Shown here piece by piece: positions 1-64,000 of a stretch of DNA of 64,000 nucleotides. How positions within the stretch are numbered: the first letter of the stretch is position 1; the number at the start of each line of letters is the position of its first letter. A program made the position numbers and the translations under genes. The stretch is from positions 7,713-71,712 of the forward strand of contig RWJK01001113.1 in assembly GCA_004335835.1 (NCBI GenBank). The letters run 5' to 3'. This stretch comes from Scenedesmus sp. ARA3 (taxonomy: Eukaryota; Chlorophyta; Chlorophyceae; Sphaeropleales; Scenedesmaceae). The notes beneath the pieces are model-generated. The model saw only the letters and a program-made list of their open reading frames with translations, did no database searches and was not told where the DNA came from.

Positions 1-229
1 CGGCAGCAGCAGCAGCGGCAGCAGCAGCAGCAGCGGCAGCAGCAGCAGCGGCAGCAGCAGCAGTGGTAGCGCTACATATGGCCCAGGGGAGGGAAAGGTG
101 CCTTGCTTGGTGCAGGAGGTGAGCAGGCTGCAGTTGAAGCGGCGCAATGCAATTGTGGGCTTGTTTGTGCAGTCAAGGCTGCTGCTGGCTGGAACCAGCG
201 GCAGTGATCCTGTGGCCGGAGATGCAGAG

Positions 230-279
<50 letters not shown>

Positions 280-1729
280 TCTGCAAGAAGCAACGGCAAC
301 GGCACCACCAGCAGCAGCCGTCAAAGCAGTGGCAGCCGCAGATGCCGCAACAGCCGCCGCTGCAGGCGAAGCGGCAGGCAACACACCTGGTGGTCCAGCA
401 GGCAGGCTGGCAGCAGCATCAACGGCAGCTGCAGAAGCCAGTGCTGCTGCTGGTACTGCTGTTGGTCAGTCAGAGTCAACTGCTGGCCCACTGCAGCAGC
501 TCAAGCAGCAGTGGTCAGACCCGTTGCTGTGGCAGAAGGCTTTCCTCACTGTCAACGACCAGAAAACACTACTGCGAGAGCAGCAGAAGCTCAGGTTTGC
601 GCCGCAGGATCAGCAGCAGCAGCAGCAGCCAGTGCAGGCTGACATGCGCATTGTGTACAGCAGAAACTCTGACGCAGCTGAGCAGGCGGCATTTGCTGCT
701 GCTCTGACTGCTGCCCAGCAGAAATGGGCCAGTGCACATGCCTACGCAAAGAGGATACGGCAGTGTGCTACTGCGGCAGCAGCAGCGGGTGTGGTGCAGC
801 AGGCACTGGCTGCTGCGGGTGTACTGAACCGGCTGCAGCAGCTGCTGCCTGATGCTGCGCTGCTGGCCCTGGCTGGTGGCTTACCTGGCTGGCAGCAGCA
901 GCAGCAGCAGCGCACAGCACTGACGGCAGCGGCAGTGTGGCTGGCATCAGCAGCAGCAGAGGCAGCAGCACAGGGGCAGGTGCAGGCAGCAGCTGTGGAT
1001 GGGGCCTTGAGGGTTGAAAGTGAGCTGGCAGAGGAAGGACTGCAGTATGTCCAAGCAGTGCAGCAGCAGATGCAGCAGAAGCTGCAGCGTACAGCAAAAC
1101 TTTTGCTGCTTGAAGCAGCACCAGCAGTGAAGGTTGACACTGGCAAGCAGCAGCAGCCGCTGCGCACAGCAAAAGCACGATCGGTGAAGGCGCGCACTAA
1201 CAAGCAGCAGCAGCCGCAGCGCACAGCAAAAGCAGCTCAAGCAACAAAGGCACACTGCAACAAGCAGCAGCCGCAGCGCACACCCAAAGCAGCACCAGCG
1301 ACGAAGGCCCGCACTGGCAAGCGGCAGCAGCTGCAGCGCACAGCACAAGCATCACAAGCGGTGACGGCCCACACTGGCAAGCAGCAGCAGCCGCAGCGCA
1401 CAGCAACGGCAGCACAAGCATTGAAGACCCTGACGCCTAAAGAGCAACAGCTGCTACAGGCCCTCAACACAGCCTTGTGCCGCACCTTCCTGCACACCTT
1501 CGAGCAGCAGCAGCAGCCGGCGGCAGCGAGCAGCAGCACACCACAGCTCAACAGCCAGCAGCAGCCAATGCCGGTGTTTGTTGCTGCTGCAACAGCACTG
1601 CAGGGAGGCGCTGCTGCAAGTGCTGCTGCAGCAGCTGGCGATGCAGTGCTAGTGCATGATGGGCTGCGGCAGTCACAGCTGCAGCCTCCTGGTACTGTGC
1701 CAGCAGCAGCAGCAGAGCCAGCAGACACA

Positions 1730-1796
<67 letters not shown>

Positions 1797-4192
1797 GCAA
1801 CGCAGCAGGTGATGTGCAGCCGCTGCGGCGCAGCGCCCGCAAGCGCCCCAGGAAGATGGAGGAGGCAGCAGGAGCAGCAGCCCCAGCGGATGAACGGGCG
1901 CAGCAGCCAAACAAGAAAGCCAAAGCCACAGAATCAACCAAGGCAGGTAAGGTTCAGCCGTAGCTTGAAACTGGGAAACGTGGGTTTGTTTGAAAAACAG
2001 TTGAGCAGGAGCATTAGTGCTGCATGCGGGTGACAAGTCATTGCAGGATTGCTCGGCTGTTCTGCCGGAGCAAGCATGCGTCGTAGTTTTTGGCGCCAGT
2101 ATTGATGCTGTACTGCAAAAACTGGGATGTGGGCTCTGCTTGCCGACAACACTAATGCACATGTGCAGCAGTGGTAGGAGGTGTGAAGGCGCATGGGGTA
2201 TCCTCATTGTCACACACACACCCTCCCTTGATTTATGCGGGTGGCGAGTGATAAAACACCACACGTAGCTCATTCATCTTTTCATGTGCAGCATGCAAGC
2301 AGCACAGACTCTTGAGCATCTGCAGCAAGTCAGCAGCCCTGCTGCCACTTGCGCTGCTGCCTGCAGGGGCTGGCGCAGCTGCTGCTGCCGCTGCTGCTGC
2401 TGGATGCGGCTTGCTGGCGTGTGCAACTGCGACTATCAACAAACGCGAGATAACAGCGGAGGACCTCATGGCGGTGAGTCTAATGTATTCTCTGTACTGT
2501 TTGGTGCGTCTAATTCCAAACGTCAAACTGTTACTTTCGTTGTGTCTGATCTCAAACGTCAAACTGTTACTTTCGATTGGTACACGCTACATGCCTGAAG
2601 TTGTTGGTTCAAGTTTGGGCACAAGCTGCGTAGCCCTAACAGCAGCGAATGCCGTGTTGCGGCGGTGGGCCCGGCAGTCACCCTGTACCTCACCAACATA
2701 ACCCCGCTATGTATCAAACACCCTGCACCGCGACATGTTTAGATATATAGCTGTGTACAGCCGTTCCAGGTGCGCGCTGCTGCATTGAAGCTTGGTAACC
2801 GCAGCAGCACAAGACGGCGCTAGGACACAGGCAGCAGCAGCGGCAGGTATGTCCGTGACAATTACCCCATAGCTGCAACTTCAATGCCAAGCTGCGCTTG
2901 CTGCGCCATATGGCGCATTGAAGTTGCAGCTGTGGGGCATGCATGTGGTGTATGCTTGCAGGTCTTCCAACTAGACGCGGAAGCAGCACGGCTGAGCTGG
3001 TTTGTCAACAAGACAGCCCTCAATCCACTCCAACACCAACATGCTTTCCATGCTACGCCATGCACACGCCAACATGCTGTCCATGCTACGCCATGCACCA
3101 TACATGCTACGCCATACACCAACATGCTGTCCATGCTACGCCATGCACACGCCTGCGCGTGTTCCGCTTGGATGCAGAAGCAGCGCGGCTGAGCTTCAAC
3201 GTGCGCGAAGCCGCCTTCAACTGCTGTACGTGCAACAAACATGCCTGCAGGTTTTCCATCTGGATCAAAAAGCAGCGGCCTGCACCTTCGGCATGGGCGT
3301 GACAGCTCTTAAAACGGCGCTGCGAAAGAGCTTCGGCATCAAGCGCTGGCCCAGCCGCAAGTTTGCTCCGCTGCGCCGCGTGCTGCGCTACTATGATGCA
3401 GTGGGGCCTGCAGAGGACGCGGCATGGCTGCGGTGAGTGATGCACAGCTGCGCGATGGCTGCACCCCATGCGTATCAGCATGCTGCGCTGAGTCAAGTGC
3501 AGCTGCGCGATGGTTGCCTTCTGTTCGCATTAGCATGCTGCATGGTCCACATTTGCATCTGTGTGCGCGCCGTGTTGCGCTACCACGAGGCAGTGGGGTT
3601 TGAGCAAGATGCAGAGTGGCTGCGGTAAGTATGCACAGCTGCCTGATTGCCATGCTGACATGCGTCCTTGCATATCAGCGTGCTGCATGGTCGGCACGTG
3701 CATCTGTGTGCGCGGTGTGCTGCGCTACTACGGGGAAGCCCCATGTGCTGCACATGCAACCCTTTGTGCTGCTGCTGGTCTGCAGCACAGTATTTTCTTC
3801 AACGGCAACTCTGCCGCCGCCGCTGATGCTACTGCTGCTGCCGCTGCAGGGAGCTGGAGCAGCAGATGATGCTCAACCCCAACATCCCGCTGCGCGTCAA
3901 AGGGCAGACCCGCCGGGAGCGGCGCTACGCACAGCTGTACCGGGTGAGCATGGCTTGGAGCAACAGCACCTCACGTACGCGACATGCAGATATCTGTGCT
4001 GGTGCTGGTCCGCAGCACAGTACTTTCTTCAACGGCAACATACGCTGCTGATGATGCCGCCGCCGCCGCCGCCGCTGCTGCTGCTGCTACTGCTGCCGCT
4101 GCTGCTGCAGGGAGCTGGAGCAGCAGCTGATGCTTAAACCCAACATGCGGCTGCCTGTCAAAGGGAAGGGCCGCTACGTACAGGTCTACAGG
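1..4192 (+). CDS. RWP-RK domain transcription factor, 5' end beyond the window
   Basis: Proposed exons: <1-1946, 2292-2473, 3251-3432, then 3850-3943 or its alternative 4111-4192; the 3' end is not resolved. The frame is open to the left edge, so the start lies outside. The first exon is low-complexity Ala/Gln/Ser, with one Ala tract coded by GCA (about 232-282) and another by GCT (about 1731-1793). It has five or six copies of a basic 20-residue repeat (about 1130-1440, core GKQQQPQRTAKA) and a nuclear-signal-like stretch RRSARKRPRK near its end. Exons 2 and 3 join in phase to give KREITAEDLMA followed by VFHLDQKAAA, then SFGIKRWPSRKFAPLRR. This is the RWP-RK helix-turn-helix with its signature RWPxRK. 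Family knowledge: such factors bind DNA and control nitrogen responses or gamete/egg programmes in plants and algae. The target here is unknown. The family call is sure; the gene model is only partial. Confidence 0.8.
2962..3240 (+). repeat. Two extra copies of the RWP-RK exon start, with a minisatellite between them
   Basis: A copy at 2962 follows a good CAG acceptor and reads VFQLDAEAARLSWFVNKTAL. A second at about 3158 reads VFRLDAEAARLSFNVREAAF but has GCG instead of an AG acceptor. Both match the start of the real exon at 3251 (VFHLDQKAAA) and neither continues into the RWPSRK half. Between them (about 3034-3150) is a tandem array of about 33 bp units with the core catgctacgccatgcac. Splicing into the first copy would destroy the DNA-binding domain, so these are probably dead or regulatory exon copies. 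Confidence 0.75.
3570..3745 (+). repeat. Copies of the 3' end of the RWP-RK exon
   Basis: The exon ending at 3432 codes VLRYYDAVGPAEDAAWLR before GTGAGT. A diverged copy at about 3572-3627 codes VLRYHEAVGFEQDAEWLR and keeps a GTAAGT donor in the same phase. A shorter copy at about 3712-3735 keeps only VLRYYGEA. The upstream flank (tgcgcgatggttgc-like sequence) is duplicated as well, so the copied unit spans the exon end and some flank. Confidence 0.75.
4111..4192 (+). other. Alternative copy of an RWP-RK gene exon (possible mutually exclusive exon)
   Basis: Both 3850-3943 and 4111-4192 start after a (CTG)nCAG acceptor and end at a GTGAGC donor. They code RELEQQMMLNPNIPLRVKG and RELEQQLMLKPNMRLPVKG (first residue split across the junction). 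Lengths are 94 and 82 nt, both 1 more than a multiple of 3, so either one restores the frame but both together break it. This is the arithmetic of mutually exclusive exons. Two further fragments follow, at about 4268-4298 and 4403-4436 (AQLYR-like), where the donor GT has become GC. Confidence 0.6.
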
Positions 4193-5100
4193 GTGAGCTT
4201 GCAAGCATTGGGCACAGCACCGCATGTGTGCCACATGTGCAACCCCTTACCTGAGTACCGTATAGCTTGCGTATGGCACAGCTGTACCGGGCGAGCAGGG
4301 ATGCAGCACAACACCTCATGTGCAGCAGCCGCATAGGCACATGTGCAGCTGCTTACTAAGGGTGAGTACAGCATGGGGGCAGTTATGGTATCACGTAGCT
4401 GGTGCGCTACGCACAGCTAACTGTACAGGGCGAGTGTTGATGGCCACAGCAGCGCAGCATGTTCAGAGTGACCTGCCAGCTTCAAGTCAGGCCGCAGGCG
4501 CAGTGTGGCCTAGATGCAGCGGGTTGACGAGTGAGTGAGTGAGTGAGTGACTGCCCAGGCAGCTCTGCAGCTCCTGGCTAAGTTAAGGCTTAGCGGGTGT
4601 GTGTGGCCAGGGGCGTCGCCATGGTGCGGTTGCTACCTGTCACAGTCTCCGTGCCCGTCAGTTCATACCTAGCCTGCCAGCTGACTGCTGCCTCATGTGC
4701 TGCTGCCGCATGTGCTGCTGCCGCATGTGCTGCTGCCGCATGTGCTCCTCGCTGGAAGGTCAACGCCCAACTTTGCCCTGCTCTTGCTGTTTGCATTGTG
4801 TTTGCGCCTGCACAAGAGGCAGACGCGCAACAAGGAGCTGTACCCATGATCAATGCCAGGCTGAAAGAGCGAGGCGGCTGCAGCAGCAAGTCATTTAATC
4901 ATGTCTGTATAAACATAAACTACCCAACTAAGAAGATGCATCTTCAGCGTACGCACTTCGCAGTGCTGACTCGGACGTTCACAACTATGCCCCGTGGCTC
5001 TATTCACACCTGACAACAACGGACGAACGCTGGAAACGACTTCCTTTTGCACTTGAACCAGGTATTTTGTGCGCGCGCTGCCTGTCTACGCACGATCGCG
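4193..5100. other. Interval between the RWP-RK and GST genes
   Basis: Holds the decayed exon fragments noted above, a reverse copy of dispersed repeat R1 (4530-4620), a short repeat of the unit tgctgctgccgca (about 4694-4745), and otherwise no supportable gene. The last exon of the RWP-RK gene may lie here but cannot be recognised. Confidence 0.4.
4530..4620 (-). repeat. Dispersed repeat R1, truncated reverse copy
   Basis: Reads as the reverse complement of the R1 copies at 41357 and 50178. Shared landmarks are GAGTGAGTGAGTGA at the outer end, the near-palindrome cccaggcagctctgcagctc, a core like taagttaaggctta, and ggccaggggcg. The flank that pairs with the first hairpin in the other copies is missing here. 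Confidence 0.85.
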
Positions 5101-8100
5101 ATGGAAGCGGCAACAGCATCTCCACACGCAGCATCAGATGTGCTGAAGCTCAAGTACTTCGATCTCTCTGGATTCGGAGGCTTATCAGGAAGAGGAGGCA
5201 GCGTCCGATTCTTCCTGCTTGCCAATGGCATACCGTGAGTGCCAGCATGAGTCCATCCAAGTCAGTTTGCAGAGAGCAGCAGCGCTGCTAGCAGCACTGC
5301 TGCTTGGTTGTCGCCTCGCCAGCCAGCACTATTAAGCACAGCAAGCACTTATATGGAGACGTGCATGTGATCTTTGAGTATAATTGCACCTGTCTATGCG
5401 ACTTTCGGCCGGGATCTGCCACATGGACGCAGGGTGATCCATGCACCGGCGGCAACTTTGGATTCCTGCTGTTACTGCTGACCCTGCTGTTATGCACCAG
5501 GTTCACTGAGGAGGTGGTGTGCAGCACATTGCGAACAGCCTGAAAATGCTGGACGTTGATATTGCACTGCTTTCTGCCTGTTATGTGCCAGGTTCACCAA
5601 GGAGGTGTGGACAACCATTGCGCACAACCTGCATTTGCTGGCTGTTTGTTTTTTATGGCTTCTTGCTGTTATGCGCAGGTTCACTGAGGAGGTGGTGGAC
5701 TGGGCTGGCTGGGGTGCTGGCCTGAAGCAAGAGGCCATGGCTTCAGGTGCGCATTTTGCTGTATGGCCGCAGCAGCAGCAGCACCAGCGCCACCACCAGC
5801 GCCAGCACCAGCACGAGCACTAACAGCAGCAGCAGCAGCTAAATTGTGGCATGGCCTCAGGGGCGGAGCGTTTGGAGTGCTTGCCTGGGGGGTGGCTGTG
5901 CTAGAAGTGCTGTTGTAGCAGCAGTAGCAGCAGCATTAGCAGCAGCACCTGAATCCGGGCATGACTTCAGGGGAGGAGGTGTTGGGGTGCTGGCCTGGGG
6001 CCCACTGTACCTCAGGCGCGCATAGCGTTGTATGGCCTCAGGGTGTAATAACAATAATCATATATATCTCTGGACTGGTGTACGTGCAGCTGCTGAATGC
6101 TGTGATCACAGTCGCGAAAGCTTGCATCATTCAGCCAACAGGTTTTGGAGCACCTGGCATGGTTCGGCAGCGCCTGGCAGGGTCCTAGATGGAGCGCCTG
6201 GCAGGGTCCTAGATGGAAGTATGTTGTGTGCCTAGCTGGTGGTGCGTGACACATGCCTGGGTGCGAGTCCTGCACCAAGTGCATGCCACAGCTTGAAAGG
6301 CCTACTCATGCGTTGAATCAAAGGACATGCTGCGCTGGTGCCACCAACACTGGCAGTGCTGTGATAAGTGCCAGCTGCAATCTGCTGCAGGAGAGAGCCC
6401 TACCGGCCACTTGCAGCTGCCACTTGATGCGCTTCCACGACTCGAGTAGTTTGCCTAGTTCAGTTTGCTGTCCTCGCTGCATCTGCTGCAGGAGAAAGCC
6501 CCACCGGCCACTTGCCGCTGGTCTACCTTCCCGGCAGCAGCAGCAGCAGCCCGCCGCTGCTGGAGACGTTTGCCATTCTGCGGCGGCTGGCGAAGCGAGA
6601 TGGGCAGTATGGGACTGACGAGGAGAGGGACTACGCTGCTGATGTGGCGGCTGATGCAACAGTGGAATTCAGGTGGGGGCAGCTTCGAAGGCTGCTTGTG
6701 AGGCTGTGTGTGTGAAGGGTGCTGTGACAGCTGATGGGGGCGGAGGATTTAGGTGGGGGTGGCGCAAGGTTGGCATCTTTCAAGGCTTCCTGTGAGGCTT
6801 GTGTGTGAAGGTACTGCGGTGGCTCTTGAAGCGTGCTGGGCAGTACGGCAAAGACGAGGAGAGGGATTATGCTGCTGATGTGGCGGCTGATGCAGCAGTG
6901 GAGTTTAGGTGGGGTTGAGTTTGCGAGGCTTCTTGTGATGCTGTGTATGTGACGGGTGCTGTCGCGGGTCTTAAAGCGTGCCGGGCAGTATGGGGCTGAT
7001 GAGGAGAGGGACTACGCTGCTGATGTGGCGGCTGATGCAACAGTGGACTTCAGGTGGGGGTGGTTTTCTGAGGCTTTTTGTGATGCTGTGTCTGTGACGG
7101 GTGCTGTCCGTATGCAAAGCGTGCTGGGCAGTACGGGATTGAGGAGAGGGACTATGCTGCTGATGTGGCGGCTGATTCAACCGTGGAGTTCAGGTGAATG
7201 CTGCACACAATCAAGTAGGGTGCAACAGCTTTTGCATATAGAGGGGTGGGTGGATGGCTGCCGTTTCATTTGTGACGTGTGCAGCCAGTTACGCAGCTGG
7301 TATGTTGATGTTGCCCCGTTGCCGCCGCCACCGCCACTGCTGCTGCTGCTGCTGCTGCTGCTGCGGCAGCAGGCCTGCCCTCCTTGACTCAGCATTTGGC
7401 GGCCCTGACGCAAAACTCGCCTACACATCCTCCCCAAAGAATCTCCCCCACTTCTGCACTGCACGAACCTGTGCTGCCGCTGCCCCCGCTGATATGCTGC
7501 TGCTGCTGCCACAGGCGTGTCCTCTTTCAATCCGTGTTTGGCGGACCAAACACAGAGAACGCCTACAAAACCTCTCCACAGCAGCATCTTAACCTTACAT
7601 CAAAACTCTCATCACCAACCTTGCTGCTTCTGTTGCTGCTGCTACTGTTGTGCAGGGCTGCCCTCCTCGACTCTGCTTTTAGCGGCCCCGACACAAATCT
7701 TGTCTACACATCCTCCCCTGACAAGCGCCCGCAATTCTACAAAGTCATGTGTAACAACATCATGCATACCCTGCTGCAGCTGCAGACACCATGATGCTAC
7801 AGCCTGTGTGTGCCACATCGCATGCATGGATCAATGCTGCTTCTGCTGCTGCTGCTGCTGTGCAGATCTGCTCTGCTCGACTCAGCCTTTGGCGGCCCCG
7901 ACGGAAAACTCGCCTACACATCCTCCCCTGACAAGCGCCCGTACTTCTACAAAGTCATGGAGGCCCTGCTGCAGCGCTTCGGCAGCAGCAGCAGCCACAC
8001 TGTCGGCAGCAGTGCATCCTTTGCTGATGCAGTCGTGTTTGCAGTGCTGTGGGACGATGTGGCGGTGCATGGGCATGATGGGGATCTGTGGGCGGCAAAC

Positions 8101-8193
8101 CCTAGGCTTTTGGGGTTCTTCAGGGCTTATCTGGCGCAGCCGGCAGTGCTGGGTTGGTGCAAAGGGGCCCGGCCAGACTTGCTGAAAGAGTGA
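5101..8193 (+). CDS. Glutathione S-transferase, sigma-like, 236 aa
   Basis: Exons 5101-5234, 5679-5746, 6492-6672 and 7866-8193 join to 711 nt, a complete 236-aa frame. The N-terminal thioredoxin-like domain starts LKLKYFDLSGFGGLSGRGG; Tyr19 is placed like the catalytic Tyr of sigma-class GSTs, and FFLLANGIPFTEEVV follows. SPTGHLPLVYL corresponds to the cis-Pro region and LLETFAILRRLAKR to the glutathione-binding [ES]S.AI..YLA segment. The C-terminal all-helical domain runs from about residue 115 (DEERDYAADVAADATVEFR) to SFADAVVFAVLWDDVAVHG and the stop. Family role: cytosolic conjugation of glutathione to electrophiles, or peroxide reduction. The ATG at 5101 puts the usual few residues before the first beta strand. 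Each intron is filled with copies of adjacent exons, so isoforms are possible. Confidence 0.85.
5501..5625 (+). repeat. Two copies of the start of GST exon 2
   Basis: Acceptor-anchored copies at 5501 (FTEEVV, CAG acceptor) and 5592 (FTKEVW, CAG acceptor) precede the real exon at 5679 (FTEEVVDWAGWGAG). All three share the upstream tract ending tgttatg(c/t)(g/a)c(c)ag. Only the third continues into a full exon with a donor. Confidence 0.8.
5845..6050 (+). repeat. Decayed copies of the end of GST exon 2
   Basis: Segments at about 5845-5895 and 5950-6043 repeat the real exon end (gcatggcttcag with a nearby ggtgctggcctg) and the following intron (gcgcat...gtatggcc). The donor GT is lost in both, so they are not usable exons. 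Confidence 0.65.
6391..6435 (+). repeat. Copy of the start of GST exon 3
   Basis: After an atctgctgcag-like acceptor it codes GESPTGHLQLPL, matching GESPTGHLPLVY of the real exon that starts at 6492, and then diverges into non-coding sequence. Confidence 0.75.
6815..7197 (+). repeat. Three copies of the end of GST exon 3
   Basis: Copies end at about 6908, 7052 and 7193. Each repeats the coding of YAADVAADATVEFR (variants AAVEFR, ATVDFR, STVEFR) and keeps a GGTGGGG or GGTGAAT donor-like sequence. The period is about 140-160 bp, including intron flank that reads gaggctttttgtgatgctg in several units. Confidence 0.8.
7373..7750 (+). repeat. Three copies of the start of GST exon 4
   Basis: Acceptor-anchored copies begin at 7373 (ALLDSAFGGPDAKLAYTSSP), 7515 (a diverged VFGGPNTENAYKTSP) and 7656 (ALLDSAFSGPDTNLVYTSSP). 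All precede the real exon at 7866. Each has a CTG-rich tract and CAG just upstream. The third is nearly intact up to FYKVM. Confidence 0.85.
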
Positions 8194-8224
8194 TTGCTTC
8201 TGAGCGCATGCTGCGCTTCAGCAG

Positions 8225-8467
8225 CAGCAGCAGCTAGCTGTCAGCAGCAGTGCATCCTTTGCTGATGCTGTCGTGTTTGCAGTGCTGTGGGATGATTTGG
8301 CGGTGCATGGCCATGATGAGGCGCTGTGGGGCTCGAATCCTGGGCTCGCGGGTTTCTTCAGGGCTTATGCGGCACAGCCGGCTGTGCTGGGCTGGTGCAA
8401 AGGGGCCAGGCCAGACTTGCTGACAAAGTGACTGCTGATGAAAGCATGCTGCGCTTCAGCAGCAGCG

Positions 8468-8515
<48 letters not shown>

Positions 8516-9660
8516 ATGCAGTTGGCAGCAGTGCATCCTTTGCTGATGCTGTCGTGTTTGCAGTGCTGTGGGACGATGTGACGGTGCATGGCCATGATGA
8601 GGCGCTGTGGGGTTCAGACCTTGGCCTTGCAGGATGTTTCAAGGCTTACCTGGCACAGCGGCCTGTGCTGTGGTGATGCAAAGGTGCCAGACCTGACCTG
8701 TGTGACCGTGCGGCAGCAGCATCAAACCTGTGAAGCCAGGCCCAGGGGCCTACAGCACTATAAGGATGTGTGTAAGCTGCACTGCAGCGCACAGTACAGC
8801 ATCAGGCACACACTTTTGTGCTAGGTGCTGTGGGACGATGTGGCGGTGCATGGGCATGATCAGGCGCTGTGGGGCTCCAATCCTGGGCTTGCGGGGTTCT
8901 TCAGGGCTTACCTGGAGCAGCCGGCGGTGCTGGGCTGGTGCAAGGGCGCTAGGCCTGACCTGTGTGATGGCGCGGCAGCAGCACAGGTGTGAGAGTTGCT
9001 GCTTTGATAGCCTGCTTGCCTTGTTGGGCAAGTGTGATTGGCGGAGTGTTTGCAGTGCTGTTGGATGATATGGCGGTGCATGGCCATGATGCGGCGCTAT
9101 GGGGTTCGAATCCTGGGCTGGCAGGGTTCTTCAGGGCTTACCTGGCACAGCCGGCGGTGCTGGGCTGGTGCAAAGTGGCCCGGCCAGACCTCCTGAAAGA
9201 GTGATTGCTGTTGAATGGATGCTGGCCTTCAGCAGCAGCACCAGCTAGCTGTCAGCAGCAGTGCATCCTTTGTTGATGCTGTCGCGTTTGCAGTGCTGTG
9301 AAACGACGTGGCGGTGCATGGGCATGATAAGACGCTGTGGGCGGCAAACCCTGGGCGTGAAAGGTTTTTCCAGGCTTACTTGGCACAGCCGGCGGTGCTC
9401 GGCTGGTGCAGGGCCGGCAGGCCTGACCTGTGTGATGGTGCTGCCGCAGCGCAGGCGTGAGAACTGCTGTTCTGATAGCCTGCTTGCGGTTTTAGGCATG
9501 TGTATTTGACGGAGTGGTCCCAGTGCTGTTGGACGATGTGGCGGTGCATGGGCATGATGAGGCGCTGTGGGGTTCAAACCCTAGGCTGAAAGGGTTCCTT
9601 CACGACGTACCTGGCACAGCCGGCGGTGCTGGGCTAGTGCAGGGCTGGCAGGCTTGTCTT
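8225..9660 (+). repeat. Six further copies of the GST terminal exon
   Basis: Downstream of the stop at 8193 lie copies of the C-terminal coding segment, beginning at about 8240, 8520, 8825, 9045, 9258 and 9520. Each codes VFAVLWDDVAVHGHDEALWG-like sequence followed by FFRAYLAQPAVLGWCKGARP-like sequence. Several keep an open frame to a stop. The copy at 8520 ends early (PVLW then stop), that at 9258 has a stop just before NDVAVHGHD, and the last is frameshifted. None has an N-terminal domain, so they are terminal-exon copies or pseudo-exons, not separate GST genes. Confidence 0.85.
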
Positions 9661-10589
9661 GTATGACTCATATTGCCATGATGGCGCGGCAGCAGCAGTG
9701 TTACAGGTGTGAGAGCTGTTGGTGTGCTGCTATGGTGACCTTATGACAGTGCTGGGCATACGTCCCCGGCCAATGTACACCATGCAGCAGCTGTGGCGCA
9801 CCTGTTTGTGTGCTGCAGCAGCTGAACCACACCTGTGAGTGTGCTGCAGCAGTTGCGCCTCACAGGCGTGTGTGATCAACTCCCAAACAAGCAAGGCTGC
9901 CTGCGGGTTGCTTCCATTGTTGACTCACTTGCGCCAAGGAGGTTATGATTGTAGGCATGAGAGCCTACGTAGCAGCCTGAGGTCGCTGTACGCATGGTAT
10001 TGCAGGAGCCGTGCAAGTGGCGCCGCCATGTTGCTTGAGCCATGCATGAGTCACCGCGAGTCAGCACTGCGGCAGGCCCGCTGGCGGTGCACAGTGCGTC
10101 ACTGCTGCTGTAGCTGTGACCATTGTGGCCGCAACAGAGGCGAAGGCTGTTTCCGTGCAATCCTTGTATTACTCAGTTGCAACTTTCAATGGTTGAAACG
10201 CAGTTGTCGGTTTTGATGGCACTGAGTGCAGGTACACAGCCTGGTCATGCAGGCCCTGAGGATAGGCTGAGATGTTGGGGTGCGCTCCTGGCCTCCGTGG
10301 TGAGGAGGTGGCAGACCTCTGACACGTTCAATTCAAGTCGCTATCAAATGGATCTCGAATGTAATTCAGTTGATGACGTGGGCAACGTGAGATGCGGGGG
10401 CTCAGGTTGTCACGTTGTGTTGTAGTGGTTGGGGCTTTGAGGGCAGCACTGCTTTGAGGGCAGCACTGCTGTGCAGACATGCAACATGTTGGATGCAGTT
10501 AATTACAAAAGCTCCAAAGTCAGGAATTGCGCTGGCAATATCGCATTTCGTCGACGCTGCTGAGCATATCGCACCTGTCCATGCAGTAA
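9661..10589. other. No gene recognised
   Basis: Between the last GST exon copy and ISCA1. It contains a short internal duplication (tttgagggcagcactgct, about 10436-10470). No exon with convincing splice sites or family similarity was found on either strand. The ISCA1 promoter should lie at its right end. Confidence 0.4.
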
Positions 10590-11533
10590 ATGCCGACCAC
10601 CACACTTGCAGTCCTAGCGGAAGCTGCTAAAAAGATTGCACGAACTCCATTGGCCAAGAAAGCAGCAGTAGACCTCACAGAAGCAGCAGCCAACAGGATT
10701 CGGGAACTGCTTCAGGCACGGCACAAGGTACGTGAGCTTTTGCAGCCTTGCGTCGATGCGTATAGTTCGTGCATGATTAGTTGTTTGACCTGGTGCTTGC
10801 TGCTCCGTGACTGCCAGGAGTTCATCAAGCTTGGCGTGAAGAAGCGTGGGTGTTCTGGCCTCAGCTACACGTTGAACTACTCAGGTGAGCCAGCTTCGCT
10901 GCACATCCACGACACGTTCCCATTAAAATGCTTTGGCGCAGGCCAGTTGCCCTGCTCTGGCGTGCATGCTCTGACTGGGGCCGTTTCCTCTGCTACTGCT
11001 GCAGATACCAAGGGCAAGTTTGATGAGCTAGTAGAGGAGCATGGCGTACGATTGCTGATCGACCCTGCAGCGCTGATGCACGTGCTGGGGACGAAGATGG
11101 ACTACATTGACGAACCCCTGAAGTGAGTGTGGGCAGGGACGGCAGCGGCACTGCAGTAAGCAGCAGCGCTGTTGCCGTGTGCTGCTTCATGTTGCGCCCT
11201 GCAAGCTTCATTCATGCATGCGTGCTTCATGCGTTCTAGCTGATAAAACCAGCGGACAACAGGGGTCTGCATCATGCAACTTCTGCTGCCATGCCATCAG
11301 CGGGCGACAAGCTTCAGGCAGTGCATGGCGTGCCTCAGCAGCAGCAGACAGCATGCCATGCTACTGCTGTGGGTGTCAGGTTTTTGCGTTATATGCAAAG
11401 CTGCTGTGACTTATAACTGACAAATTTCGCCTGGAACTTTCGTGCTTCCATGCATGCTTGCAGGTCGGAGTTTGTGTTCATCAACCCCAACGCAAAGGGC
11501 TCTTGCGGCTGCGGCGAGTCATTCACCACATGA
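10590..11533 (+). CDS. ISCA1: ISCA1, A-type iron-sulfur cluster carrier, 130 aa
   Basis: Exons 10590-10727, 10818-10884, 11005-11122 and 11464-11533 join to 393 nt. An in-frame TAA directly precedes the ATG. The protein shows the whole HesB/IscA fold: LTEAAANRIRELL, then EFIKLGVKKRGCSGLSYTL with the first ligand Cys, DELVEEHGVRLLIDPAALMH, MDYIDEPLK, and the C-terminal FINPNAKGSCGCGESF carrying the CxC pair. All three cluster-binding cysteines are present. Family role: accepts an Fe-S cluster and hands it to apo-proteins, especially 4Fe-4S enzymes, in mitochondria. The first 25 residues are basic and helix-prone without acidic residues until Glu11, which fits organelle import. Wording of the motifs is closest to plant mitochondrial ISCA. 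Confidence 0.95.
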
Positions 11534-13209
11534 GCAGCAGCAGCAGCAGTGGCAGCAGTGGCAGCGGGTGCAGTCGCAGCAACGCAAAGGGCTCATGCGG
11601 CTGCGGCGAGCCGCTCACCACACGAGCAGCAGCAGCAGTTGCAGCAGCGTACGCAGGACAGCAGCGCTATGCTCAGCAGGAGGTGCAGCCCACACAGCCG
11701 GCAGCCAGGTCTTCCGGTTAGCATGGTGACTGCGCCGGTAGCATGGCCGTTGCAGGGATGCTCAGTGGGCATGCTGTGCTGCGCAGCAGCAGTGCCACAG
11801 CAACATCCTGCTGCTGGTGCTTGGCCTCGTGTGTGCCTTCGCCTTCATGCCGCAGCAGGTTCTGCAGCTGGCATATTGGCATCATTGCCGGCTGCAGCAA
11901 GAGGCAGAACCTTTGAACTTGACTTTGATTTCGAAGCAGCTGTCACAGCAGCTGCAGCTGCTGCGGTAGGCGTGGCTGCAGTGCCTGCCTGAGAACAAGC
12001 AGATGCATGCAGCAGCAGCAGCAGCAGCAGCAGCGGCGAGTGTGCACTGCAACAGCAGGGGGTACAGCATGCAGCAGCATGGATTCCTGCAAAGCCCAAA
12101 GCCCACTATCAATTGCAGATTCCCTCCACGCAGCAGCTTGGGCAGCAACAGCGCGCAGCATGCGTGTGAGCACTGCCAAAGGCTGCGGTATCGTGCAAGG
12201 CACACTGTGTTTTCAAGGCAGCTGCTGCACTGCAACCTCTTGCAAGTGGTGCCGCTGCAGCTGGCTCGTGACTTGTGCTGCGGCAGGGTGCACTGATCTG
12301 ATATTCTTTACGCATGGTTGGCTCTTGTCTGTTGCACGTGTTTGTACGTGCACCGTGCCTGGTCATGCCTCTTCGTCTATACCCAAGCACACGCGTCGTG
12401 GTGCTTGTCGAAAGGTGCGGCGCGACGGCTGCGGTGCTAGTTGTGCGGTTCTTTGTCCGATGTCCTGACATGCGGCAGCTGCTACTGGTATTGTGACAAC
12501 CCAATACATTTTGGGCCGTGCTAGTATGGCTATGCGTGCAGGCGGCCTCCTGCATCATGTTGGCGGTGCAGGCGCTGCAATACGCTGCCTTGTCTGTGGC
12601 CACTTGTAGCATGGAATTTACACCTCGTACGAATGGACCACCTGCGAGCGCGTGGATTGTTGGAACACCTCTATGCTGACACATATTGTATCGTCTCCTA
12701 CCGTACTTCAACTCAGCTTTGATGTTGGTGAGCCACAGCTGACGCAAAACTGCCAGCTGACCTTGCAACCCTGCCGCAGCGGCTGCACCCACGGCGACGG
12801 CATACACAGTGCCATTATGATTTGCCACAACAACGCAGCACAGTCCAGTCAGTATGGGGTGGCTGGTGCCCTGCACTGCTGTCAGCACACAGCAGGGAAA
12901 GTGTTACTGCTGGGTTCAGTCAGTGGGTAGCTTATAAAAAGGAAGCAACGTTGCTTGCACCATATAATACTATACAAGAAAGAATAAGAAAACCCTAAAC
13001 GAGCACTCAGCACTGCTCTCCTCTGGAGGAGTGCGACCGTCGCACTGCGACGTAAGTCAGCAGCCATCAAGAGTTCTTGTTGGGGGATTCTCCGAACAAC
13101 TAATTATTGTCGGATAGTCCAGAAGTATCAACGGAGCGGAACACTCGAGCATCGTCTGTCGCAAAGCAGCAGCTTACCATCATCTTGGTGTAGGCTGCAA
13201 TGCAGTATC
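11534..13209. other. ISCA1 3' region and intergenic interval
   Basis: Apart from the terminal-exon copy there are long Ala/Gln/Cys-rich open frames on both strands, including a 259-codon one on the minus strand at 12109-12888. They show no domain, no phase-consistent splice sites and ordinary triplet bias, so I do not call them genes. Confidence 0.4.
11572..11630 (+). repeat. Copy of the ISCA1 terminal exon in its 3' region
   Basis: Forty bases after the ISCA1 stop, aacgcaaagggctcatgcgg and the following bases repeat the coding of NAKGSCGCGE...TT. The stop TGA has become CGA. It lies in the presumed 3' UTR and is followed by the same CAG run as the real exon. Confidence 0.85.
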
Positions 13210-13479
13210 ATGCGAAATACACCGTTCTGTGAGCTGCACTTTGCCGCATTTGCTCCTTTTCGATACGCAGTGGTGTATTCAGAAAATACAATGATCATAA
13301 AGCGCCTAGCTTCCATGCTGGAGGGTGTAGCCAGCTTGCCCCCTCTGCTCGCAGAGCTCGGCCCAGTAGGCCTGGCCTGCCTGGCTGCATGCAACAGAAC
13401 CTTGAGAGGCACCGTTGACTCTATAGTGTTCGACAACGGTCTTGTCATTCTGGACTCTGCTTTGAAGACAGCACGCAAC

Positions 13480-13513
<34 letters not shown>

Positions 13514-14063
13514 GCAGAGCACGCAGGGGGCGGAAGCAATCTGTTGGCGCAAACATGCAGGCAGTAGGGTGGCTGGGAGCACTGCTGCTACGCGTAGTGC
13601 CCGCAAGTGCAGGAGATGTGTCAGCACGGCTGCTCAGCTGTCCAGCACTGCCTTGCTGTTCAGCTGGTAGATGCTGGCCTGCGCATCACATATGCGCAGC
13701 TGCTGGCTGCATCTGACAGCATGGTGGCAGGAGTGGAGGTGTGGGTGCTGGCACAGCAGCAGCTGGGCATCAGCACTGACATCCCCGCAGAAGCTGTGGA
13801 TGTCTGCTGCTGCGGTAGAGGCATGCAGAAGCAAAAGCATGAAGAGGCAAGTGTTGGTTGTTGCAATACAGAAGTTGCAAAGTCAACTTTGATGTAGATG
13901 ACCCGCACATATGCTGCGCGACTTGCATAGAAGACCAAGATGCGATGTGCTGACACAGCCGCAGCAAGCGCGGTTGTGCAACAAACGCTTGCAGCCTTGA
14001 TGACAGTACTGCCTGGAATCCACTGCAGTCATTGTTCCATGGTTATGGCATCCCTAATGGATC

Positions 14064-14110
<47 letters not shown>

Positions 14111-15947
14111 GTCGTCAGGCTAACCTCAAACATGCCTTTCAATATGGCCAAGAGGCAGACCTGCTGCAGCTGGCTCTCAACTGCAGCAACCACAACACAG
14201 CGAGCACAGTTGTTCGCTGCCTGCCAGCTGCAGCTGCTGCAGCAGCGCGGCTCGAGCCTGCTGTAGCTCGTAAGCTGCTGCTGACAGCAGCGACAAGGCA
14301 GCACTCAGCAGCAGTGCAGCAGCTGGCCAGACTGCCATGCATGCAGCAGCATCTGGATGCAGCAACGCTGAAAGCAGCGATTCTGCAAGTAGTAGCAGCC
14401 CAATTCTTTGAAGATGCTGTGGTGGCATTGTGCCGGCTGCCAGCAGCAGCGCAGTTCAGCAGCGAGGAAGTGCAGCAGCTGCTGCAGGCAGGAGTGGAGC
14501 TAGGCTGCGCGCCAGCAGAGCTTTGTGAGCTGCCAGCAGCAGCAGGCATCAGCAGTGATGCAGCACTGCAGCTGCTGCAGGCCGCAGTACGCAAGGTCTA
14601 TGATGTGCAGTGGTTGTGCCAGCTGCCGGCAGCATGGCAGCTTAGCAGCGAGGGAGTGTTGCAGCTGCTGCAGGCCGCAGTATGCGAGGGAGCTGGAATG
14701 GAGTGGTTTTGCCGGCTGCCGGCGGCAGCAGGCATCAGCAGCGATGCTGTGTCGCAGCTCATGCTGCTAGGCATGGAGAAAGGTGGGGAGTTTGAACAGC
14801 TCTTTAACCTGCCAGCAGCAGCAGGCATCAGCAGCGAGGGAGTGGCGCAGCTGCTGCAGGCAGCACTGCAGCACGGCAGCGACGTGGAGCAGCTGTTTGA
14901 GCTGCCAGCAGCACGCAACATCAGCAGCGCGGCATTATTGCAGCTGCTGCACACAGGAGTGGAACGTGACCGGGTGCCACATGAGTTATGCGAGCTGCCA
15001 GCAGCAGCAGGCATCAGCAGCGCGGCAGTGCTGCAGCTGCTGCACACAGCAATTGGCAAGTGTAGTGGCAAAAATAAACGACTGTACAGCAACGCAAACT
15101 GCATACGGTTACTGTGCGTTCTGCCAGCAGTACATCAGCTCACGTGTGAGGAAGTGTTTTTGCTGCTAAGAGCGGCTGGGGAGGTCAGCTGTAAGGCAAA
15201 CAGTTGTGAAGTCACATCAAACATGCTGTGCGGCCTACCACCAGTGCTCCTGAGGCAGCTCAGCAGCCAACAGGTGCAGCAGCTTCTAGCAGCAGCTGTG
15301 AAGGTCAGCTGTTCCATTAACAGCTGCAAGTTCATGGGTTACGGCTGCTCTGGCTGCTCAGGGCATCTCTGCAGGCTGCCGGCAGCAGCAGGCATCAGCA
15401 GCGAGGCTCTGCTAGAGCTGATGCAACCGGCCCTAAAAGCAGGCAGGTTGCCGGAAGAGCTCTGCAAGCTGCCAGCAGCAGCAGGCATCAACAGCGAGGC
15501 TCTGCTGCAGCTGCTGCAGGCCACCATCAAGCAAGGCAAGCTGCAGCCAGCGCTGTTCAAGCTTCCGGCAGCAGCAGAGGCAATTGACAGCGAGGTCGTG
15601 CTGCAGCTGCTGCAGGCGGCGGTGCATAACCACCAGCACTGCTTTGAGATCTTACCAGCTGTGCGTGCGATCCCAGCAATATTGCAGCTCACGAGTGAGC
15701 AAGTGCTGCTGCTGCTGCTTGCAGCTGTGAAGCAGGAGTGTAAGAGCACCTTACACATGTTGTTGGAGTGCCTGCCTCAAAGTCTGCATAGGAAGCTCAG
15801 TCTGCAGCAGGTGCAGCAGCTGATAGCAGCAGCTGAGGAGCAGGGCAGGGATGAGCTCTGCATTGCTCGGCTGCGCAAGCTGGGAGGCGGTGCAGGCACA
15901 GGCAGCGGCATAGGACATGGCCATCGCCAGCAGCACCAGCACCAGCC

Positions 15948-15979
<32 letters not shown>

Positions 15980-16497
15980 TATGCAGCATCCCAGGCATAG
16001 GCCCAGTTGTGCCAGGCGGGCCCACGTTGAGTGCAGGCCAGCAGCAGCAGCAGCAGCAGCTCCAGTCCCAGCGCCAGCAGCAGCAGCAGCAGCAACAGCT
16101 TGGAGGCGGTACGGGCATGGGCTATGGCGAGCAGCAGCAGCAGCAGCTGCAGCAGCAGCAGCAGCTTGCAGGCGGTACAGGCATGGGCTATTGCCAGCAG
16201 CTGCAGCAGCAGCAGCAGCAGCTTGCAGGCGGTACAGGCATGGGCTATGGCGAGCAGCAGCAGCAGAAGCTGCAGCAGCAGCAGCAGCTTGCAGGCGGTA
16301 CAGGCATGGGCTATTGCCAGCAGCTGCAGCAGCAGCAGCAGCTTGCAGGCGGTACAGGCATGGGCTATGGCGAGCAGCAGCAGCAGCAGCTGCAGCACCA
16401 GCAGCAGCTTGCAGGCGGTACAGGCATCGGCTATGGCCAGCAGCACCAGCAGCCACTGCCGCCGCCGCCGCTGCCGCAGCAGCCATGCGGCGTGTGA
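13210..16497 (+). CDS. Large Leu/Ala tandem-repeat protein with Gln-rich tail, unrecognised family
   Basis: N-terminal segment from 13210 or the in-frame ATG at 13291 (MIIKRLASMLEGVASLPPLL), then LAELGPVGLACLAACNRTL, which looks F-box-like but is not a sure match. A poly-Ser tract follows. A frame change at about 13618-13663 needs either a 46-nt GT-AG intron or a 1-base indel. A second coding block runs from 13664 to about 13850 (LVDAGLRITYAQLLAASDSM). The main exon starts at 14119 after a CAG acceptor (ANLKHAFQYGQEADLLQLAL). It holds about 15 units of about 33 residues with consensus LPAAAGISSEALLQLLQAA, probably helical hairpins forming a solenoid. From about 15945 come Gln runs with six copies of LAGGTGMGYG. 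Function unknown; protein-protein binding is likely. The junction between the second and main exons could not be fixed. Confidence 0.6.
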
Positions 16498-16646
16498 GCA
16501 CCTGGTGGTGCCATGGTGAGTGTAGGTCACCAGCAGCAGCATCTGCAGCAGCAGCAGGAGCTACAGCAGCAGCAGCCGCAGCAGCTGCCATACGGCATGG
16601 CGGGCATGGGGCCATCTGTGCCTGTTGGCGCCATGTTATATGCAGG

Positions 16647-16682
<36 letters not shown>

Positions 16683-17133
16683 ACAGCAACAGCAGTTGTA
16701 CGGCGTGCAGGACATGGGGCCGGTTTTGCTTGGTGGTGCCACGGTGGGTGTATGCCAACAGCACCAGCAGCAGCAGCAGCTGCTGGTGCCGCCGCCGCCG
16801 CCGCCGCAGCAGCCGTACGGCGCGTGGGGCATGGGGCCAGTTGTGCCTGTTGGTGCCATGTTTGGTGTAGGTCAGCAGCAGCCGCCACCGCTGCCGCCGC
16901 CGCAGCAGCTATACGGCATTTCGGGCATGGGGCTAGTGCAGCATGTTCGGCCCATGGTACGTGCAGTTCAGCAGCAGCACCACCACCACCAGCAGCAGCA
17001 GCTATACGGCACGCCGGGCATGGGACTAGGTCCGCCTGTTCGTGCCATGTTGCATGCAGGTCAGCAGCAGCAGCCATATGGCACACCGGGCATGGGGTCA
17101 GTTCCACTGCCCACCAGTTTTGCCTGGCAGTGA
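16498..17133 (+). other. In-frame continuation of the Gln-rich repeat region after a TGA
   Basis: The TGA at 16495-16497 is followed in the same frame by 212 open codons of the same repeat type. Units such as YGAWGMGPVVPVGAM and YGTPGMGLGPPVRAM alternate with Gln runs, matching the unit IPGIGPVVPGGP upstream of the stop (about 15986). The stop falls inside one unit (PCGV, stop, APGGAM). Either the gene was recently truncated, or the stop is a sequence error, or the stop is spliced out. The real terminator would then be at 17131-17133. Confidence 0.55.
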
Positions 17134-17155
17134 GATGCCTGGCGGCATTGGCATG

Positions 17156-17207
<52 letters not shown>

Positions 17208-17891
17208 GGGGCGCGCATCTTTGGTGCTGTAGTGGCTGCAGCTGACGGCCAGTGATTGGCTGCGGCTAGCTGGTGCTGGTCTGCGCTTGGGAAGGAGCAT
17301 TGGTGTAACACACAAATTGTGATGGCGACGACTGAGTTAGATGCTTCATTGCCTGGGTTCAGTGGCGTTGGCTTCTTTGTTGTTCCTTTCTGTTCTGTTT
17401 TGAGGTGCAGGTGCATGGTTGCAACATGCATCTGTTTATGTGGCTACTACTTGAAGTAGGACAGAAGACGTCTACCGATCTCAACATGCCCACACGTCTG
17501 TCGACATCACGGCTGGATTTACACGTCACTCCCAATTGTAGTCAACTTGCCATCGTGCTGTCTAGACAATGAAGTGCCTACTAATCTGAGCACGTGCGCA
17601 TCACGTGCATACCCACATCACTCTAGCGTCTGTGTCCCATGAATGTCACAAATCTGCCGCACTTGAATCTCAGCTGATGTGACACTGTCGTCTGCATGGC
17701 ATGCAAAGCAACACCTGTGTTGCATCTCTACACCCCCGCCTGGCCTACCAACTAGATCCTACGACCTGATCCATATCGTGACACGACTGTACACACTGGC
17801 AGCACTGTTGCTGAGCTACCCATGCCCACCGCAGTTGCATCTGCCTGCAGCACCTGTCTAGCAGTTCTCTACCATCTGCACTGCATGTGGC
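17134..17891. other. Convergent intergenic interval
   Basis: Separates the 3' ends of the repeat-protein gene (+) and the ATRIP-like gene (-). It contains a CAG run (17160-17205), a TGTAA motif at 17305 that could serve the plus-strand gene, and at about 17756-17830 a copy of the last exon end of the ATRIP-like gene. On the minus strand the copy reads NSAASVYSRVTIWIRS plus stop, against NNAASVYRRVTIWIRS in the gene. Confidence 0.6.
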
Positions 17892-18140
17892 CTATGACCT
17901 AATCCAAATCGTGACACGCCTGTACACACTGGCAGCGTTGTTGCACAGCTCCTGCAAGCAAGCCTGCAGCGGCGGGCGCTGCGAGTGCAGCAGCTGCGCT
18001 GTCGCCTCCGACAGAGCAGCACCGCCCGCCGCTGCTGCAGCTGCTGCTGCACTGTCACCGCTGCTGCTGCTCCTATTGGCGCTGCTGGCCCTGCAGCCGC
18101 AGCTGCTGCTGAAGGGCCATGCCCACGGTGCCAGTGGCAG

Positions 18141-18173
<33 letters not shown>

Positions 18174-19702
18174 CACCCCAGGCTGCAACTGCTCAGCGCC
18201 AGCCACCAGCAGCACTCCTGGCACTGCTGTTGCTGCTGCTGCAGGTCTGGCTACAGCAGCTGCTGCTGCTGCTTGCAGGGCTTCAGACCACTCGTTTAGC
18301 TTGCTGCGCGTTGTTATCAGGGACTGCAGTATGCCAGGGTTGCTGCAGAGGTCTCTCAGGGCAGCTTCGCCTGCCATACAGCGCAACACAACACAACACA
18401 AAGCAGCACACAAACATGCGGCAAAGTGAGCTCCTGTACACAGGTTTTGAGGCAAAAGCGCAAAATGCTGGTTCACCATCTGCTGCACACTGTCGCACAC
18501 CTGCTGCCTGGGTAGCTGCCAGCACTACTTTTGATGGCGGCTGGTTTCAAGTCAAGCGAGGCACCAGACTACATCCGAGTGCTGTACGCACAGACTGTAT
18601 CAACACGTTCGGCGGTAACCTTGAGCCGCAAAGCTGCAAAGCCGTTTGTTCGCACAAAACATCACACCCAAAACCACACTGCTGGTTCACTGTTCAGCAG
18701 CAGCATCGACACTGAGCTACCGAAGCAAACCAATGAAACTGCTCACCTATCAACCCAGGTGAAGCCACCAGCGCAAAGCACCACACACGTTACTGCAGTA
18801 ACCCAGACATGTCTAATCTTGAGGCAACCACAATCCCTCAGCTGCAACGACTCTTTGCTTATCTTACACCAGTTCAAAGTGAAGCAGCGGCATCAACGCT
18901 GAGCTGCAAAAGCAGACCAAACTGCTCACCTATCAGTCCAGGTGAAGCCACCAGCGCCCGCAGCAGCAGCAGGCTCTCATGTGCCAGCCTCACTCGCTCC
19001 CGACACTCCCGCCAGTCGTGCCTGGTCCCGCATATGTCACTAACAGTGTTAATAACAGCCGGGCTGCTGCCTGCTGTCGCTGCTGCTGCTGAGTGCGTTG
19101 CAGGCAGCGGCAATGCAGTGCAGAAGGGGTCCCCTCCTGTTGATGAACAGGCTGCGTCTGCCATAGCCAGCAGCCGCTGTGCCACCCCATAGCCTGCAGG
19201 AGCGCAAACAGTAACAAAAGGTCCCCGTCAGGAAGTTCAAGAGGCTAGACCCTTGTGGGCCGGCTGTCACGCCAATGGCCATTGCGCTCCGTACTAAGTC
19301 GCTGCCAGCATTGCACTGCCTGCGCAGCATGCAGTGATGCGGCAGCCACCAGCCATGTTGCTACCTAACTACACCAATCACGCACCTGCAGTGAAGCCGC
19401 CATCCAGCAGCAGCTGCAGCAGCACCACCTGCCTGTTGTGCAGCAGCTGCGCCACAATGCCGCAGCTGCGCCGCTGCAGCTCAAACCGGCCCCACCTGCT
19501 GCTGCTGCTGCTGAGTGTGTTTGAAGCCTCACTTGAAGCCTCTGCCAAGCTGATGCTGAGGCAGTCCAGCAAGCCAAACAGCATGTCATACACTGACTGG
19601 TTCGCAATGCGCGGAGCAGCACGAGCTGCTGCTGCTGCTGCTTGGCTGCTGCCACTGCCACTGCCTTGACGCTGCTGCTCTGCTGGGGCATCTACAAGCT
19701 TG

Positions 19703-19743
<41 letters not shown>

Positions 19744-21098
19744 TGCCGCCTTTACTCCTGCAGACGCCTTGCTTGTGCTGCGAGTGCTGGCGCCCGGACC
19801 TCTGTTGCATGGCTGCAGCGGTGCTGCTGCTGCTGCTGGTGCATCAGCATCTGCCATGACAGCATCAACACCTGCTGCTGCTGCTGCTGCTGCTTCCTCT
19901 GCAGGGTCCGGCACAGCAGCAGCAGCAGTGAGTGCAGCAGCAACAGCCGGGCATGCCAGCAGCGCCTGCAGCACTGCTGCTCCCTGGCACCGCACTGCAT
20001 AGCCCTCCCCATGCAGCAGCTGCAGCAGCACAGTGTCACTTATGGGAGGCACCAGCAGCAGCTGCCGCAGCTGCACTGGCAGCCGTTCAGCTAGAACTGC
20101 CAATAAGCAGCCAACTTGCAGCAGCAAGCTCGGATGGCAGGCAGCAGCATCAGCCAGCAGATGCAGCAGGCTGCTGTGCTTTTGCCGCTGCAGGCTGCTG
20201 CCGGGCGCTGCTGCTGCTGCTGCAGAAGCAGCAGCATGGTTCGCTTGTTGCTGCTCCTTGCCGCGTGCTGCTGCTGCTGCTGAGCTGTGACAGCTTGCAG
20301 GCTCCACACATGTCAAGCTGCTTGCAGATAGTGCAGCTTGCACAGCTGACTCAGCAGGAGCCCAGCACACAGCTGCACAGCCTGCTGCCGCTGCCCTGCT
20401 GCTACTGCTGCTGCTGCTGCTACTGAAATGGCCGAAGCGAGGCTTGCCTGCTGCTGCTTCTGCTGCAGCAGAGCTGCCAGCTGCAGAAGGCATGCGGACG
20501 CGGAGGTCCCCTAAGCCGGCAGTTTGAATTTCCCTGCCACCAAGCATCATCCCATACCTGCTGTTGCTGCTGTTGCTGCTGCTGCTCTGCCAGCAGCTGT
20601 TGCGCCGCATGTACAGCTGTTGGTAGCTACCAGGCACATGTGATGCGCCTAAGCCAGCCGCTAGCAGGCCCAAACATGAGGCATCATGCAGAGCCAGGCC
20701 CTGCAGCAGCTGTAGCAGAGACACAGCCAGCTGCAGCGGCAGCACATGCAGCACCTGGGGGTTGCCCGCAGCCTGAAACACCAGGAATTGCTGCTGCTGC
20801 TGCTGTTGAGGGGCCTGTGTTGCGCTCGGGCTGCCAGCAACACTGCCTGCTTGGTGCGGCTGCTGCTGCTGCTGTTGATCTTGCAGGACCCATGTGAACT
20901 CATGGCCTGTGGGTGCCCCTGCTGCAGCTGCCCCTGCTGCTGCTGGTTCACTAGGGGGCTCACTAGCAGGTGTTACTACTGCTGCCAGTTGCAGCAACTG
21001 CAGCAGCAGTGCGCTGCCGCCGCTGCTGCTGGCACCCCCAGCCACTAGCTGCAGCTGCTGCTGCACGCTTTCTAGTGCAGCTGGTAGACAGCGTAAGA

Positions 21099-21138
<40 letters not shown>

Positions 21139-22205
21139 AACTTGCATGCTGCTGGGCTGCTGCTGCTTGCCAATGCTGCTGCTGCTGCTGCTGCTCACTA
21201 GCGTGGTAGGCAGTCCCTGCAGCTGCAGCTGCAAAGGCTGCAGCAGCTGCTGCATGGCTGATCTGCAGCTGCTCCACAGCAGCTGGTTGAGCTGCGGCTG
21301 AGTGATCTGCAGGACAGCACGCACGGGCATTTGCACATACAAAACATGTCCAAAATGTCAGTAAACTTCCACAGCAGCTGGCTGAGCTGCGGCTGAGTGA
21401 TCTGCAACATACAGGCGTTACACACAAGAAATCCATAACCACCACGCTGACCATACTCAAGAGAACATCAAAGTAGTGCGTAGGAGCATGCGAGAGGCTT
21501 GCATGTGCTCCAGGCGGTATCAGATGTCAGAGGAACTGGCCTACGCTGCACTGCACTGCACACATGTTGGAATGCTTTGCGTGGGTAGTGCGTCTCAGGC
21601 GGAACAAGCTAGCACAGACACCCACACACACCTGGACTTGCCGCAAGGCAGGGATTAGCTGGCTTGCTACCAGCTGCTGCTGCTGCTGCTGATGGTGTTC
21701 TTGTCTGGCAGTGCCCTGGTCAGGTGCGGCTTCAACCGCAGCTGCCTGCTGCTGCTGCTGGGCTGGATGATCCACCTGCAATGTGCACATGCAGGCAAGC
21801 CAGCATGATGAGGCTGTGAAACGCTGGGAAGGACGCCTCCTAAGGAGATGTCAATGCTGGCATGTGAATGTGACGTTCAGCTGTCAGGTGTACTAAATGC
21901 ATGAGCAGCAGCTGGGCTGCCACCAACAGGTCCAGCCTCCACACTGCCTTGCCGTCAGCGGCAGCTGTGATCGCGTGATCTTGAGTTGCCAAGTAGAGAG
22001 AAAGACAGTGTTATAACATGTACATGTAACATGCCTCACCTCCATATCTGGAGCAGCATCATGTGCTGCAGGAGCAGCATGATCGCCCGCCTGCTGCTGC
22101 TGCTGCTGTGCCTGGCTCCTGATCCCGCCCCCTAGCAGCTGCTGCATCTGCTGCTGGCGCTGCTGCTGCGGCGTCAGCTGCTTGCCGGCACCACCCTCCG
22201 CCGCA

Positions 22206-22237
<32 letters not shown>

Positions 22238-23916
22238 GCTGTGCCGCCTCTTGCGGCCTCCTGCTGCACTGCCAGGTGTTGTGAAAGCACCTGCCCCACC
22301 ATCACCAGCAGCGGCAGCAGCAACAGGAGAGCCCAGCTGCCTGCTAGCCAAGCCGCCGCCGCTGCTGCCGGGAGTGGCGCCGCCTGCTGCCTTGCTGCGC
22401 TGTGCTCGCTGCTTTTCTTGATCTAGTTCGAATTGCAGCTGCTGCAGCTGCTGGTTTTTCGACTCCAGCTCCTTCTGCATCTTTTTCAGGTCAGTGGCAG
22501 CCTGCATGCCATGCATACAGAAGGCAGCAGCAGCAGCAGCAGCAGCAGCGCTAAATCAGCCGTGGTCAGGGGCCCTCCACAGCACAGTCTGCAACATCTG
22601 ACACTGCCAGAGGTTTGTGTGCTTGCTGATTGTCGGACCACACTTGAGCCTTGTATACATCATCCAGAACCACTGCGATTCCCACCTTTGCCGCGCGCTC
22701 CTCTTTGTCATCTGCCTTCCTCCTGAGGTCCAGCCTCTCCTGCTCCTCGTGCCTGACCCTTTCCTGCAAGTCATGCACCTGCAGCAGCAGCAGCAACATC
22801 AGCATCAAAGGCAATACACCAGCAGCAAAGAAACAGGTTGTGGGCTGTGCTTGCGCTGCTGGTACTTGTGTTCATGCCTGCAACACACGCCCACAGCTGC
22901 ATCGCCTGCAGGCACATCCTTGTGCGCTGCATTGGGTACCTAACTATAAACTGCAGTACAGCTGTCACCGGGATTTCAAAAGCGCTTTGCATTTGTTACG
23001 TTATATGCAGCGCTCCCACCTGCTTGTTGAGTTCCTGCATCTTAAGCTGGGAGATGCCGTTTTGCGGCTGCTGCTGCAGCCGCTGCTGCATGTGCTGCTT
23101 CTCGCGCTCCGCAAACTCCAGCTGGTGGCAGCACAAGTAAAGACAGGGCGCAGAGAGAGGCGGGAAATACGCGAATGAATAAAATGACAAGCTTGAGGAT
23201 GTTAAAAATGCAGCTAGCTTGCTGCAGTGTTTGGCTGTAAACGTGTGCTGTCAACCGCAGCTCAGTTCAGGTGCAGATGCGTGATGCTGCATGCATGGCT
23301 GCTGCCAGTTGATGTTCATCTGCAGCACACAGATACAGACACAAGCGTTGCAGCACAGCCACCTCTGCTGGCGCTGCTGTTGCTTTCCTGCAGGAGCGTG
23401 CTGCCTGTTTCCTGCAAGCATGCCACTGCTTGCTCCCTCAAACAACTTCTAGCTTACAGAAGGATGGCACATCAAGTGGCTGGTGAATCATGCGAAATGT
23501 GTAACCCAGCACAAGAACATGCAGCCTTCGCAAAAGCATTGCCAGCACATCTCATCTCAACGAAATACAGCTCCTGTCGCTGTGTGTGTTGCTAACCATA
23601 GCTCTGCCGCACCTGGCTGCGCAGCTGCTCCGCCAGCGTGGCCTGAGCCCGCAGCTGCTGCTGCACCTTCTGCAGCTCCTGCTGCAGCTGCTGCGGCTCC
23701 AGCGGCTGCGTGTGCTGCTGCTGCTGCTGCTGCCAGCCGTTGCCTGCAGCAACCGTATCTGCTGCTGCTGTTACACCTTGGCCTCCAGCTAGCACCCCTG
23801 CAGATACTGCAGCACCTGCAGGTGCTTGTGTTCCTGCAAAATGAGCTGGCACATGCTGCTGCTGCTGCTGCTGCTGGCTCTGCATGCCCCATCGCTGCTG
23901 CTGTTGCTGCTGCCAG

Positions 23917-23949
<33 letters not shown>

Positions 23950-24099
23950 ATGCCGTAGCCCTGCATGGGCCGCTGCTGCCAGCCAGCAGTGGCAGGTGCT
24001 CGAGGCATCCTGCCTAGCTGCTGTGCAAGGCTTGAAGGCTTTGGTGGGGGCGCTAATGGCAGCTGCTGCTGCATCACTGGCTGAGCGCGCCATGCGGGT

Positions 24100-24134
<35 letters not shown>

Positions 24135-24430
24135 CGGCCGCTGCTGCAGGCCTGTTTGGTGGCTTGCTGTGCTTCCAATCGGCTGCTGCAGGCCTGTGGT
24201 TGGGGCCTGGGACACGGTGGTGGTAGTCTGTGCAGTAGAAGCAAAATCCATTTGCAGGCAGGGAGACGAACATGCTGGTGAGTGTGGAATGAAGGGTGCC
24301 AGCACTGCTGCTTGTGTTGCTGTGCAGCAGTACAGTGTTTTGCTACAGCAGCATGGCGCACCCTGCTCTTGCCCAGGGCATCGATCATGCCCCAAAGATC
24401 GTCGGGAATATCATCGTCGTCGTCTGACAT
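17892..24430 (-). CDS. ATRIP: ATRIP-like DNA-damage checkpoint protein, 1382 aa
   Basis: Nine minus-strand exons join in phase (4149 nt): 24430-24362, 24227-23613, 23121-23020, 22778-22686, 22501-22040, 21775-21632, 21306-19386, 19193-18930, 18370-17892. The N-terminus MSDDDDDIPDDLWGMIDALG is an acidic, amphipathic motif like the RPA70-binding element of ATRIP. Gln-rich sequence follows, then a coiled coil across exons 2-5 (LQQELQKVQQQLRAQATLAE, LEFAEREKQHMQQRL, VHDLQERVRHEEQERLDLRR, DLKKMQKELESKNQQLQQL) and a GRKRRHS nuclear-signal candidate. Exons 7-9 are Leu-rich helical repeats. Near the end HESLLLLRALVASPG and EAALRDLC resemble the C-terminal region of animal ATRIP as I recall it. Family role: dimeric partner that brings the ATR kinase to RPA-coated single-stranded DNA. 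The gene model is strong; the family call is moderate and another coiled-coil/helical scaffold is possible. Confidence 0.5.
18595..18790 (-). repeat. Copy of an ATRIP-like exon end inside the following intron
   Basis: At about 18690-18785 the minus strand repeats LVASPGLIGEQF with the internal TAGGTGAGC donor, copied from the exon end at 18930. Some intron flank (ggtttgctt/gtctgctttt then gctcagygt) is copied with it, so the unit spans the donor. Confidence 0.7.
21365..21425 (-). repeat. Copy of the start of the largest ATRIP-like exon
   Basis: Upstream (5') of the real acceptor at 21306, the minus strand at about 21403 reads tgttgcag then ITQPQLSQLLWKF, matching ITQPQLNQLLWSS of the real exon. 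The copy keeps the AG acceptor and phase but soon diverges to a non-coding tail. Confidence 0.8.
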
Positions 24431-24858
24431 CTTTGGCACAGGGTTTGGAGGCTCTGGTGCTGTGTTGCTTGCTGCTGAAGTGCTGTGAGTCAGCACTCGA
24501 GGCTATCAGTCAAGCCTCAATACACCATTAACCTTTTTGAACGTCTGTCGTGTGATGCATGCGATGGACGTGATGGATTCTGCAGAAAGCACGTAACTTG
24601 CAGCACGCACAGCACCGATGCTGGTTGGGGCAGGTGGTTCAGCTTCGGCCGAATGTTTGCGCGTAGTCTGATGAATTCAAAGATTCACTTACGACCTTTG
24701 CAAGCGATTCTTAGATCCCGAACTGCTTAAGGTCGTTGTTAGAGTGAAATTTGAAACTGAACCGCCAAAAGCAGTGAGTGACGGTGCGTCCCAGTTCTAC
24801 TTCCTTGATTCAATTTGCCTGCCTGATCTATACATATGCTTCTTAAGTTGTCGACATC
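24431..24858. promoter_or_regulatory. Shared upstream region of a divergent gene pair
   Basis: Only 428 bp separate the start codons of the ATRIP-like gene (-) and the HEAT-like gene (+), so both promoters and 5' UTRs must lie here. It is less triplet-rich than the flanks. I see no unambiguous TATA box. Co-expression of the two genes is an inference. Confidence 0.5.
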
Positions 24859-27800
24859 ATGGATAACGTTGCCAGCCAGCTGACCTCCTTTCAGCAGCTG
24901 AAGCTGCCTGACCGCATCCAGCAGACAGCAGCACTGCTGACAGCATCCACTCAAGGTAGCTGCAGTGCCTATTACGTTCATGTACGTCGCGAGGTGTTAC
25001 ATTTATTTTTTGACAAACTTCTTCTTGGTGCATCATGCAGACTTGGCAAAGGATGCAGCAGCACGGCAGCAGCTGCAGACATCCCTCTGCACAGCAATGC
25101 TCCAGTCCCTGCAGCCGCCCACACAGCAGCAACAGCTGCAGCAACACAGCCTCACCACGGCAGCCGCACCAGTGCTGCGGCGCCATGCACACTCCGCAAC
25201 CCCAGCTGCTGCAGATGCAGCAGCAGGGCCAGCAGTCAACGCCAGGACCACCACGCTTGCAGAGGCCTGGCTATCAGCAGCACCAGCTTTGCAGGAAATG
25301 TATGCCTGGGAAGATGAGGCAGTCGTGCTTGCCATCATAGCATTCTGGGCTTCAGTGTGTGAAGTCCTGCAAGGCAGCTGGCAGCAGCAGCAGCAGCACT
25401 TGCGTTCTGCAGGTACCACCAATGACATCAGCTTGCAGGAAACTACCCACAACCCCGGCAGCAGCCCCACTGTCAACGCTGCAGCGGCCACTTCATCTAA
25501 CATGCAACACCACCAGCAGCAGCAGCAGCAGGATGATGGTCAGTTGTGCTACATCCGCTGGCTGTACCAGCTAGGGTACCCCTGCATTGCTGCAGTGGTG
25601 TCGCTGCTGCACCACTTCCACTCCCTCACAGGCATCTGCCAGCTGCAAGCCAAGCAGCGCTCACCCAAGCTGCACCTACTGCTAGTCTTCCTACAGCTAG
25701 GCGCTGACACCGCACCCGGCAACAGCAGCAACAGCAGCAGCAGCAGTGGCGCTGGTGGCAGTCACATGCACCCAGCACAGCAGCTGCTGCAGGCAGCTAG
25801 GTGGCAGCCAGCAGCACAGCAGCCTTACCATCAGCCAGGCAATAGCATTGCTGCTTGCACAGGTGAAGCGCTTCGGCCAGGGGAGGCCTGTGCCGCTGTA
25901 GTCAAGCTGCTGCAGGCAGCTGCTGCACTGCAGGACACACCACTGGCACCAGCAGCAGCGGCAGCAGCATCAGGTGGAACAGCTGAGGTCAATGGCAACA
26001 CATACAGCAGCAGCAGCCAACTGGACTGGCAGCAACTGGCAGCAGCAGGTGGACGCTTCCTGCAAGCTGCGTACGGCTGGATGCACCTTGATGGCAGGCC
26101 AGCAGCAGCAGCAGCAGCAGCTGGCTATAGCGTTGGTGAGGGTGCAGCAGCAGCAGCAGTGCGGCCATGTGAGACGCCTCATGACTGCTGCATGATGGAG
26201 CTGAAGCACAGCATGCTGCTTGGGCCATTTGGCAGACCTGAGAATACTACCCAGCTTTGCGCACCAGAAGATGACTCAGCGGCAGGCAGTGCAGCATCAG
26301 CAGCAGCAGCAGCAGTAGAGCCGTCAGCAGCCTTTGCCCAGGGTGTGGCTTGCAATGATAATGAAAAGCAGAGGCAGCGGCAGTGGGAGGATTGGTGTAG
26401 CAGTGACAGCTTTGGTTCGCTGGCAGTGCTGCTGGCTGGCTATGACAAGCCGCAGCAGCTGGTGAGGGGCCTTGTGGCACTGGTGGTGCACGAGCAGCAG
26501 CAGCAGCAGCAGCAGGGCCTGTATCAAGCAGCTAAAGGCAGTGCTGAGGCTGAAAAGGCAGCAATCAAGAAGGTGAGAAGGCAGCATGCTGCACCTGTGC
26601 CCAAAGATTACTGCTGTGACTGTGCAGATTGGTCCAGACGCCCACACCACACCTGCTTAGACCTGGTGTGCATGTATATGTTTAACAGCTGCCGCCCACC
26701 AGTGATCTGCTCACACCTGCAGTGCACTCTGGCCCCTCAGCAACAGCAGCAGCAGCAGGACAAGGTTGTGAGTTTGCACCAAAATACAGATGTGTGTGTG
26801 TGTGCTGCTGCAGGTGATGCTGCTGCTTGAGCGAGTGTACACAGGCCCTCACATGCAGCAGCTGGCTGACAGCAGCCGCAGCAACACCAGCAGTGAGGAA
26901 CCACCACCAGCAGCGGCAGCAGCAGCAGCAGACCCCGCGGGTGTGCGGCAGCTGCTGCTGGGCTGTGCGGAGCTGCTGCGGCCTGCAGCCAACTGCGCTG
27001 TGGAGTGGCGCTGTGCTGCGCTGGCCTTGATGAGCAGCGCTGTGGAGCGCTTTATGGACAGCTGCCCAGGTGAGATATCAGCATAAGTAGCTTAACAGCA
27101 CTGTGGATGAGTAGCACAAGGTAAGGAGTGCGCTGTGCTGCGCTGGGCCTGATGAGCAGCACTGTGGAGCGCTTCATGGACAGCTGCCCAGGTGAGCAGA
27201 GGCTGCAAGTTGTGGTTACAATCTCATTACATGATGCTGTTGTTGCAGAGCACAACATGGAATTTGTTGCCCTGCTGCGCTGTGCCAGATGGGGTGTGAT
27301 GCAGGTGCTCTACACACAGCCGCCAGCAGCACCGTTCAGGGCCAGATGCTCTCATCAACGCAGTACAGCGTGAAGCAGGCCCTTAGATCCGTCATGCAGT
27401 GCCTGTGCTGTTACCACACCAGTTCATGTGCTTGCTTGTGTGGCTGCCTGCAGATGATGGGCTGTTGCACACACAGCTGTGGTGCGGGGAGTCCCTAGAG
27501 GGCCTGCTGTACTGCCTCAACCATGACACCTCCATCAAGGCACGCAGGTGAGCTTGATGCCGGTCCGCAAGATGATGTGCTGGTGTTGCTGCAATACAAG
27601 CTGAGCACCTGGCAAATGTTGAGGTCGCAGCTTGATATGTATCATATACCACGTGCTGGTGTAGCTTTACCTGGCAGGGCCGGCTGAAGAGTTTGACCTG
27701 CATTCGCAGTGCAACTTTGAATCAATGCACAAGTACAGCTACACCCAGCCTGCTGCACACTCCCAACTCCTTCCCCCGCGGCCACCGCCGCTGCTGCTGC

Positions 27801-28484
27801 TGCTGCTGCAGGGCTGCCATCAAGCTGCTGCAGCTAGTGGCGCTGCCTGCCGGCTCCCCAGCAGCCGCGCAGCTGCTACAAACGCTGGCAGCAAAGGCCT
27901 GGGACAAGGATGCTGCTGTTGCTGCTGCTGCGCTGGAACTGCTGGTGCAGCTGGATGCTCGTGTACTGTGTGGCAGCTTGACTGCGGAGCAGTTTGCGGC
28001 AGTGGCACAGGCAGGGCTGGAGCTCTGCAGCAGCAGCAGCAGCAGCAGCAGTGGGAAGGATGCTAGTGGAGAACAGCAGGCTGCAGACACAGCAGCAGCA
28101 GCAGCAGAAGTTGATGACGACGCAACTGCAACCCAGGGCACTGGAAGTACACAGACTCCTGCGAGAACAAGCAGCAGCAAGAAGCGGCCTGCTGCAGTAG
28201 CAGCGACAGGGTCAAGCAAGCAGGCAGGCGGTGCCAAGGTGCTGCTCAGTGCCGCAGGCCAGCAGCAATTCCTGCAGCTGCTGAGGGCTGTGCTGCTGTG
28301 TGATGCTGCGGAAGCACAGCGCAGCATGCAGCAGCTGCGGGCTCAGGGTGCACGGCAGTGGCTGGTGAGCAGTGCAAACAAGGCTGTGGGGCTGGGCGGC
28401 TGCCGGCAGCTGCTGCTGATGCTGCTGCAGGATGCTGCGCTCGAAGAGGTGTGCAGCAGGCGTGCTGCTGGAAGCAGGGTGTAG
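24859..28484 (+). CDS. HEAT/armadillo-like helical protein, 898 aa, family unknown
   Basis: Exons 24859-24955, 25041-26572, 26814-27069, 27250-27294, 27454-27547 and 27812-28484 join in phase to 2697 nt. The start MDNVASQLTSFQQLKLPDRI has the amphipathic look of a helical-repeat N-terminus. Further helices are WEDEAVVLAIIAFWASVCEV, YIRWLYQLGYPCIAAVVSLL, RQLLLGCAELLRPAANCAVE, EHNMEFVALLRCARW and IKARRAAIKLLQLVALPAG, broken by Gln, Ala and Ser runs. AAQLLQTLAAKAWDKDAAVA followed by ALELLVQLDA reads like a HEAT repeat. No catalytic motif is visible. It lies head-to-head with the ATRIP-like gene, so a role in genome maintenance is possible, but that rests only on position. Large HEAT scaffolds such as BRAT1-type proteins are an untested alternative. 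Confidence 0.65.
27123..27199 (+). repeat. Copy of an exon end of the HEAT-like gene
   Basis: The sequence coding RCAALALMSSAVERFMDSCP, ending with donor CCCAGGTGAG at 27069-27070, recurs at about 27130-27191 as CAALGLMSSTVERFMDSCP with the same CCCAGGTGAG donor. The copy lacks an AG acceptor (it begins gtaaggag), so it could only be used as an alternative donor. Confidence 0.9.
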
Positions 28485-29306
28485 GGCTTTGAATCTTGCA
28501 GCAGCAGGGTTCAGAGCCGGCAGCAGCTGTCGCAGGGCGCTGGGCTTGAGGAGGCGTGCAGCAGGCTTGCTTGTAGGCTACATGTAGTGTAGTGCAGCAG
28601 TGCTGGTGGATCTCGCAACTTGCTGCAAGCACGGCACTTGCCTGTGGCTTGCTATGCAGCATCAGACAGCCCGCCACTGCCTGCTGCTGTGCAATAACTG
28701 GGCTGTCATTTGGGCTTTCCGCAGTGAACCGCTTTGGTATGAAATTAGCTGCTCTGTATGGTCGTGATCAGCAGATGGCAGCAACCCTGGAGGGAGCCTT
28801 GTTTGGGTGCTAGCAGTAACAGCGCGTAACTTGCAAAACATTTTGTATCTTGCTTCCTTTGTACGTTTGATCTGCTGGAATGATGCATCTGTCGAGCTGT
28901 GGCAGCTGCAGATGCCATGGCTAGCCCAGCACGGTGTTCTGGGTCGACAAGAGCACGCTGCGTTGACCAGCCATCACCGGTGCTAAACTGCCTGGTTTGA
29001 TCACATTTGTAAGCCATAAGCAAGCGTACCGTGTGCACCAGGTGATGGTTGCGAGTTGATAAACACGAAGTGTGACCGCTGCCCATTTGCATGGAGTGAG
29101 GCTGTGTGACCCAAGCAGCTTCCGCACGCGCACGAGAGTTCATTCTCATATAATTATTCTTACAGCATTCAGAGGCTGATCAACTGTACACTGAGCTTAT
29201 GATAGAGTACTTAACGCCCATTCCTGCTGACTTCCTTGCTGTGATTCCGTAAGCTTCGTTCACAGAGTTGATCAACGTCGCAGCAGTGCCAGCAAAGAAA
29301 CACGCG
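28485..29306. other. No gene recognised
   Basis: 3' region of the HEAT-like gene, with a copied piece (gaggcgtgcagcaggctt, about 28551-28570) of its last coding segment (gaggtgtgcagcaggcgt), then ordinary intergenic sequence and the promoter of the secreted-protein gene. Confidence 0.4.
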
Positions 29307-29509
29307 ATGCATATACGTCTTCTGCTCGTCCTTACAGCTGCACTAGCAGCAGTCGCACATGCTGGTCGCATGCCACTGGCTACTTTTGAATGCGGAGCTC
29401 CCAATGCTCTCTGCGGTGCATCCATCCCTGCGGGAGTTAAATGCCCCAAGGGACCCGGGTACTGCGGCACTGGTTTCTTCTGCGGGTGAGTACTGCATCA
29501 CTAGCTGTG

Positions 29510-29545
<36 letters not shown>

Positions 29546-29942
29546 GCAGCGGCAGCAGCAGCAGCGAGCACATGCAAGAAACCCGCACACTTATTCGTTA
29601 AACCGCCTTCAGCATCAAGCTAGCCGACCCCATATATCAACGTCTTCGACCACACTGTATCTCTTTGCTGATGCTGCTGACTAATTGTATGTACCGCACA
29701 GGTGGACTTACAGCGACTCAAATAAGACCACGCGCTGCATGCCGCTACCAGTAGACTGCGGCAAAGCTGGCACGCCCTGCTGCCCTGGCAACGCAGCGAA
29801 ACAGATAACAGACCTGAAGAACACTCCCAAGCCGACATGCAGTGATGGCAGCTACAGCTTCTTCACACCCACACCAGATGCCAGCGGATGGTCTGCACCC
29901 GCCTTCGCCTCACCAGCCGGTCCCTTGCTAGGTGAGCGATTG

Positions 29943-29993
<51 letters not shown>

Positions 29994-30107
29994 ACACCAA
30001 ATGGCAGCGGATGGTCCGCACCCGCCTTTGCCTCACCAGCCGGTGCACTGCTAGGTGAGAACTTCCCCAAACCCCCAATGCAAGTTGCATTGAACTGCAT
30101 TGAAGGC

Positions 30108-30147
<40 letters not shown>

Positions 30148-31067
30148 AACACCAGATGGCAGCAGATGATGTGCGCCTGCCTTCGCCTCGCCAGCTGGTG
30201 CCTTGCTAGGTGAGGATGCAACAGCAGCACAGCAGCAGCAACTTGAAGCCCACTTGAAGCCCCAACTCCCGTCTGCTATCGCCTGCTTCCACTGCTGCTG
30301 CTTTTCTTCAGGCACATGCTGGCCAGTACCCAAGGACTGCGGCTTGGTCCCTGGCAAGGGCTACAGTGCCACTTGATGCCCACTCGTATCTGCTATTGCC
30401 TGCTTTTGCTGCTGCTTTCTTTCAGGCACATGCCAGCCAGTGCCCAAAGACTGCGGCTCAGTACCATGGTCACACAAGCCTGCTGTCTAACGTGTTGCCT
30501 GCTCGCACTGGTTTCTTTTTCTTCCAGGCACATGCTGGCCAGTGCCCAAAGACTGCGGCTTAGCGTCATGCCCAGACAAGTCTGCTCTTTAACGTCTTGC
30601 GTGCTCTCACTGCTGCTTTTCTTTCAGGCACATGCCGGCCAGTTTCAAAGGATTGTGGTTCGGCCCCAGGCAAGCCCTGCTGCCCCAGCCTATACCACAG
30701 GGGCGTAAACCCCGCGCTGCCATCTCCCTCTATGACAAACATCTGCTCAGCCCCAAATACCTTTTGCCAGTACACGTCACCGGGTGACAAAGCCTTCGAT
30801 CCGGACTGGCAGACAGGCACGTGCGTTGCAAACAAGCCAAACTGTGGCAAGATTGGCAGCAGCTGCTGCATCTGGACCAGCGGAGTGAGCACAAGCAGCT
30901 TGTGTGGCAGCAGCATGGGACAGCCAGGAAATGCGGGGTATGGGTATTGTGCGTATCCGGGCGGGAAGGTGACGAAAGATATGCGGGACCAGCAGTGCCT
31001 GAGCTGTCCGGTAAAGAAGGTGGCAGCAGCTGATCCAATGAAGTACTTTGGGTGCCCGTCGATGTGA
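29307..31067 (+). CDS. Secreted cysteine-rich protein with three CGxxGxxCC-type modules, 282 aa
   Basis: Exons 29307-29485, 29702-29931 and 30628-31067 join to 849 nt. The N-terminus MHIRLLLVLTAALAAVAHAG is a clear signal peptide with AxA-type cleavage before GRMPLATFECG. The mature protein has regularly spaced cysteines and a repeated core: DCGKAGTPCC, DCGSAPGKPCC and NCGKIGSSCC. Each core is followed by a C-x-(5-7)-FC or YC element (CGTGFFC, NTFCQY, GYCAYPG). No transmembrane segment or catalytic motif is visible. Likely an extracellular or cell-wall disulfide-rich protein; I do not recognise the family. Intron 2 and the 3' flank are full of copies of its exon edges. Confidence 0.8.
29992..30209 (+). 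repeat. Two copies of the end of secreted-protein exon 2
   Basis: The exon end coding SGWSAPAFASPAGPLL plus CTAGGTGAG (donor at 29932) recurs ending at 30054 (SGWSAPAFASPAGALL, donor GTGAGA) and at 30209 (diverged, donor GTGAGG). CAG runs of variable length separate them, consistent with expansion of the whole unit. Confidence 0.9.
30300..30600 (+). repeat. Three copies of the start of secreted-protein exon 3
   Basis: Acceptor-anchored copies start at 30312, 30426 and 30528 and the true exon at 30628, a period of about 100-114 bp. All have a tttctttcag-like acceptor followed by GTCWPVPKDCG, GTCQPVPKDCG or GTCWPVPKDCG; the true exon has GTCRPVSKDCG. The first three run into stops or lose frame. 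Confidence 0.9.
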
Positions 31068-31105
31068 GCCCCATGCAGCATAAAGACGGCGTACGCAATG
31101 CTTTT

Positions 31106-31150
31106 GGGTCCCCACTCCTCGGTTAAGTGGAGCATGTAATGAATTGTATG
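31106..31150 (+). repeat. Dispersed repeat R3 (stem-loop plus TGTAA), copy 1
   Basis: Shares tcccactcctcggttaagtg and gagcatgtaatg with 53296-53341. CCACT and AGTGG can pair across a 9-base loop, followed by TGTAA, a green-algal poly(A) signal. It begins about 40 bases after the stop codon, so it may be a 3'-end element. Confidence 0.6.
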
Positions 31151-31244
31151 GTACAAAAGCATCAAGTGGCACAATGTGTACTCTGTGGCTGTGTGATTTT
31201 ATCAGCAGTGGGCCATAGTTTGTGATTTATGATTTGTGTCCGAA

Positions 31245-31302
31245 TGAGAAGGTGGCAGCGGCTGATCCAATGAAGTACTTTGGATGCCCGTCAATGTGAG
31301 AG
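31245..31302 (+). repeat. Copy of the last coding segment in the 3' flank
   Basis: About 180 bp past the stop, the coding of KVAAADPMKYFGCPSM plus TGA is repeated with three or four substitutions. The duplicated unit includes the termination codon. Confidence 0.9.
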
Positions 31303-33345
31303 CCAAGCCGTACCTGCTGTTGATGCATAACGTAGTATTACAACATGTGTCTTACGTGGTTGTGTCATTTTGCAGCTTCACCTGTGTGCAAAAGACCCCT
31401 GACACACAACAGCATGCAGCAAGACCACTGCGTGGCTTGGCTGACACACTGTCACAGTATGAAATACATGTTTGGAGTGTCTACTTTGGCAGGATCGCAT
31501 GGCAGCAGCAGCAGCAGCAGCAGCAGCCAGAGCTAGCAGGCTTTGAACAGCCTGCCTGTCAGCAATGGTTTCCAAGTGTTGAAGAAGCATTTGTGCATAG
31601 GGAGTCCAGCCTGAGCTATCTAGTGCACGCTGCTGGAACATGCTGTGTGTTGTAAATAGGACGATTCTAAGCATGGTAAAAGCATCACTGCGCACCTTCA
31701 AGCAATGCTGGTCCAGGCGACATGTTGTGTCGGGTTTTCAGTTGGCACTTGCAGGTTGGTCATCAAGCGTCGGCGTTCGCTATATAATTTTGGCAGTCTC
31801 TGTCAACAGCCTTGGTCATACGTCGGGTTTTCTTAGATTTGGCGGCGCATTGCGCAGTGCCTTGCTGATGACATCTGTTTGCAGCGGTACCTTTTGGGGT
31901 CCTCCAGCCACATCCAATTTCTGCTGAACATGATGATGATGATTCAATTTGTGCTGAACATTTCTATGTATTGTGTAATGAGTGACTCACTGCTCGGAGC
32001 ACCTGCACTACACATGTGGACAGAGAGTTGCACTTTTGAACATGCCCGTTTGTAGGGCAGGCACATGGCTGCACATTCGTCTCTCAGAGACAATAGGCTG
32101 TTGTCAACGTGTTGCTGCCTCTGCAGAGGCACAGCTGTGCGAGCCACAGGGTGCAGGGCTTGCCTTGTGTTGAACTACTGCACAGGCATGGCTGCAACAG
32201 CTATGTCCTACTTGATTCAGGGCATGTGGTGATGCCATCAGGGCTTGACTGCTGATTGGTTTGATGCTCAGCATAGGCTGATGCTGATGCTGCGCCTATT
32301 GGTGCGCCAACTTGCAAGTCTTGGTCTGCACCGTGAGTTAACTCAATACGCAAAAACGCGCCCTGCTGCTCACACACATTCCATTTTTCTAGATCTTCTC
32401 ACACATCAAGCTGACTTGCACACTGTGAGACTCAGTCTGAAGTCAGACTCATAGTGCCGAGCCGTGAGCATACTTTGACTGTTACATGTTGTGTCACACA
32501 GCGTTAAACCCAGGCCTGCGGAGGCCATGCAAACAAGCATCTGCCAGCGGCAACTCTTTGCACTACAAGCTACTAATCCACTGGCAGCCGCTTCACTGCC
32601 AGCTGCTGACACAAGGATGAGCCAAAGTATCAAAACACTGGGGGCGCCACCCAAAATGTCCCAATACGGCTGCTGAAAAGCACACCTGGCTGCCAGGCTG
32701 CAGCCCCCTGGCGGAGCAACTTGCTGCATTCGCCGCGCAATTTGCACATCACTATATGACGTCCTTGTACTTGCAGGCCGCGCCTGCTCGCTGATGTGGC
32801 AAGCCTGAGCAGCTCACGCACACTAAGCAGGAACATGACACCTCATGCTGCAGAGTGGGCCCCTTAAGACACATGCATGACCGCATCAGTGGAAGCTTGC
32901 TGCACCGGCTGCAACTGCTTGTCAGCACAAACCACTGTGAACATCAAAACGATGCAGTCTGGACCCCTTGGCATCCTGCGGCATTTACTGTACATCGCAT
33001 CGCGCTTACTGGGCAGAGCATCACTGAGCTCCTGCTCACACTGCTGTCTCCTTGACTTGGTGACAGGCGATGCACGCTGCCTGCTGCCCTGGCTGAATAA
33101 CACTCCACAGCACCCTGCAACACCTGCTGCATTGTTTGCAGGCAGCACGAGGCAAACTGCCGGGAGAAACTGCTGCGTTTCAGAGACACTGCTGTAACTT
33201 GGCCGTCCATTTAATGTGTTCCCGCAGCAGATTGTGTGTGTCTCTCTTGCAGCTAGCCTGCTGGGAGCAGCGCCAGCTGCTGCCGTCCTGCTGTCAATAC
33301 AACTGAATCATTGCTGCCGTTGCCACCGCTGCCGCTGCTGCTGCT

Positions 33346-33939
33346 CTACTGCTCCTGCTTCTTCATGCCCAGCACCTCCTCAGCCCAGTCAAATGGCTGC
33401 AGGCACAGATGGGGCACAGATGACATGTTGAATGACAAACAAGTAACACATAGATGCAGAAAGCGATCCAGACATGCAACAAACCAGCATCAGGATCATC
33501 ACCAGCCCAGTCAAACAGCTGCAGCAACAGATGACAGAGGCATGACATACGGGTGACAACGTTGATGCAAAAAGCAACTTACCCAGCATGCAGCAAGCCA
33601 GCATCACGATATCCAGCATTGAACAGTGAGATGTGGAAAGCGGATGCAGTGAGCAGACAGGCAGCTCGAGTGATGCACAAGATGTGCGCTGACGTTGCCT
33701 CCTTGACCAGTGCAGAGCGCATGTAGAAAACTAGATGTAAGACTTCACTGCTGCTGAAGTACAAGCTGCTGACGTACAGATATGTCGTTCTTGTGCAGCC
33801 AACCGTTAGTACATGTAGTAACGCAGGTAACCGTCTCACCTGGATGACGTAGATTGCTGCTGCTGCCAGCACACCGCCCCATGCTGCCTTGCCTCGCAGC
33901 GCTGCGGGCGTGGGCCACTGTGCACGAGGATAGAACTGT

Positions 33940-33972
<33 letters not shown>

Positions 33973-34454
33973 GGAGACATCAGAGCAGTTATGGAGGGCA
34001 CAAGATGCCAGTGGTGACTTGCCCAGTCAGCACAGCACACATACAGCGCGTCTCGGCACTACGCAGAAGGCTTTCGTGCTCTGGTCTGCTTTGTTTTGTA
34101 GGCAGGCAACTGCTGATTTGAAGCGGCTCTGTTTGGTTCACACAATTGAAGTGGTAAGGCTGCAACATGCACAGCTAAAGCGCTGTTGCCCGCATGAGAG
34201 GGTAGGGTGCCACTACACCTGCTGCTGATGAGCAATCATGTGCAGCACGCGCAGCTGTGCGTTGTGAATGCTAATATATGTACTTGAAAGACCATCCTGA
34301 TGCAATTGAAAGCAACTGGGTTTGGCAACAGCAGTCTGCTGATGTCAGTGCACGCTGCACACTGCTGCCAAAGTGGCGCTGCACTAATCGACTGCGTCTG
34401 GCCTCAAAAAGGAAAATGAGTACCAACCTTGTCGACCATGTCAAGCAGACCCAT
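33346..34454 (-). CDS. QCR10-like small subunit of cytochrome bc1 complex, 57 aa
   Basis: Three minus-strand exons, 34454-34428, 33935-33840 and 33396-33346, all phase 0, give MGLLDMVDK, then FYPRAQWPTPAALRGKAAWG..., then PFDWAEEVLGMKKQEQ and stop. A single hydrophobic segment (AAWGGVLAAAAIYVIQPFDW) is followed by a charged tail. The pattern GWGxAAAAGAIWVVQPFGW, as I recall it from the plant 6.7-kDa complex III subunit, fits it closely, as do length and single-membrane topology. Role: peripheral small subunit of mitochondrial ubiquinol-cytochrome c reductase. Exon 1 is only 9 codons and rests on its phase, donor AAG|GTTGGT and sense; exons 2 and 3 are firmer. It diverges from the translocator gene at 34826. 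Confidence 0.6.
33497..33530 (-). repeat. Copy of the start of the QCR10-like last exon
   Basis: On the minus strand, gctgcag then ctgtttgactgggctgg mirrors the true acceptor and exon start (cctgcag, ccatttgactgggctgag at 33396). It keeps the AG and FDWA, then loses similarity. Confidence 0.75.
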
Positions 34455-34825
34455 TTCTCTAGGCTGTCACGATCTAGTAAGCGAAGAACTTGATCGAGTG
34501 ACCCCGGTTGGAGGAATTGCAGTCAGCAGCAGGGCAACCACGGCGCTATCGACAAAGAAGTTTGCGTATGAGCATACACGGCTGCGAGATCCTGCAAAAG
34601 GCAGGCAGCTTGCCAGACTAACAGTGCGTATGCTCAACCCTGCGCCCTCTCACTTGAACTCCTAGAAATAAACGAGAAAAGGTGACTGCTGTTTTCCAAA
34701 ATCAAGCCAATTGCGCTCTATGTTTGCTTCTGGCGACAGCACCTCAGGACGCAAGCAGCAGCAGAAGTGTTGACAACAGTGTCGCCCATACGGCCTAGCC
34801 AGGGCACGCTGTGTCTGTCTCAAAC
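34455..34825. promoter_or_regulatory. Shared upstream region of a divergent gene pair
   Basis: 371 bp lie between the start codons of the QCR10-like gene (-) and the translocator gene (+). Both promoters should be here. No clear TATA box or operator-like repeat was seen. Confidence 0.4.
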
Positions 34826-36898
34826 ATGCGGGATCACGAGTCTGACGATGGTTCAGCATCCGAGAAGGACGCTGTGGAAGTGGTGGTGCTGCAAACAGCA
34901 ACCAGCTGGAGAGGGTCCCAGCACCAGCCCCGTGTCAGGCGCTCAGTTGCAGGAGAGCAGCTAGCACATGCTGCAGCAAGTCAACAGCCACAGATGCCAT
35001 GGATACCTGCGGTCAAACTGCCAGCTGCTGCTTTAAGCAAGCAGCGGGGCGAGCTGCAGCAGCTGGTGATGGTGGTCACGGCCTGCATCTCATGGTGCGT
35101 CCACATTGGCACAGCAGCAGCACTTGCAGGAACGGCAGAAATCGCAGCAAACCGCTCCGTGTTCACCTTTTGAAGTCACCCTGCTGTTCAAGCAGTAGTA
35201 GGCATTGTCACATGGTGCATAACGACATGCCAGTACAGCATGTGAGGGCAAATGGCCGCCTCTTGCCAGCTGCTTGCCAGTGGTGCTGCTGACACACAAG
35301 GTCTTACCTGCAGCAGCAGCTGTTGTTGCAACTTTAACTGCAACAGGCAGTGTTCAAGTAATTCCCTTTCCCCTGTAACTGATTTACTGTCAGTCATGCC
35401 ACAGCACCTGCTACAGTTGTGTAGCAGCTGCCTGCGAGCCAGCACCCTGCAGCAGGTTGACCCAGCAACAGCAGCAGCAGCAGCAGCAGCACAGAGCAAA
35501 CAAACGTCACAGATCCTGCTGCTGATGCTGCTGCTATTTCTGCCAACTCCTTGCATTTCCTGCAGGGTGCTGGCATCTTCCGGTGCCATCCTGGTCAACA
35601 AGCACATCATGGTTGACCTTCACTCACCCGCTGCTGCTGCTGCTCCCGCATTTCCTGCAAACTCTTTGCATTTCCTGCAGGGTGCTGGCATCTTCCGGTG
35701 CCATCCTAGTCAACAAGCACATCATGGTGGACCTGCACTTCCCCTATCCTGCAAGCGTGTGTGCACTGGGCCTAGTAGGCACAAGCATTGTGAGCTGGGT
35801 AGCGGTACGGCTGCTGCGGCTGGCTCCTGCAAGCGGTTCAGTGTCGCTGCGGTTCTATGTGACAAGGGTTCTGCCCACGGGGCTTTTTCAGGCGCTGTCG
35901 ATGCAGCTGGGCAACACAGCCTACCTGCACCTGTCAGGTGAGCCACTGCAGGGCTGGTGGCTGAGGTTGAGGTGAAATTGTGTTCTACGGTGCTCACTCT
36001 ACTTTTCTGGTCTAGCGCTTGTGTTCAACCTGTTGTGGCTCATCTAAGATGGTGCCAGGACCAACATTTAACTATCCTCACTCTTAAATTGAACTCTGAG
36101 CAGTTGTGGTCCAGGCGCTGCCGAAGCAGCTGGGCGACACAGCATACTTGCACCTCCCAGGCAAACATCCCCAGGGTTTACGTTGCACTATTTGCGCCTC
36201 TGTGGGTTTATCCCAGCAGCTATACGATGCCGTTTGCTGTCGCCCTCAGGTTGCTGCTGCTGCTCCTGCCTGCCTGCCTGCCTGCAGTGGCGTTTGTGCA
36301 GATGCTCAAAGCTTTCACCCCAGTATCCACGATGCTCTTCGCCTTCGCCTTCAAACTGGAGCGTCCCTCAGCACGCTTGATCGCCTCAGTGGGCCTCATA
36401 ACAGCTGGCGTGCTGGCAGCGACAGCAGCAGAAGGCAACATAAGCTTCATCGGCGTAACAGCCATGGTAGCTTCCATGCTGTGCGAGGGCTTGAGATTAG
36501 TCATGATGCAGAGCCTCGTTTCAAATTCGAAACGCGCCTTTCAGCCGCTTGAAGCACTGATGTATCTGGCGCCGGCTGCAAGCTTTTGGGTGCTGCTGAT
36601 TGCATTGTCAACCGAGGCTCTGCAGATGCACCAGGAGCAGCATTTAGCAGAGCTTGCGGCACACCCGGGGTATGTTTTGGCGTCGGCGGCGGCTGGGTTT
36701 GGCGTGAATGCGGCGGCAATGGCGGTGATAAGTTTGGCTTCTGCGCTGACGCTCAAAGTACTTGGGATCTTCAAGGATATCGGGCTTGTGATGTATGGAG
36801 TGGTGATGCTTGGTGAGCATGTGGGGCAAGCGCAGATGGCCGGCTATGGGGTGAGCTTGCTGGGGCTGGTTTGGTATAATGCGATCAAAGCGTGCGGC

Positions 36899-36939
<41 letters not shown>

Positions 36940-37147
36940 CAGTACGTTGCCAGGGGCACATGCAGCAGCAGCAGCAGCAGCTGTAGCAGGGCCGGGATCT
37001 GTTGCAGGGGTACGGGGCAGCAGTAGTGCTGCAGGGAGGAGGCGGAGTACTGTAGGGGCTGGGGCAGCAGGGGCTGCAGCAGCAGCAGGGGCTGTGGCGG
37101 CTGATGGTGCTGCTGCTGCTGTGAAGGGGGCAGTAGTGCGGCGATAG
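34826..37147 (+). CDS. Triose-phosphate-translocator family (KVAG-type) sugar-phosphate/phosphate transporter, 461 aa
   Basis: Exons 34826-35094, 35681-35937 and 36288-37147 join to 1386 nt. After a hydrophilic N-terminus of about 80 residues come the drug/metabolite-transporter helices. Landmarks are ASSGAILVNKHIMVDLHFPY, GNTAYLHLSVAFVQMLKAFT (family signature), AARLIASVGLITAGV-like segments, LCEGLRLVMMQSLV, and LTLKVLGIFKDIGLVMYGVV near the end. The C-terminus is an Ala-rich tail of about 90 residues ending VRR. The wording is closest to plant 'probable sugar phosphate/phosphate translocator' proteins of the endomembrane or plastid envelope; substrate cannot be read from the sequence. The ATG at 34826 is the first in its frame. 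Intron copies and a tripled tail are noted separately. Confidence 0.9.
35566..35627 (+). repeat. Copy of the start of translocator exon 2
   Basis: Repeats tttcctgcag acceptor and VLASSGAILVNKHIMVDLH of the real exon at 35681, separated by about 115 bp. The copy continues into HSPAAAAAP instead of FPYPAS. Both are preceded by the same tttcctgc tract. Confidence 0.9.
36031..36083 (-). repeat. Dispersed repeat R2, reverse copy
   Basis: Reverse complement of the R2 copies at 42123 and 48730: gaggatagtta, ggtcctggcaccatctt and gatgagccacaac are shared. It lies in intron 2 of the translocator gene. Confidence 0.85.
36112..36165 (+). repeat. Copy of the end of translocator exon 2
   Basis: Repeats the coding of QALSMQLGNTAYLHLS as QALPKQLGDTAYLHLP inside intron 2. 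The donor GTGAGC of the real exon (35938) has become GCAAAC. Confidence 0.85.
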
Positions 37148-39492
37148 CACTTTGGCATAGCACTTGAGGGCTGTGGCAGCAGGGGCTGCAGCAGCAGCAG
37201 CAGCGGCTGTGGCGGCTGATGGTCAGGCTGCTGCTGCTGTCAAGGCAGCGGTAGTGCGGCGATAGCACTTTGCGATTGCACTTGAGGGCTGTGGTAGCAG
37301 GCGGTGCAGCATTGCTGCAGCAGCAGCAGCAGCGGCGGCTGATGGGCAGGCTGCTGCTGCTGATGTGAAGGTGGCGATGTTGTGTCGGTAATGTGATAGT
37401 GTTGTATTGTCTGGCTGTTTGCGGGCTGCTTTGTGCTAGTACAGCTGCGTGATGGTGCTTGGCTGTCTGGCATTGTGCATTGCAGCAGTCCCGCGCACGC
37501 GCAATGGTGTTGCTGCGGCTGGCTATGCAGTAGGTAGCTGCCATTTTAGGTAGTGAATCAAATCAAGCCCGACTGCCTTATGAGTTGCAGTGTGTGTGAA
37601 ACAAACCACCCTTGCATTGAGAAACATAACGTCCGCCCTGACAGGCTGCATCATATCCATGTTGGACGTCTTACAATGGTGGATTGAGAATGAAGGATTC
37701 GATCTGTTTCTGTTCCTGGCATACCTGACATGCTGCACTATCCACAATGCATATCAAATATACTTTACTTGATCTCAACGTCAAATCCACCTGTTCATTG
37801 AAGCTTGCACAGTTTCCTTGGATGCGTGCTTAATGTTACTGGTACGTTGCGCAGCATGCGGGCATGGCTGTGCTGTGCCGCAGCCGCATGGACAACTTGC
37901 TGATTACGACTTTCATGTCATGTGGTTCGGTGGGATCTGTGCAGCTGTGACCACTTTCTGTAGTTTGAAGCTCTGCTCTGTTGCATAGCACAGCTGTGAA
38001 CCCTACCCTGTGTAGCTTATGTGGAGCTTCGTACGAGCTGAGCTGGACGTTTAGGCTGTGCTGACAGAAAGATTGCATTCGGGTGTGTATGATCATGGAA
38101 GGATTGCCCATTAGCAGTCCAGCGGCGCCGTCTGCTATGCTGCACCCAACCCAAATGTATCCATCATGTGTGTTGACCGAGCTGTGTGTGGCTGTGGTGT
38201 CCTGGGAAGCTGTGCTGCACAGCCCTGCAAGCACAGTCGTGAGGCTGTGCCTGGCCCAGTTGCAATTGCTTGTCAAATTTCGTAGTGTGTGGCTGCACTG
38301 CAGCCATACAGCATGCACGTTGGATCACAGTGGCTTTTTGAAATGAGAATTCACGGGAACCAACCAACCATGCGTGGCTTCGTTGCAAGGCGCGTCTAGT
38401 GACACTGTTGTGAAATGACACTTTTAGGCATGTGACAGGTTACGCTCTGTGGTGCCTGCAACTCTGTACAGCTGCCCCGCACGCTGCAAGCCCCTCGGCC
38501 TGCAGGAGGCCCGCAGGCACTGTTTTGAACACTCAAAACTGTAACTTGAACAAATTACATTTAAAAAAATTGAAGAACTGAACTCTCAGTGAGGAGTCAG
38601 TTGCATGTCAGCCCCGCCACCATCTGAAGACGCTGTGAGACACACCTTGACTGAACATTGGTTGAAATTTCAACCATTCGTGTCTGGTGTGTGGACCAAG
38701 GCAGCCCAGCTGCCAGTGGCAGGGGGTCGCTGCTGTACCTGCTGTTCTGCCAGATTGCTGCTGCCAGAATGCTGCTGCTGACTGTTACAGCTGAACCATG
38801 CAGCAGGAGCAGACCGCTATACCTATCCATCAAAGATTTGCTCACCTATCGACGTTGATATGAAGAGACAGATCGGGCTATCACCAACAGCCTGCGATGG
38901 AAAGACCGCACTTGCATGGTATCGTGATTTTACTCCACACCACCGTTTCATACCGCTGATATAGACGATTAAGACATTAAAGATTTTGTATGACTTGAAG
39001 CGTGAAACCAACGGAGTGGTGCACGTGTAGCGGAGGTTCGTCGTAGCGGGTGTGCGAGTCGGTAAGGGATTGACAGCAGCGAATATGCAGCTGTATCAAT
39101 CTTCTGAGGATGTTTATTTCAAAAATATCGACGTGGATCTGCTGGCGGTGTGTGTGCTGACAAATGCTGCACTCAGGCAGCTGCATCACGCCAACGCTCC
39201 TATTTCAGACACCATGACGCACGGCACAGTAATAACCATCTTCCCACCAGTACAAGCATCTGCTGTTGCGGCCTTTGGTTGCTATCCGGCCGGGCTGGCT
39301 GTCTGCGGCCTGCCACAGACATTGCAAGCTGGACAGCAAACTGTCTCTCAGAGTCTGCTTGGGATGCTGCACATCCTACCCACCACACTTCACGTCATTG
39401 CACCAACGAAACGAAACCTCATTGAACACAGTTCTTGGTCGATGTTCATGGTCTTTCTGCATCACAGGCAGCTGCCGAAGCACCAAACAGTG
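37148..39492. other. Intergenic interval without a recognised gene
   Basis: After the copied translocator tail there is a 2.1-kb stretch, less triplet-rich than elsewhere, with no frame that shows a domain or phase-consistent splice sites. An open frame from 39052 runs into the first exon of the next gene and is probably its 5' UTR. Confidence 0.4.
37160..37385 (+). repeat. Two copies of the 3' end of the translocator coding sequence
   Basis: After the TAG at 37145-37147, the Ala-rich tail with GCGGCGATAGCACTTTG recurs ending at about 37271. A third, more diverged copy ends at about 37380. The unit (about 105-120 bp) includes the stop codon and start of the 3' UTR. Confidence 0.85.
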
Positions 39493-42400
39493 ATGCGCGG
39501 CGCCGCCACAGCGCCACAGCCAGCAGCAATGCGGCTGCTCAGCTCAGCAGCGATGCTGCTGCTGCTCATCCTGCTGTCATACTGGCTGCAACCAGCAGCA
39601 AGCCAGGGCCTGGACGTTTCTCAGGAGGCGTTAGGAGCTGGCGCTCAGGCCACTGCCACAGAGTTTGAAAAGTTTGAGGATGCCTTGACGCTGGCAACGC
39701 TTGGGGGCAGGGGCCGAGGCGGCCGGGGGCAATCTGCCAGCCTGGGCAGCTTTGGGAGTGTCAAAGACCTACAGCGGCTGCAGGTACAAAATATAATTTA
39801 TTAATTCATTTATATAATTATTTTATTTATTTATTTGACTTTTGAGCAGCGTGCTGAAGCACCAGCTGGCAGCAGCTCATGGCACAGTGCTGACGAGCAG
39901 CACCCTGCAGATGCTGCATGCCGTGCAATTGAACCTGACTGAACTTCCGACAGCTGTCACTATAGGCGAAACTAGTGCTGATGAGCAGCACCCATGTGCG
40001 CACCCTGCGGATGCTGCATGCTGTGCACTTGTAGGGCCGTTTGGGATGCCCTGCGCCTCTCTGGGCACACTGGGCGGGTGTGTTACACGGACTGAACTTC
40101 CAGCAGCTGTCATTGTAGGTGAAACCAGCGGCATTGGGTGCGTGCCCAAGCACATGCCGCTGCCGCTGCCGCTGCCGCTGCCGCTGCCGCTGCCGCTGCC
40201 GCTGCCGCTGCCGCTGCCGCTGCCGCTGCCGCTGCCGCTGCCGCTGCTGTCACTGCCGCTGCTGCCGCTGCTGCTGCATCCTCTTCCGCGCAGGCTGCAA
40301 TGTACTACTTGGCTGGCTCAGCCAGATCATACGAGAGCGCTGCACACGGCTACCTGCCAGAGCACCCCAGGGATCAAAAAGTCTGTGCCACGTGTGTCGC
40401 ACAAGCTGCCGCAACAGCAGTGGAGATGTCACTTGCCCGCACCATGGGTCTGACGATGCGGCAGCTGCAACAGCGCAACTTGACAGCCAGCCCGACAGCG
40501 CTGTACTTCTGTGCTGCTGGCGGCCGCAGCTGCCAGACTGGCTGGGATATTCCATTGGCGCTGCGGAACCTGGTGCGTGGCAGCTGCTGCTGTGTGTATG
40601 TTGGGAAGTTGAGTTCAACTCGACTCATAACAGCAGGTGGTATGTTGCAGCCAGCAGCAGATAGCAGCACTCCTGTAAAAGCCTGTTGTGCAATCCTACT
40701 ACAACCCTTGAAACAACCAACACATCTGCTGGTAATGAGTAATGTGGATTCCAGTCCAACAACTATAGCTCTGCAGCTGCTGGTGTTGCTTGAGAGTTTG
40801 ACTTGAATAGAACCCCAGACAAACAATGGCAGCAAAATCTATGAGGCGTTAAGCAGGTATTGAACTGAGCTCAGCTGGCATGGTCAGGGCGGCAGCTACT
40901 GCCCTGTTTCTCCGAGAAAATAGCAACACTTGATCAGCAACGCAGGCTCTGCTGACAGGGTGACTGTGCTTGGCACTGCTGCTGCCGCTGCTGCTGCTGT
41001 CGCTGCCGCTCCAGGACGACGGTCCACAGTGGCTGCTGCCAGAGCATTGTGTGGAGCCAGTGCTAGCAGCTTCCCAGAGAGAGGATGCTGACATCAGCGA
41101 CTGGCCAACCATGTGCCGGAAGTTTGAAGGGCAGTCGCGTGATCCGCAGTGCCGCAAAGTGACGCGTGCGCAGCCGCAGTACAGCTGCAGCTACAGGAGC
41201 CTCTCAAGCTTCTATGAGATCCAGCAGCATGTAAGGCAGCACGGCGCAGTCATAACCCGGTGGGTATGCTGCGCATGCAGCGGGCGCGTGTGAGGCGCGT
41301 GGCAGGCATAGCGCGCCTTGTGCACCGCCCCACTTATGCCGTAGGGCGCAAGCGGACAGGTAGAGGGTGTGGAGCCCAGGGGCGACGCCCCTGACCACAC
41401 ACACCCTCTAAGCCTTAACTTACCCAGGAGCTGCAGAGCTGCCTGGGTAGTCACTCACTCACTCTGCTGTGCACGCGACGAGTGCGTGTGAGGCACGTGG
41501 TAGGCATATTGTGCCTTGTGCATATAGCATGCATACAGCAACCACTGCTGATGATGTCACATGCTGGCCCGTGCAGGCTGTTGATAATGCATGTGCACAC
41601 AACATGAAACTGAGCTGAGTGGTATATACCACCATCTAATTCTGCCTGTGCCTTTGCAGGCTGCTGATTATGGATGACTTCGAGGTGCAGCTGCCACCAG
41701 CAGCCAGAAACGTCAGCGGCCTGCAATGGCGCCCGTACAGCTACAACGTGTCTGCAAAGGCAGCGTTTGGCCACGCAGCTCTCATCACAGGCTTTGACAA
41801 TGACAACTACACGTGGTGAGCCTTGGGGTTTGGCGTTTGGGGTTTGGAGTTGGCACCCGGTGGCGTAGGTGTTCTAAGACCCTGTAGGACAGTATGTGGC
41901 AGCATGATCATAAGCTGGTGATGAGCTGCACTTTATGAACTGTTACTAACACTGTTAATAACACCACATAGTATGTGGTGTCACAACACGTGCGACATGC
42001 AGCGCATGGCTGCTGCACCAGTGCTGAGCTGACAAACCTTATGGCTTTATGACATGTAGCTGCTCGTGTTGGTAGCTTATGCTGATCAGCAGTGCATTGT
42101 TGGTAGCTCAGCAGTGCATTGAGAGAGGATAGTTACATGTGGGTCCTGGCACCATCTTGGATGGTATGAGCCACAACAGNNNNNNNNNNNNNNNNNNNNN
42201 NNNNNNNNNNNNNNNNNNNNNNNNNNNNNNNNNNNNNNNNNNNNNNNNNNNNNNNNNNNNNNNNNNNNNNNNNNNNNNNNNNNNNNNNNNNNNNNNNNNN
42301 NNNNNNNNNNNNNNNNNNNNNNNNNNNNNNNNNNNNNNNNNNNNNNNNNNNNNNNNNNNNNNNNNNNNNNNNNNNNNNNNNNNNNNNNNNNNNNNNNNNC

Positions 42401-43633
42401 AAATCTCTCATGTTATATCCAGAGACGTCTTACTGCGGTGCGCAACGGCACCCCACCTCACCAACAGCTTGCTCTAAGTGCAAACCATACCATTGCTTTG
42501 CATCAAACTGTTAGATTTGGGCGGTGTGGTGTTCATGCTGCACCAGCTGCTGTTAAAGCTGTATGATGCACATACCCCTCTCAATGGAACAGGGCAAGCT
42601 TGTTCATTCACACTATGGTGTGAGCATGTGGTGTTGTTAACAATGAGTGAGATTGCTGTTTGCAAGTGGACTGCACACGCTGCGTGCACGCTAGAAGCTG
42701 CCAATGGAAACTGATTTCTGGGTCTGCTGTTGTGCAGGACGATCCTCAACTCGTGGGGCAGCGGCACTGACCCAGATAACATGAGGGCAACAGGAGGCAC
42801 GACTGCTGAAAGCCTGTTCAGGGTAATGCCATTCATCCCCGGCATGTCATACGTGCAGCACTGTTGCATGCACATATGACGCATTACAGCATGGCTATGA
42901 AGCACATGATGCTTTACAGCATGGCTATGAAGCATATGACGCATGGCTAAGAAGCATATGATGCATGGCTATAGAGCATGTGGCGCATTACAGCAGTGAC
43001 AGGTGTGTGTATGCAAAGACATCCCTGGTATCACCTGACTCTGGTATTTACTGTGCCACGCAGCACTACAGCTGGCTAGGAATACCATTTTTTCGAATTC
43101 ACATTTAAATGCAGCCCGCGTTATGCGAATGCAGTTGCAGCTGGCGTCCACATGCTGTGCAGCTGCTGACCCCTTGTGTTGTTGCGCCATGCACTGCCCG
43201 GACCTAATCAAACATGTGTTTGCTGCTTCACCTCACTGCGGGCCAGGTGAAGATGGGATTGCTAGGTGTGGGCACACCTGACAACTCATATGGTGCGCTG
43301 ACTTGTCTAGTGAAAGGCTTCACCTGAAGCAATGCAGCCAGCTTGAAACAAACTGTAGACACATGGCATTGCAGGCCTTGTGTCCTGTCTAAAGCCTCGT
43401 GATCCAAAGCACTGCTGGCAGTTTTTCTACAGAACAATGCTTACAGCAGCGCCTGACGACCTGAGATTGGATGGCTTCAACTGTGATGTGCTTCTGAGGG
43501 CGCAGTTTTGATCCCACCAGCTTACACAATCTGCACTGTTACCAACGGTATGGCTGCTGCGGCGGCAGCTGCATGTGCTTGACTGACATAATCCCAAAGT
43601 GACACGCGCTCAGCGGCTGCTGCTGCTGCCGCC

Positions 43634-43728
<95 letters not shown>

Positions 43729-46700
43729 AGGTGTCACTTGTGAGCCCACAAAGGGAACGCGCGAAAACCTGCACGGTCAGCACCCATGGATAAAGGACGC
43801 GCGCCGCCGTCCGCTGCAGCTCCTTCCAGATCTGGATGCTCAGGGCGACTGCTACAACTACAGAGTGCAGCAAGGAGATGATGTGGCAGCAGTTGTGGAC
43901 GGCTTGGGGTTGGATGTCCGTGGCTTTGTCCAGGGTGCTGCCAACCGCCGTGCATTTCAGCTGGTCAACTTTACATACAAGTGAGTGTGTTATCATAACA
44001 GAATGATTCTGGGCAACAGGTGTGAGGCTAGCTACAGCTACATTGACGTAAATTTTAGATAGCTCCGTAATCAGATGATATGAGAATTGACTACATGCGC
44101 TCGAACAGGAGTGACGTCAGGACTGCTGTAAAACCGTGTTTTTGGCCCATCCTGCTGTGCGCAGTTGTGCCTGCCAGTCACTGCATGTACAGCTGCTACA
44201 CGGCAACAGTCTGCAGCATGTTAACATGGAGTTTGCAGAGTTTTTTAGCATGCAAAGCAAGTAGATCAAGCATGTGTGTTCTGCCTGTGATGTAACGCTG
44301 CTGCACACCCGGCGCCTTGCTGTTAACAGGTTTGCCTGCAAGATGCAGGCAGCAGAAATGGCGCAAGTGCTGCGCACCATCGCTGCTGTTGTGCAGCCAG
44401 TGACAAGTGTGAGGCCATATTTCACATGCGATTACTTCAGTTCAGCTGGACAGCAGAGCAACATCAGATGTGACGGCACAAATACTGAGGACAACGCCGC
44501 ATGTGCAGTGAATGGCACAGCAGCATGCACCTTGAACTACCAGGATCTGAATGTGACAAACCTAGTGCCCGGCCAACTGCTGCGGGTGTGCAACCCTGAC
44601 TGGTCAAACAATCCTGAGCTGTTTTACAAGGTGGCGTACCTAGCAGCACCACCAGTGCCTATTTCTGAGTTGGAGGTGACAGAAAAAGAAGCTGCAGCAC
44701 TGTACACCGTCGCTCGGGCATTCACACACAAGCTGAAGCCGGATTGGACCCCGGCAAAGCTTGCAAGGCTGATGAAGTGCAGCAAGACACCCGGAGGAGC
44801 AGAGAGCAGCGGCGTCATATCTTTCAACAACGGGACAAGCTCGCTGAACTGGGGCATGTACTGCAGCAGCAGTGCCAAAGCTGCCGGCAAGCGCAGTGTC
44901 ACAGGACTCTATCTGCAGGTACTGAACCACGCTGTACCCTAACTGCACCGTGCGGCACCACACTGAACATGCAGCTGCATTGGCTGAACCGCCCTGCGCA
45001 AAAACTGCATGGTGCACATGCATGTGCAGGTAGCTGAGCTGTTCTGTACCATTCTGGTACGATGCAGTACCACACTGTACCTGGAGGGCAGGTTCTGCAC
45101 ATACCATATGTGACTCAGTGAGCCGCATTGCATCGTGCTGCACCGCACTGTACCGCACTGTACCGCATTGTACCGCAATGTATCACACTACACCGCACTG
45201 CACCGCACTGTACCGCACTGTACCTCACTGTACCGCACTGTACCGCACTGTACCGCAGGTGTTGAGCCGTATTGAGCCTGAGCTATCAGGATTCCACCCC
45301 GACCTGGATGATGCCCTGATGTATCATCTGTTGCGGCTCCCCTCGCTTGAAACCCTGGATATGCAGGCAGGTTTTGCATTTTAGACTTATTGTCACCTTT
45401 TTTTAGTCTATAGTCAAAGTGTCAGTACTACGTCGGATCTGTAAGGCAAGCAGAGTGTCAGGTACCTACAGCAGCGCAGGGCAGTCTTGCTCGGACGCGT
45501 CTGGTGCAGCTGTTGCAGGACCTATAAGATGTATACTATTCAGTGCCAGGACCACAATGAGCATGTGACTAACCACCTCGCTTGTTTTTGGCACTGCCTT
45601 GCAGGTGTATGGTGGCCAGCTGCCGTGGCAGCTTGCTGCTTTGAAGCAGCTGCGGGAGGTGTTCATCGTGCACTTCTGCATGTCAGGGACCCTGCCGACC
45701 CACCTGATTGCTGGCCTGCAGAAGCTGCAGCTGCTGTTTGTACGGGTACGTATGTATACTGCCAGCCCTTGTTGCTGAATCCCTGTAGATAGGATGTCAT
45801 CTATATTATCTTGACATGATAATAATATATACAGCTGTAGCACGCTACCCGGCTGCACCTTGAGTTTGAACTTCAGCACTATGAGTGTAAATTGTTGCCC
45901 CCTGCCTGCCACTGGCAATGTGTGACGTGCGACGCACTCAAAATCGTGCCTGACGCTGCGTCACTCCTGCCCCCAGCCTTTTCAGCTAAATCGGAAGTTT
46001 GTGAGCCCCACCGGATCCCCCTGCGGCATTCGAGGGCCGCTGCCTGCAGCGTGGTGGGCTGGTGGCTCAAGCATGCAAACCCTGGACCTGGGGAACAACC
46101 TGCTGACTGGCAAGCTGCCGCCGCAGCTAGGCAGCTGGGGGCAGCTGACGCAGCTGAATGTGTCTGGCAATATGCTTACGGGCGAGGTGAGCTGCTGCAG
46201 CTGCTGCTGGTGCGGCACACGAAGAGCCAGATGTATAGTGGACAGCAGCAGCACGGCTGCCTAGCAGCCGCTGCTGCTGCGGCGGCAGCATGCATCCCTG
46301 GCAGCAGCTCAGGCAAAGTGCGGCACACGGCATGCGAGGGTGCAGTTCCTGAATCACGCTAGTCGGCAGATATCCACATGCTACAGATAATGATCACGCA
46401 TGTGGTTGCCCGCGGGTAAACCAGTAGGTGTACAGCAAGATGTTGCACTGTATGTGTTGCGTTATAATGGGCTCCACTGCCACAGTCCAGCGCCAGATGC
46501 TGCTGCATCTGCTGTCACTGCTAGGCGACTAGGCTAGGACATGCACGCAGCAGCTATAGCCTAGCTAGGCATTCGAACACATAACCCACAGCGCGCGCTG
46601 CTGTCACTGCTACATGCACGCAGCAGCTAGGCATTCGATCACATAACCCACATCGCGCACTGCTGTCACTGCTACGTGCACGCGGCAGCTAGGCATTCGA

Positions 46701-48283
46701 ACACATAACCCACAGCGCGCGCTGCTGTCACTGCTACATGCACGCAGCAGCTGGGCATTCAATCACATAACCCACATCACGCATGTGCATCGCTTGCATC
46801 TGCTGCATGCAGGTGCCGATTGCTTGGCAGGCGATGGTCGCAGCTGCAGGCGTGACTCGCCCCGCCATCGAGCTCATCGACCTATCTTTCAACAAGCTCT
46901 CGGGCCTCTTCCCGCAGTGGAAAGGCATTGTGCCGGGCGCAACAGACATCAGAGGCCTGAAATTAGACGGCAACGTTGCCCTTGAGGGCTGCGCGCCGCT
47001 GTACGCCGACACTACCCTGCAGTACAAGGGTACGCGCATGACAGGGCTCTGCAAAGTCGACAGCATCACTGAAGAGCGGGCGCAGGTGCGTACACTCGAG
47101 CTGATGGAGGACCTCTGGTGCACCGTGCACATTGAACTTCCACATGCACGTGTGACACTGCACATTGAACTTCCACATGCACGTGTGACACTGCACATTG
47201 AACTTCCACATGCACGTGTGACACTGCACATTGAACTTCCACATGCACGTGTGACACTGCACATTGAACTTCCACATGCACGTGTGACACTGCACATTGA
47301 ACTTCCACATGCATGCTGTCTGCTGTTGCACACACTACTGCAATGCACATAGCTGAACCTACATATGTTGCATGTTCGGCAAAGCACTCATGTTCGGCAT
47401 GTCAGGAGCACCTGATGATGCGTTCAACAGCCGAAACTATTTGTCCTTGTAAAGCACTTTACACTCGTTAGGGCTCCACTCGTACTGCGCAGATTGCTGC
47501 CTGCGTTGCTGGCAACAATAACTTTGCTTGTGTACACAGGTGCGCGCGCTCAACACAACCGGCCGGCTGCTGCTGCGATACGGAGCTATGTCACCTGCGT
47601 ACGACCGCATGGTAGACTTTGCTCTCAGCAAGCTGGCGCTGCTAGGGTCGCTGGTTGAAATCGGGCAGTCAAGCTACCTACTGTACTCTGGAGCAGACGG
47701 CTGCGCTACTGGTGATGGCGGCAACGTGTATGCGCCACACATCATGGTCAAGGTGGAAGTGATGGACGGTGTGGAATACGTCACATCCATCAAAGCTCTG
47801 TTGGTCAGCTTGGATATGAGGCAGCTCCCGGCACTGGCGCAGGCGCTGCCGCACTTGCAGGAGTTTGAAGCGCTCCTGAGTTACTGCGATGGCAGCTGCT
47901 GCTTGAGCTGCGGGTGCAGCAGCACAGCGCCTCACCATGATACAGATCTGCAGCTGCCGCCGGGCCTGCCAGCTGCTGCACCCAACCTGCAGAAGCTGGT
48001 GTTGACACGCAGCAGGATCCAGGGAACGCTGCCGGCTGAGTACGGCGACTGGCCAAGCCTGCAAGAGCTAAATTTGACGGAAAACTACCTAACAGGCAAG
48101 TAGTCGCAAGTATAACCTTGTTTTGTTACAGTGAGCTGACTGCACAGCAGCTGCTGTTCAGCCAAAGCCATCTGCATTGTGGCGCCATCAATAACAGCAG
48201 AAGAACAGCAGGGCATGTTTTTGCCAACCAATGCTAATGCTGCCGCCGCCGCCGCCGCCGCACGCCGCCGCCGCTGCCGCTGC

Positions 48284-48316
<33 letters not shown>

Positions 48317-51300
48317 AGGCACCATCCCTCCTTGGAGTGGCCTGAGCTCGCTTGCGCTGCTTGCACTGGACAACAATACCCTGTCCGGCACGCTTCCACC
48401 AGAGCTGGGCATGGGCTCCCTCCCTGCAGATGCTGACCTGTATTTTGATTTAAATTTGGACCTGTCAGGCACGATTCCAGCCAGCTATGCACACTTCTCC
48501 ACCGGACAGCTCCACATCGCATCCACCAACATCTCCGGCTGCGTTCCCGACGGCGTCGTCGCATACGTGACGTACAACACGGCGTACTGCTCGCACGCAG
48601 AGGGGTCCGACGCGCTGACGCTGGCGACGCTGGGGGTGATTCTGTCTCTGGTAGGGGCGAGCTCGGAAGCCCTGCAGACCTGGGGAGGCAGCCCCGGCTT
48701 TGCAGGTGCGTGGTACCATGTTGTGCAATGAGAGGATAGTTACATGTGGGTCCTGGCACCATCTTGGATGGTATGTTGTGCAATGTGGTTCCAATGAACC
48801 ATTGAAGCAAATATTGCAGACTTATGACTGCACACTGTGTGTAAAGCAGCATATTTAGGCCGCAAGCTTGGCACTCATTCATGCATTTTGATTTCAGCAG
48901 CTACATGTGGAGGGGCAGGTTGCTGCAATTTGCACACCATGCAAAGGCACCAACAAACATGACTTGGTGCCGCTAGTTGGTGTACATGTGCCAGCTTACG
49001 GTGCTTGGCAGCACTGTTAAGAGGGAGTAAGCAGAGTTCTTAGCATGTGAAGCAGGTACAACTGTGCACCTGCGCATGTGTAGCGTCATGGCCTTGCTTT
49101 GTGTGCACGTGCATGTCCCAACACCCCTCCGCGCTTCTGCAGAATGTCGGGCCTAGCCGGCCAGCTGTCATCACTCCCTTTCGCAGACATCTTGGGCCTC
49201 ATCTCACCTCCAGAGGTGTCTACATCTAGATAACCTGCAAGTGCTGGTGCTCTCCGGCCTAGGTCTGACTGGCAACTTTCTGTGCACATGCAGGTCCCAA
49301 CACCCCTCCGCGCTTCTGCCGCGTATGGGCCGGTATCTCCTGCGATGCAAGCTACCGCGTCAGCGGCCTCAATCTCACCGCCTTGGGCCTAGACGGCCAG
49401 TTATCATCACTCACTTTCGCTGACATAACGGGCCTCATCTCACCTCTAGACAACCTGCAAGTGCTAGTGCTCTCCGGCCTCGGTCTGACTGGCAACCTAA
49501 GTGACGCCACTGGAACAGGCCTCGATGCGTTTCCCAAGCTGCAGCACTTGGACATCAGCAAGAGCTCAGCAATAGTGGGGCAGCTGCCAGATCGCTGGGC
49601 CGGGCTGATTGATTTGAGGGTGCTGCAAGTGTCGGGCAGCGGCATCGGCGGCACGTTGCCTGGCAGCTTTGCGTCACTGCAGCAGCTGCGGGAGCTGCAC
49701 GCGGCCGATTGCAAAGGGCTGACAGGATCACTGCCAGTGGAGTTCGGGTGAGTGCAATGATGCAGCAGGCCTGGTGCAGGCTGTCAAAGATTTGGAGATT
49801 CGCACCTGCCACACAGACATGTGCTGGAGGTTTGCCCAGGGCTGACAGGGATGCTGCCAGTGGAGTTCGGGTGAGTTAGGGTTTAGGGTTGAAGCAGAGG
49901 GCGTTGCCTGGCAGCTTTGCTTCACTGCAGCAGCTGCGGGAGCTGCGGGCGGCGGCTTGCCCAGGGCTGACAGGGACGCTGCCAGTCGAGTTCGGGTGAG
50001 TTAGGGTTTAGGGTTTAGGCAGAGGGCGTTGCCTGGCAGCTTTGCTTCGCTGCAGCAGCTGCGGGAGCTAAGGGCGGCTGATTGCAGAGGGCTGACAGGG
50101 ACGCTGCCAGTGGAGTACGGGTGAGTTGTGGGTGCAATGGTACGCGTTAGGCTGCAGCATGTAGCTGTAGGTGGGTCCAGGTAGGGGGTGTGGAGCCCAG
50201 GGGCGCCGCCCTGGCCGCACACACCCTCTCTCCAGCCTTAACTTACCCAGGCGCTGCAGAGCGGCCTGGGTGGCCACTCACTCACTCACTGGTAGGTGAT
50301 AGGAGTCAGCTGACAGGGACGCTGCCAGTAGTACGGGTGAGCTGCTGAGAGAGACTTTGCAGGTTGCATGTTGTGAGCGCAGGCGCACGCGTAAGGCTGC
50401 AGCTTGTTGTCAATGTAGCTGTAGGCGGGTGATTGGTGTGGGCTGACAGGGACGCAGCCAGTCGAATTCGGGTGAGTGCAATGGCAGATACTTTGCAGGT
50501 TACTTGTTGTTGTGAGCGCAGGCGTACGCGTACGGCTGCAGCATGTATAGTGGTAGCTGTAGGCGGGTGATTGGTGTGGGCTGACAGGGACGCTGCCAGT
50601 GGAGCACGGGTGAGCTGCTGACAGCTGTCAGAGACTTTGCAGGTTACATGTGTGAGCGCAGGCGTACGCGTAAGGCTGCAGCATGTAGCTGTAGGCGGGT
50701 GATTGGTGTCGGCTGACAGGGCCCTTGACAGTCAAGTTCAGGTGGGTGCAATGATGCCGCAGGCCTAATTACAGGCCATCAAAGGTTAAAGGTTTGTACC
50801 TGCCACATTCGCATGTGCTGCTTAAACGTGTGGTGATGGAGGTGCAGGGCACTGCGCCTGCAACTCTTGTCTCTGCTGCAGTTGGCAGTGCACGGTGGCT
50901 GTGTTGCCGTTGCATGCAGATCGCAATCGGGCAGCCGGCAACATGCAGCGGAGTTGAACGTATTGTGCAACAAGTAGAACCGCGGCGCATATGTGGGTCA
51001 AAGCACGGGTGTACTGTGCCAAAACACACGCATCTGCTGCCATCGCTGCATGCGCATGGCCTGTTTGCAGGATGCTCACAAACCTGGAAGTGCTAGAAAT
51101 CACAGGCAGCGGCATCACCGGCACCCTGCCTCCAGAGTATGCCGACCCGACGGCCGTGAAAGCAGTCCGCGCACGCAGCATTGCTGCTGCTGCAAAGGCT
51201 GCCGTCGCTCAGAGAGAGGCACAACAGGCACTCGATGACTCAGCGGTGATGATCGGGGCCGTGCAACCAGTTGCAGCAGCAGCAGCAGCAGCAGCAGACA

Positions 51301-51744
51301 CTGGCAAGATGCATTCCAAGCTCAGCCGCAGAAGCAGTGTCAGCATGCTACTAGGAAGCATCCGCACAGCACACACCCCGACTCGCCAGCATCGGCAGGC
51401 AGCAGCACAGCGAGCAGTGGCAGCACTGAGCAGCAGTCCTGCTGATGCACTGGGCCTGACAAAGTTGCAGAGGCTGCTGCTGAGCGGCAACGCGTTGCAG
51501 GGCCAGCTGCCTGCCAGTTATGCCAAACTGAAGCAACTCCAGGGGCGCTGTGCAGCCAGCCAGTTCCGACCTCATCAATTGAAGTTTGTATGACATACAA
51601 CACCCGATGCGTCATGTTGTGAGAACTCACGAGTGCGCTTGGCATTTTGAAGTTGGAACTAATGTACAGTGACTCAAGTGTTGCTTTGCACATGTGCACG
51701 TCTTGGTGTGTGCATGCAGACCAGCAAACTCAGCCAGCAGTGCT

Positions 51745-51790
<46 letters not shown>

Positions 51791-52665
51791 GCCGCTGGTG
51801 CTGCTGCTGCTGCTGCTGCTGCCGCTGTCACTGCTGCAGGTTATCGATGTTTCCGACAACATGCTGACAGGCTCACTGCCCACTTTTTACGCCACACTGA
51901 CGCGCTTGACAGTCCTGCGGCTCGGCCGCAACCGGCTTCAAGGCCAGCTGCCTGGCCCCTGTGTCAGCTTGAGGCAGCTGGCAGTGCTTGATGTCAGCAG
52001 CAACCAACTCACAGATGATACGTGAACTGAACTTGATCCGTTTGCTGTGCATGCTTTGAAACTCTGCAAACTCCATGTTAACAGGTGCATGCAGCATGCA
52101 GTGCAAGCCACACAGTGACTTCTGCAGCGCCTCAATTGCAGCTGCACTGCACCGCAGCTGCGTAGTATACTGAGTCAAGATGGGATGTTACTGCTGGTGC
52201 AGCTGGATCTGCTGCCATGCACTATGCGTCCATGAACGCCGTGCATAGACATGGGGCTCCAGCAGAGCTGCAAACGTCTATTTCACAGATGTGCATGTGC
52301 AATGCGCGACGAGAACAATCCCGAATGCACAAGTCATCATGCTAGAAGAGTTGACCCTGCAGCTGCTTACAACGTGTATCATCTGAATGGCAACCCCAAT
52401 GCTTTTGTTGCATTTTGTTCCAAGTTATGTGGCTCACTTCTCAGGCACTGTATTCCTGCTGTGGGCATTTTTTGCAGGCTCGGTACCGGTCAACTGGGAT
52501 TTCCTGGCAAGACCAGACTTCAAGCTGCAGTGCCTGCTGCTGCAGGGCAATGTCAACGAGCTCATCAGCGCTGAAACGAAGGCGGATTTTGAGGCCAATT
52601 CACGGAAGAGGATGCCGCCGTTGGGCCTTGCTATCAATGATGCTGGTGACCCTCTCTGCGTGTGA
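39493..52665 (+). CDS. Secreted papain-like peptidase (C1A) fused to LysM-like and leucine-rich-repeat regions, about 1631 aa
   Basis: Exons: 39493-39783, 40294-40572, 41015-41259, 41660-41815, 42738-42822, 43247-43292, 43731-43980, 44330-44918, 45259-45366, 45605-45745, 45986-46186, 46813-47085, 47540-48095, 48319-48705, 49294-49747, 51071-51542, 51840-52014, 52478-52665. Phases all match (4896 nt). Signal peptide: MRLLSSAAMLLLLILLSYWL (ATG 39529). C1A peptidase: RDQKVCATCVAQ (Gln, catalytic Cys), FGHAALITGFDND (His), TILNSWGSG (Asn), ending YGVTCEPT. A LysM-like segment follows (CYNYRVQQGDDVAAVVDGLG; NLVPGQLLRVCNP). About 15 LRRs come next (LDLGNNLLTGKLPPQLG type) with a second LRRNT-like cap (FCRVWAGISCDASYRVSGLN). 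There is no C-terminal membrane helix. Role inferred: extracellular proteolysis with glycan/peptide recognition. Weak points are two GC donors, two non-GT donors at 51543 and 52015, and the N gap. It could be two genes. Confidence 0.7.
39850..40130 (+). repeat. Tandem duplication in peptidase intron 1
   Basis: gctgacgagcagcaccctgc...actgaacttccgacagctgt at about 39889-39968 recurs at about 39978-40128 as gctgatgagcagcaccc...actgaacttccagcagctgt. Each copy ends near gtaggcgaaac/gtaggtgaaacc. An exon (RAEAPAGSSSWHSADEQHPA after the AG at 39849) is possible but not needed for the frame. Confidence 0.6.
40157..40262 (+). repeat. Hexanucleotide (CCGCTG)n array
   Basis: About 16 near-perfect CCGCTG units directly upstream of the peptidase exon 2 acceptor (cgcag at 40293). 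They form the pyrimidine-rich part of intron 1. Confidence 0.95.
41357..41464 (+). repeat. Dispersed repeat R1, copy 2
   Basis: caggtagagggtgtggagcc, caggggcgacgcccctg (a perfect 8-bp stem around A), cacacaccct, agccttaacttacccagg, the near-palindrome aggagctgcagagctgcct, then CACTCACTCACT. It lies in intron 3 of the peptidase-LRR gene, same orientation as the copy at 50178. Confidence 0.9.
42123..42179 (+). repeat. Dispersed repeat R2, copy abutting the gap
   Basis: gaggatagttacatgtgggt, cctggcaccatcttggatgg, then tatgagccacaacag, ending exactly at the first N. It matches 48730-48775 over 46 bases and the reverse copy at 36031. Confidence 0.9.
42180..42399. other. Assembly gap (220 N)
   Basis: An unresolved run inside the intron between the catalytic His exon and the catalytic Asn exon of the peptidase. 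A repeat R2 copy sits on its left edge, so repeat collapse is a likely cause. Confidence 1.
45125..45258 (+). repeat. 10-bp minisatellite ending in a splice acceptor
   Basis: About 12 units of taccgcactg (variants tacctcactg, caccgcactg, taccgcattg) fill the end of intron 8. The last unit reads taccgcag and is the acceptor for the exon at 45259. Confidence 0.9.
46539..46785 (+). repeat. 62-bp minisatellite, four copies
   Basis: Units begin tacatgcacgcagcagctag and contain gcattcgaacacataaccca. Copies start at about 46539 (longer by an insertion), 46611, 46673 and 46735 in intron 11 of the peptidase-LRR gene. They alternate between two subtypes (cagcgcgcgctg, catcgcgcactg). Confidence 0.9.
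47128..47312 (+). repeat. 33-bp minisatellite, about 5.5 copies
   Basis: Near-identical units of cacattgaacttccacatgc plus acgtgtgacactg just after the donor at 47086. The length is a multiple of three, so it is open in several frames on both strands, but it lies in an intron and is not a protein repeat. Confidence 0.95.
48730..48775 (+). repeat. Dispersed repeat R2, copy 3
   Basis: 46 bases identical to the left flank of the assembly gap, located 25 bases after the donor at 48706 in intron 14 of the same gene. Confidence 0.95.
49112..49290 (+). repeat. Copy of the start of LRR exon 15
   Basis: tcccaacacccctccgcgct, then a shortened version of the LRRNT cap, cggccagctgtcatcactc, and ctgcaagtgctggtgctctc repeat the real exon (49294 on). 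The copy has ATG where the acceptor CAG should be and contains an in-frame stop, so it is not usable. It even includes the intron end (tttctgtgcacatgcaggtc) leading to the real exon. Confidence 0.85.
49876..50019 (+). repeat. Short TTTAGGG telomere-type tracts
   Basis: ttagggtttagggtt at 49876-49890 and ttagggtttagggtttagg at 50001-50019, each immediately after a copied donor GTGAG. TTTAGGG is the plant/green-algal telomere repeat. Two to three units each. Confidence 0.8.
50178..50290 (+). repeat. Dispersed repeat R1, copy 3
   Basis: ccaggtagggggtgtggagc through CACTCACTCACTCACT. It carries the same two hairpins as the copy at 41357 with about 10 substitutions, in intron 15 of the peptidase-LRR gene. 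Confidence 0.9.
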
Positions 52666-52764
52666 CCCCTCGATGGGTTGCAATGATAGTTTCAGATCAC
52701 AAGCAGCACACCAGGTCGTGCAACAAAGGTGTTCAGAACAGCCGTGCAAGTATCAAAGTTGTTG

Positions 52765-52901
52765 GAAGTTTTGCATTGCCACTTTTGAATACTACTGGGA
52801 AGTTATGCATTGCCACTTTTGAATACTACTGGGAAGTTTTGCATTGCCACTTCTGAATAGTACTGGGAAGTTTTGCATTGCCACTTCCCAATTCTACTGG
52901 G
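52765..52901 (+). repeat. 34-bp tandem repeat, four copies
   Basis: Unit gaagttttgcattgccactt plus ttgaatactactgg, about 100 bases after the peptidase-LRR stop. Confidence 0.95.
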
Positions 52902-53295
52902 TGAGCTACAGCGTGGAGAAGGTTGTCAGTGAAGGCAGCAGTCTGCCGCCCATACATTGCGCAAATTTGCATTTTTCATGCTAGACTGTCCATCTTTACA
53001 TCTTGCACCGCATGCGTATGCTGCAGCTGCCAGATCAAAGAACGTCGGTTTAGTCATAATGATGATGGTTAGATGACGTCCCTTGCGCACAGCACTTTCT
53101 CATGCCGCAGCTTGCTTGGCGGCCAGCCAGCCGCTGCACACCGCAACAACCACCAGCCTTTGACATGTGTTGCCTGTGGGTCTCATCCAGAACAGGTGTA
53201 TTGAAAACAAGCTCACTTCCTGAAATGCTGCGTATGATGCCGTCTGGCTGATGTACAGTCTCTTTCATTCTCCCTTTGAGCGTCTCGTCGGCTCC

Positions 53296-53341
53296 TGATA
53301 GGGGTTCCCACTCCTTGGTTGAGTGGAGCATGTAATGTATT
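53296..53341 (+). repeat. Dispersed repeat R3, copy 2
   Basis: cccactccttggttgagtgg and agcatgtaatg: same stem (CCACT/AGTGG) and TGTAA as at 31106. Compensating changes lie in the loop only. Confidence 0.6.
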
Positions 53342-53926
53342 GTGTCCTATTGAAACAATGTGGGGTTATGATCATGCAGTTGTAACTGTACGACAGCTGC
53401 TGGTGCAGAATTTAAAGAGTTAAAGTCAGTTTGACACTGTGTTGCATTGGTAAACAAACCACAACAACCATAATGGACAACTGAGGAGGATCCTCCTGTC
53501 CGGACAGGCTCTTACATAGGCCACGTATACGTGACAGAGGAGCCATTGAGGAGCCCTGCAAAATCCCCACACTGTGGGTTGTAAAGGGTGAGTTTGCATT
53601 TTACAACATGTAAGCAGGACCTGTGGTTGCGGCACAACACTGAGCACTGCAAGCCTAAGCTGCCGGAGCCAAATGAGCCACCAACGGCTGCCGCGCCCAC
53701 AGCCTCTGCATCCACGCCGCCATCTCATCTTTCCCTCGTACATAGTCTCTGTGACAGTTGCAATCCCCGCACAATACACACAGCATTAAGCACTTCAAGC
53801 CTGAGCTGCGGGAGGTGCCTGAACTGCCTACATCCTCTGCACCCACGCTGCCAGTTCCGCCTGTGCACGCCTCCTGCTGCCGCTGCCGCTGCTGCGCCGT
53901 ATGAGCCCCACATGACACCAAGCATC

Positions 53927-56249
53927 TCAAGCGTGAGCTGCCTGAGCTGCTGGTGCTGCCTGAGCTGCGGGACCCGCCTGAGCTGCCTGCTGCTGCTGCT
54001 GCTGCTGTTCCTGTTGTGCCTGGATCATCTGCCTCCGCGCCGCGCGGGCCGCAAGCTCAGCAACCGCCGCCTGACGCATCTCCTCAACCATTCGCCGCCG
54101 CTCCGCCAGCAGCGCAGTGCGCTCCCTGCCCTCGTCCTCCCGCCCCTGCAACCGCTTCAGCAGCTTGTTGCCCAGCTGCACCGCCTTCCTGCACTCCGCC
54201 TTCTTGCCATTCTCACCCCCCACAGACGGGGCGCCCCGCTCACTGGCCAGCGCTGCCTCCACTGCTGGCTGGATGTTGGGGATTGCTTGCAGCAGCGCCA
54301 AATTTGCTGCGTGCTGCTTGGTGAGCTTGAGCAGCGCGCGCACCGCCTCCATGCGCGCCAGCCTGCAGGAGTCCTGCAGCAGTGTGGCCAGGCCTGCCAG
54401 CACACCCTGCAGCAGCAGCATGACAAGCAGGCAGATTCACTAGTGAGGCAAGAGCTTGGACGCACGGCCTGCCATGCTGCCTAAGCACCATTTTCAGCCT
54501 GCAGGAGTCCTGCAGCAGCGCGGCCAAGCCTGCCAGCACGCCCTGCAGCAGCAGCATCATGTGTCAGTGACACACAGGCATGTTACATTGGCATGTCAAA
54601 GCACGACATGCGCGCCAGCTTGCAGGAGTCCTGCAGCAACGCTGCCAGGCACTCACATGCAGGTCACATGCTGGTAGTCTGCATTGCATAGGCATGCGAA
54701 CGCACCTATGAGACCATGCACAAGATGCTGGCAGTTACGCCTGGTGTCACACTCATCTGATCCTTGCTGGCAGTACATCGTAAGACCACAGCAGCTGCAC
54801 CTGTGCGGCCCCAAGCCTTGTCTGGTGCTCAGTGAGGTTGCCCAGGCATGTGGCTGCTGCGCGGCGCATGGCCACCTCCTCATGGTACAGCAGCACCGTG
54901 ATGTGCGGCAATGCGTTGGGGGCCTCTACAATGCCAGCCTGCAGGATCAGCAACAGCAGCAGTATGTATGAAAATCTTTTTTCTAGCGGGGCCAGTGCCT
55001 GGCTGGAAGGCTTGCAGGAGTACTGTTCAAGCAGGACAAGCACCTCCAAGCTACAGCTTGCTGGCTGGCTGCTGCAAGCGTTGTGTTGCGTTCCACACGT
55101 GCTTGCATACAATTGTATGCATTTGCCTCACCTGCTGCTCCTTCTGCATGACGCCTGAGCGCACCGCCAGCACCTGCAGCGCCTGCAGCCGGCGCGCCTC
55201 ATAGCTGCCATCAGCAGCCCCAGGCCCCAGCAGGGCCAGCAGCTCAGCTGTCTTCATTTGCTTGTCGATCTTAGGCTGCTTTGAAGCTGGCGGGGTGGGC
55301 TTGGCGTAGCAGCCTGCACGTCCCAGCATGCTGCGGGCTGCTGCTCTGGGCGCTGGCATGTGTGGAGGGGGGTGCGGGGGGCCTGCAAGTACAGTATGGA
55401 CATGCATTTGAGTGCAGAGTTTCCTGCAAGCACCGCATGTAGAGGGATCTGGGTGCAGCGGTCCTGCAAGCACGCAAGTACAGGGTTTGGGTGCGGGGCT
55501 GTTGCAAGCACGGCACGCACAGGGCTTTGGTTTCTTCTGCATGTCTTTTGCCGGGGTGCACGTTGCTGGGACTTGGTGCAGCAGGCAGCTGGTGTGGCGT
55601 CCTGCGGCGCACTGCGCTGGCAGCTGCATCCAACCAACCCAATTGCATGGCACATATAGAGCTATGTGCACGTTTCCTGCAAGCATTTGCAACACAGCTT
55701 GCCGGCTGTCACCTGCTTTGGTGGATGATTCTGCGCGGTTGCTGTTGGTGCGCTGCCGCTTGGCTGCTGGGTCAACCAGGCGCAGCTCCTCTGTGAGGGA
55801 GTCAACCATGCTGCGCAGTGAGGCCAGCAGCTCAACATCCCTGTAGCCCTCAGCAGCGCCCCTGCAGGAACCGTGAGCAAGGTGCATGCAAACAGTGGGC
55901 AAATCAAAAGCAGCAGAAAGGTTTGTATCCCAGTGGTACTGCTGCTGCCTTGTTGATGTCAGCATGCTCTGCCGTGGCATCGCAGCAGTACTACAGTAGC
56001 AGTATTTCAGCAGCAGGCATGCGATACTGTTTCAGTGTTTCATGTATCAGCAGTCTTATCCATGGCAAGCCACGAACAGCTGCTGCCTCAATTGGACTGC
56101 TGATACACCTGGCAGAAGACAGCAGCTACAGCTCTTCTGCTGGTCCACCCTAACGACGCAGCAGCACATTCGCACCTATTGAGCTCCGCCTCTAAGTTAT
56201 CCCTCGCGTTTTGTGAACTGCATCGGAGCTCGTGTGCGTTCATCAACAT
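53927..56249 (-). CDS. Armadillo-repeat protein with coiled-coil tail, 340 aa
   Basis: Exons 56249-56176, 55861-55713, 55313-55132, 54938-54801 and 54406-53927 join in phase to 1023 nt. Start MLMNAHELRCSSQNARDNLE: it is the first ATG after an in-frame TGA. A helix (DVELLASLRSMVDSLTEELR) and a basic AAKRQRTNSNR follow. The next block, KTAELLALLGPGAADGSYEA, leads to armadillo-type helices: AGIVEAPNALPHITVLLYHE with VAMRRAAATCLGNLTEHQTR, then GVLAGLATLLQDSCRLARME with AVRALLKLTKQHAANLALLQ. The C-terminus is an Arg/Glu-rich coiled coil (LLAERRRMVEEMRQAAVAEL) and a poly-Gln run. No enzyme motif. Probably a scaffold; the nuclear-signal-like KRQR suggests the nucleus. Family not identified. Confidence 0.7.
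54485..54652 (-). repeat. Two copies of the start of the last ARM-gene exon
   Basis: On the minus strand, GVLAGLAALLQDSCRLK (about 54548-54498, after a CAG acceptor) and a shorter copy at about 54645-54612 (LAALLQDSCKLAR-like) repeat the true exon start at 54406 (GVLAGLATLLQDSCRLAR). Confidence 0.85.
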
Positions 56250-57261
56250 TGCTGCAGACGCTTTTGGCGGGACGACTGCAGAAGCTAGCAAGCGGTCTCC
56301 GTTTCAGCTAATTCACGCGGTCTTCTGCTCAATAAAAACTTCTTGCCAAATTGGTTTACAGAATGTCTGTTGAGCACCTGCTCGAAGACGAGCCGTTTGG
56401 ACAGGTGGCACATAAACCCGCCCTCGATCAGCAGATGCCAGGCATTGCCTATGTCGCGTCTTGTGTGAGACCGCGGAAGAATCAACATCCTTTGGGCATT
56501 ACATGGCATGCACAGCGCAGCCTGTAGGGACATACAGCAGAAGCCACAGGATGTTAGGCTGGCTTGTACAGGTGGTACAACAGCCAGTTGGCGGGTGCCC
56601 TTAACACACACTGTGCAAGGTGGCACCCACATGAACCAAGCATTTGATAACTACACAACGCTGCTCGGCACCACTGTACAGGCCGAACCAACATTGCACA
56701 TGCAAAGGACACAAGGGCATGCAGGCGTACAGCAAGTGGTGTGCGGTCATCGCCGGCACCTGAACAACAGAGCTGCATGCATGAGCCTCCTGTCCAAACA
56801 TTTCATCTTGAACATCATCTGCCACCTGACATGCACTGCACGACTGCATATGAAAGTACACTCACTATGCCCAGCGCCACAGCAGCAATCGGAGGATGCC
56901 TCCAGAGCAGTCAGTGCAGGTATACAGTCCGGCACCCTGAATGCTGTTCCAGACCAGCACTTGAGCCACACACAACAGTGCCAGGATGCAGCCACCCCAG
57001 CCGTTGCTACTCGCACTGGTCGATGCTGCAGCGCAGGTGGATCTTGCCGTCATAGAAAAACTGCCGCAGCGCCTGCTCGCTGTCCCAGTCTGTGATCCTC
57101 AGGAAGTTCCTGAAGCCCCAGCCCGCAGTGCCGCACACAAAGCCGCTCTCCATGCCGATCCCAAGTCACCACAGGTGGATATTGCCACAGCTTCGCGCTG
57201 ACCAATGCTGCAGGGCAGGCACAGCTGTGCTGCTGCGCAGGCGGGTCTTGATGCAGCACGC
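56250..57261. other. Interval between ARM and BTB genes
   Basis: Promoter of the ARM-repeat gene (right of 56249), then no recognised gene. At about 57008-57175 lies a near-perfect minus-strand copy of the BTB-gene terminal exon: MESGFVCGTAGWGFRNFLRI...FFYDGKIHLRCSIDQCE, ending TAG. It has a CAG-like acceptor region that is altered, so it is probably downstream debris but could be an alternative last exon. Confidence 0.6.
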
Positions 57262-60200
57262 TCACTCGCACTGGTCAATGCTGCAGCGCAGGTGAATCTT
57301 GCCGTCATAGAAGAACCGCCGCAGAGCCTGCTCACTGTCCCAGTCTGTGATCCTCAGGAAGTTCCTGAAGCCCCAGCCCGCAGTGCCGCACACAAAGCCG
57401 CTCTCCATGCGGTTCACAAAAGAGAAGTCCCCGGACACCACCTCGCGCGCTGCCAGCTGGCCTCGGAAGTAGAGCACGTCGGGCAGGTGCGTGGCGCTGC
57501 CGATCTGCAGGAGCAATGCAAAGCAACGCAAGACAGTAGATGTCAGCAGGCAGAGGCAGTGATAAGGATCGGCACGCTGGCCTCGGAGGTAGAGCACGTC
57601 CGGCAGGTGCGTGGCGCTGCCGATCTGCAGTAGATGTTGCAGCAAAAGGAAGCCAAGAATGGGACAAGGTGGTCAGCAGGTTAGCAGATTGAAAAATGGG
57701 GGAAGACTACCAAGAACAGACCAGGCAGAAGTGCGACGACAAATCAGCGCGCTGCACAGCAAAATGTTGAAGGTTATGTGTCCAACTTGTGAGCGTGCTG
57801 TGGCCAGCCCCTCGACACTCCTAAACTCCTGCAAGATGATTGCGATTGTGCAGCTGCCTGCAGCTGCAGGAGACTTGTTTTCGGCATCATCTGGCCTGGG
57901 CCCTCCCGGCAGTCGTACAACCATCAAGCGCATGTCATCCTTGCTGCGCACTCACCGCAATGCGTGCCGTGGTGCCCACAAAGACATCGATGCTGGAGGC
58001 TGACGCAGCAGCAGCTGCGCTGTTGGCCTGCGGCTTTGCCGGAGGCTCCAGCACCTGCAGCGGCAGCAGCAGCAGTGCATTGAATTAAATCTTGTGAAGC
58101 ACAAACACAAACACAAACCACTGAAGAGATAAGGGCTATATCAACAAGGAATTGCAGGCCCCTGCTGAGTCCACCTCAGACGGCAGTATAATAAGGGGTG
58201 TGAACAGCACAGCGGGCACCTGCGAAGCCGTGCATGCACATGCCGCAAGCGCTGGAAATCTAGTACAGGACAATACACCAGCAACAGCAGCAGCAGCAGC
58301 AGCAGCATCAGCACCAGCGCACCTGCAGCACCAGCTGCCACTGGAAGCCGTTGAAGTAGTGCGGCTCCGAGTAGCGGTCCACTGTCACCTTGCTGGCCCT
58401 GCAAAAGCAACAAAGACACAAGCAGCGGCAGCAAGCATATTCATAGCAAGCGAATGAGCTGTGGTGAGGTATTGCGGCTGAGAGTAGCGGTTCATAGTCA
58501 CTTTGCCAGCCCTGCACCGCACAAGCATCATCAACAACATGCCCCACCTGACTGCGCGATCATGGCCTTGACAGCAGCCGGCTCCGGCACCCACTCGACG
58601 GCAACCACCCCCATCAACACCATATCATTGAAACATAAAATTTGTGCGCCCGTACCTGAACTGTGCAATCATGGCCTTGACAGCAGCCAGCTCAGCACCC
58701 ACTCAAACTGCAGCCTGTCTGTAAGCAACTACCTTCAACCAAACAACCTCAAACCAGATGTACTTGTCTTTACCTGAACTGCGCGATCATGGCCTTCACT
58801 GCAGCCAGCTCCAGATCCCACTCAAACTGCTGCCTGTATGTGAACCCACCCCCAATACAAACATACCAAAACATATCAAAATGTATGATTCCTACCTGAA
58901 CTGTGCAATCATGGCCTTCACTGCAGCCAGCTCCAGCACCCACTCAAACTGCAGCCGGGTGACAGCGCTGCGCGCACGCGGCGCAGCATACAGCACCTGC
59001 AACGCAGGCAGCAGCAGCCGCGGCAGCAGCAGGAGGTCAACACGCTTGCAGGACAGCGCTGGTCAGCACGTGCGCAGGATGCACCCCATCTGCAAGCTTG
59101 CAGGACAAGCGAATCCATGATGTCGCATGCTTGGAGGAGCACCGCAGATATTCAAGATTATGTTGCTAGCTGCAGGGCTAAACACAGCAGCATACAATGA
59201 CACCTTCTGCACGGCTCGCACCTTCATCCATAGCAAGCGTCTGGACATGCTGTGCCTGCTGTGCAGGCAACAGTGCTACTGCTGGCTGCCTTTAATCTTC
59301 TACATCCTAAGCAGCATCATAGTAATACTCTTGTACTGCCCGCACCTTCATGCGCGGGAATCGGCTGGGCATGCTGTGCATGCTGTGCATGCTATGCATG
59401 CTATGCAGGCCACAGTGCTACTGCTGGCTGCCAACTACTCTGAACCCACAGCAGCATGACATAGCAGCTCTGCACAGCCCACACCTTCATCCGTAAGAAG
59501 GGCTGGGCATGCTGTGCGTGCTGTGTATGCAAGAATGTGAGTGCTAGATGCCGAATTTTAACTACACCAGCACGAACCGCACCTTCATGCGCGGGAAGCG
59601 GCTGGGCATGCTGTGCAGGCCACAGTGCTACTGTTGGCTGCCATGTAAACTTATTCCAAAGCAGCATAATAATAATACTCTTGTACTGCCCACACCTTCA
59701 TGCGCGGGAAGCGGCTGGGCATGCTGTGCAGCTTGTTGCGCGTGGCCTCGTTGGCGGCGGCGTAGCGCGCTGCGGCAGCAGCAGCAGCAGCAGCAGCAGA
59801 CCAGAGCAGGCAGGCAGCGCCAAAGTTGTCATGTGTTGCCTTAACACAGGCTGGCCACTGCTGCATGGCTAGCAGTGAATGCCAGTCCGGTTGCTGACAG
59901 CGTGGCGTGCAAGCGCTTACATATCAAGACAAGACGTTGTCTAGTTGATATTCAAGCCAATCAGCTGCTGCCCACCTGCTGCCATCAGCGCCTCTGCTGT
60001 TGCAACATTGGCCATGACTGGCAGTCGCTTCACCTCTGAACTCCGCAAAGTGTCAAAGCCCAGCACAGTCACAGAGAAGCAGCTCTCTATACGCGCACCT
60101 GCAGCCATCAGCGCCTCTGTTGTTGCCACATTGGCCATGACCGGCAGCCGCTTCAGTACACTCCCAAGGAAGGCAGGCGACAGGTGCTGCAGCCGCACCT

Positions 60201-60644
60201 GCAACGCACAGGCAAATTAAGCACAAAATACATTGATCCAGCGTTGCTGGGGTTGCGGCTGAGACAGCGAATTTTAACTGTTCTCACAGTTGACAGCATC
60301 ATTAATGAGACTGCTGATGTCACGTTGTGATGCCTGCAGGAACGTACACAGGGAGAGTCCAGGCAGGCATTGCTATTACAGCAGCAGCTGAATCTCCACG
60401 TATACACCACAGGGTGCCTTCCAATGCTGCTTTATATCATATGCGCCAGCTGCTGCTGCTGCTTCCTGCCACACGCCACAACACATGGGCAAGTAAAGGG
60501 TGCCATTCTTATACCAAGCAGCTGTGTGCATGTCAACTCACCAGCTCCGCAAGCTCCTTATGCGCCAGCTGCTGCTGCTGCAGCTGCTGCGCCGCATTGG
60601 CTGCGGCACCCCAGCCCTGCTGCACCTGCAGCTGCTGCTGCTGC

Positions 60645-60675
<31 letters not shown>

Positions 60676-63600
60676 GCTGGTGCTGCTGCGCCGCCTCGCC
60701 GCCCCCACCCAAAGCGGCGCTGCTCCCAACGTTGCCAGGGACACCTGCGGCATTGCTGCTGCAGCTGGTGCTGCTGCGGGCGTGTGCTTCCAGCCAGCCT
60801 GCTAGTGCAACCAGCACAGTGTTCTCGCTGACCACTGCCAGCTGATCACTAGCCAGTAGCTTCTTGACAGCCCTGCAAGCAGCAGCATGTGAAGTATGGC
60901 ATTGGTTTAGAGTGTTTGATTACACAGCAGCACTGTGTTCTCGCTGACCACTGCCAGCTGATCGCTTGCAAGCAGCTTCTTTACCGCCCTGCAAGAAGCA
61001 GCAGCAGCAAGAGAGCAAGGTTTGTTTACTGAAGTTTTGGTCAGGAGGTTGAACAGCAGCGCGCCTAGACGCCAGCTAACCACACAGTCCTCTACTTGAA
61101 AGCAAAAGCAACAAGCTCACTTGATGAACAGGGCTAAGAACTGCTGCCAGCGGCTGCTGTCCTGCTAGGCCGCGTCCAAGTTGCCATATAAGTTACATGA
61201 GTTGTTACTAACACTCTTCAAATCATAATGTGATGCTCACTTGATGGGCAGGCCCAGGGAACTGCTGCCAGCGGGCGCTGTCTTGCCAGGCTGCCTCCAG
61301 GTTCTCAGTTATGTTACATACAAATGGTATTACACTTTTCAAATCTCAAAGTAACACTCACTTGATGGGCAGGCCCAGGAACTGCTGCCAGCGGGCGCTG
61401 TCCTGCCATGCTGCCTCCAGGTCACCAAACACATCAAGCAGCTTGGCCCAGGCCTTGCTGGACACGCCTGCATGACACATTAGACAACATGGCAGCCAGG
61501 TTGTCATATGATCACTTGTGAACATTACGTTGTGAAAGAAATACATCCAGCAGCTTGGCCCAGGCCTTGCTGGACACGCCTGCTAAACAGGTGACACAGC
61601 AGGCAGCTTCTTTGATACAGCCTTGCTGTGTGTAGTAAAAAGACTACGGCAGATGCAGCCGCCAACTGCTGCAGCACTACCTCAAGTCTGTGCCTGTTGT
61701 CGGCTGCTGCTGCTGCTGCTGCTGCTGTACAAAAGCAGGCAGGCTGTGCTGGCCTGCAAATAGCTGCACCCCTGCAGGAACCCGGCCCCTACACTACACG
61801 GCAGGCACTGCCACCGCCTGCTGCAGCACCCCAGGCAGCCTGTACCTGCATTACAGTTATGCTGCTGCCGCTGCTGCCGCTGCCGCTGCTGCTGCTGCTG
61901 CTGCTGCTGCCTCTGCACATCATACCTGCGAACGGCTGCGCTTCTTGCAGGAACCCTGGCCACTCAAAGATGGCGCACACCGTCTCCAGGGAGAGCTCCT
62001 CCATTGGGGTGTCAGCAAACCTGCCGCAGTCAAACAGTCAAACATACAACTTTCAGCAGTCAACCCACAAGTGCTTGTAACGAAAGAGATAGAGGGAGAG
62101 CTCATCCGTGGGGGTTTCAGCAAACCTGCAGCAGTCGCTTGCACACATGCAGCAGTCAGTGTCACATATGCCTATGGCAAAAGAGATGCCCAGGTGCATG
62201 TGTGGGTGCACAATAGAGCCCAGCGCCAGCTCCTCAAACGGGGTGCAAGGAGCCAGAACACAAACATAAGTCTGACAATCTGCGCCATCTTTGCATTCAT
62301 TACACCTGATATGCCCGGCCGATCATCCAGCCAAAAGCAAGCAAGCAAGCAAGCAAGCAAGGCAGTTTGATCTCTGTCCGTCCCTGCTGGCGCACCTGCG
62401 CGCGCATGCTGCTGGGCAGTTTTTGACCTGGAACCTGTCGCTGAGCCGCATCAGGCGCAGCATGTCATCGTGGCCCAGCGCCGGCAGCTCCCCAGTGTAC
62501 CTGCAGGCACAAAAACAGGCAGTGGTTACTGTTTTGTGTGGTGCAGCCGCATCAGGCGCAGCATGTCATCGTGGCCCAGCGCCGGCAGCTCTCCGGTATA
62601 CCTGCAGGCACAAAAACAGGCAGTGGTTACTGTTTTGTGTGGTGCAGGCGCATCAGGCGCAGCATGTCGTCAAGGCCCAGCGCCGGCAGCTCCCCAGTGT
62701 ACCTGCAACACACACATCAGACACTGGTTGCTGTTTTGGTGTACAGATGTGACTCAATCATGGTGCAATCGTAGTTCAGGCGCATCAGGCGCAGCATGTC
62801 ATCATGGCCCAGTGCCGGCAGCTCCCCGGTGTACCTGCGGCAGCATCGCAGATGGCGGTTACGTTTGTTACTTGACTTAATACTATGTTCACTACATTGG
62901 CGTGTCGTCATGGCCCAGCTGGGGCAGCTCCCCAGTGTCCCTGCGGCGGCGTAGCAGTTGGTGGTTACGTTTGCTACACGACTGAAAGCCCTGTTCACTG
63001 CACTAGCATGTTGTCATGGCCAAGCTGGGGCAGCTCCCCCCCGTACCTGCGGCACAAACATGATATCAAAGAGGTGTCGACACAAGGCACACGTAACTAC
63101 ATGTACAACTCAGCAATAGCAACACAGCAATCTGTGCTGATGATCACAACAAAGACAACAGCGGCAGGATACAAGCTGCTCATACCAACTCCACCGGCGC
63201 TTCAGCCGCGTACGGCGCCGCTCATCCCCTTGCCAACTGTCTGGATCAACATCTTGCATGAATTGTACAATGACCGTTAATGACGTTACTTTTGTGTTAA
63301 TTGCACTCACATGAACTCCACCAGCGCCTCAGCCACATGCGCCTCATCTTCTCCCACCAGCATCGTCAGCCTCCTTTCATCCCCTTGCCAGCTCTGAATC
63401 AGCGTCTTGAAATACTCGCTCAATGCAGCAAGCACAGCACCGTGCACTGGCAGCTCTGCATGCACCCGCAGTGCAGCAGGCGCACTGTGGCCCTGCGCAA
63501 CCGCAGCAGCAGCAGCAGCAGGCTCGCAGCTGGGCTGCGGCTGCTGCTGCGCCTGCTGCTCGGGCTCGGCTGAATCTGCAGCGGCAGCAGCAGCAGCAGC

Positions 63601-63717
63601 AGCTGCGGCAGCTGCGGCAGTGCTGCTGCTGCCGATGCGGCCGGATTGCAGCATGGATGGTGGCAGCTGCTGGCATGGGCTAGCGCTGCTGCCCTGCCGC
63701 TGCGCATCATGCTGCAC

Positions 63718-63759
<42 letters not shown>

Positions 63760-64000
63760 AGCAGCGCCGCCCTGTTGTGTGCCGAACGCTGCTGCTACTG
63801 CCGCCGCTGCAGGGTCTGCACTCCTGCCAGTGTCAGTGCCTGCTTCGGCCTCTGGCTCTGCAGATGCGGTGTTGCCTCGCCATGCTCGGTGCTTGCCTGC
63901 TGCTGCTGCTGCTGCTGCACTTGGGCTGCAGGGACTCCCTGCTGCTGCTGCTCTGCTAGAAGAGCGCCTGGCAGGCTTTGAGCCCTGCTGCTTGTGCCCT
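57262..64000 (-). CDS. BTB-BACK-MATH protein (candidate CUL3 adaptor), 5' end beyond the window
   Basis: Minus-strand exons: >64000-63311, 62500-62396, 62020-61926, 61467-61362, 60872-60542, 60198-60099, 59769-59696, 58996-58896, 58398-58323, 58054-57956, 57504-57262. All phases match, giving at least 673 residues. The first exon is basic and Ala-rich, then BTB: LRVHAELPVHGAVLAALSEY, HVAEALVEFM then YTGELPALGHDDMLRLMRLS. BACK: ETVCAIFEWPGFL, AVKKLLASDQLAVVSENTVL followed by ALAGWLEAHA, then LQHLSPAFLGSVLKRLPVM. The C-terminal part is MATH/TRAF-like: SKVTVDRYSEPHYFNGFQWQ..., TAGWGFRNFLRITDWDSEQA, FFYDGKIHLRCSIDQ. Family role: BTB binds cullin-3 and MATH binds the substrate to be ubiquitinated. 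The MATH part is inferred from weak but ordered motifs. Confidence 0.75.
57570..57628 (-). repeat. Copy of the start of the BTB-gene terminal exon
   Basis: Minus strand: ctgcag then IGSATHLPDVLYLRGQ, copied from the true exon start at 57504 (IGSATHLPDVLYFRGQ). Acceptor and phase are kept. Confidence 0.9.
58455..58835 (-). repeat. Copies of two adjacent BTB-gene exons
   Basis: At 58455-58515, a copy of the exon coding SKVTVDRYSEPHYF (as GKVTMNRYSQPQYL). At about 58536-58600, 58655-58715 and 58775-58830, three copies of the exon end coding WVLELAAVKAMIAQFR, each followed by a GT donor (tcaggtgggg, ttcaggtacg, ttcaggtaaa). The true exon is 58996-58896. Period about 120 bp. Confidence 0.9.
59212..59612 (-). 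repeat. Four copies of the end of a BTB-gene exon
   Basis: The exon end coding HSMPSRFPRMKV (true donor at 59695) recurs at about 59577, 59480, 59338 and 59214, as HSMPSRFPRMKV, HAQPFLRMKV, HSMPSRFPRMKV-like and HSMSRRLLWMKV. Each has a GTG(C/T)G donor. Confidence 0.85.
59962..60045 (-). repeat. Copy of the BACK exon end
   Basis: VKRLPVMANVATAEALMAAG followed by GTGGG repeats LKRLPVMANVATTEALMAAG of the true exon (60198-60099). Donor kept. Confidence 0.9.
60922..60995 (-). repeat. Copy of the start of the main BACK exon
   Basis: Minus strand tgcag then AVKKLLASDQLAVVSENTVL, identical in protein to the true exon start at 60872, then diverging after about 60 bases. Confidence 0.9.
61118..61312 (-). 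repeat. Two copies of a BTB-gene exon end, plus one of its start
   Basis: At about 61240-61310 and 61125-61190, copies of the exon end coding DSARWQQFLGLPIK with GTGAGC donors (variants DSARWQQFPGPAHQ and DSSRWQQFLALFIK). A separate copy of the exon start (GVSSKAWAKLLDV, CAG acceptor) is at about 61582-61545. True exon 61467-61362. Confidence 0.85.
62075..62245 (-). repeat. Copies of the start of the post-BTB exon
   Basis: Minus strand at about 62131: ctgcag then FAETPTDELSLYLF, against FADTPMEELSLETV in the true exon at 62020. A weaker copy near 62240 (TPFEELALGSIVH) lacks a clear acceptor. Confidence 0.75.
62535..63055 (-). repeat. Five copies of the BTB helix exon
   Basis: The true exon (62500-62396, YTGELPALGHDDMLRLMRLS) is preceded on its 5' side by copies at about 62603, 62703, 62837, 62943 and 63050. 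Four keep a CAG or CCGCAG acceptor. The first three code YTGELPALG(H/L)DDMLRLMRL; the two most distal code TGELPQLGHDD and GGELPQLGHDN. Only the 62500 copy continues into SDRFQVKNCPAACAR and a donor. Confidence 0.9.

Follow-up and report, generated by a model that had tools for sequence, protein, structure and literature searches.

Why are the ends of many exons in this DNA, from Tetradesmus obliquus or a green alga very close to it, repeated, with their splice sites, about 120 bases off within the adjacent intron, and what process placed the copies there? We analysed the window (the whole stretch of DNA, 64,000 nt of one contig) and a 278-kb genome sample for local repeats. The copies of exon edges are hereafter called echoes.

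Local repeats in the window and the genome sample

Microsatellites were masked before pairing, so pairs within such runs may be missed; one fully masked stretch (L023), N bases, microsatellite-masked bases, and pairs more than 1 kb apart were left out of the sample counts. The window contains 142 local same-strand repeat pairs less than 2 kb apart, compared to none in three Markov-5 shuffles, and the sample contains 330 direct pairs less than 1 kb apart, compared to 0, 1, and 1 in three shuffles. Direct local pairs far outnumber inverted (15 within 1 kb in the sample), distant, or shuffled pairs, and at least one is present in each of the 19 readable genome stretches. These counts agree with the genome-wide process of the original prediction. 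Offsets peak at 105–129 bp (28 of 79 two-copy pairs) and lie between 63 and 256 bp in 76 of the 79. Median offsets are 138 bp for donor echoes and 131 bp for acceptor echoes, the two being near mirror images, and 126 bp for exon-internal copies.

Replication slippage seeded by CAG/CTG runs had been proposed as one possible source. Such runs are numerous (577 of at least four units in the sample), but they do not exceed random expectation near the ends of the 79 pairs (12 vs. 14.5±3.1 within 5 bp, 18 vs. 20.3±3.7 within 15 bp, 20 vs. 25.3±4.1 within 30 bp), and they occur inside 10 of the 79 spacers (8.5±2.5 at random). We consider this origin very improbable indeed.

All eleven genes named in the prediction, matched to stretches by reading, contain local same-strand repeats. 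The copy numbers given for the largest sets were about right: eight at the LRR donor including the original, six at the BTB acceptor, and, by hand count, about seven in the GST terminal block. The repeats in the window are as follows (d, offset in bp).

3372..3686, + strand: RWP-RK donor-side echo, 3372-3486 / 3564-3686, d=192, 72.6% by self-blast
3834..4237, + strand: RWP-RK exon copy, 3834-3986 / 4095-4237, d=261, 73.7% by self-blast
5485..5700, + strand: GST-like, three copies of acceptor and exon start, with the last (5664-5700) taken to be the original
6374..6520, + strand: GST-like acceptor echo 6374-6419 of exon start 6476-6520, 91%
6578..7196, + strand: GST-like four-copy donor array with a period of ~143, the intron part being repeated too
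7970..9667, + strand: GST-like terminal-exon array, about seven copies, period ~230-240
11488..11622, + strand: ISCA1-like, final 43 coding nt copied beyond the stop, 11488-11530 / 11580-11622, 91%
21273..21406, - strand: ATRIP-like acceptor echo pair, 97%, d=95
27002..27196, + strand: HEAT-like donor edge 27002-27074, echo 27125-27196, 93%, unrelated spacer of 50 bp
29874..30214, + strand: secreted-protein donor edge, three copies (29874, 29997, 30152)
30281..30674, + strand: secreted-protein acceptor edge, four copies
31015..31308, + strand: secreted-protein stop-codon echo, 31015-31076 / 31247-31308, 90%
33381..33610, - strand: QCR10-like edge copy, 71%, d=122, from self-alignment pairs
35516..35752, + strand: translocator echo 35516-35637 of exon start 35631-35752; the database protein P0001 runs via the second copy into the exon
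35889..36161, + strand: translocator donor edge 35889-35938, echo 36112-36161 absent from P0001
37093..37301, + strand: translocator coding end and copy beyond the stop, the downstream copy matching P0001 and P0005 better
49654..50820, + strand: LRR donor edge, eight copies with the original counted, in two intron subfamilies
54359..54650, - strand: ARM-repeat acceptor edge, three copies
57009..57419, - strand: BTB/BACK last coding block 57264-57419, downstream copy 57009-57164, 94%
57456..57633, - strand: BTB/BACK acceptor 57456-57513, echo 57576-57633, 95%
58352..58516, - strand: BTB/BACK acceptor 58352-58403, echo 58465-58516, 81%, d=113
58546..58956, - strand: BTB/BACK donor array, four copies
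59183..59731, - strand: BTB/BACK donor array
59970..60155, - strand: BTB/BACK donor edge 60093-60155, echo 59970-60032, 90%
60812..61003, - strand: BTB/BACK acceptor 60812-60887, echo 60928-61003, 89%
61105..61422, - strand: BTB/BACK donor edge, three copies
61427..61607, - strand: BTB/BACK acceptor 61427-61496, echo 61539-61607, 84%
61988..62136, - strand: BTB/BACK acceptor 61988-62031, echo 62093-62136, 89%
62438..63061, - strand: BTB/BACK acceptor edge, original and five echoes, first two intron units nearly identical

Enrichment at exon edges

Exons and splice edges were predicted with a home-made gene finder using fixed acceptor weights, each repeat cluster was represented by its best pair (137 clusters), and the chance level for overlap with exon edges was taken from 500 random placements of the clusters. 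In the 278-kb sample, exon edges exceed random placement, as the prediction would have it: 77 of the 137 clusters contain a predicted exon edge (52.5±5.0 at random), a number reached in none of the 500 placements. Both donors (61 clusters vs. 39.6±5.3) and acceptors (52 vs. 40.5±5.8, p=0.028) are enriched, as are edges in the window only (24 of 45 clusters vs. 17.4±3.1, p=0.034) and among pairs of at least 90% identity (24 of 43 vs. 12.7±2.8), and pairs below 80% identity show no edge enrichment (20 of 33 vs. 18.3). Blocks lying wholly between genes are rarer than random (21 vs. 37.0±7.2), which counts against a process striking everywhere. When gene models are set aside, GGTGAG is the third most enriched hexamer within repeats (72 vs. 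35.9), but acceptor words show little or no excess (TGCAGG 1.35x, TTGCAG 0.81x). The claim that almost every gene is affected suits the window, where, of 10 gene models with 300 or more coding bases, 7 show an echo of a splice edge and the other three contain local repeats of another kind, but it is too strong for the whole sample, where echoes involve only 24 of 47 models and 110 of the 674 splice edges predicted.

Repeat blocks tend to end near splice sites

The copies had been described as tandem, which is true of the multi-copy arrays with their head-to-tail units, but not of most two-copy echoes, in which a short exon edge recurs across an unrelated spacer (median block length/offset of 0.48 in 48 edge/intron clusters). 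A correlation between block and spacer length (r=-0.48, n=24) was set aside, because a cut at offset <170 alone can yield a negative r. Spacers as copies of other genome sequence were not seen for one stretch (L021) among the candidates scored, and its echo blocks had no match elsewhere at E<=1e-8 among the 40 of 635 candidates scored.

Block ends coincide with the donor consensus: similarity ceases within a few bases of it, even though the exon part is still 88–98% identical. Intron flanks were compared in 98 of 115 edge pairs (offset <=420, full flanks). Among the 35 edge pairs of at least 88% identity, the adjoining intron has no similarity in 21, is similar in 10, and lies between in 4. 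Tandem duplication followed by decay does not explain these 21 pairs, because a synonymous divergence estimated at about 0.15 should leave a co-duplicated intron alignable. In 16 such donors, the match is 0.94–1.00 at positions +1, +2, +3, and +5 but 0.44 at +4, which is the pattern of two separate splice donors. The match in six acceptors reaches about -9, beyond the prediction from consensus alone, and three of about 33 hand-read pairs (at least 88% identity) end within the exon.

Among the 190 block ends of edge pairs, 19 have CAGGT against an expectation of 3.4; the word is present at 0 of 48 noncoding-only and 1 of 34 exon-only ends. TGCAG shows no clear excess at the ends of edge pairs (17 of 190 vs. 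11.1, p=0.05). Compared to block interiors, TGCAG, CAGGT, GTGAG, GTGCG, and GTGNG are enriched at block ends and four of five control words are not; the fifth, CTGGA, is scarcer at the ends (0 of 276 vs. 25 of 828), showing that ends and interiors differ in composition. Such words were rejected as general join sites: against genome baselines, the excess (CAGGT, GTGNG) is restricted to edge pairs, and noncoding pairs show a weak TGCAG excess only (6 of 48, p=0.04).

This pinning of repeat blocks to splice sites is the novel part of the pattern; it is not accounted for by duplication and selection, and no report of it was found in the literature searched. A splicing- or transcript-linked process that duplicates the exon edge alone and attaches it at a splice-like site of the adjacent intron would fit the CAGGT excess at edge-pair ends, the 21 pairs with unrelated intron flanks, the +4/+5 pattern, and a divergence that rises only slightly away from the junction (0.08–0.11 within 40 nt, 0.06–0.16 at 40–72 nt). 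However, the mirror-image donor and acceptor echoes with their similar offsets suit a DNA process without polarity, and the extended acceptor matches, the doubtful TGCAG signal, the three pairs ending within exons, and the similar offset of exon-internal copies also speak against it. We regard such copying as unlikely, and as somewhat less likely again its fuller form, in which a splicing- or nascent-transcript-linked process would write consensus-bounded exon edges into the intron ~120 bp off, and introns would grow from recognised exon ends.

Reading frame, divergence, and database proteins

The offset is a multiple of three in 17 of 17 exon/exon pairs, a rule that is partly built in because any copy out of frame is treated as intron by the gene finder. 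Edge/intron pairs show no frame preference (17/16/15 by offset remainder), and exon/intron pairs divide as 3/7/6. The 133 mismatches in 29 two-copy pairs (excluding pairs with both copies called exon) comprise 69 synonymous and 62 non-synonymous changes and 2 stops, with a synonymous share near the 44% that a hand calculation gives when one copy is constrained and the other neutral. Where the introns of a pair still align, donor-side divergence is 0.12–0.24 in exon bins and 0.29–0.46 in intron bins beyond +3. Hypermutation just inside the donor was rejected, given only a small peak at +6 to +9 (0.46 vs. 0.29–0.40 around it).

The models of three genes (eIF3i, the BTB/BACK gene, and the translocator) were compared with database proteins P0049, P0169, and P0001, which hold the original edges once each and no echo. 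The echoes read carry one edge, and the idea that they supply alternative exons is not supported by this comparison; judged from their sequence, the copies look mostly unused. At nine informative places, the relatives' residue stands in the used copy at six and in the echo at three; two of these three rest on a single relative, P0170, and one of the two also has residues with the opposite pattern.

Old duplications whose intron parts have decayed, kept alike by gene conversion with the original edge or by its intermittent use, would account for the donor consensus retained in echoes and for the fewer indels per substitution in echo exon parts (0.045–0.055 vs. 0.118 in noncoding-only repeats), the latter counting against the explanation favoured below. 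The same holds for the BTB end copy, whose 48 residues are 98% identical in protein, for some pairs with synonymous changes only (6 of 6 in L005 7562), and for match runs that are long at p<0.05 in 6 of 41 pairs, where about 2 would be expected. However, the match-run p-values of the 41 pairs do not differ overall from uniform (KS p=0.52), the echoes read are without a partner splice site, and two BTB echoes retain the P0170 residue lost from the used copy, so conversion has not reset them there. Maintenance of this kind is distinctly unlikely in our judgement.

An artefact in which overlapping, diverged haplotype or strain contigs were joined unmerged could be suspected from the ~120 bp offset, which is on the order of a read or k-mer length, and from an assembly in 1567 contigs. 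The original argument that divergence speaks against assembly error gains some support from the echoes that keep a relative's residue and from the in-frame exon-internal pairs (in part a product of the gene finder). In addition, roughly one mismatch in two is non-synonymous, which does not resemble alleles, the offsets vary over the range given above, and no second copy or paralogue to serve as an empty site was found for a 295-base stretch, nor for a 4-kb stretch among the candidates scored. We rate an artefact as quite improbable.

Origin of the copies and comparison with known systems

The explanation that we favour, at close to an even chance, is recurrent genome-wide short-range duplication combined with purifying selection. 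Short DNA pieces would be re-copied beside themselves in the same orientation, most often at an offset of 105–129 bp, likely by staggered-break fill-in or local template switching. Copies that break the message would be removed by purifying selection, as the in-frame rule suggests. Two kinds of copy would survive: those within exons that keep the frame, and those lying on an exon edge or stop codon or shortly past it, where the original remains functional and the copy ends up in the intron or untranslated end. Some copies may then have been amplified head-to-tail into arrays. Against this explanation, blocks between genes are rarer than random, as given above, and none of eight intron-only pairs of at least 90% identity lies at an offset of 105–129 bp.

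In small tandem duplications, copies adjoin head-to-tail; most two-copy echoes differ in having an unrelated spacer and block ends at donor sites. These duplications, attributed to staggered breaks with Pol alpha-primase fill-in and end joining, are named in one source as the commonest class of short (<100 bp) human genome insertion, with natural plant insertions cited, and echoes resemble them in being short, local, and same-strand (PMC8355091). Orientation, nearness, and genome-wide occurrence agree as well (330 direct vs. 15 inverted pairs within 1 kb in 278 kb). A further comparison is with intron gain by tandem duplication (Rogers; the potato RdRp case, PMC4974935), which shares with echoes the local duplication of exon and splice signal with the peptide unchanged, but the echo sits within an intron that is already there, and the AGGT logic plays no part. 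In the eIF3i and BTB/BACK genes, no new intron from the GT of copy 1 to the AG of copy 2 was seen, and the database proteins join the original edges. The proposal that echoes build introns holds only in the sense of lengthening: 11,649 of 174,370 noncoding bases in the sample (6.7%) fall in blocks with a partner that is exon over 30% or more of its length.

Tandem or mutually exclusive exons likewise repeat exon sequence within a gene, whereas echoes typically copy one edge without the second splice site. Most echo blocks of at least 88% identity carry a single edge rather than a whole exon with both splice sites, and a few pairs have both predicted edges (e.g., L028 7893). Introners would also add intron sequence genome-wide, but echoes derive from the adjacent exon and not from a mobile element. 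If local copying does occur at such a rate, a single cause would underlie both the growth of introns and the errors of gene prediction in genomes of this type, and junction-bounded blocks would offer a way to test directly whether DNA is marked for duplication by splicing or transcription. About 7% of the sample's noncoding sequence would then be recognisably exon-derived, and decoy splice sites would lie beside functional ones in 24 of its 47 gene models.

Local direct repeats in the window and across the genome sample

Self-BLAST of the window, masked beforehand for microsatellites, gave 142 same-strand pairs less than 2 kb apart, 8 same-strand pairs farther apart and 12 inverted pairs; three Markov-5 shuffles of the window contained no local direct pairs. 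The genome around the window (87.3 Mb in 1567 contigs) was sampled through the window plus 24 stretches (L004–L028, leaving out the fully masked L023), comprising 278 kb of non-N sequence out of 87 Mb, mostly contig starts, with the window making up almost a quarter. At distances below 1 kb, this sample held 330 direct and 15 inverted pairs, compared to 0, 1 and 1 direct pairs in three shuffles. A single locus, L015, supplied 13 of 14 inverted pairs in one count over the sampled stretches. At least one local direct pair occurred in each of the 19 readable stretches, which upholds the genome-wide process proposed in the original prediction. Offsets of the 79 two-copy pairs peaked at 105–129 bp (28 pairs), with a second group at 210–259 bp (12 pairs) and only 5 pairs at 165–209 bp.

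The source is probably Tetradesmus obliquus or a very close relative, because genes from the window and the sample match T. obliquus proteins: the eIF3i protein P0049 (OEZ85_004795) is 97.8–100% identical to the longer exons of locus L021, and the BTB gene of the window fits the BACK-domain protein P0169 (OEZ86_004475), being 97% identical across 57% of the query.

Enrichment at exon edges

Using models from a home-made gene finder (47 with at least 300 coding bases), we found that 77 of 137 repeat clusters include a predicted exon edge in the block, versus 52.5±5.0 in 500 random placements of identical block geometry. Pairs at least 90% identical showed the same tendency (24/43 vs. 12.7±2.8), and the claimed preference of the copies for exon edges over random positions thus holds; enrichment was absent among pairs below 80% identity (20/33 vs. 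18.3). By random placement, 39.6±5.3 clusters with a donor and 40.5±5.8 with an acceptor would be expected, and 61 and 52 were found, respectively; wholly intergenic blocks were rarer than expected (21 vs. 37.0±7.2). A gene-model-free test agrees for donors, with GGTGAG ranking third in enrichment among hexamers within repeats (72 vs. 35.9 expected), and acceptor words were weak (TGCAGG: 1.35x; TTGCAG: 0.81x). In total, the repeats involve 24 of the 47 models and 110 of the 674 splice edges predicted.

Structure of the echo blocks

In an echo, i.e., a second same-strand copy of an exon edge within the neighboring intron, the typical two-copy block consists of a few nucleotides of splice consensus and some 30–70 nt of exon. 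The spacer, typically 40–120 bp in two-copy pairs, is unlike the flanks even at 93–98% identity. Of the 35 edge pairs whose blocks were at least 88% identical, 10 had similar adjoining introns and 21 had unlike ones (two-copy pairs: 6/29 similar, 19/29 unlike; multi-copy pairs: 4/6 similar). Where introns align, divergence on the donor side was 0.12–0.24 in exon bins and 0.29–0.46 in intron bins beyond +3, and on the acceptor side 0.13–0.27 in exon bins, climbing from 0.19 to 0.33 in intron bins. In the 16 donors with unlike introns, identity over the last ten exon bases was 0.75–1.00 (at least 0.94 at eight of the ten), followed by 1.00, 1.00, 0.94, 0.44, 0.94 and 0.56 at +1 to +6, and then fell towards background; past the exon, the copies have little in common except the donor consensus. 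In the six acceptors of this class, the match reaches about −9, farther than in donors. In edge pairs, CAGGT occurred at 19 of 190 block ends (3.4 expected) and TGCAG at a borderline 17 (vs. 11.1, p = 0.05); CAGGT was at 0/48 ends in noncoding-only pairs and 1/34 in exon-only pairs.

Reading frame, use and age of the echoes

In all 17 pairs with both copies in predicted exons, the offset was a multiple of three, and the three remainder classes held 17, 16 and 15 edge/intron pairs and 3, 7 and 6 exon/intron pairs. This pattern is what selection would leave of copying blind to frame, although it is partly built into the gene finder, which assigns any out-of-frame copy to an intron.

The eIF3i protein of T. 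obliquus includes the original edges and lacks all six exon-derived echo blocks of its gene, and P0169 contains each edge once; both are database gene predictions, so their edge content is not proof of splicing. The translocator protein P0001 (99% identical, taken as conspecific) continues through the copy next to the exon body, and the C-termini of P0001 and the relative P0005 resemble the downstream copy more closely than the upstream copy. At window 37093–37301, the coding end in the gene model is unlike the relatives and the copy past the stop matches P0001 and P0005, which may mean that use has recently shifted from one stop copy to the other or that strains differ here.

The mismatches counted across 29 two-copy pairs comprise 69 synonymous and 62 non-synonymous changes and 2 stops. 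They are close to those of one constrained and one neutral copy (52% synonymous; about 44% expected by hand calculation), with variation among pairs, some having synonymous changes only. Indels per substitution were 0.045–0.055 in exon parts of edge pairs, versus 0.118 in noncoding-only repeats; therefore, some echoes may have been constrained for some of the time since they arose. Comparison with relatives covered ten places, nine of them informative, with the relatives' residue in the used copy at six and in the echo at three.

Origin of the echoes

The best explanation, which we rate just short of an even chance, is local copying followed by purifying selection. It would account for the spacing and orientation of echoes and would yield the frame rule; the presence of echoes in introns on either side of exons would also fit, as would changes in them that look largely neutral. 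Copying with selection does not account for donor-ended blocks at 88–98% exon identity, because at a synonymous divergence near 0.15 (our estimate from mismatch counts) a co-copied intron would still align. Likewise, it leaves unexplained why intergenic blocks are in short supply and why no young intron-only pair (0/8) has the common offset. Donor-ended blocks would imply either junction-bounded copying, early replacement of the intron flank, or conversion keeping exon parts alike. Gene conversion is hinted at by match runs with p < 0.05 in 6 of 41 pairs (about 2 expected), but match runs across the 41 pairs do not depart overall from expectation. That the copies are assembly artefacts seems improbable to us. 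CAG runs, originally proposed as slippage seeds, were not involved as far as tested.

Among the titles and abstract openings listed in literature searches, none described exon-edge echoes in this group. The literature covered took in an announcement (PMC5552973) and two genome papers (PMC7590803, PMC12571836), and the words intron, exon and tandem are absent from the available main text of the latter two. The closest known processes are small tandem duplications from staggered breaks with Pol alpha-primase fill-in (PMC8355091) and intron gain by tandem duplication in a potato RdRp case (PMC4974935).

Other repeats

Further repeats in the window and the sampled loci
Window 50178–50293 and 41326–41464, inverted at 4533–4620: dispersed element, about 110 bp long, carrying GTGAGTGAGTGAGTG close to one end
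Window 2172–2277, L013:1834–1943 and L022:8224–8333: another dispersed repeat, about 105 bp long, 81–93% identity between loci
Window 13553–15625, L011 and L027: similar coding-like stretches common to three sampled loci
Window 46563–46783: short minisatellite, 62-bp units
Window 47126–47313: short minisatellite, 33-bp units matching 100%
Window 52764–52901: short minisatellite, 34-bp units

In the window, the coding-like stretch repeats every 93 bp (31 codons). The 110-bp element, possibly a short mobile or introner-like one, occurs in at least 39 further places in the genome at about 90% identity.
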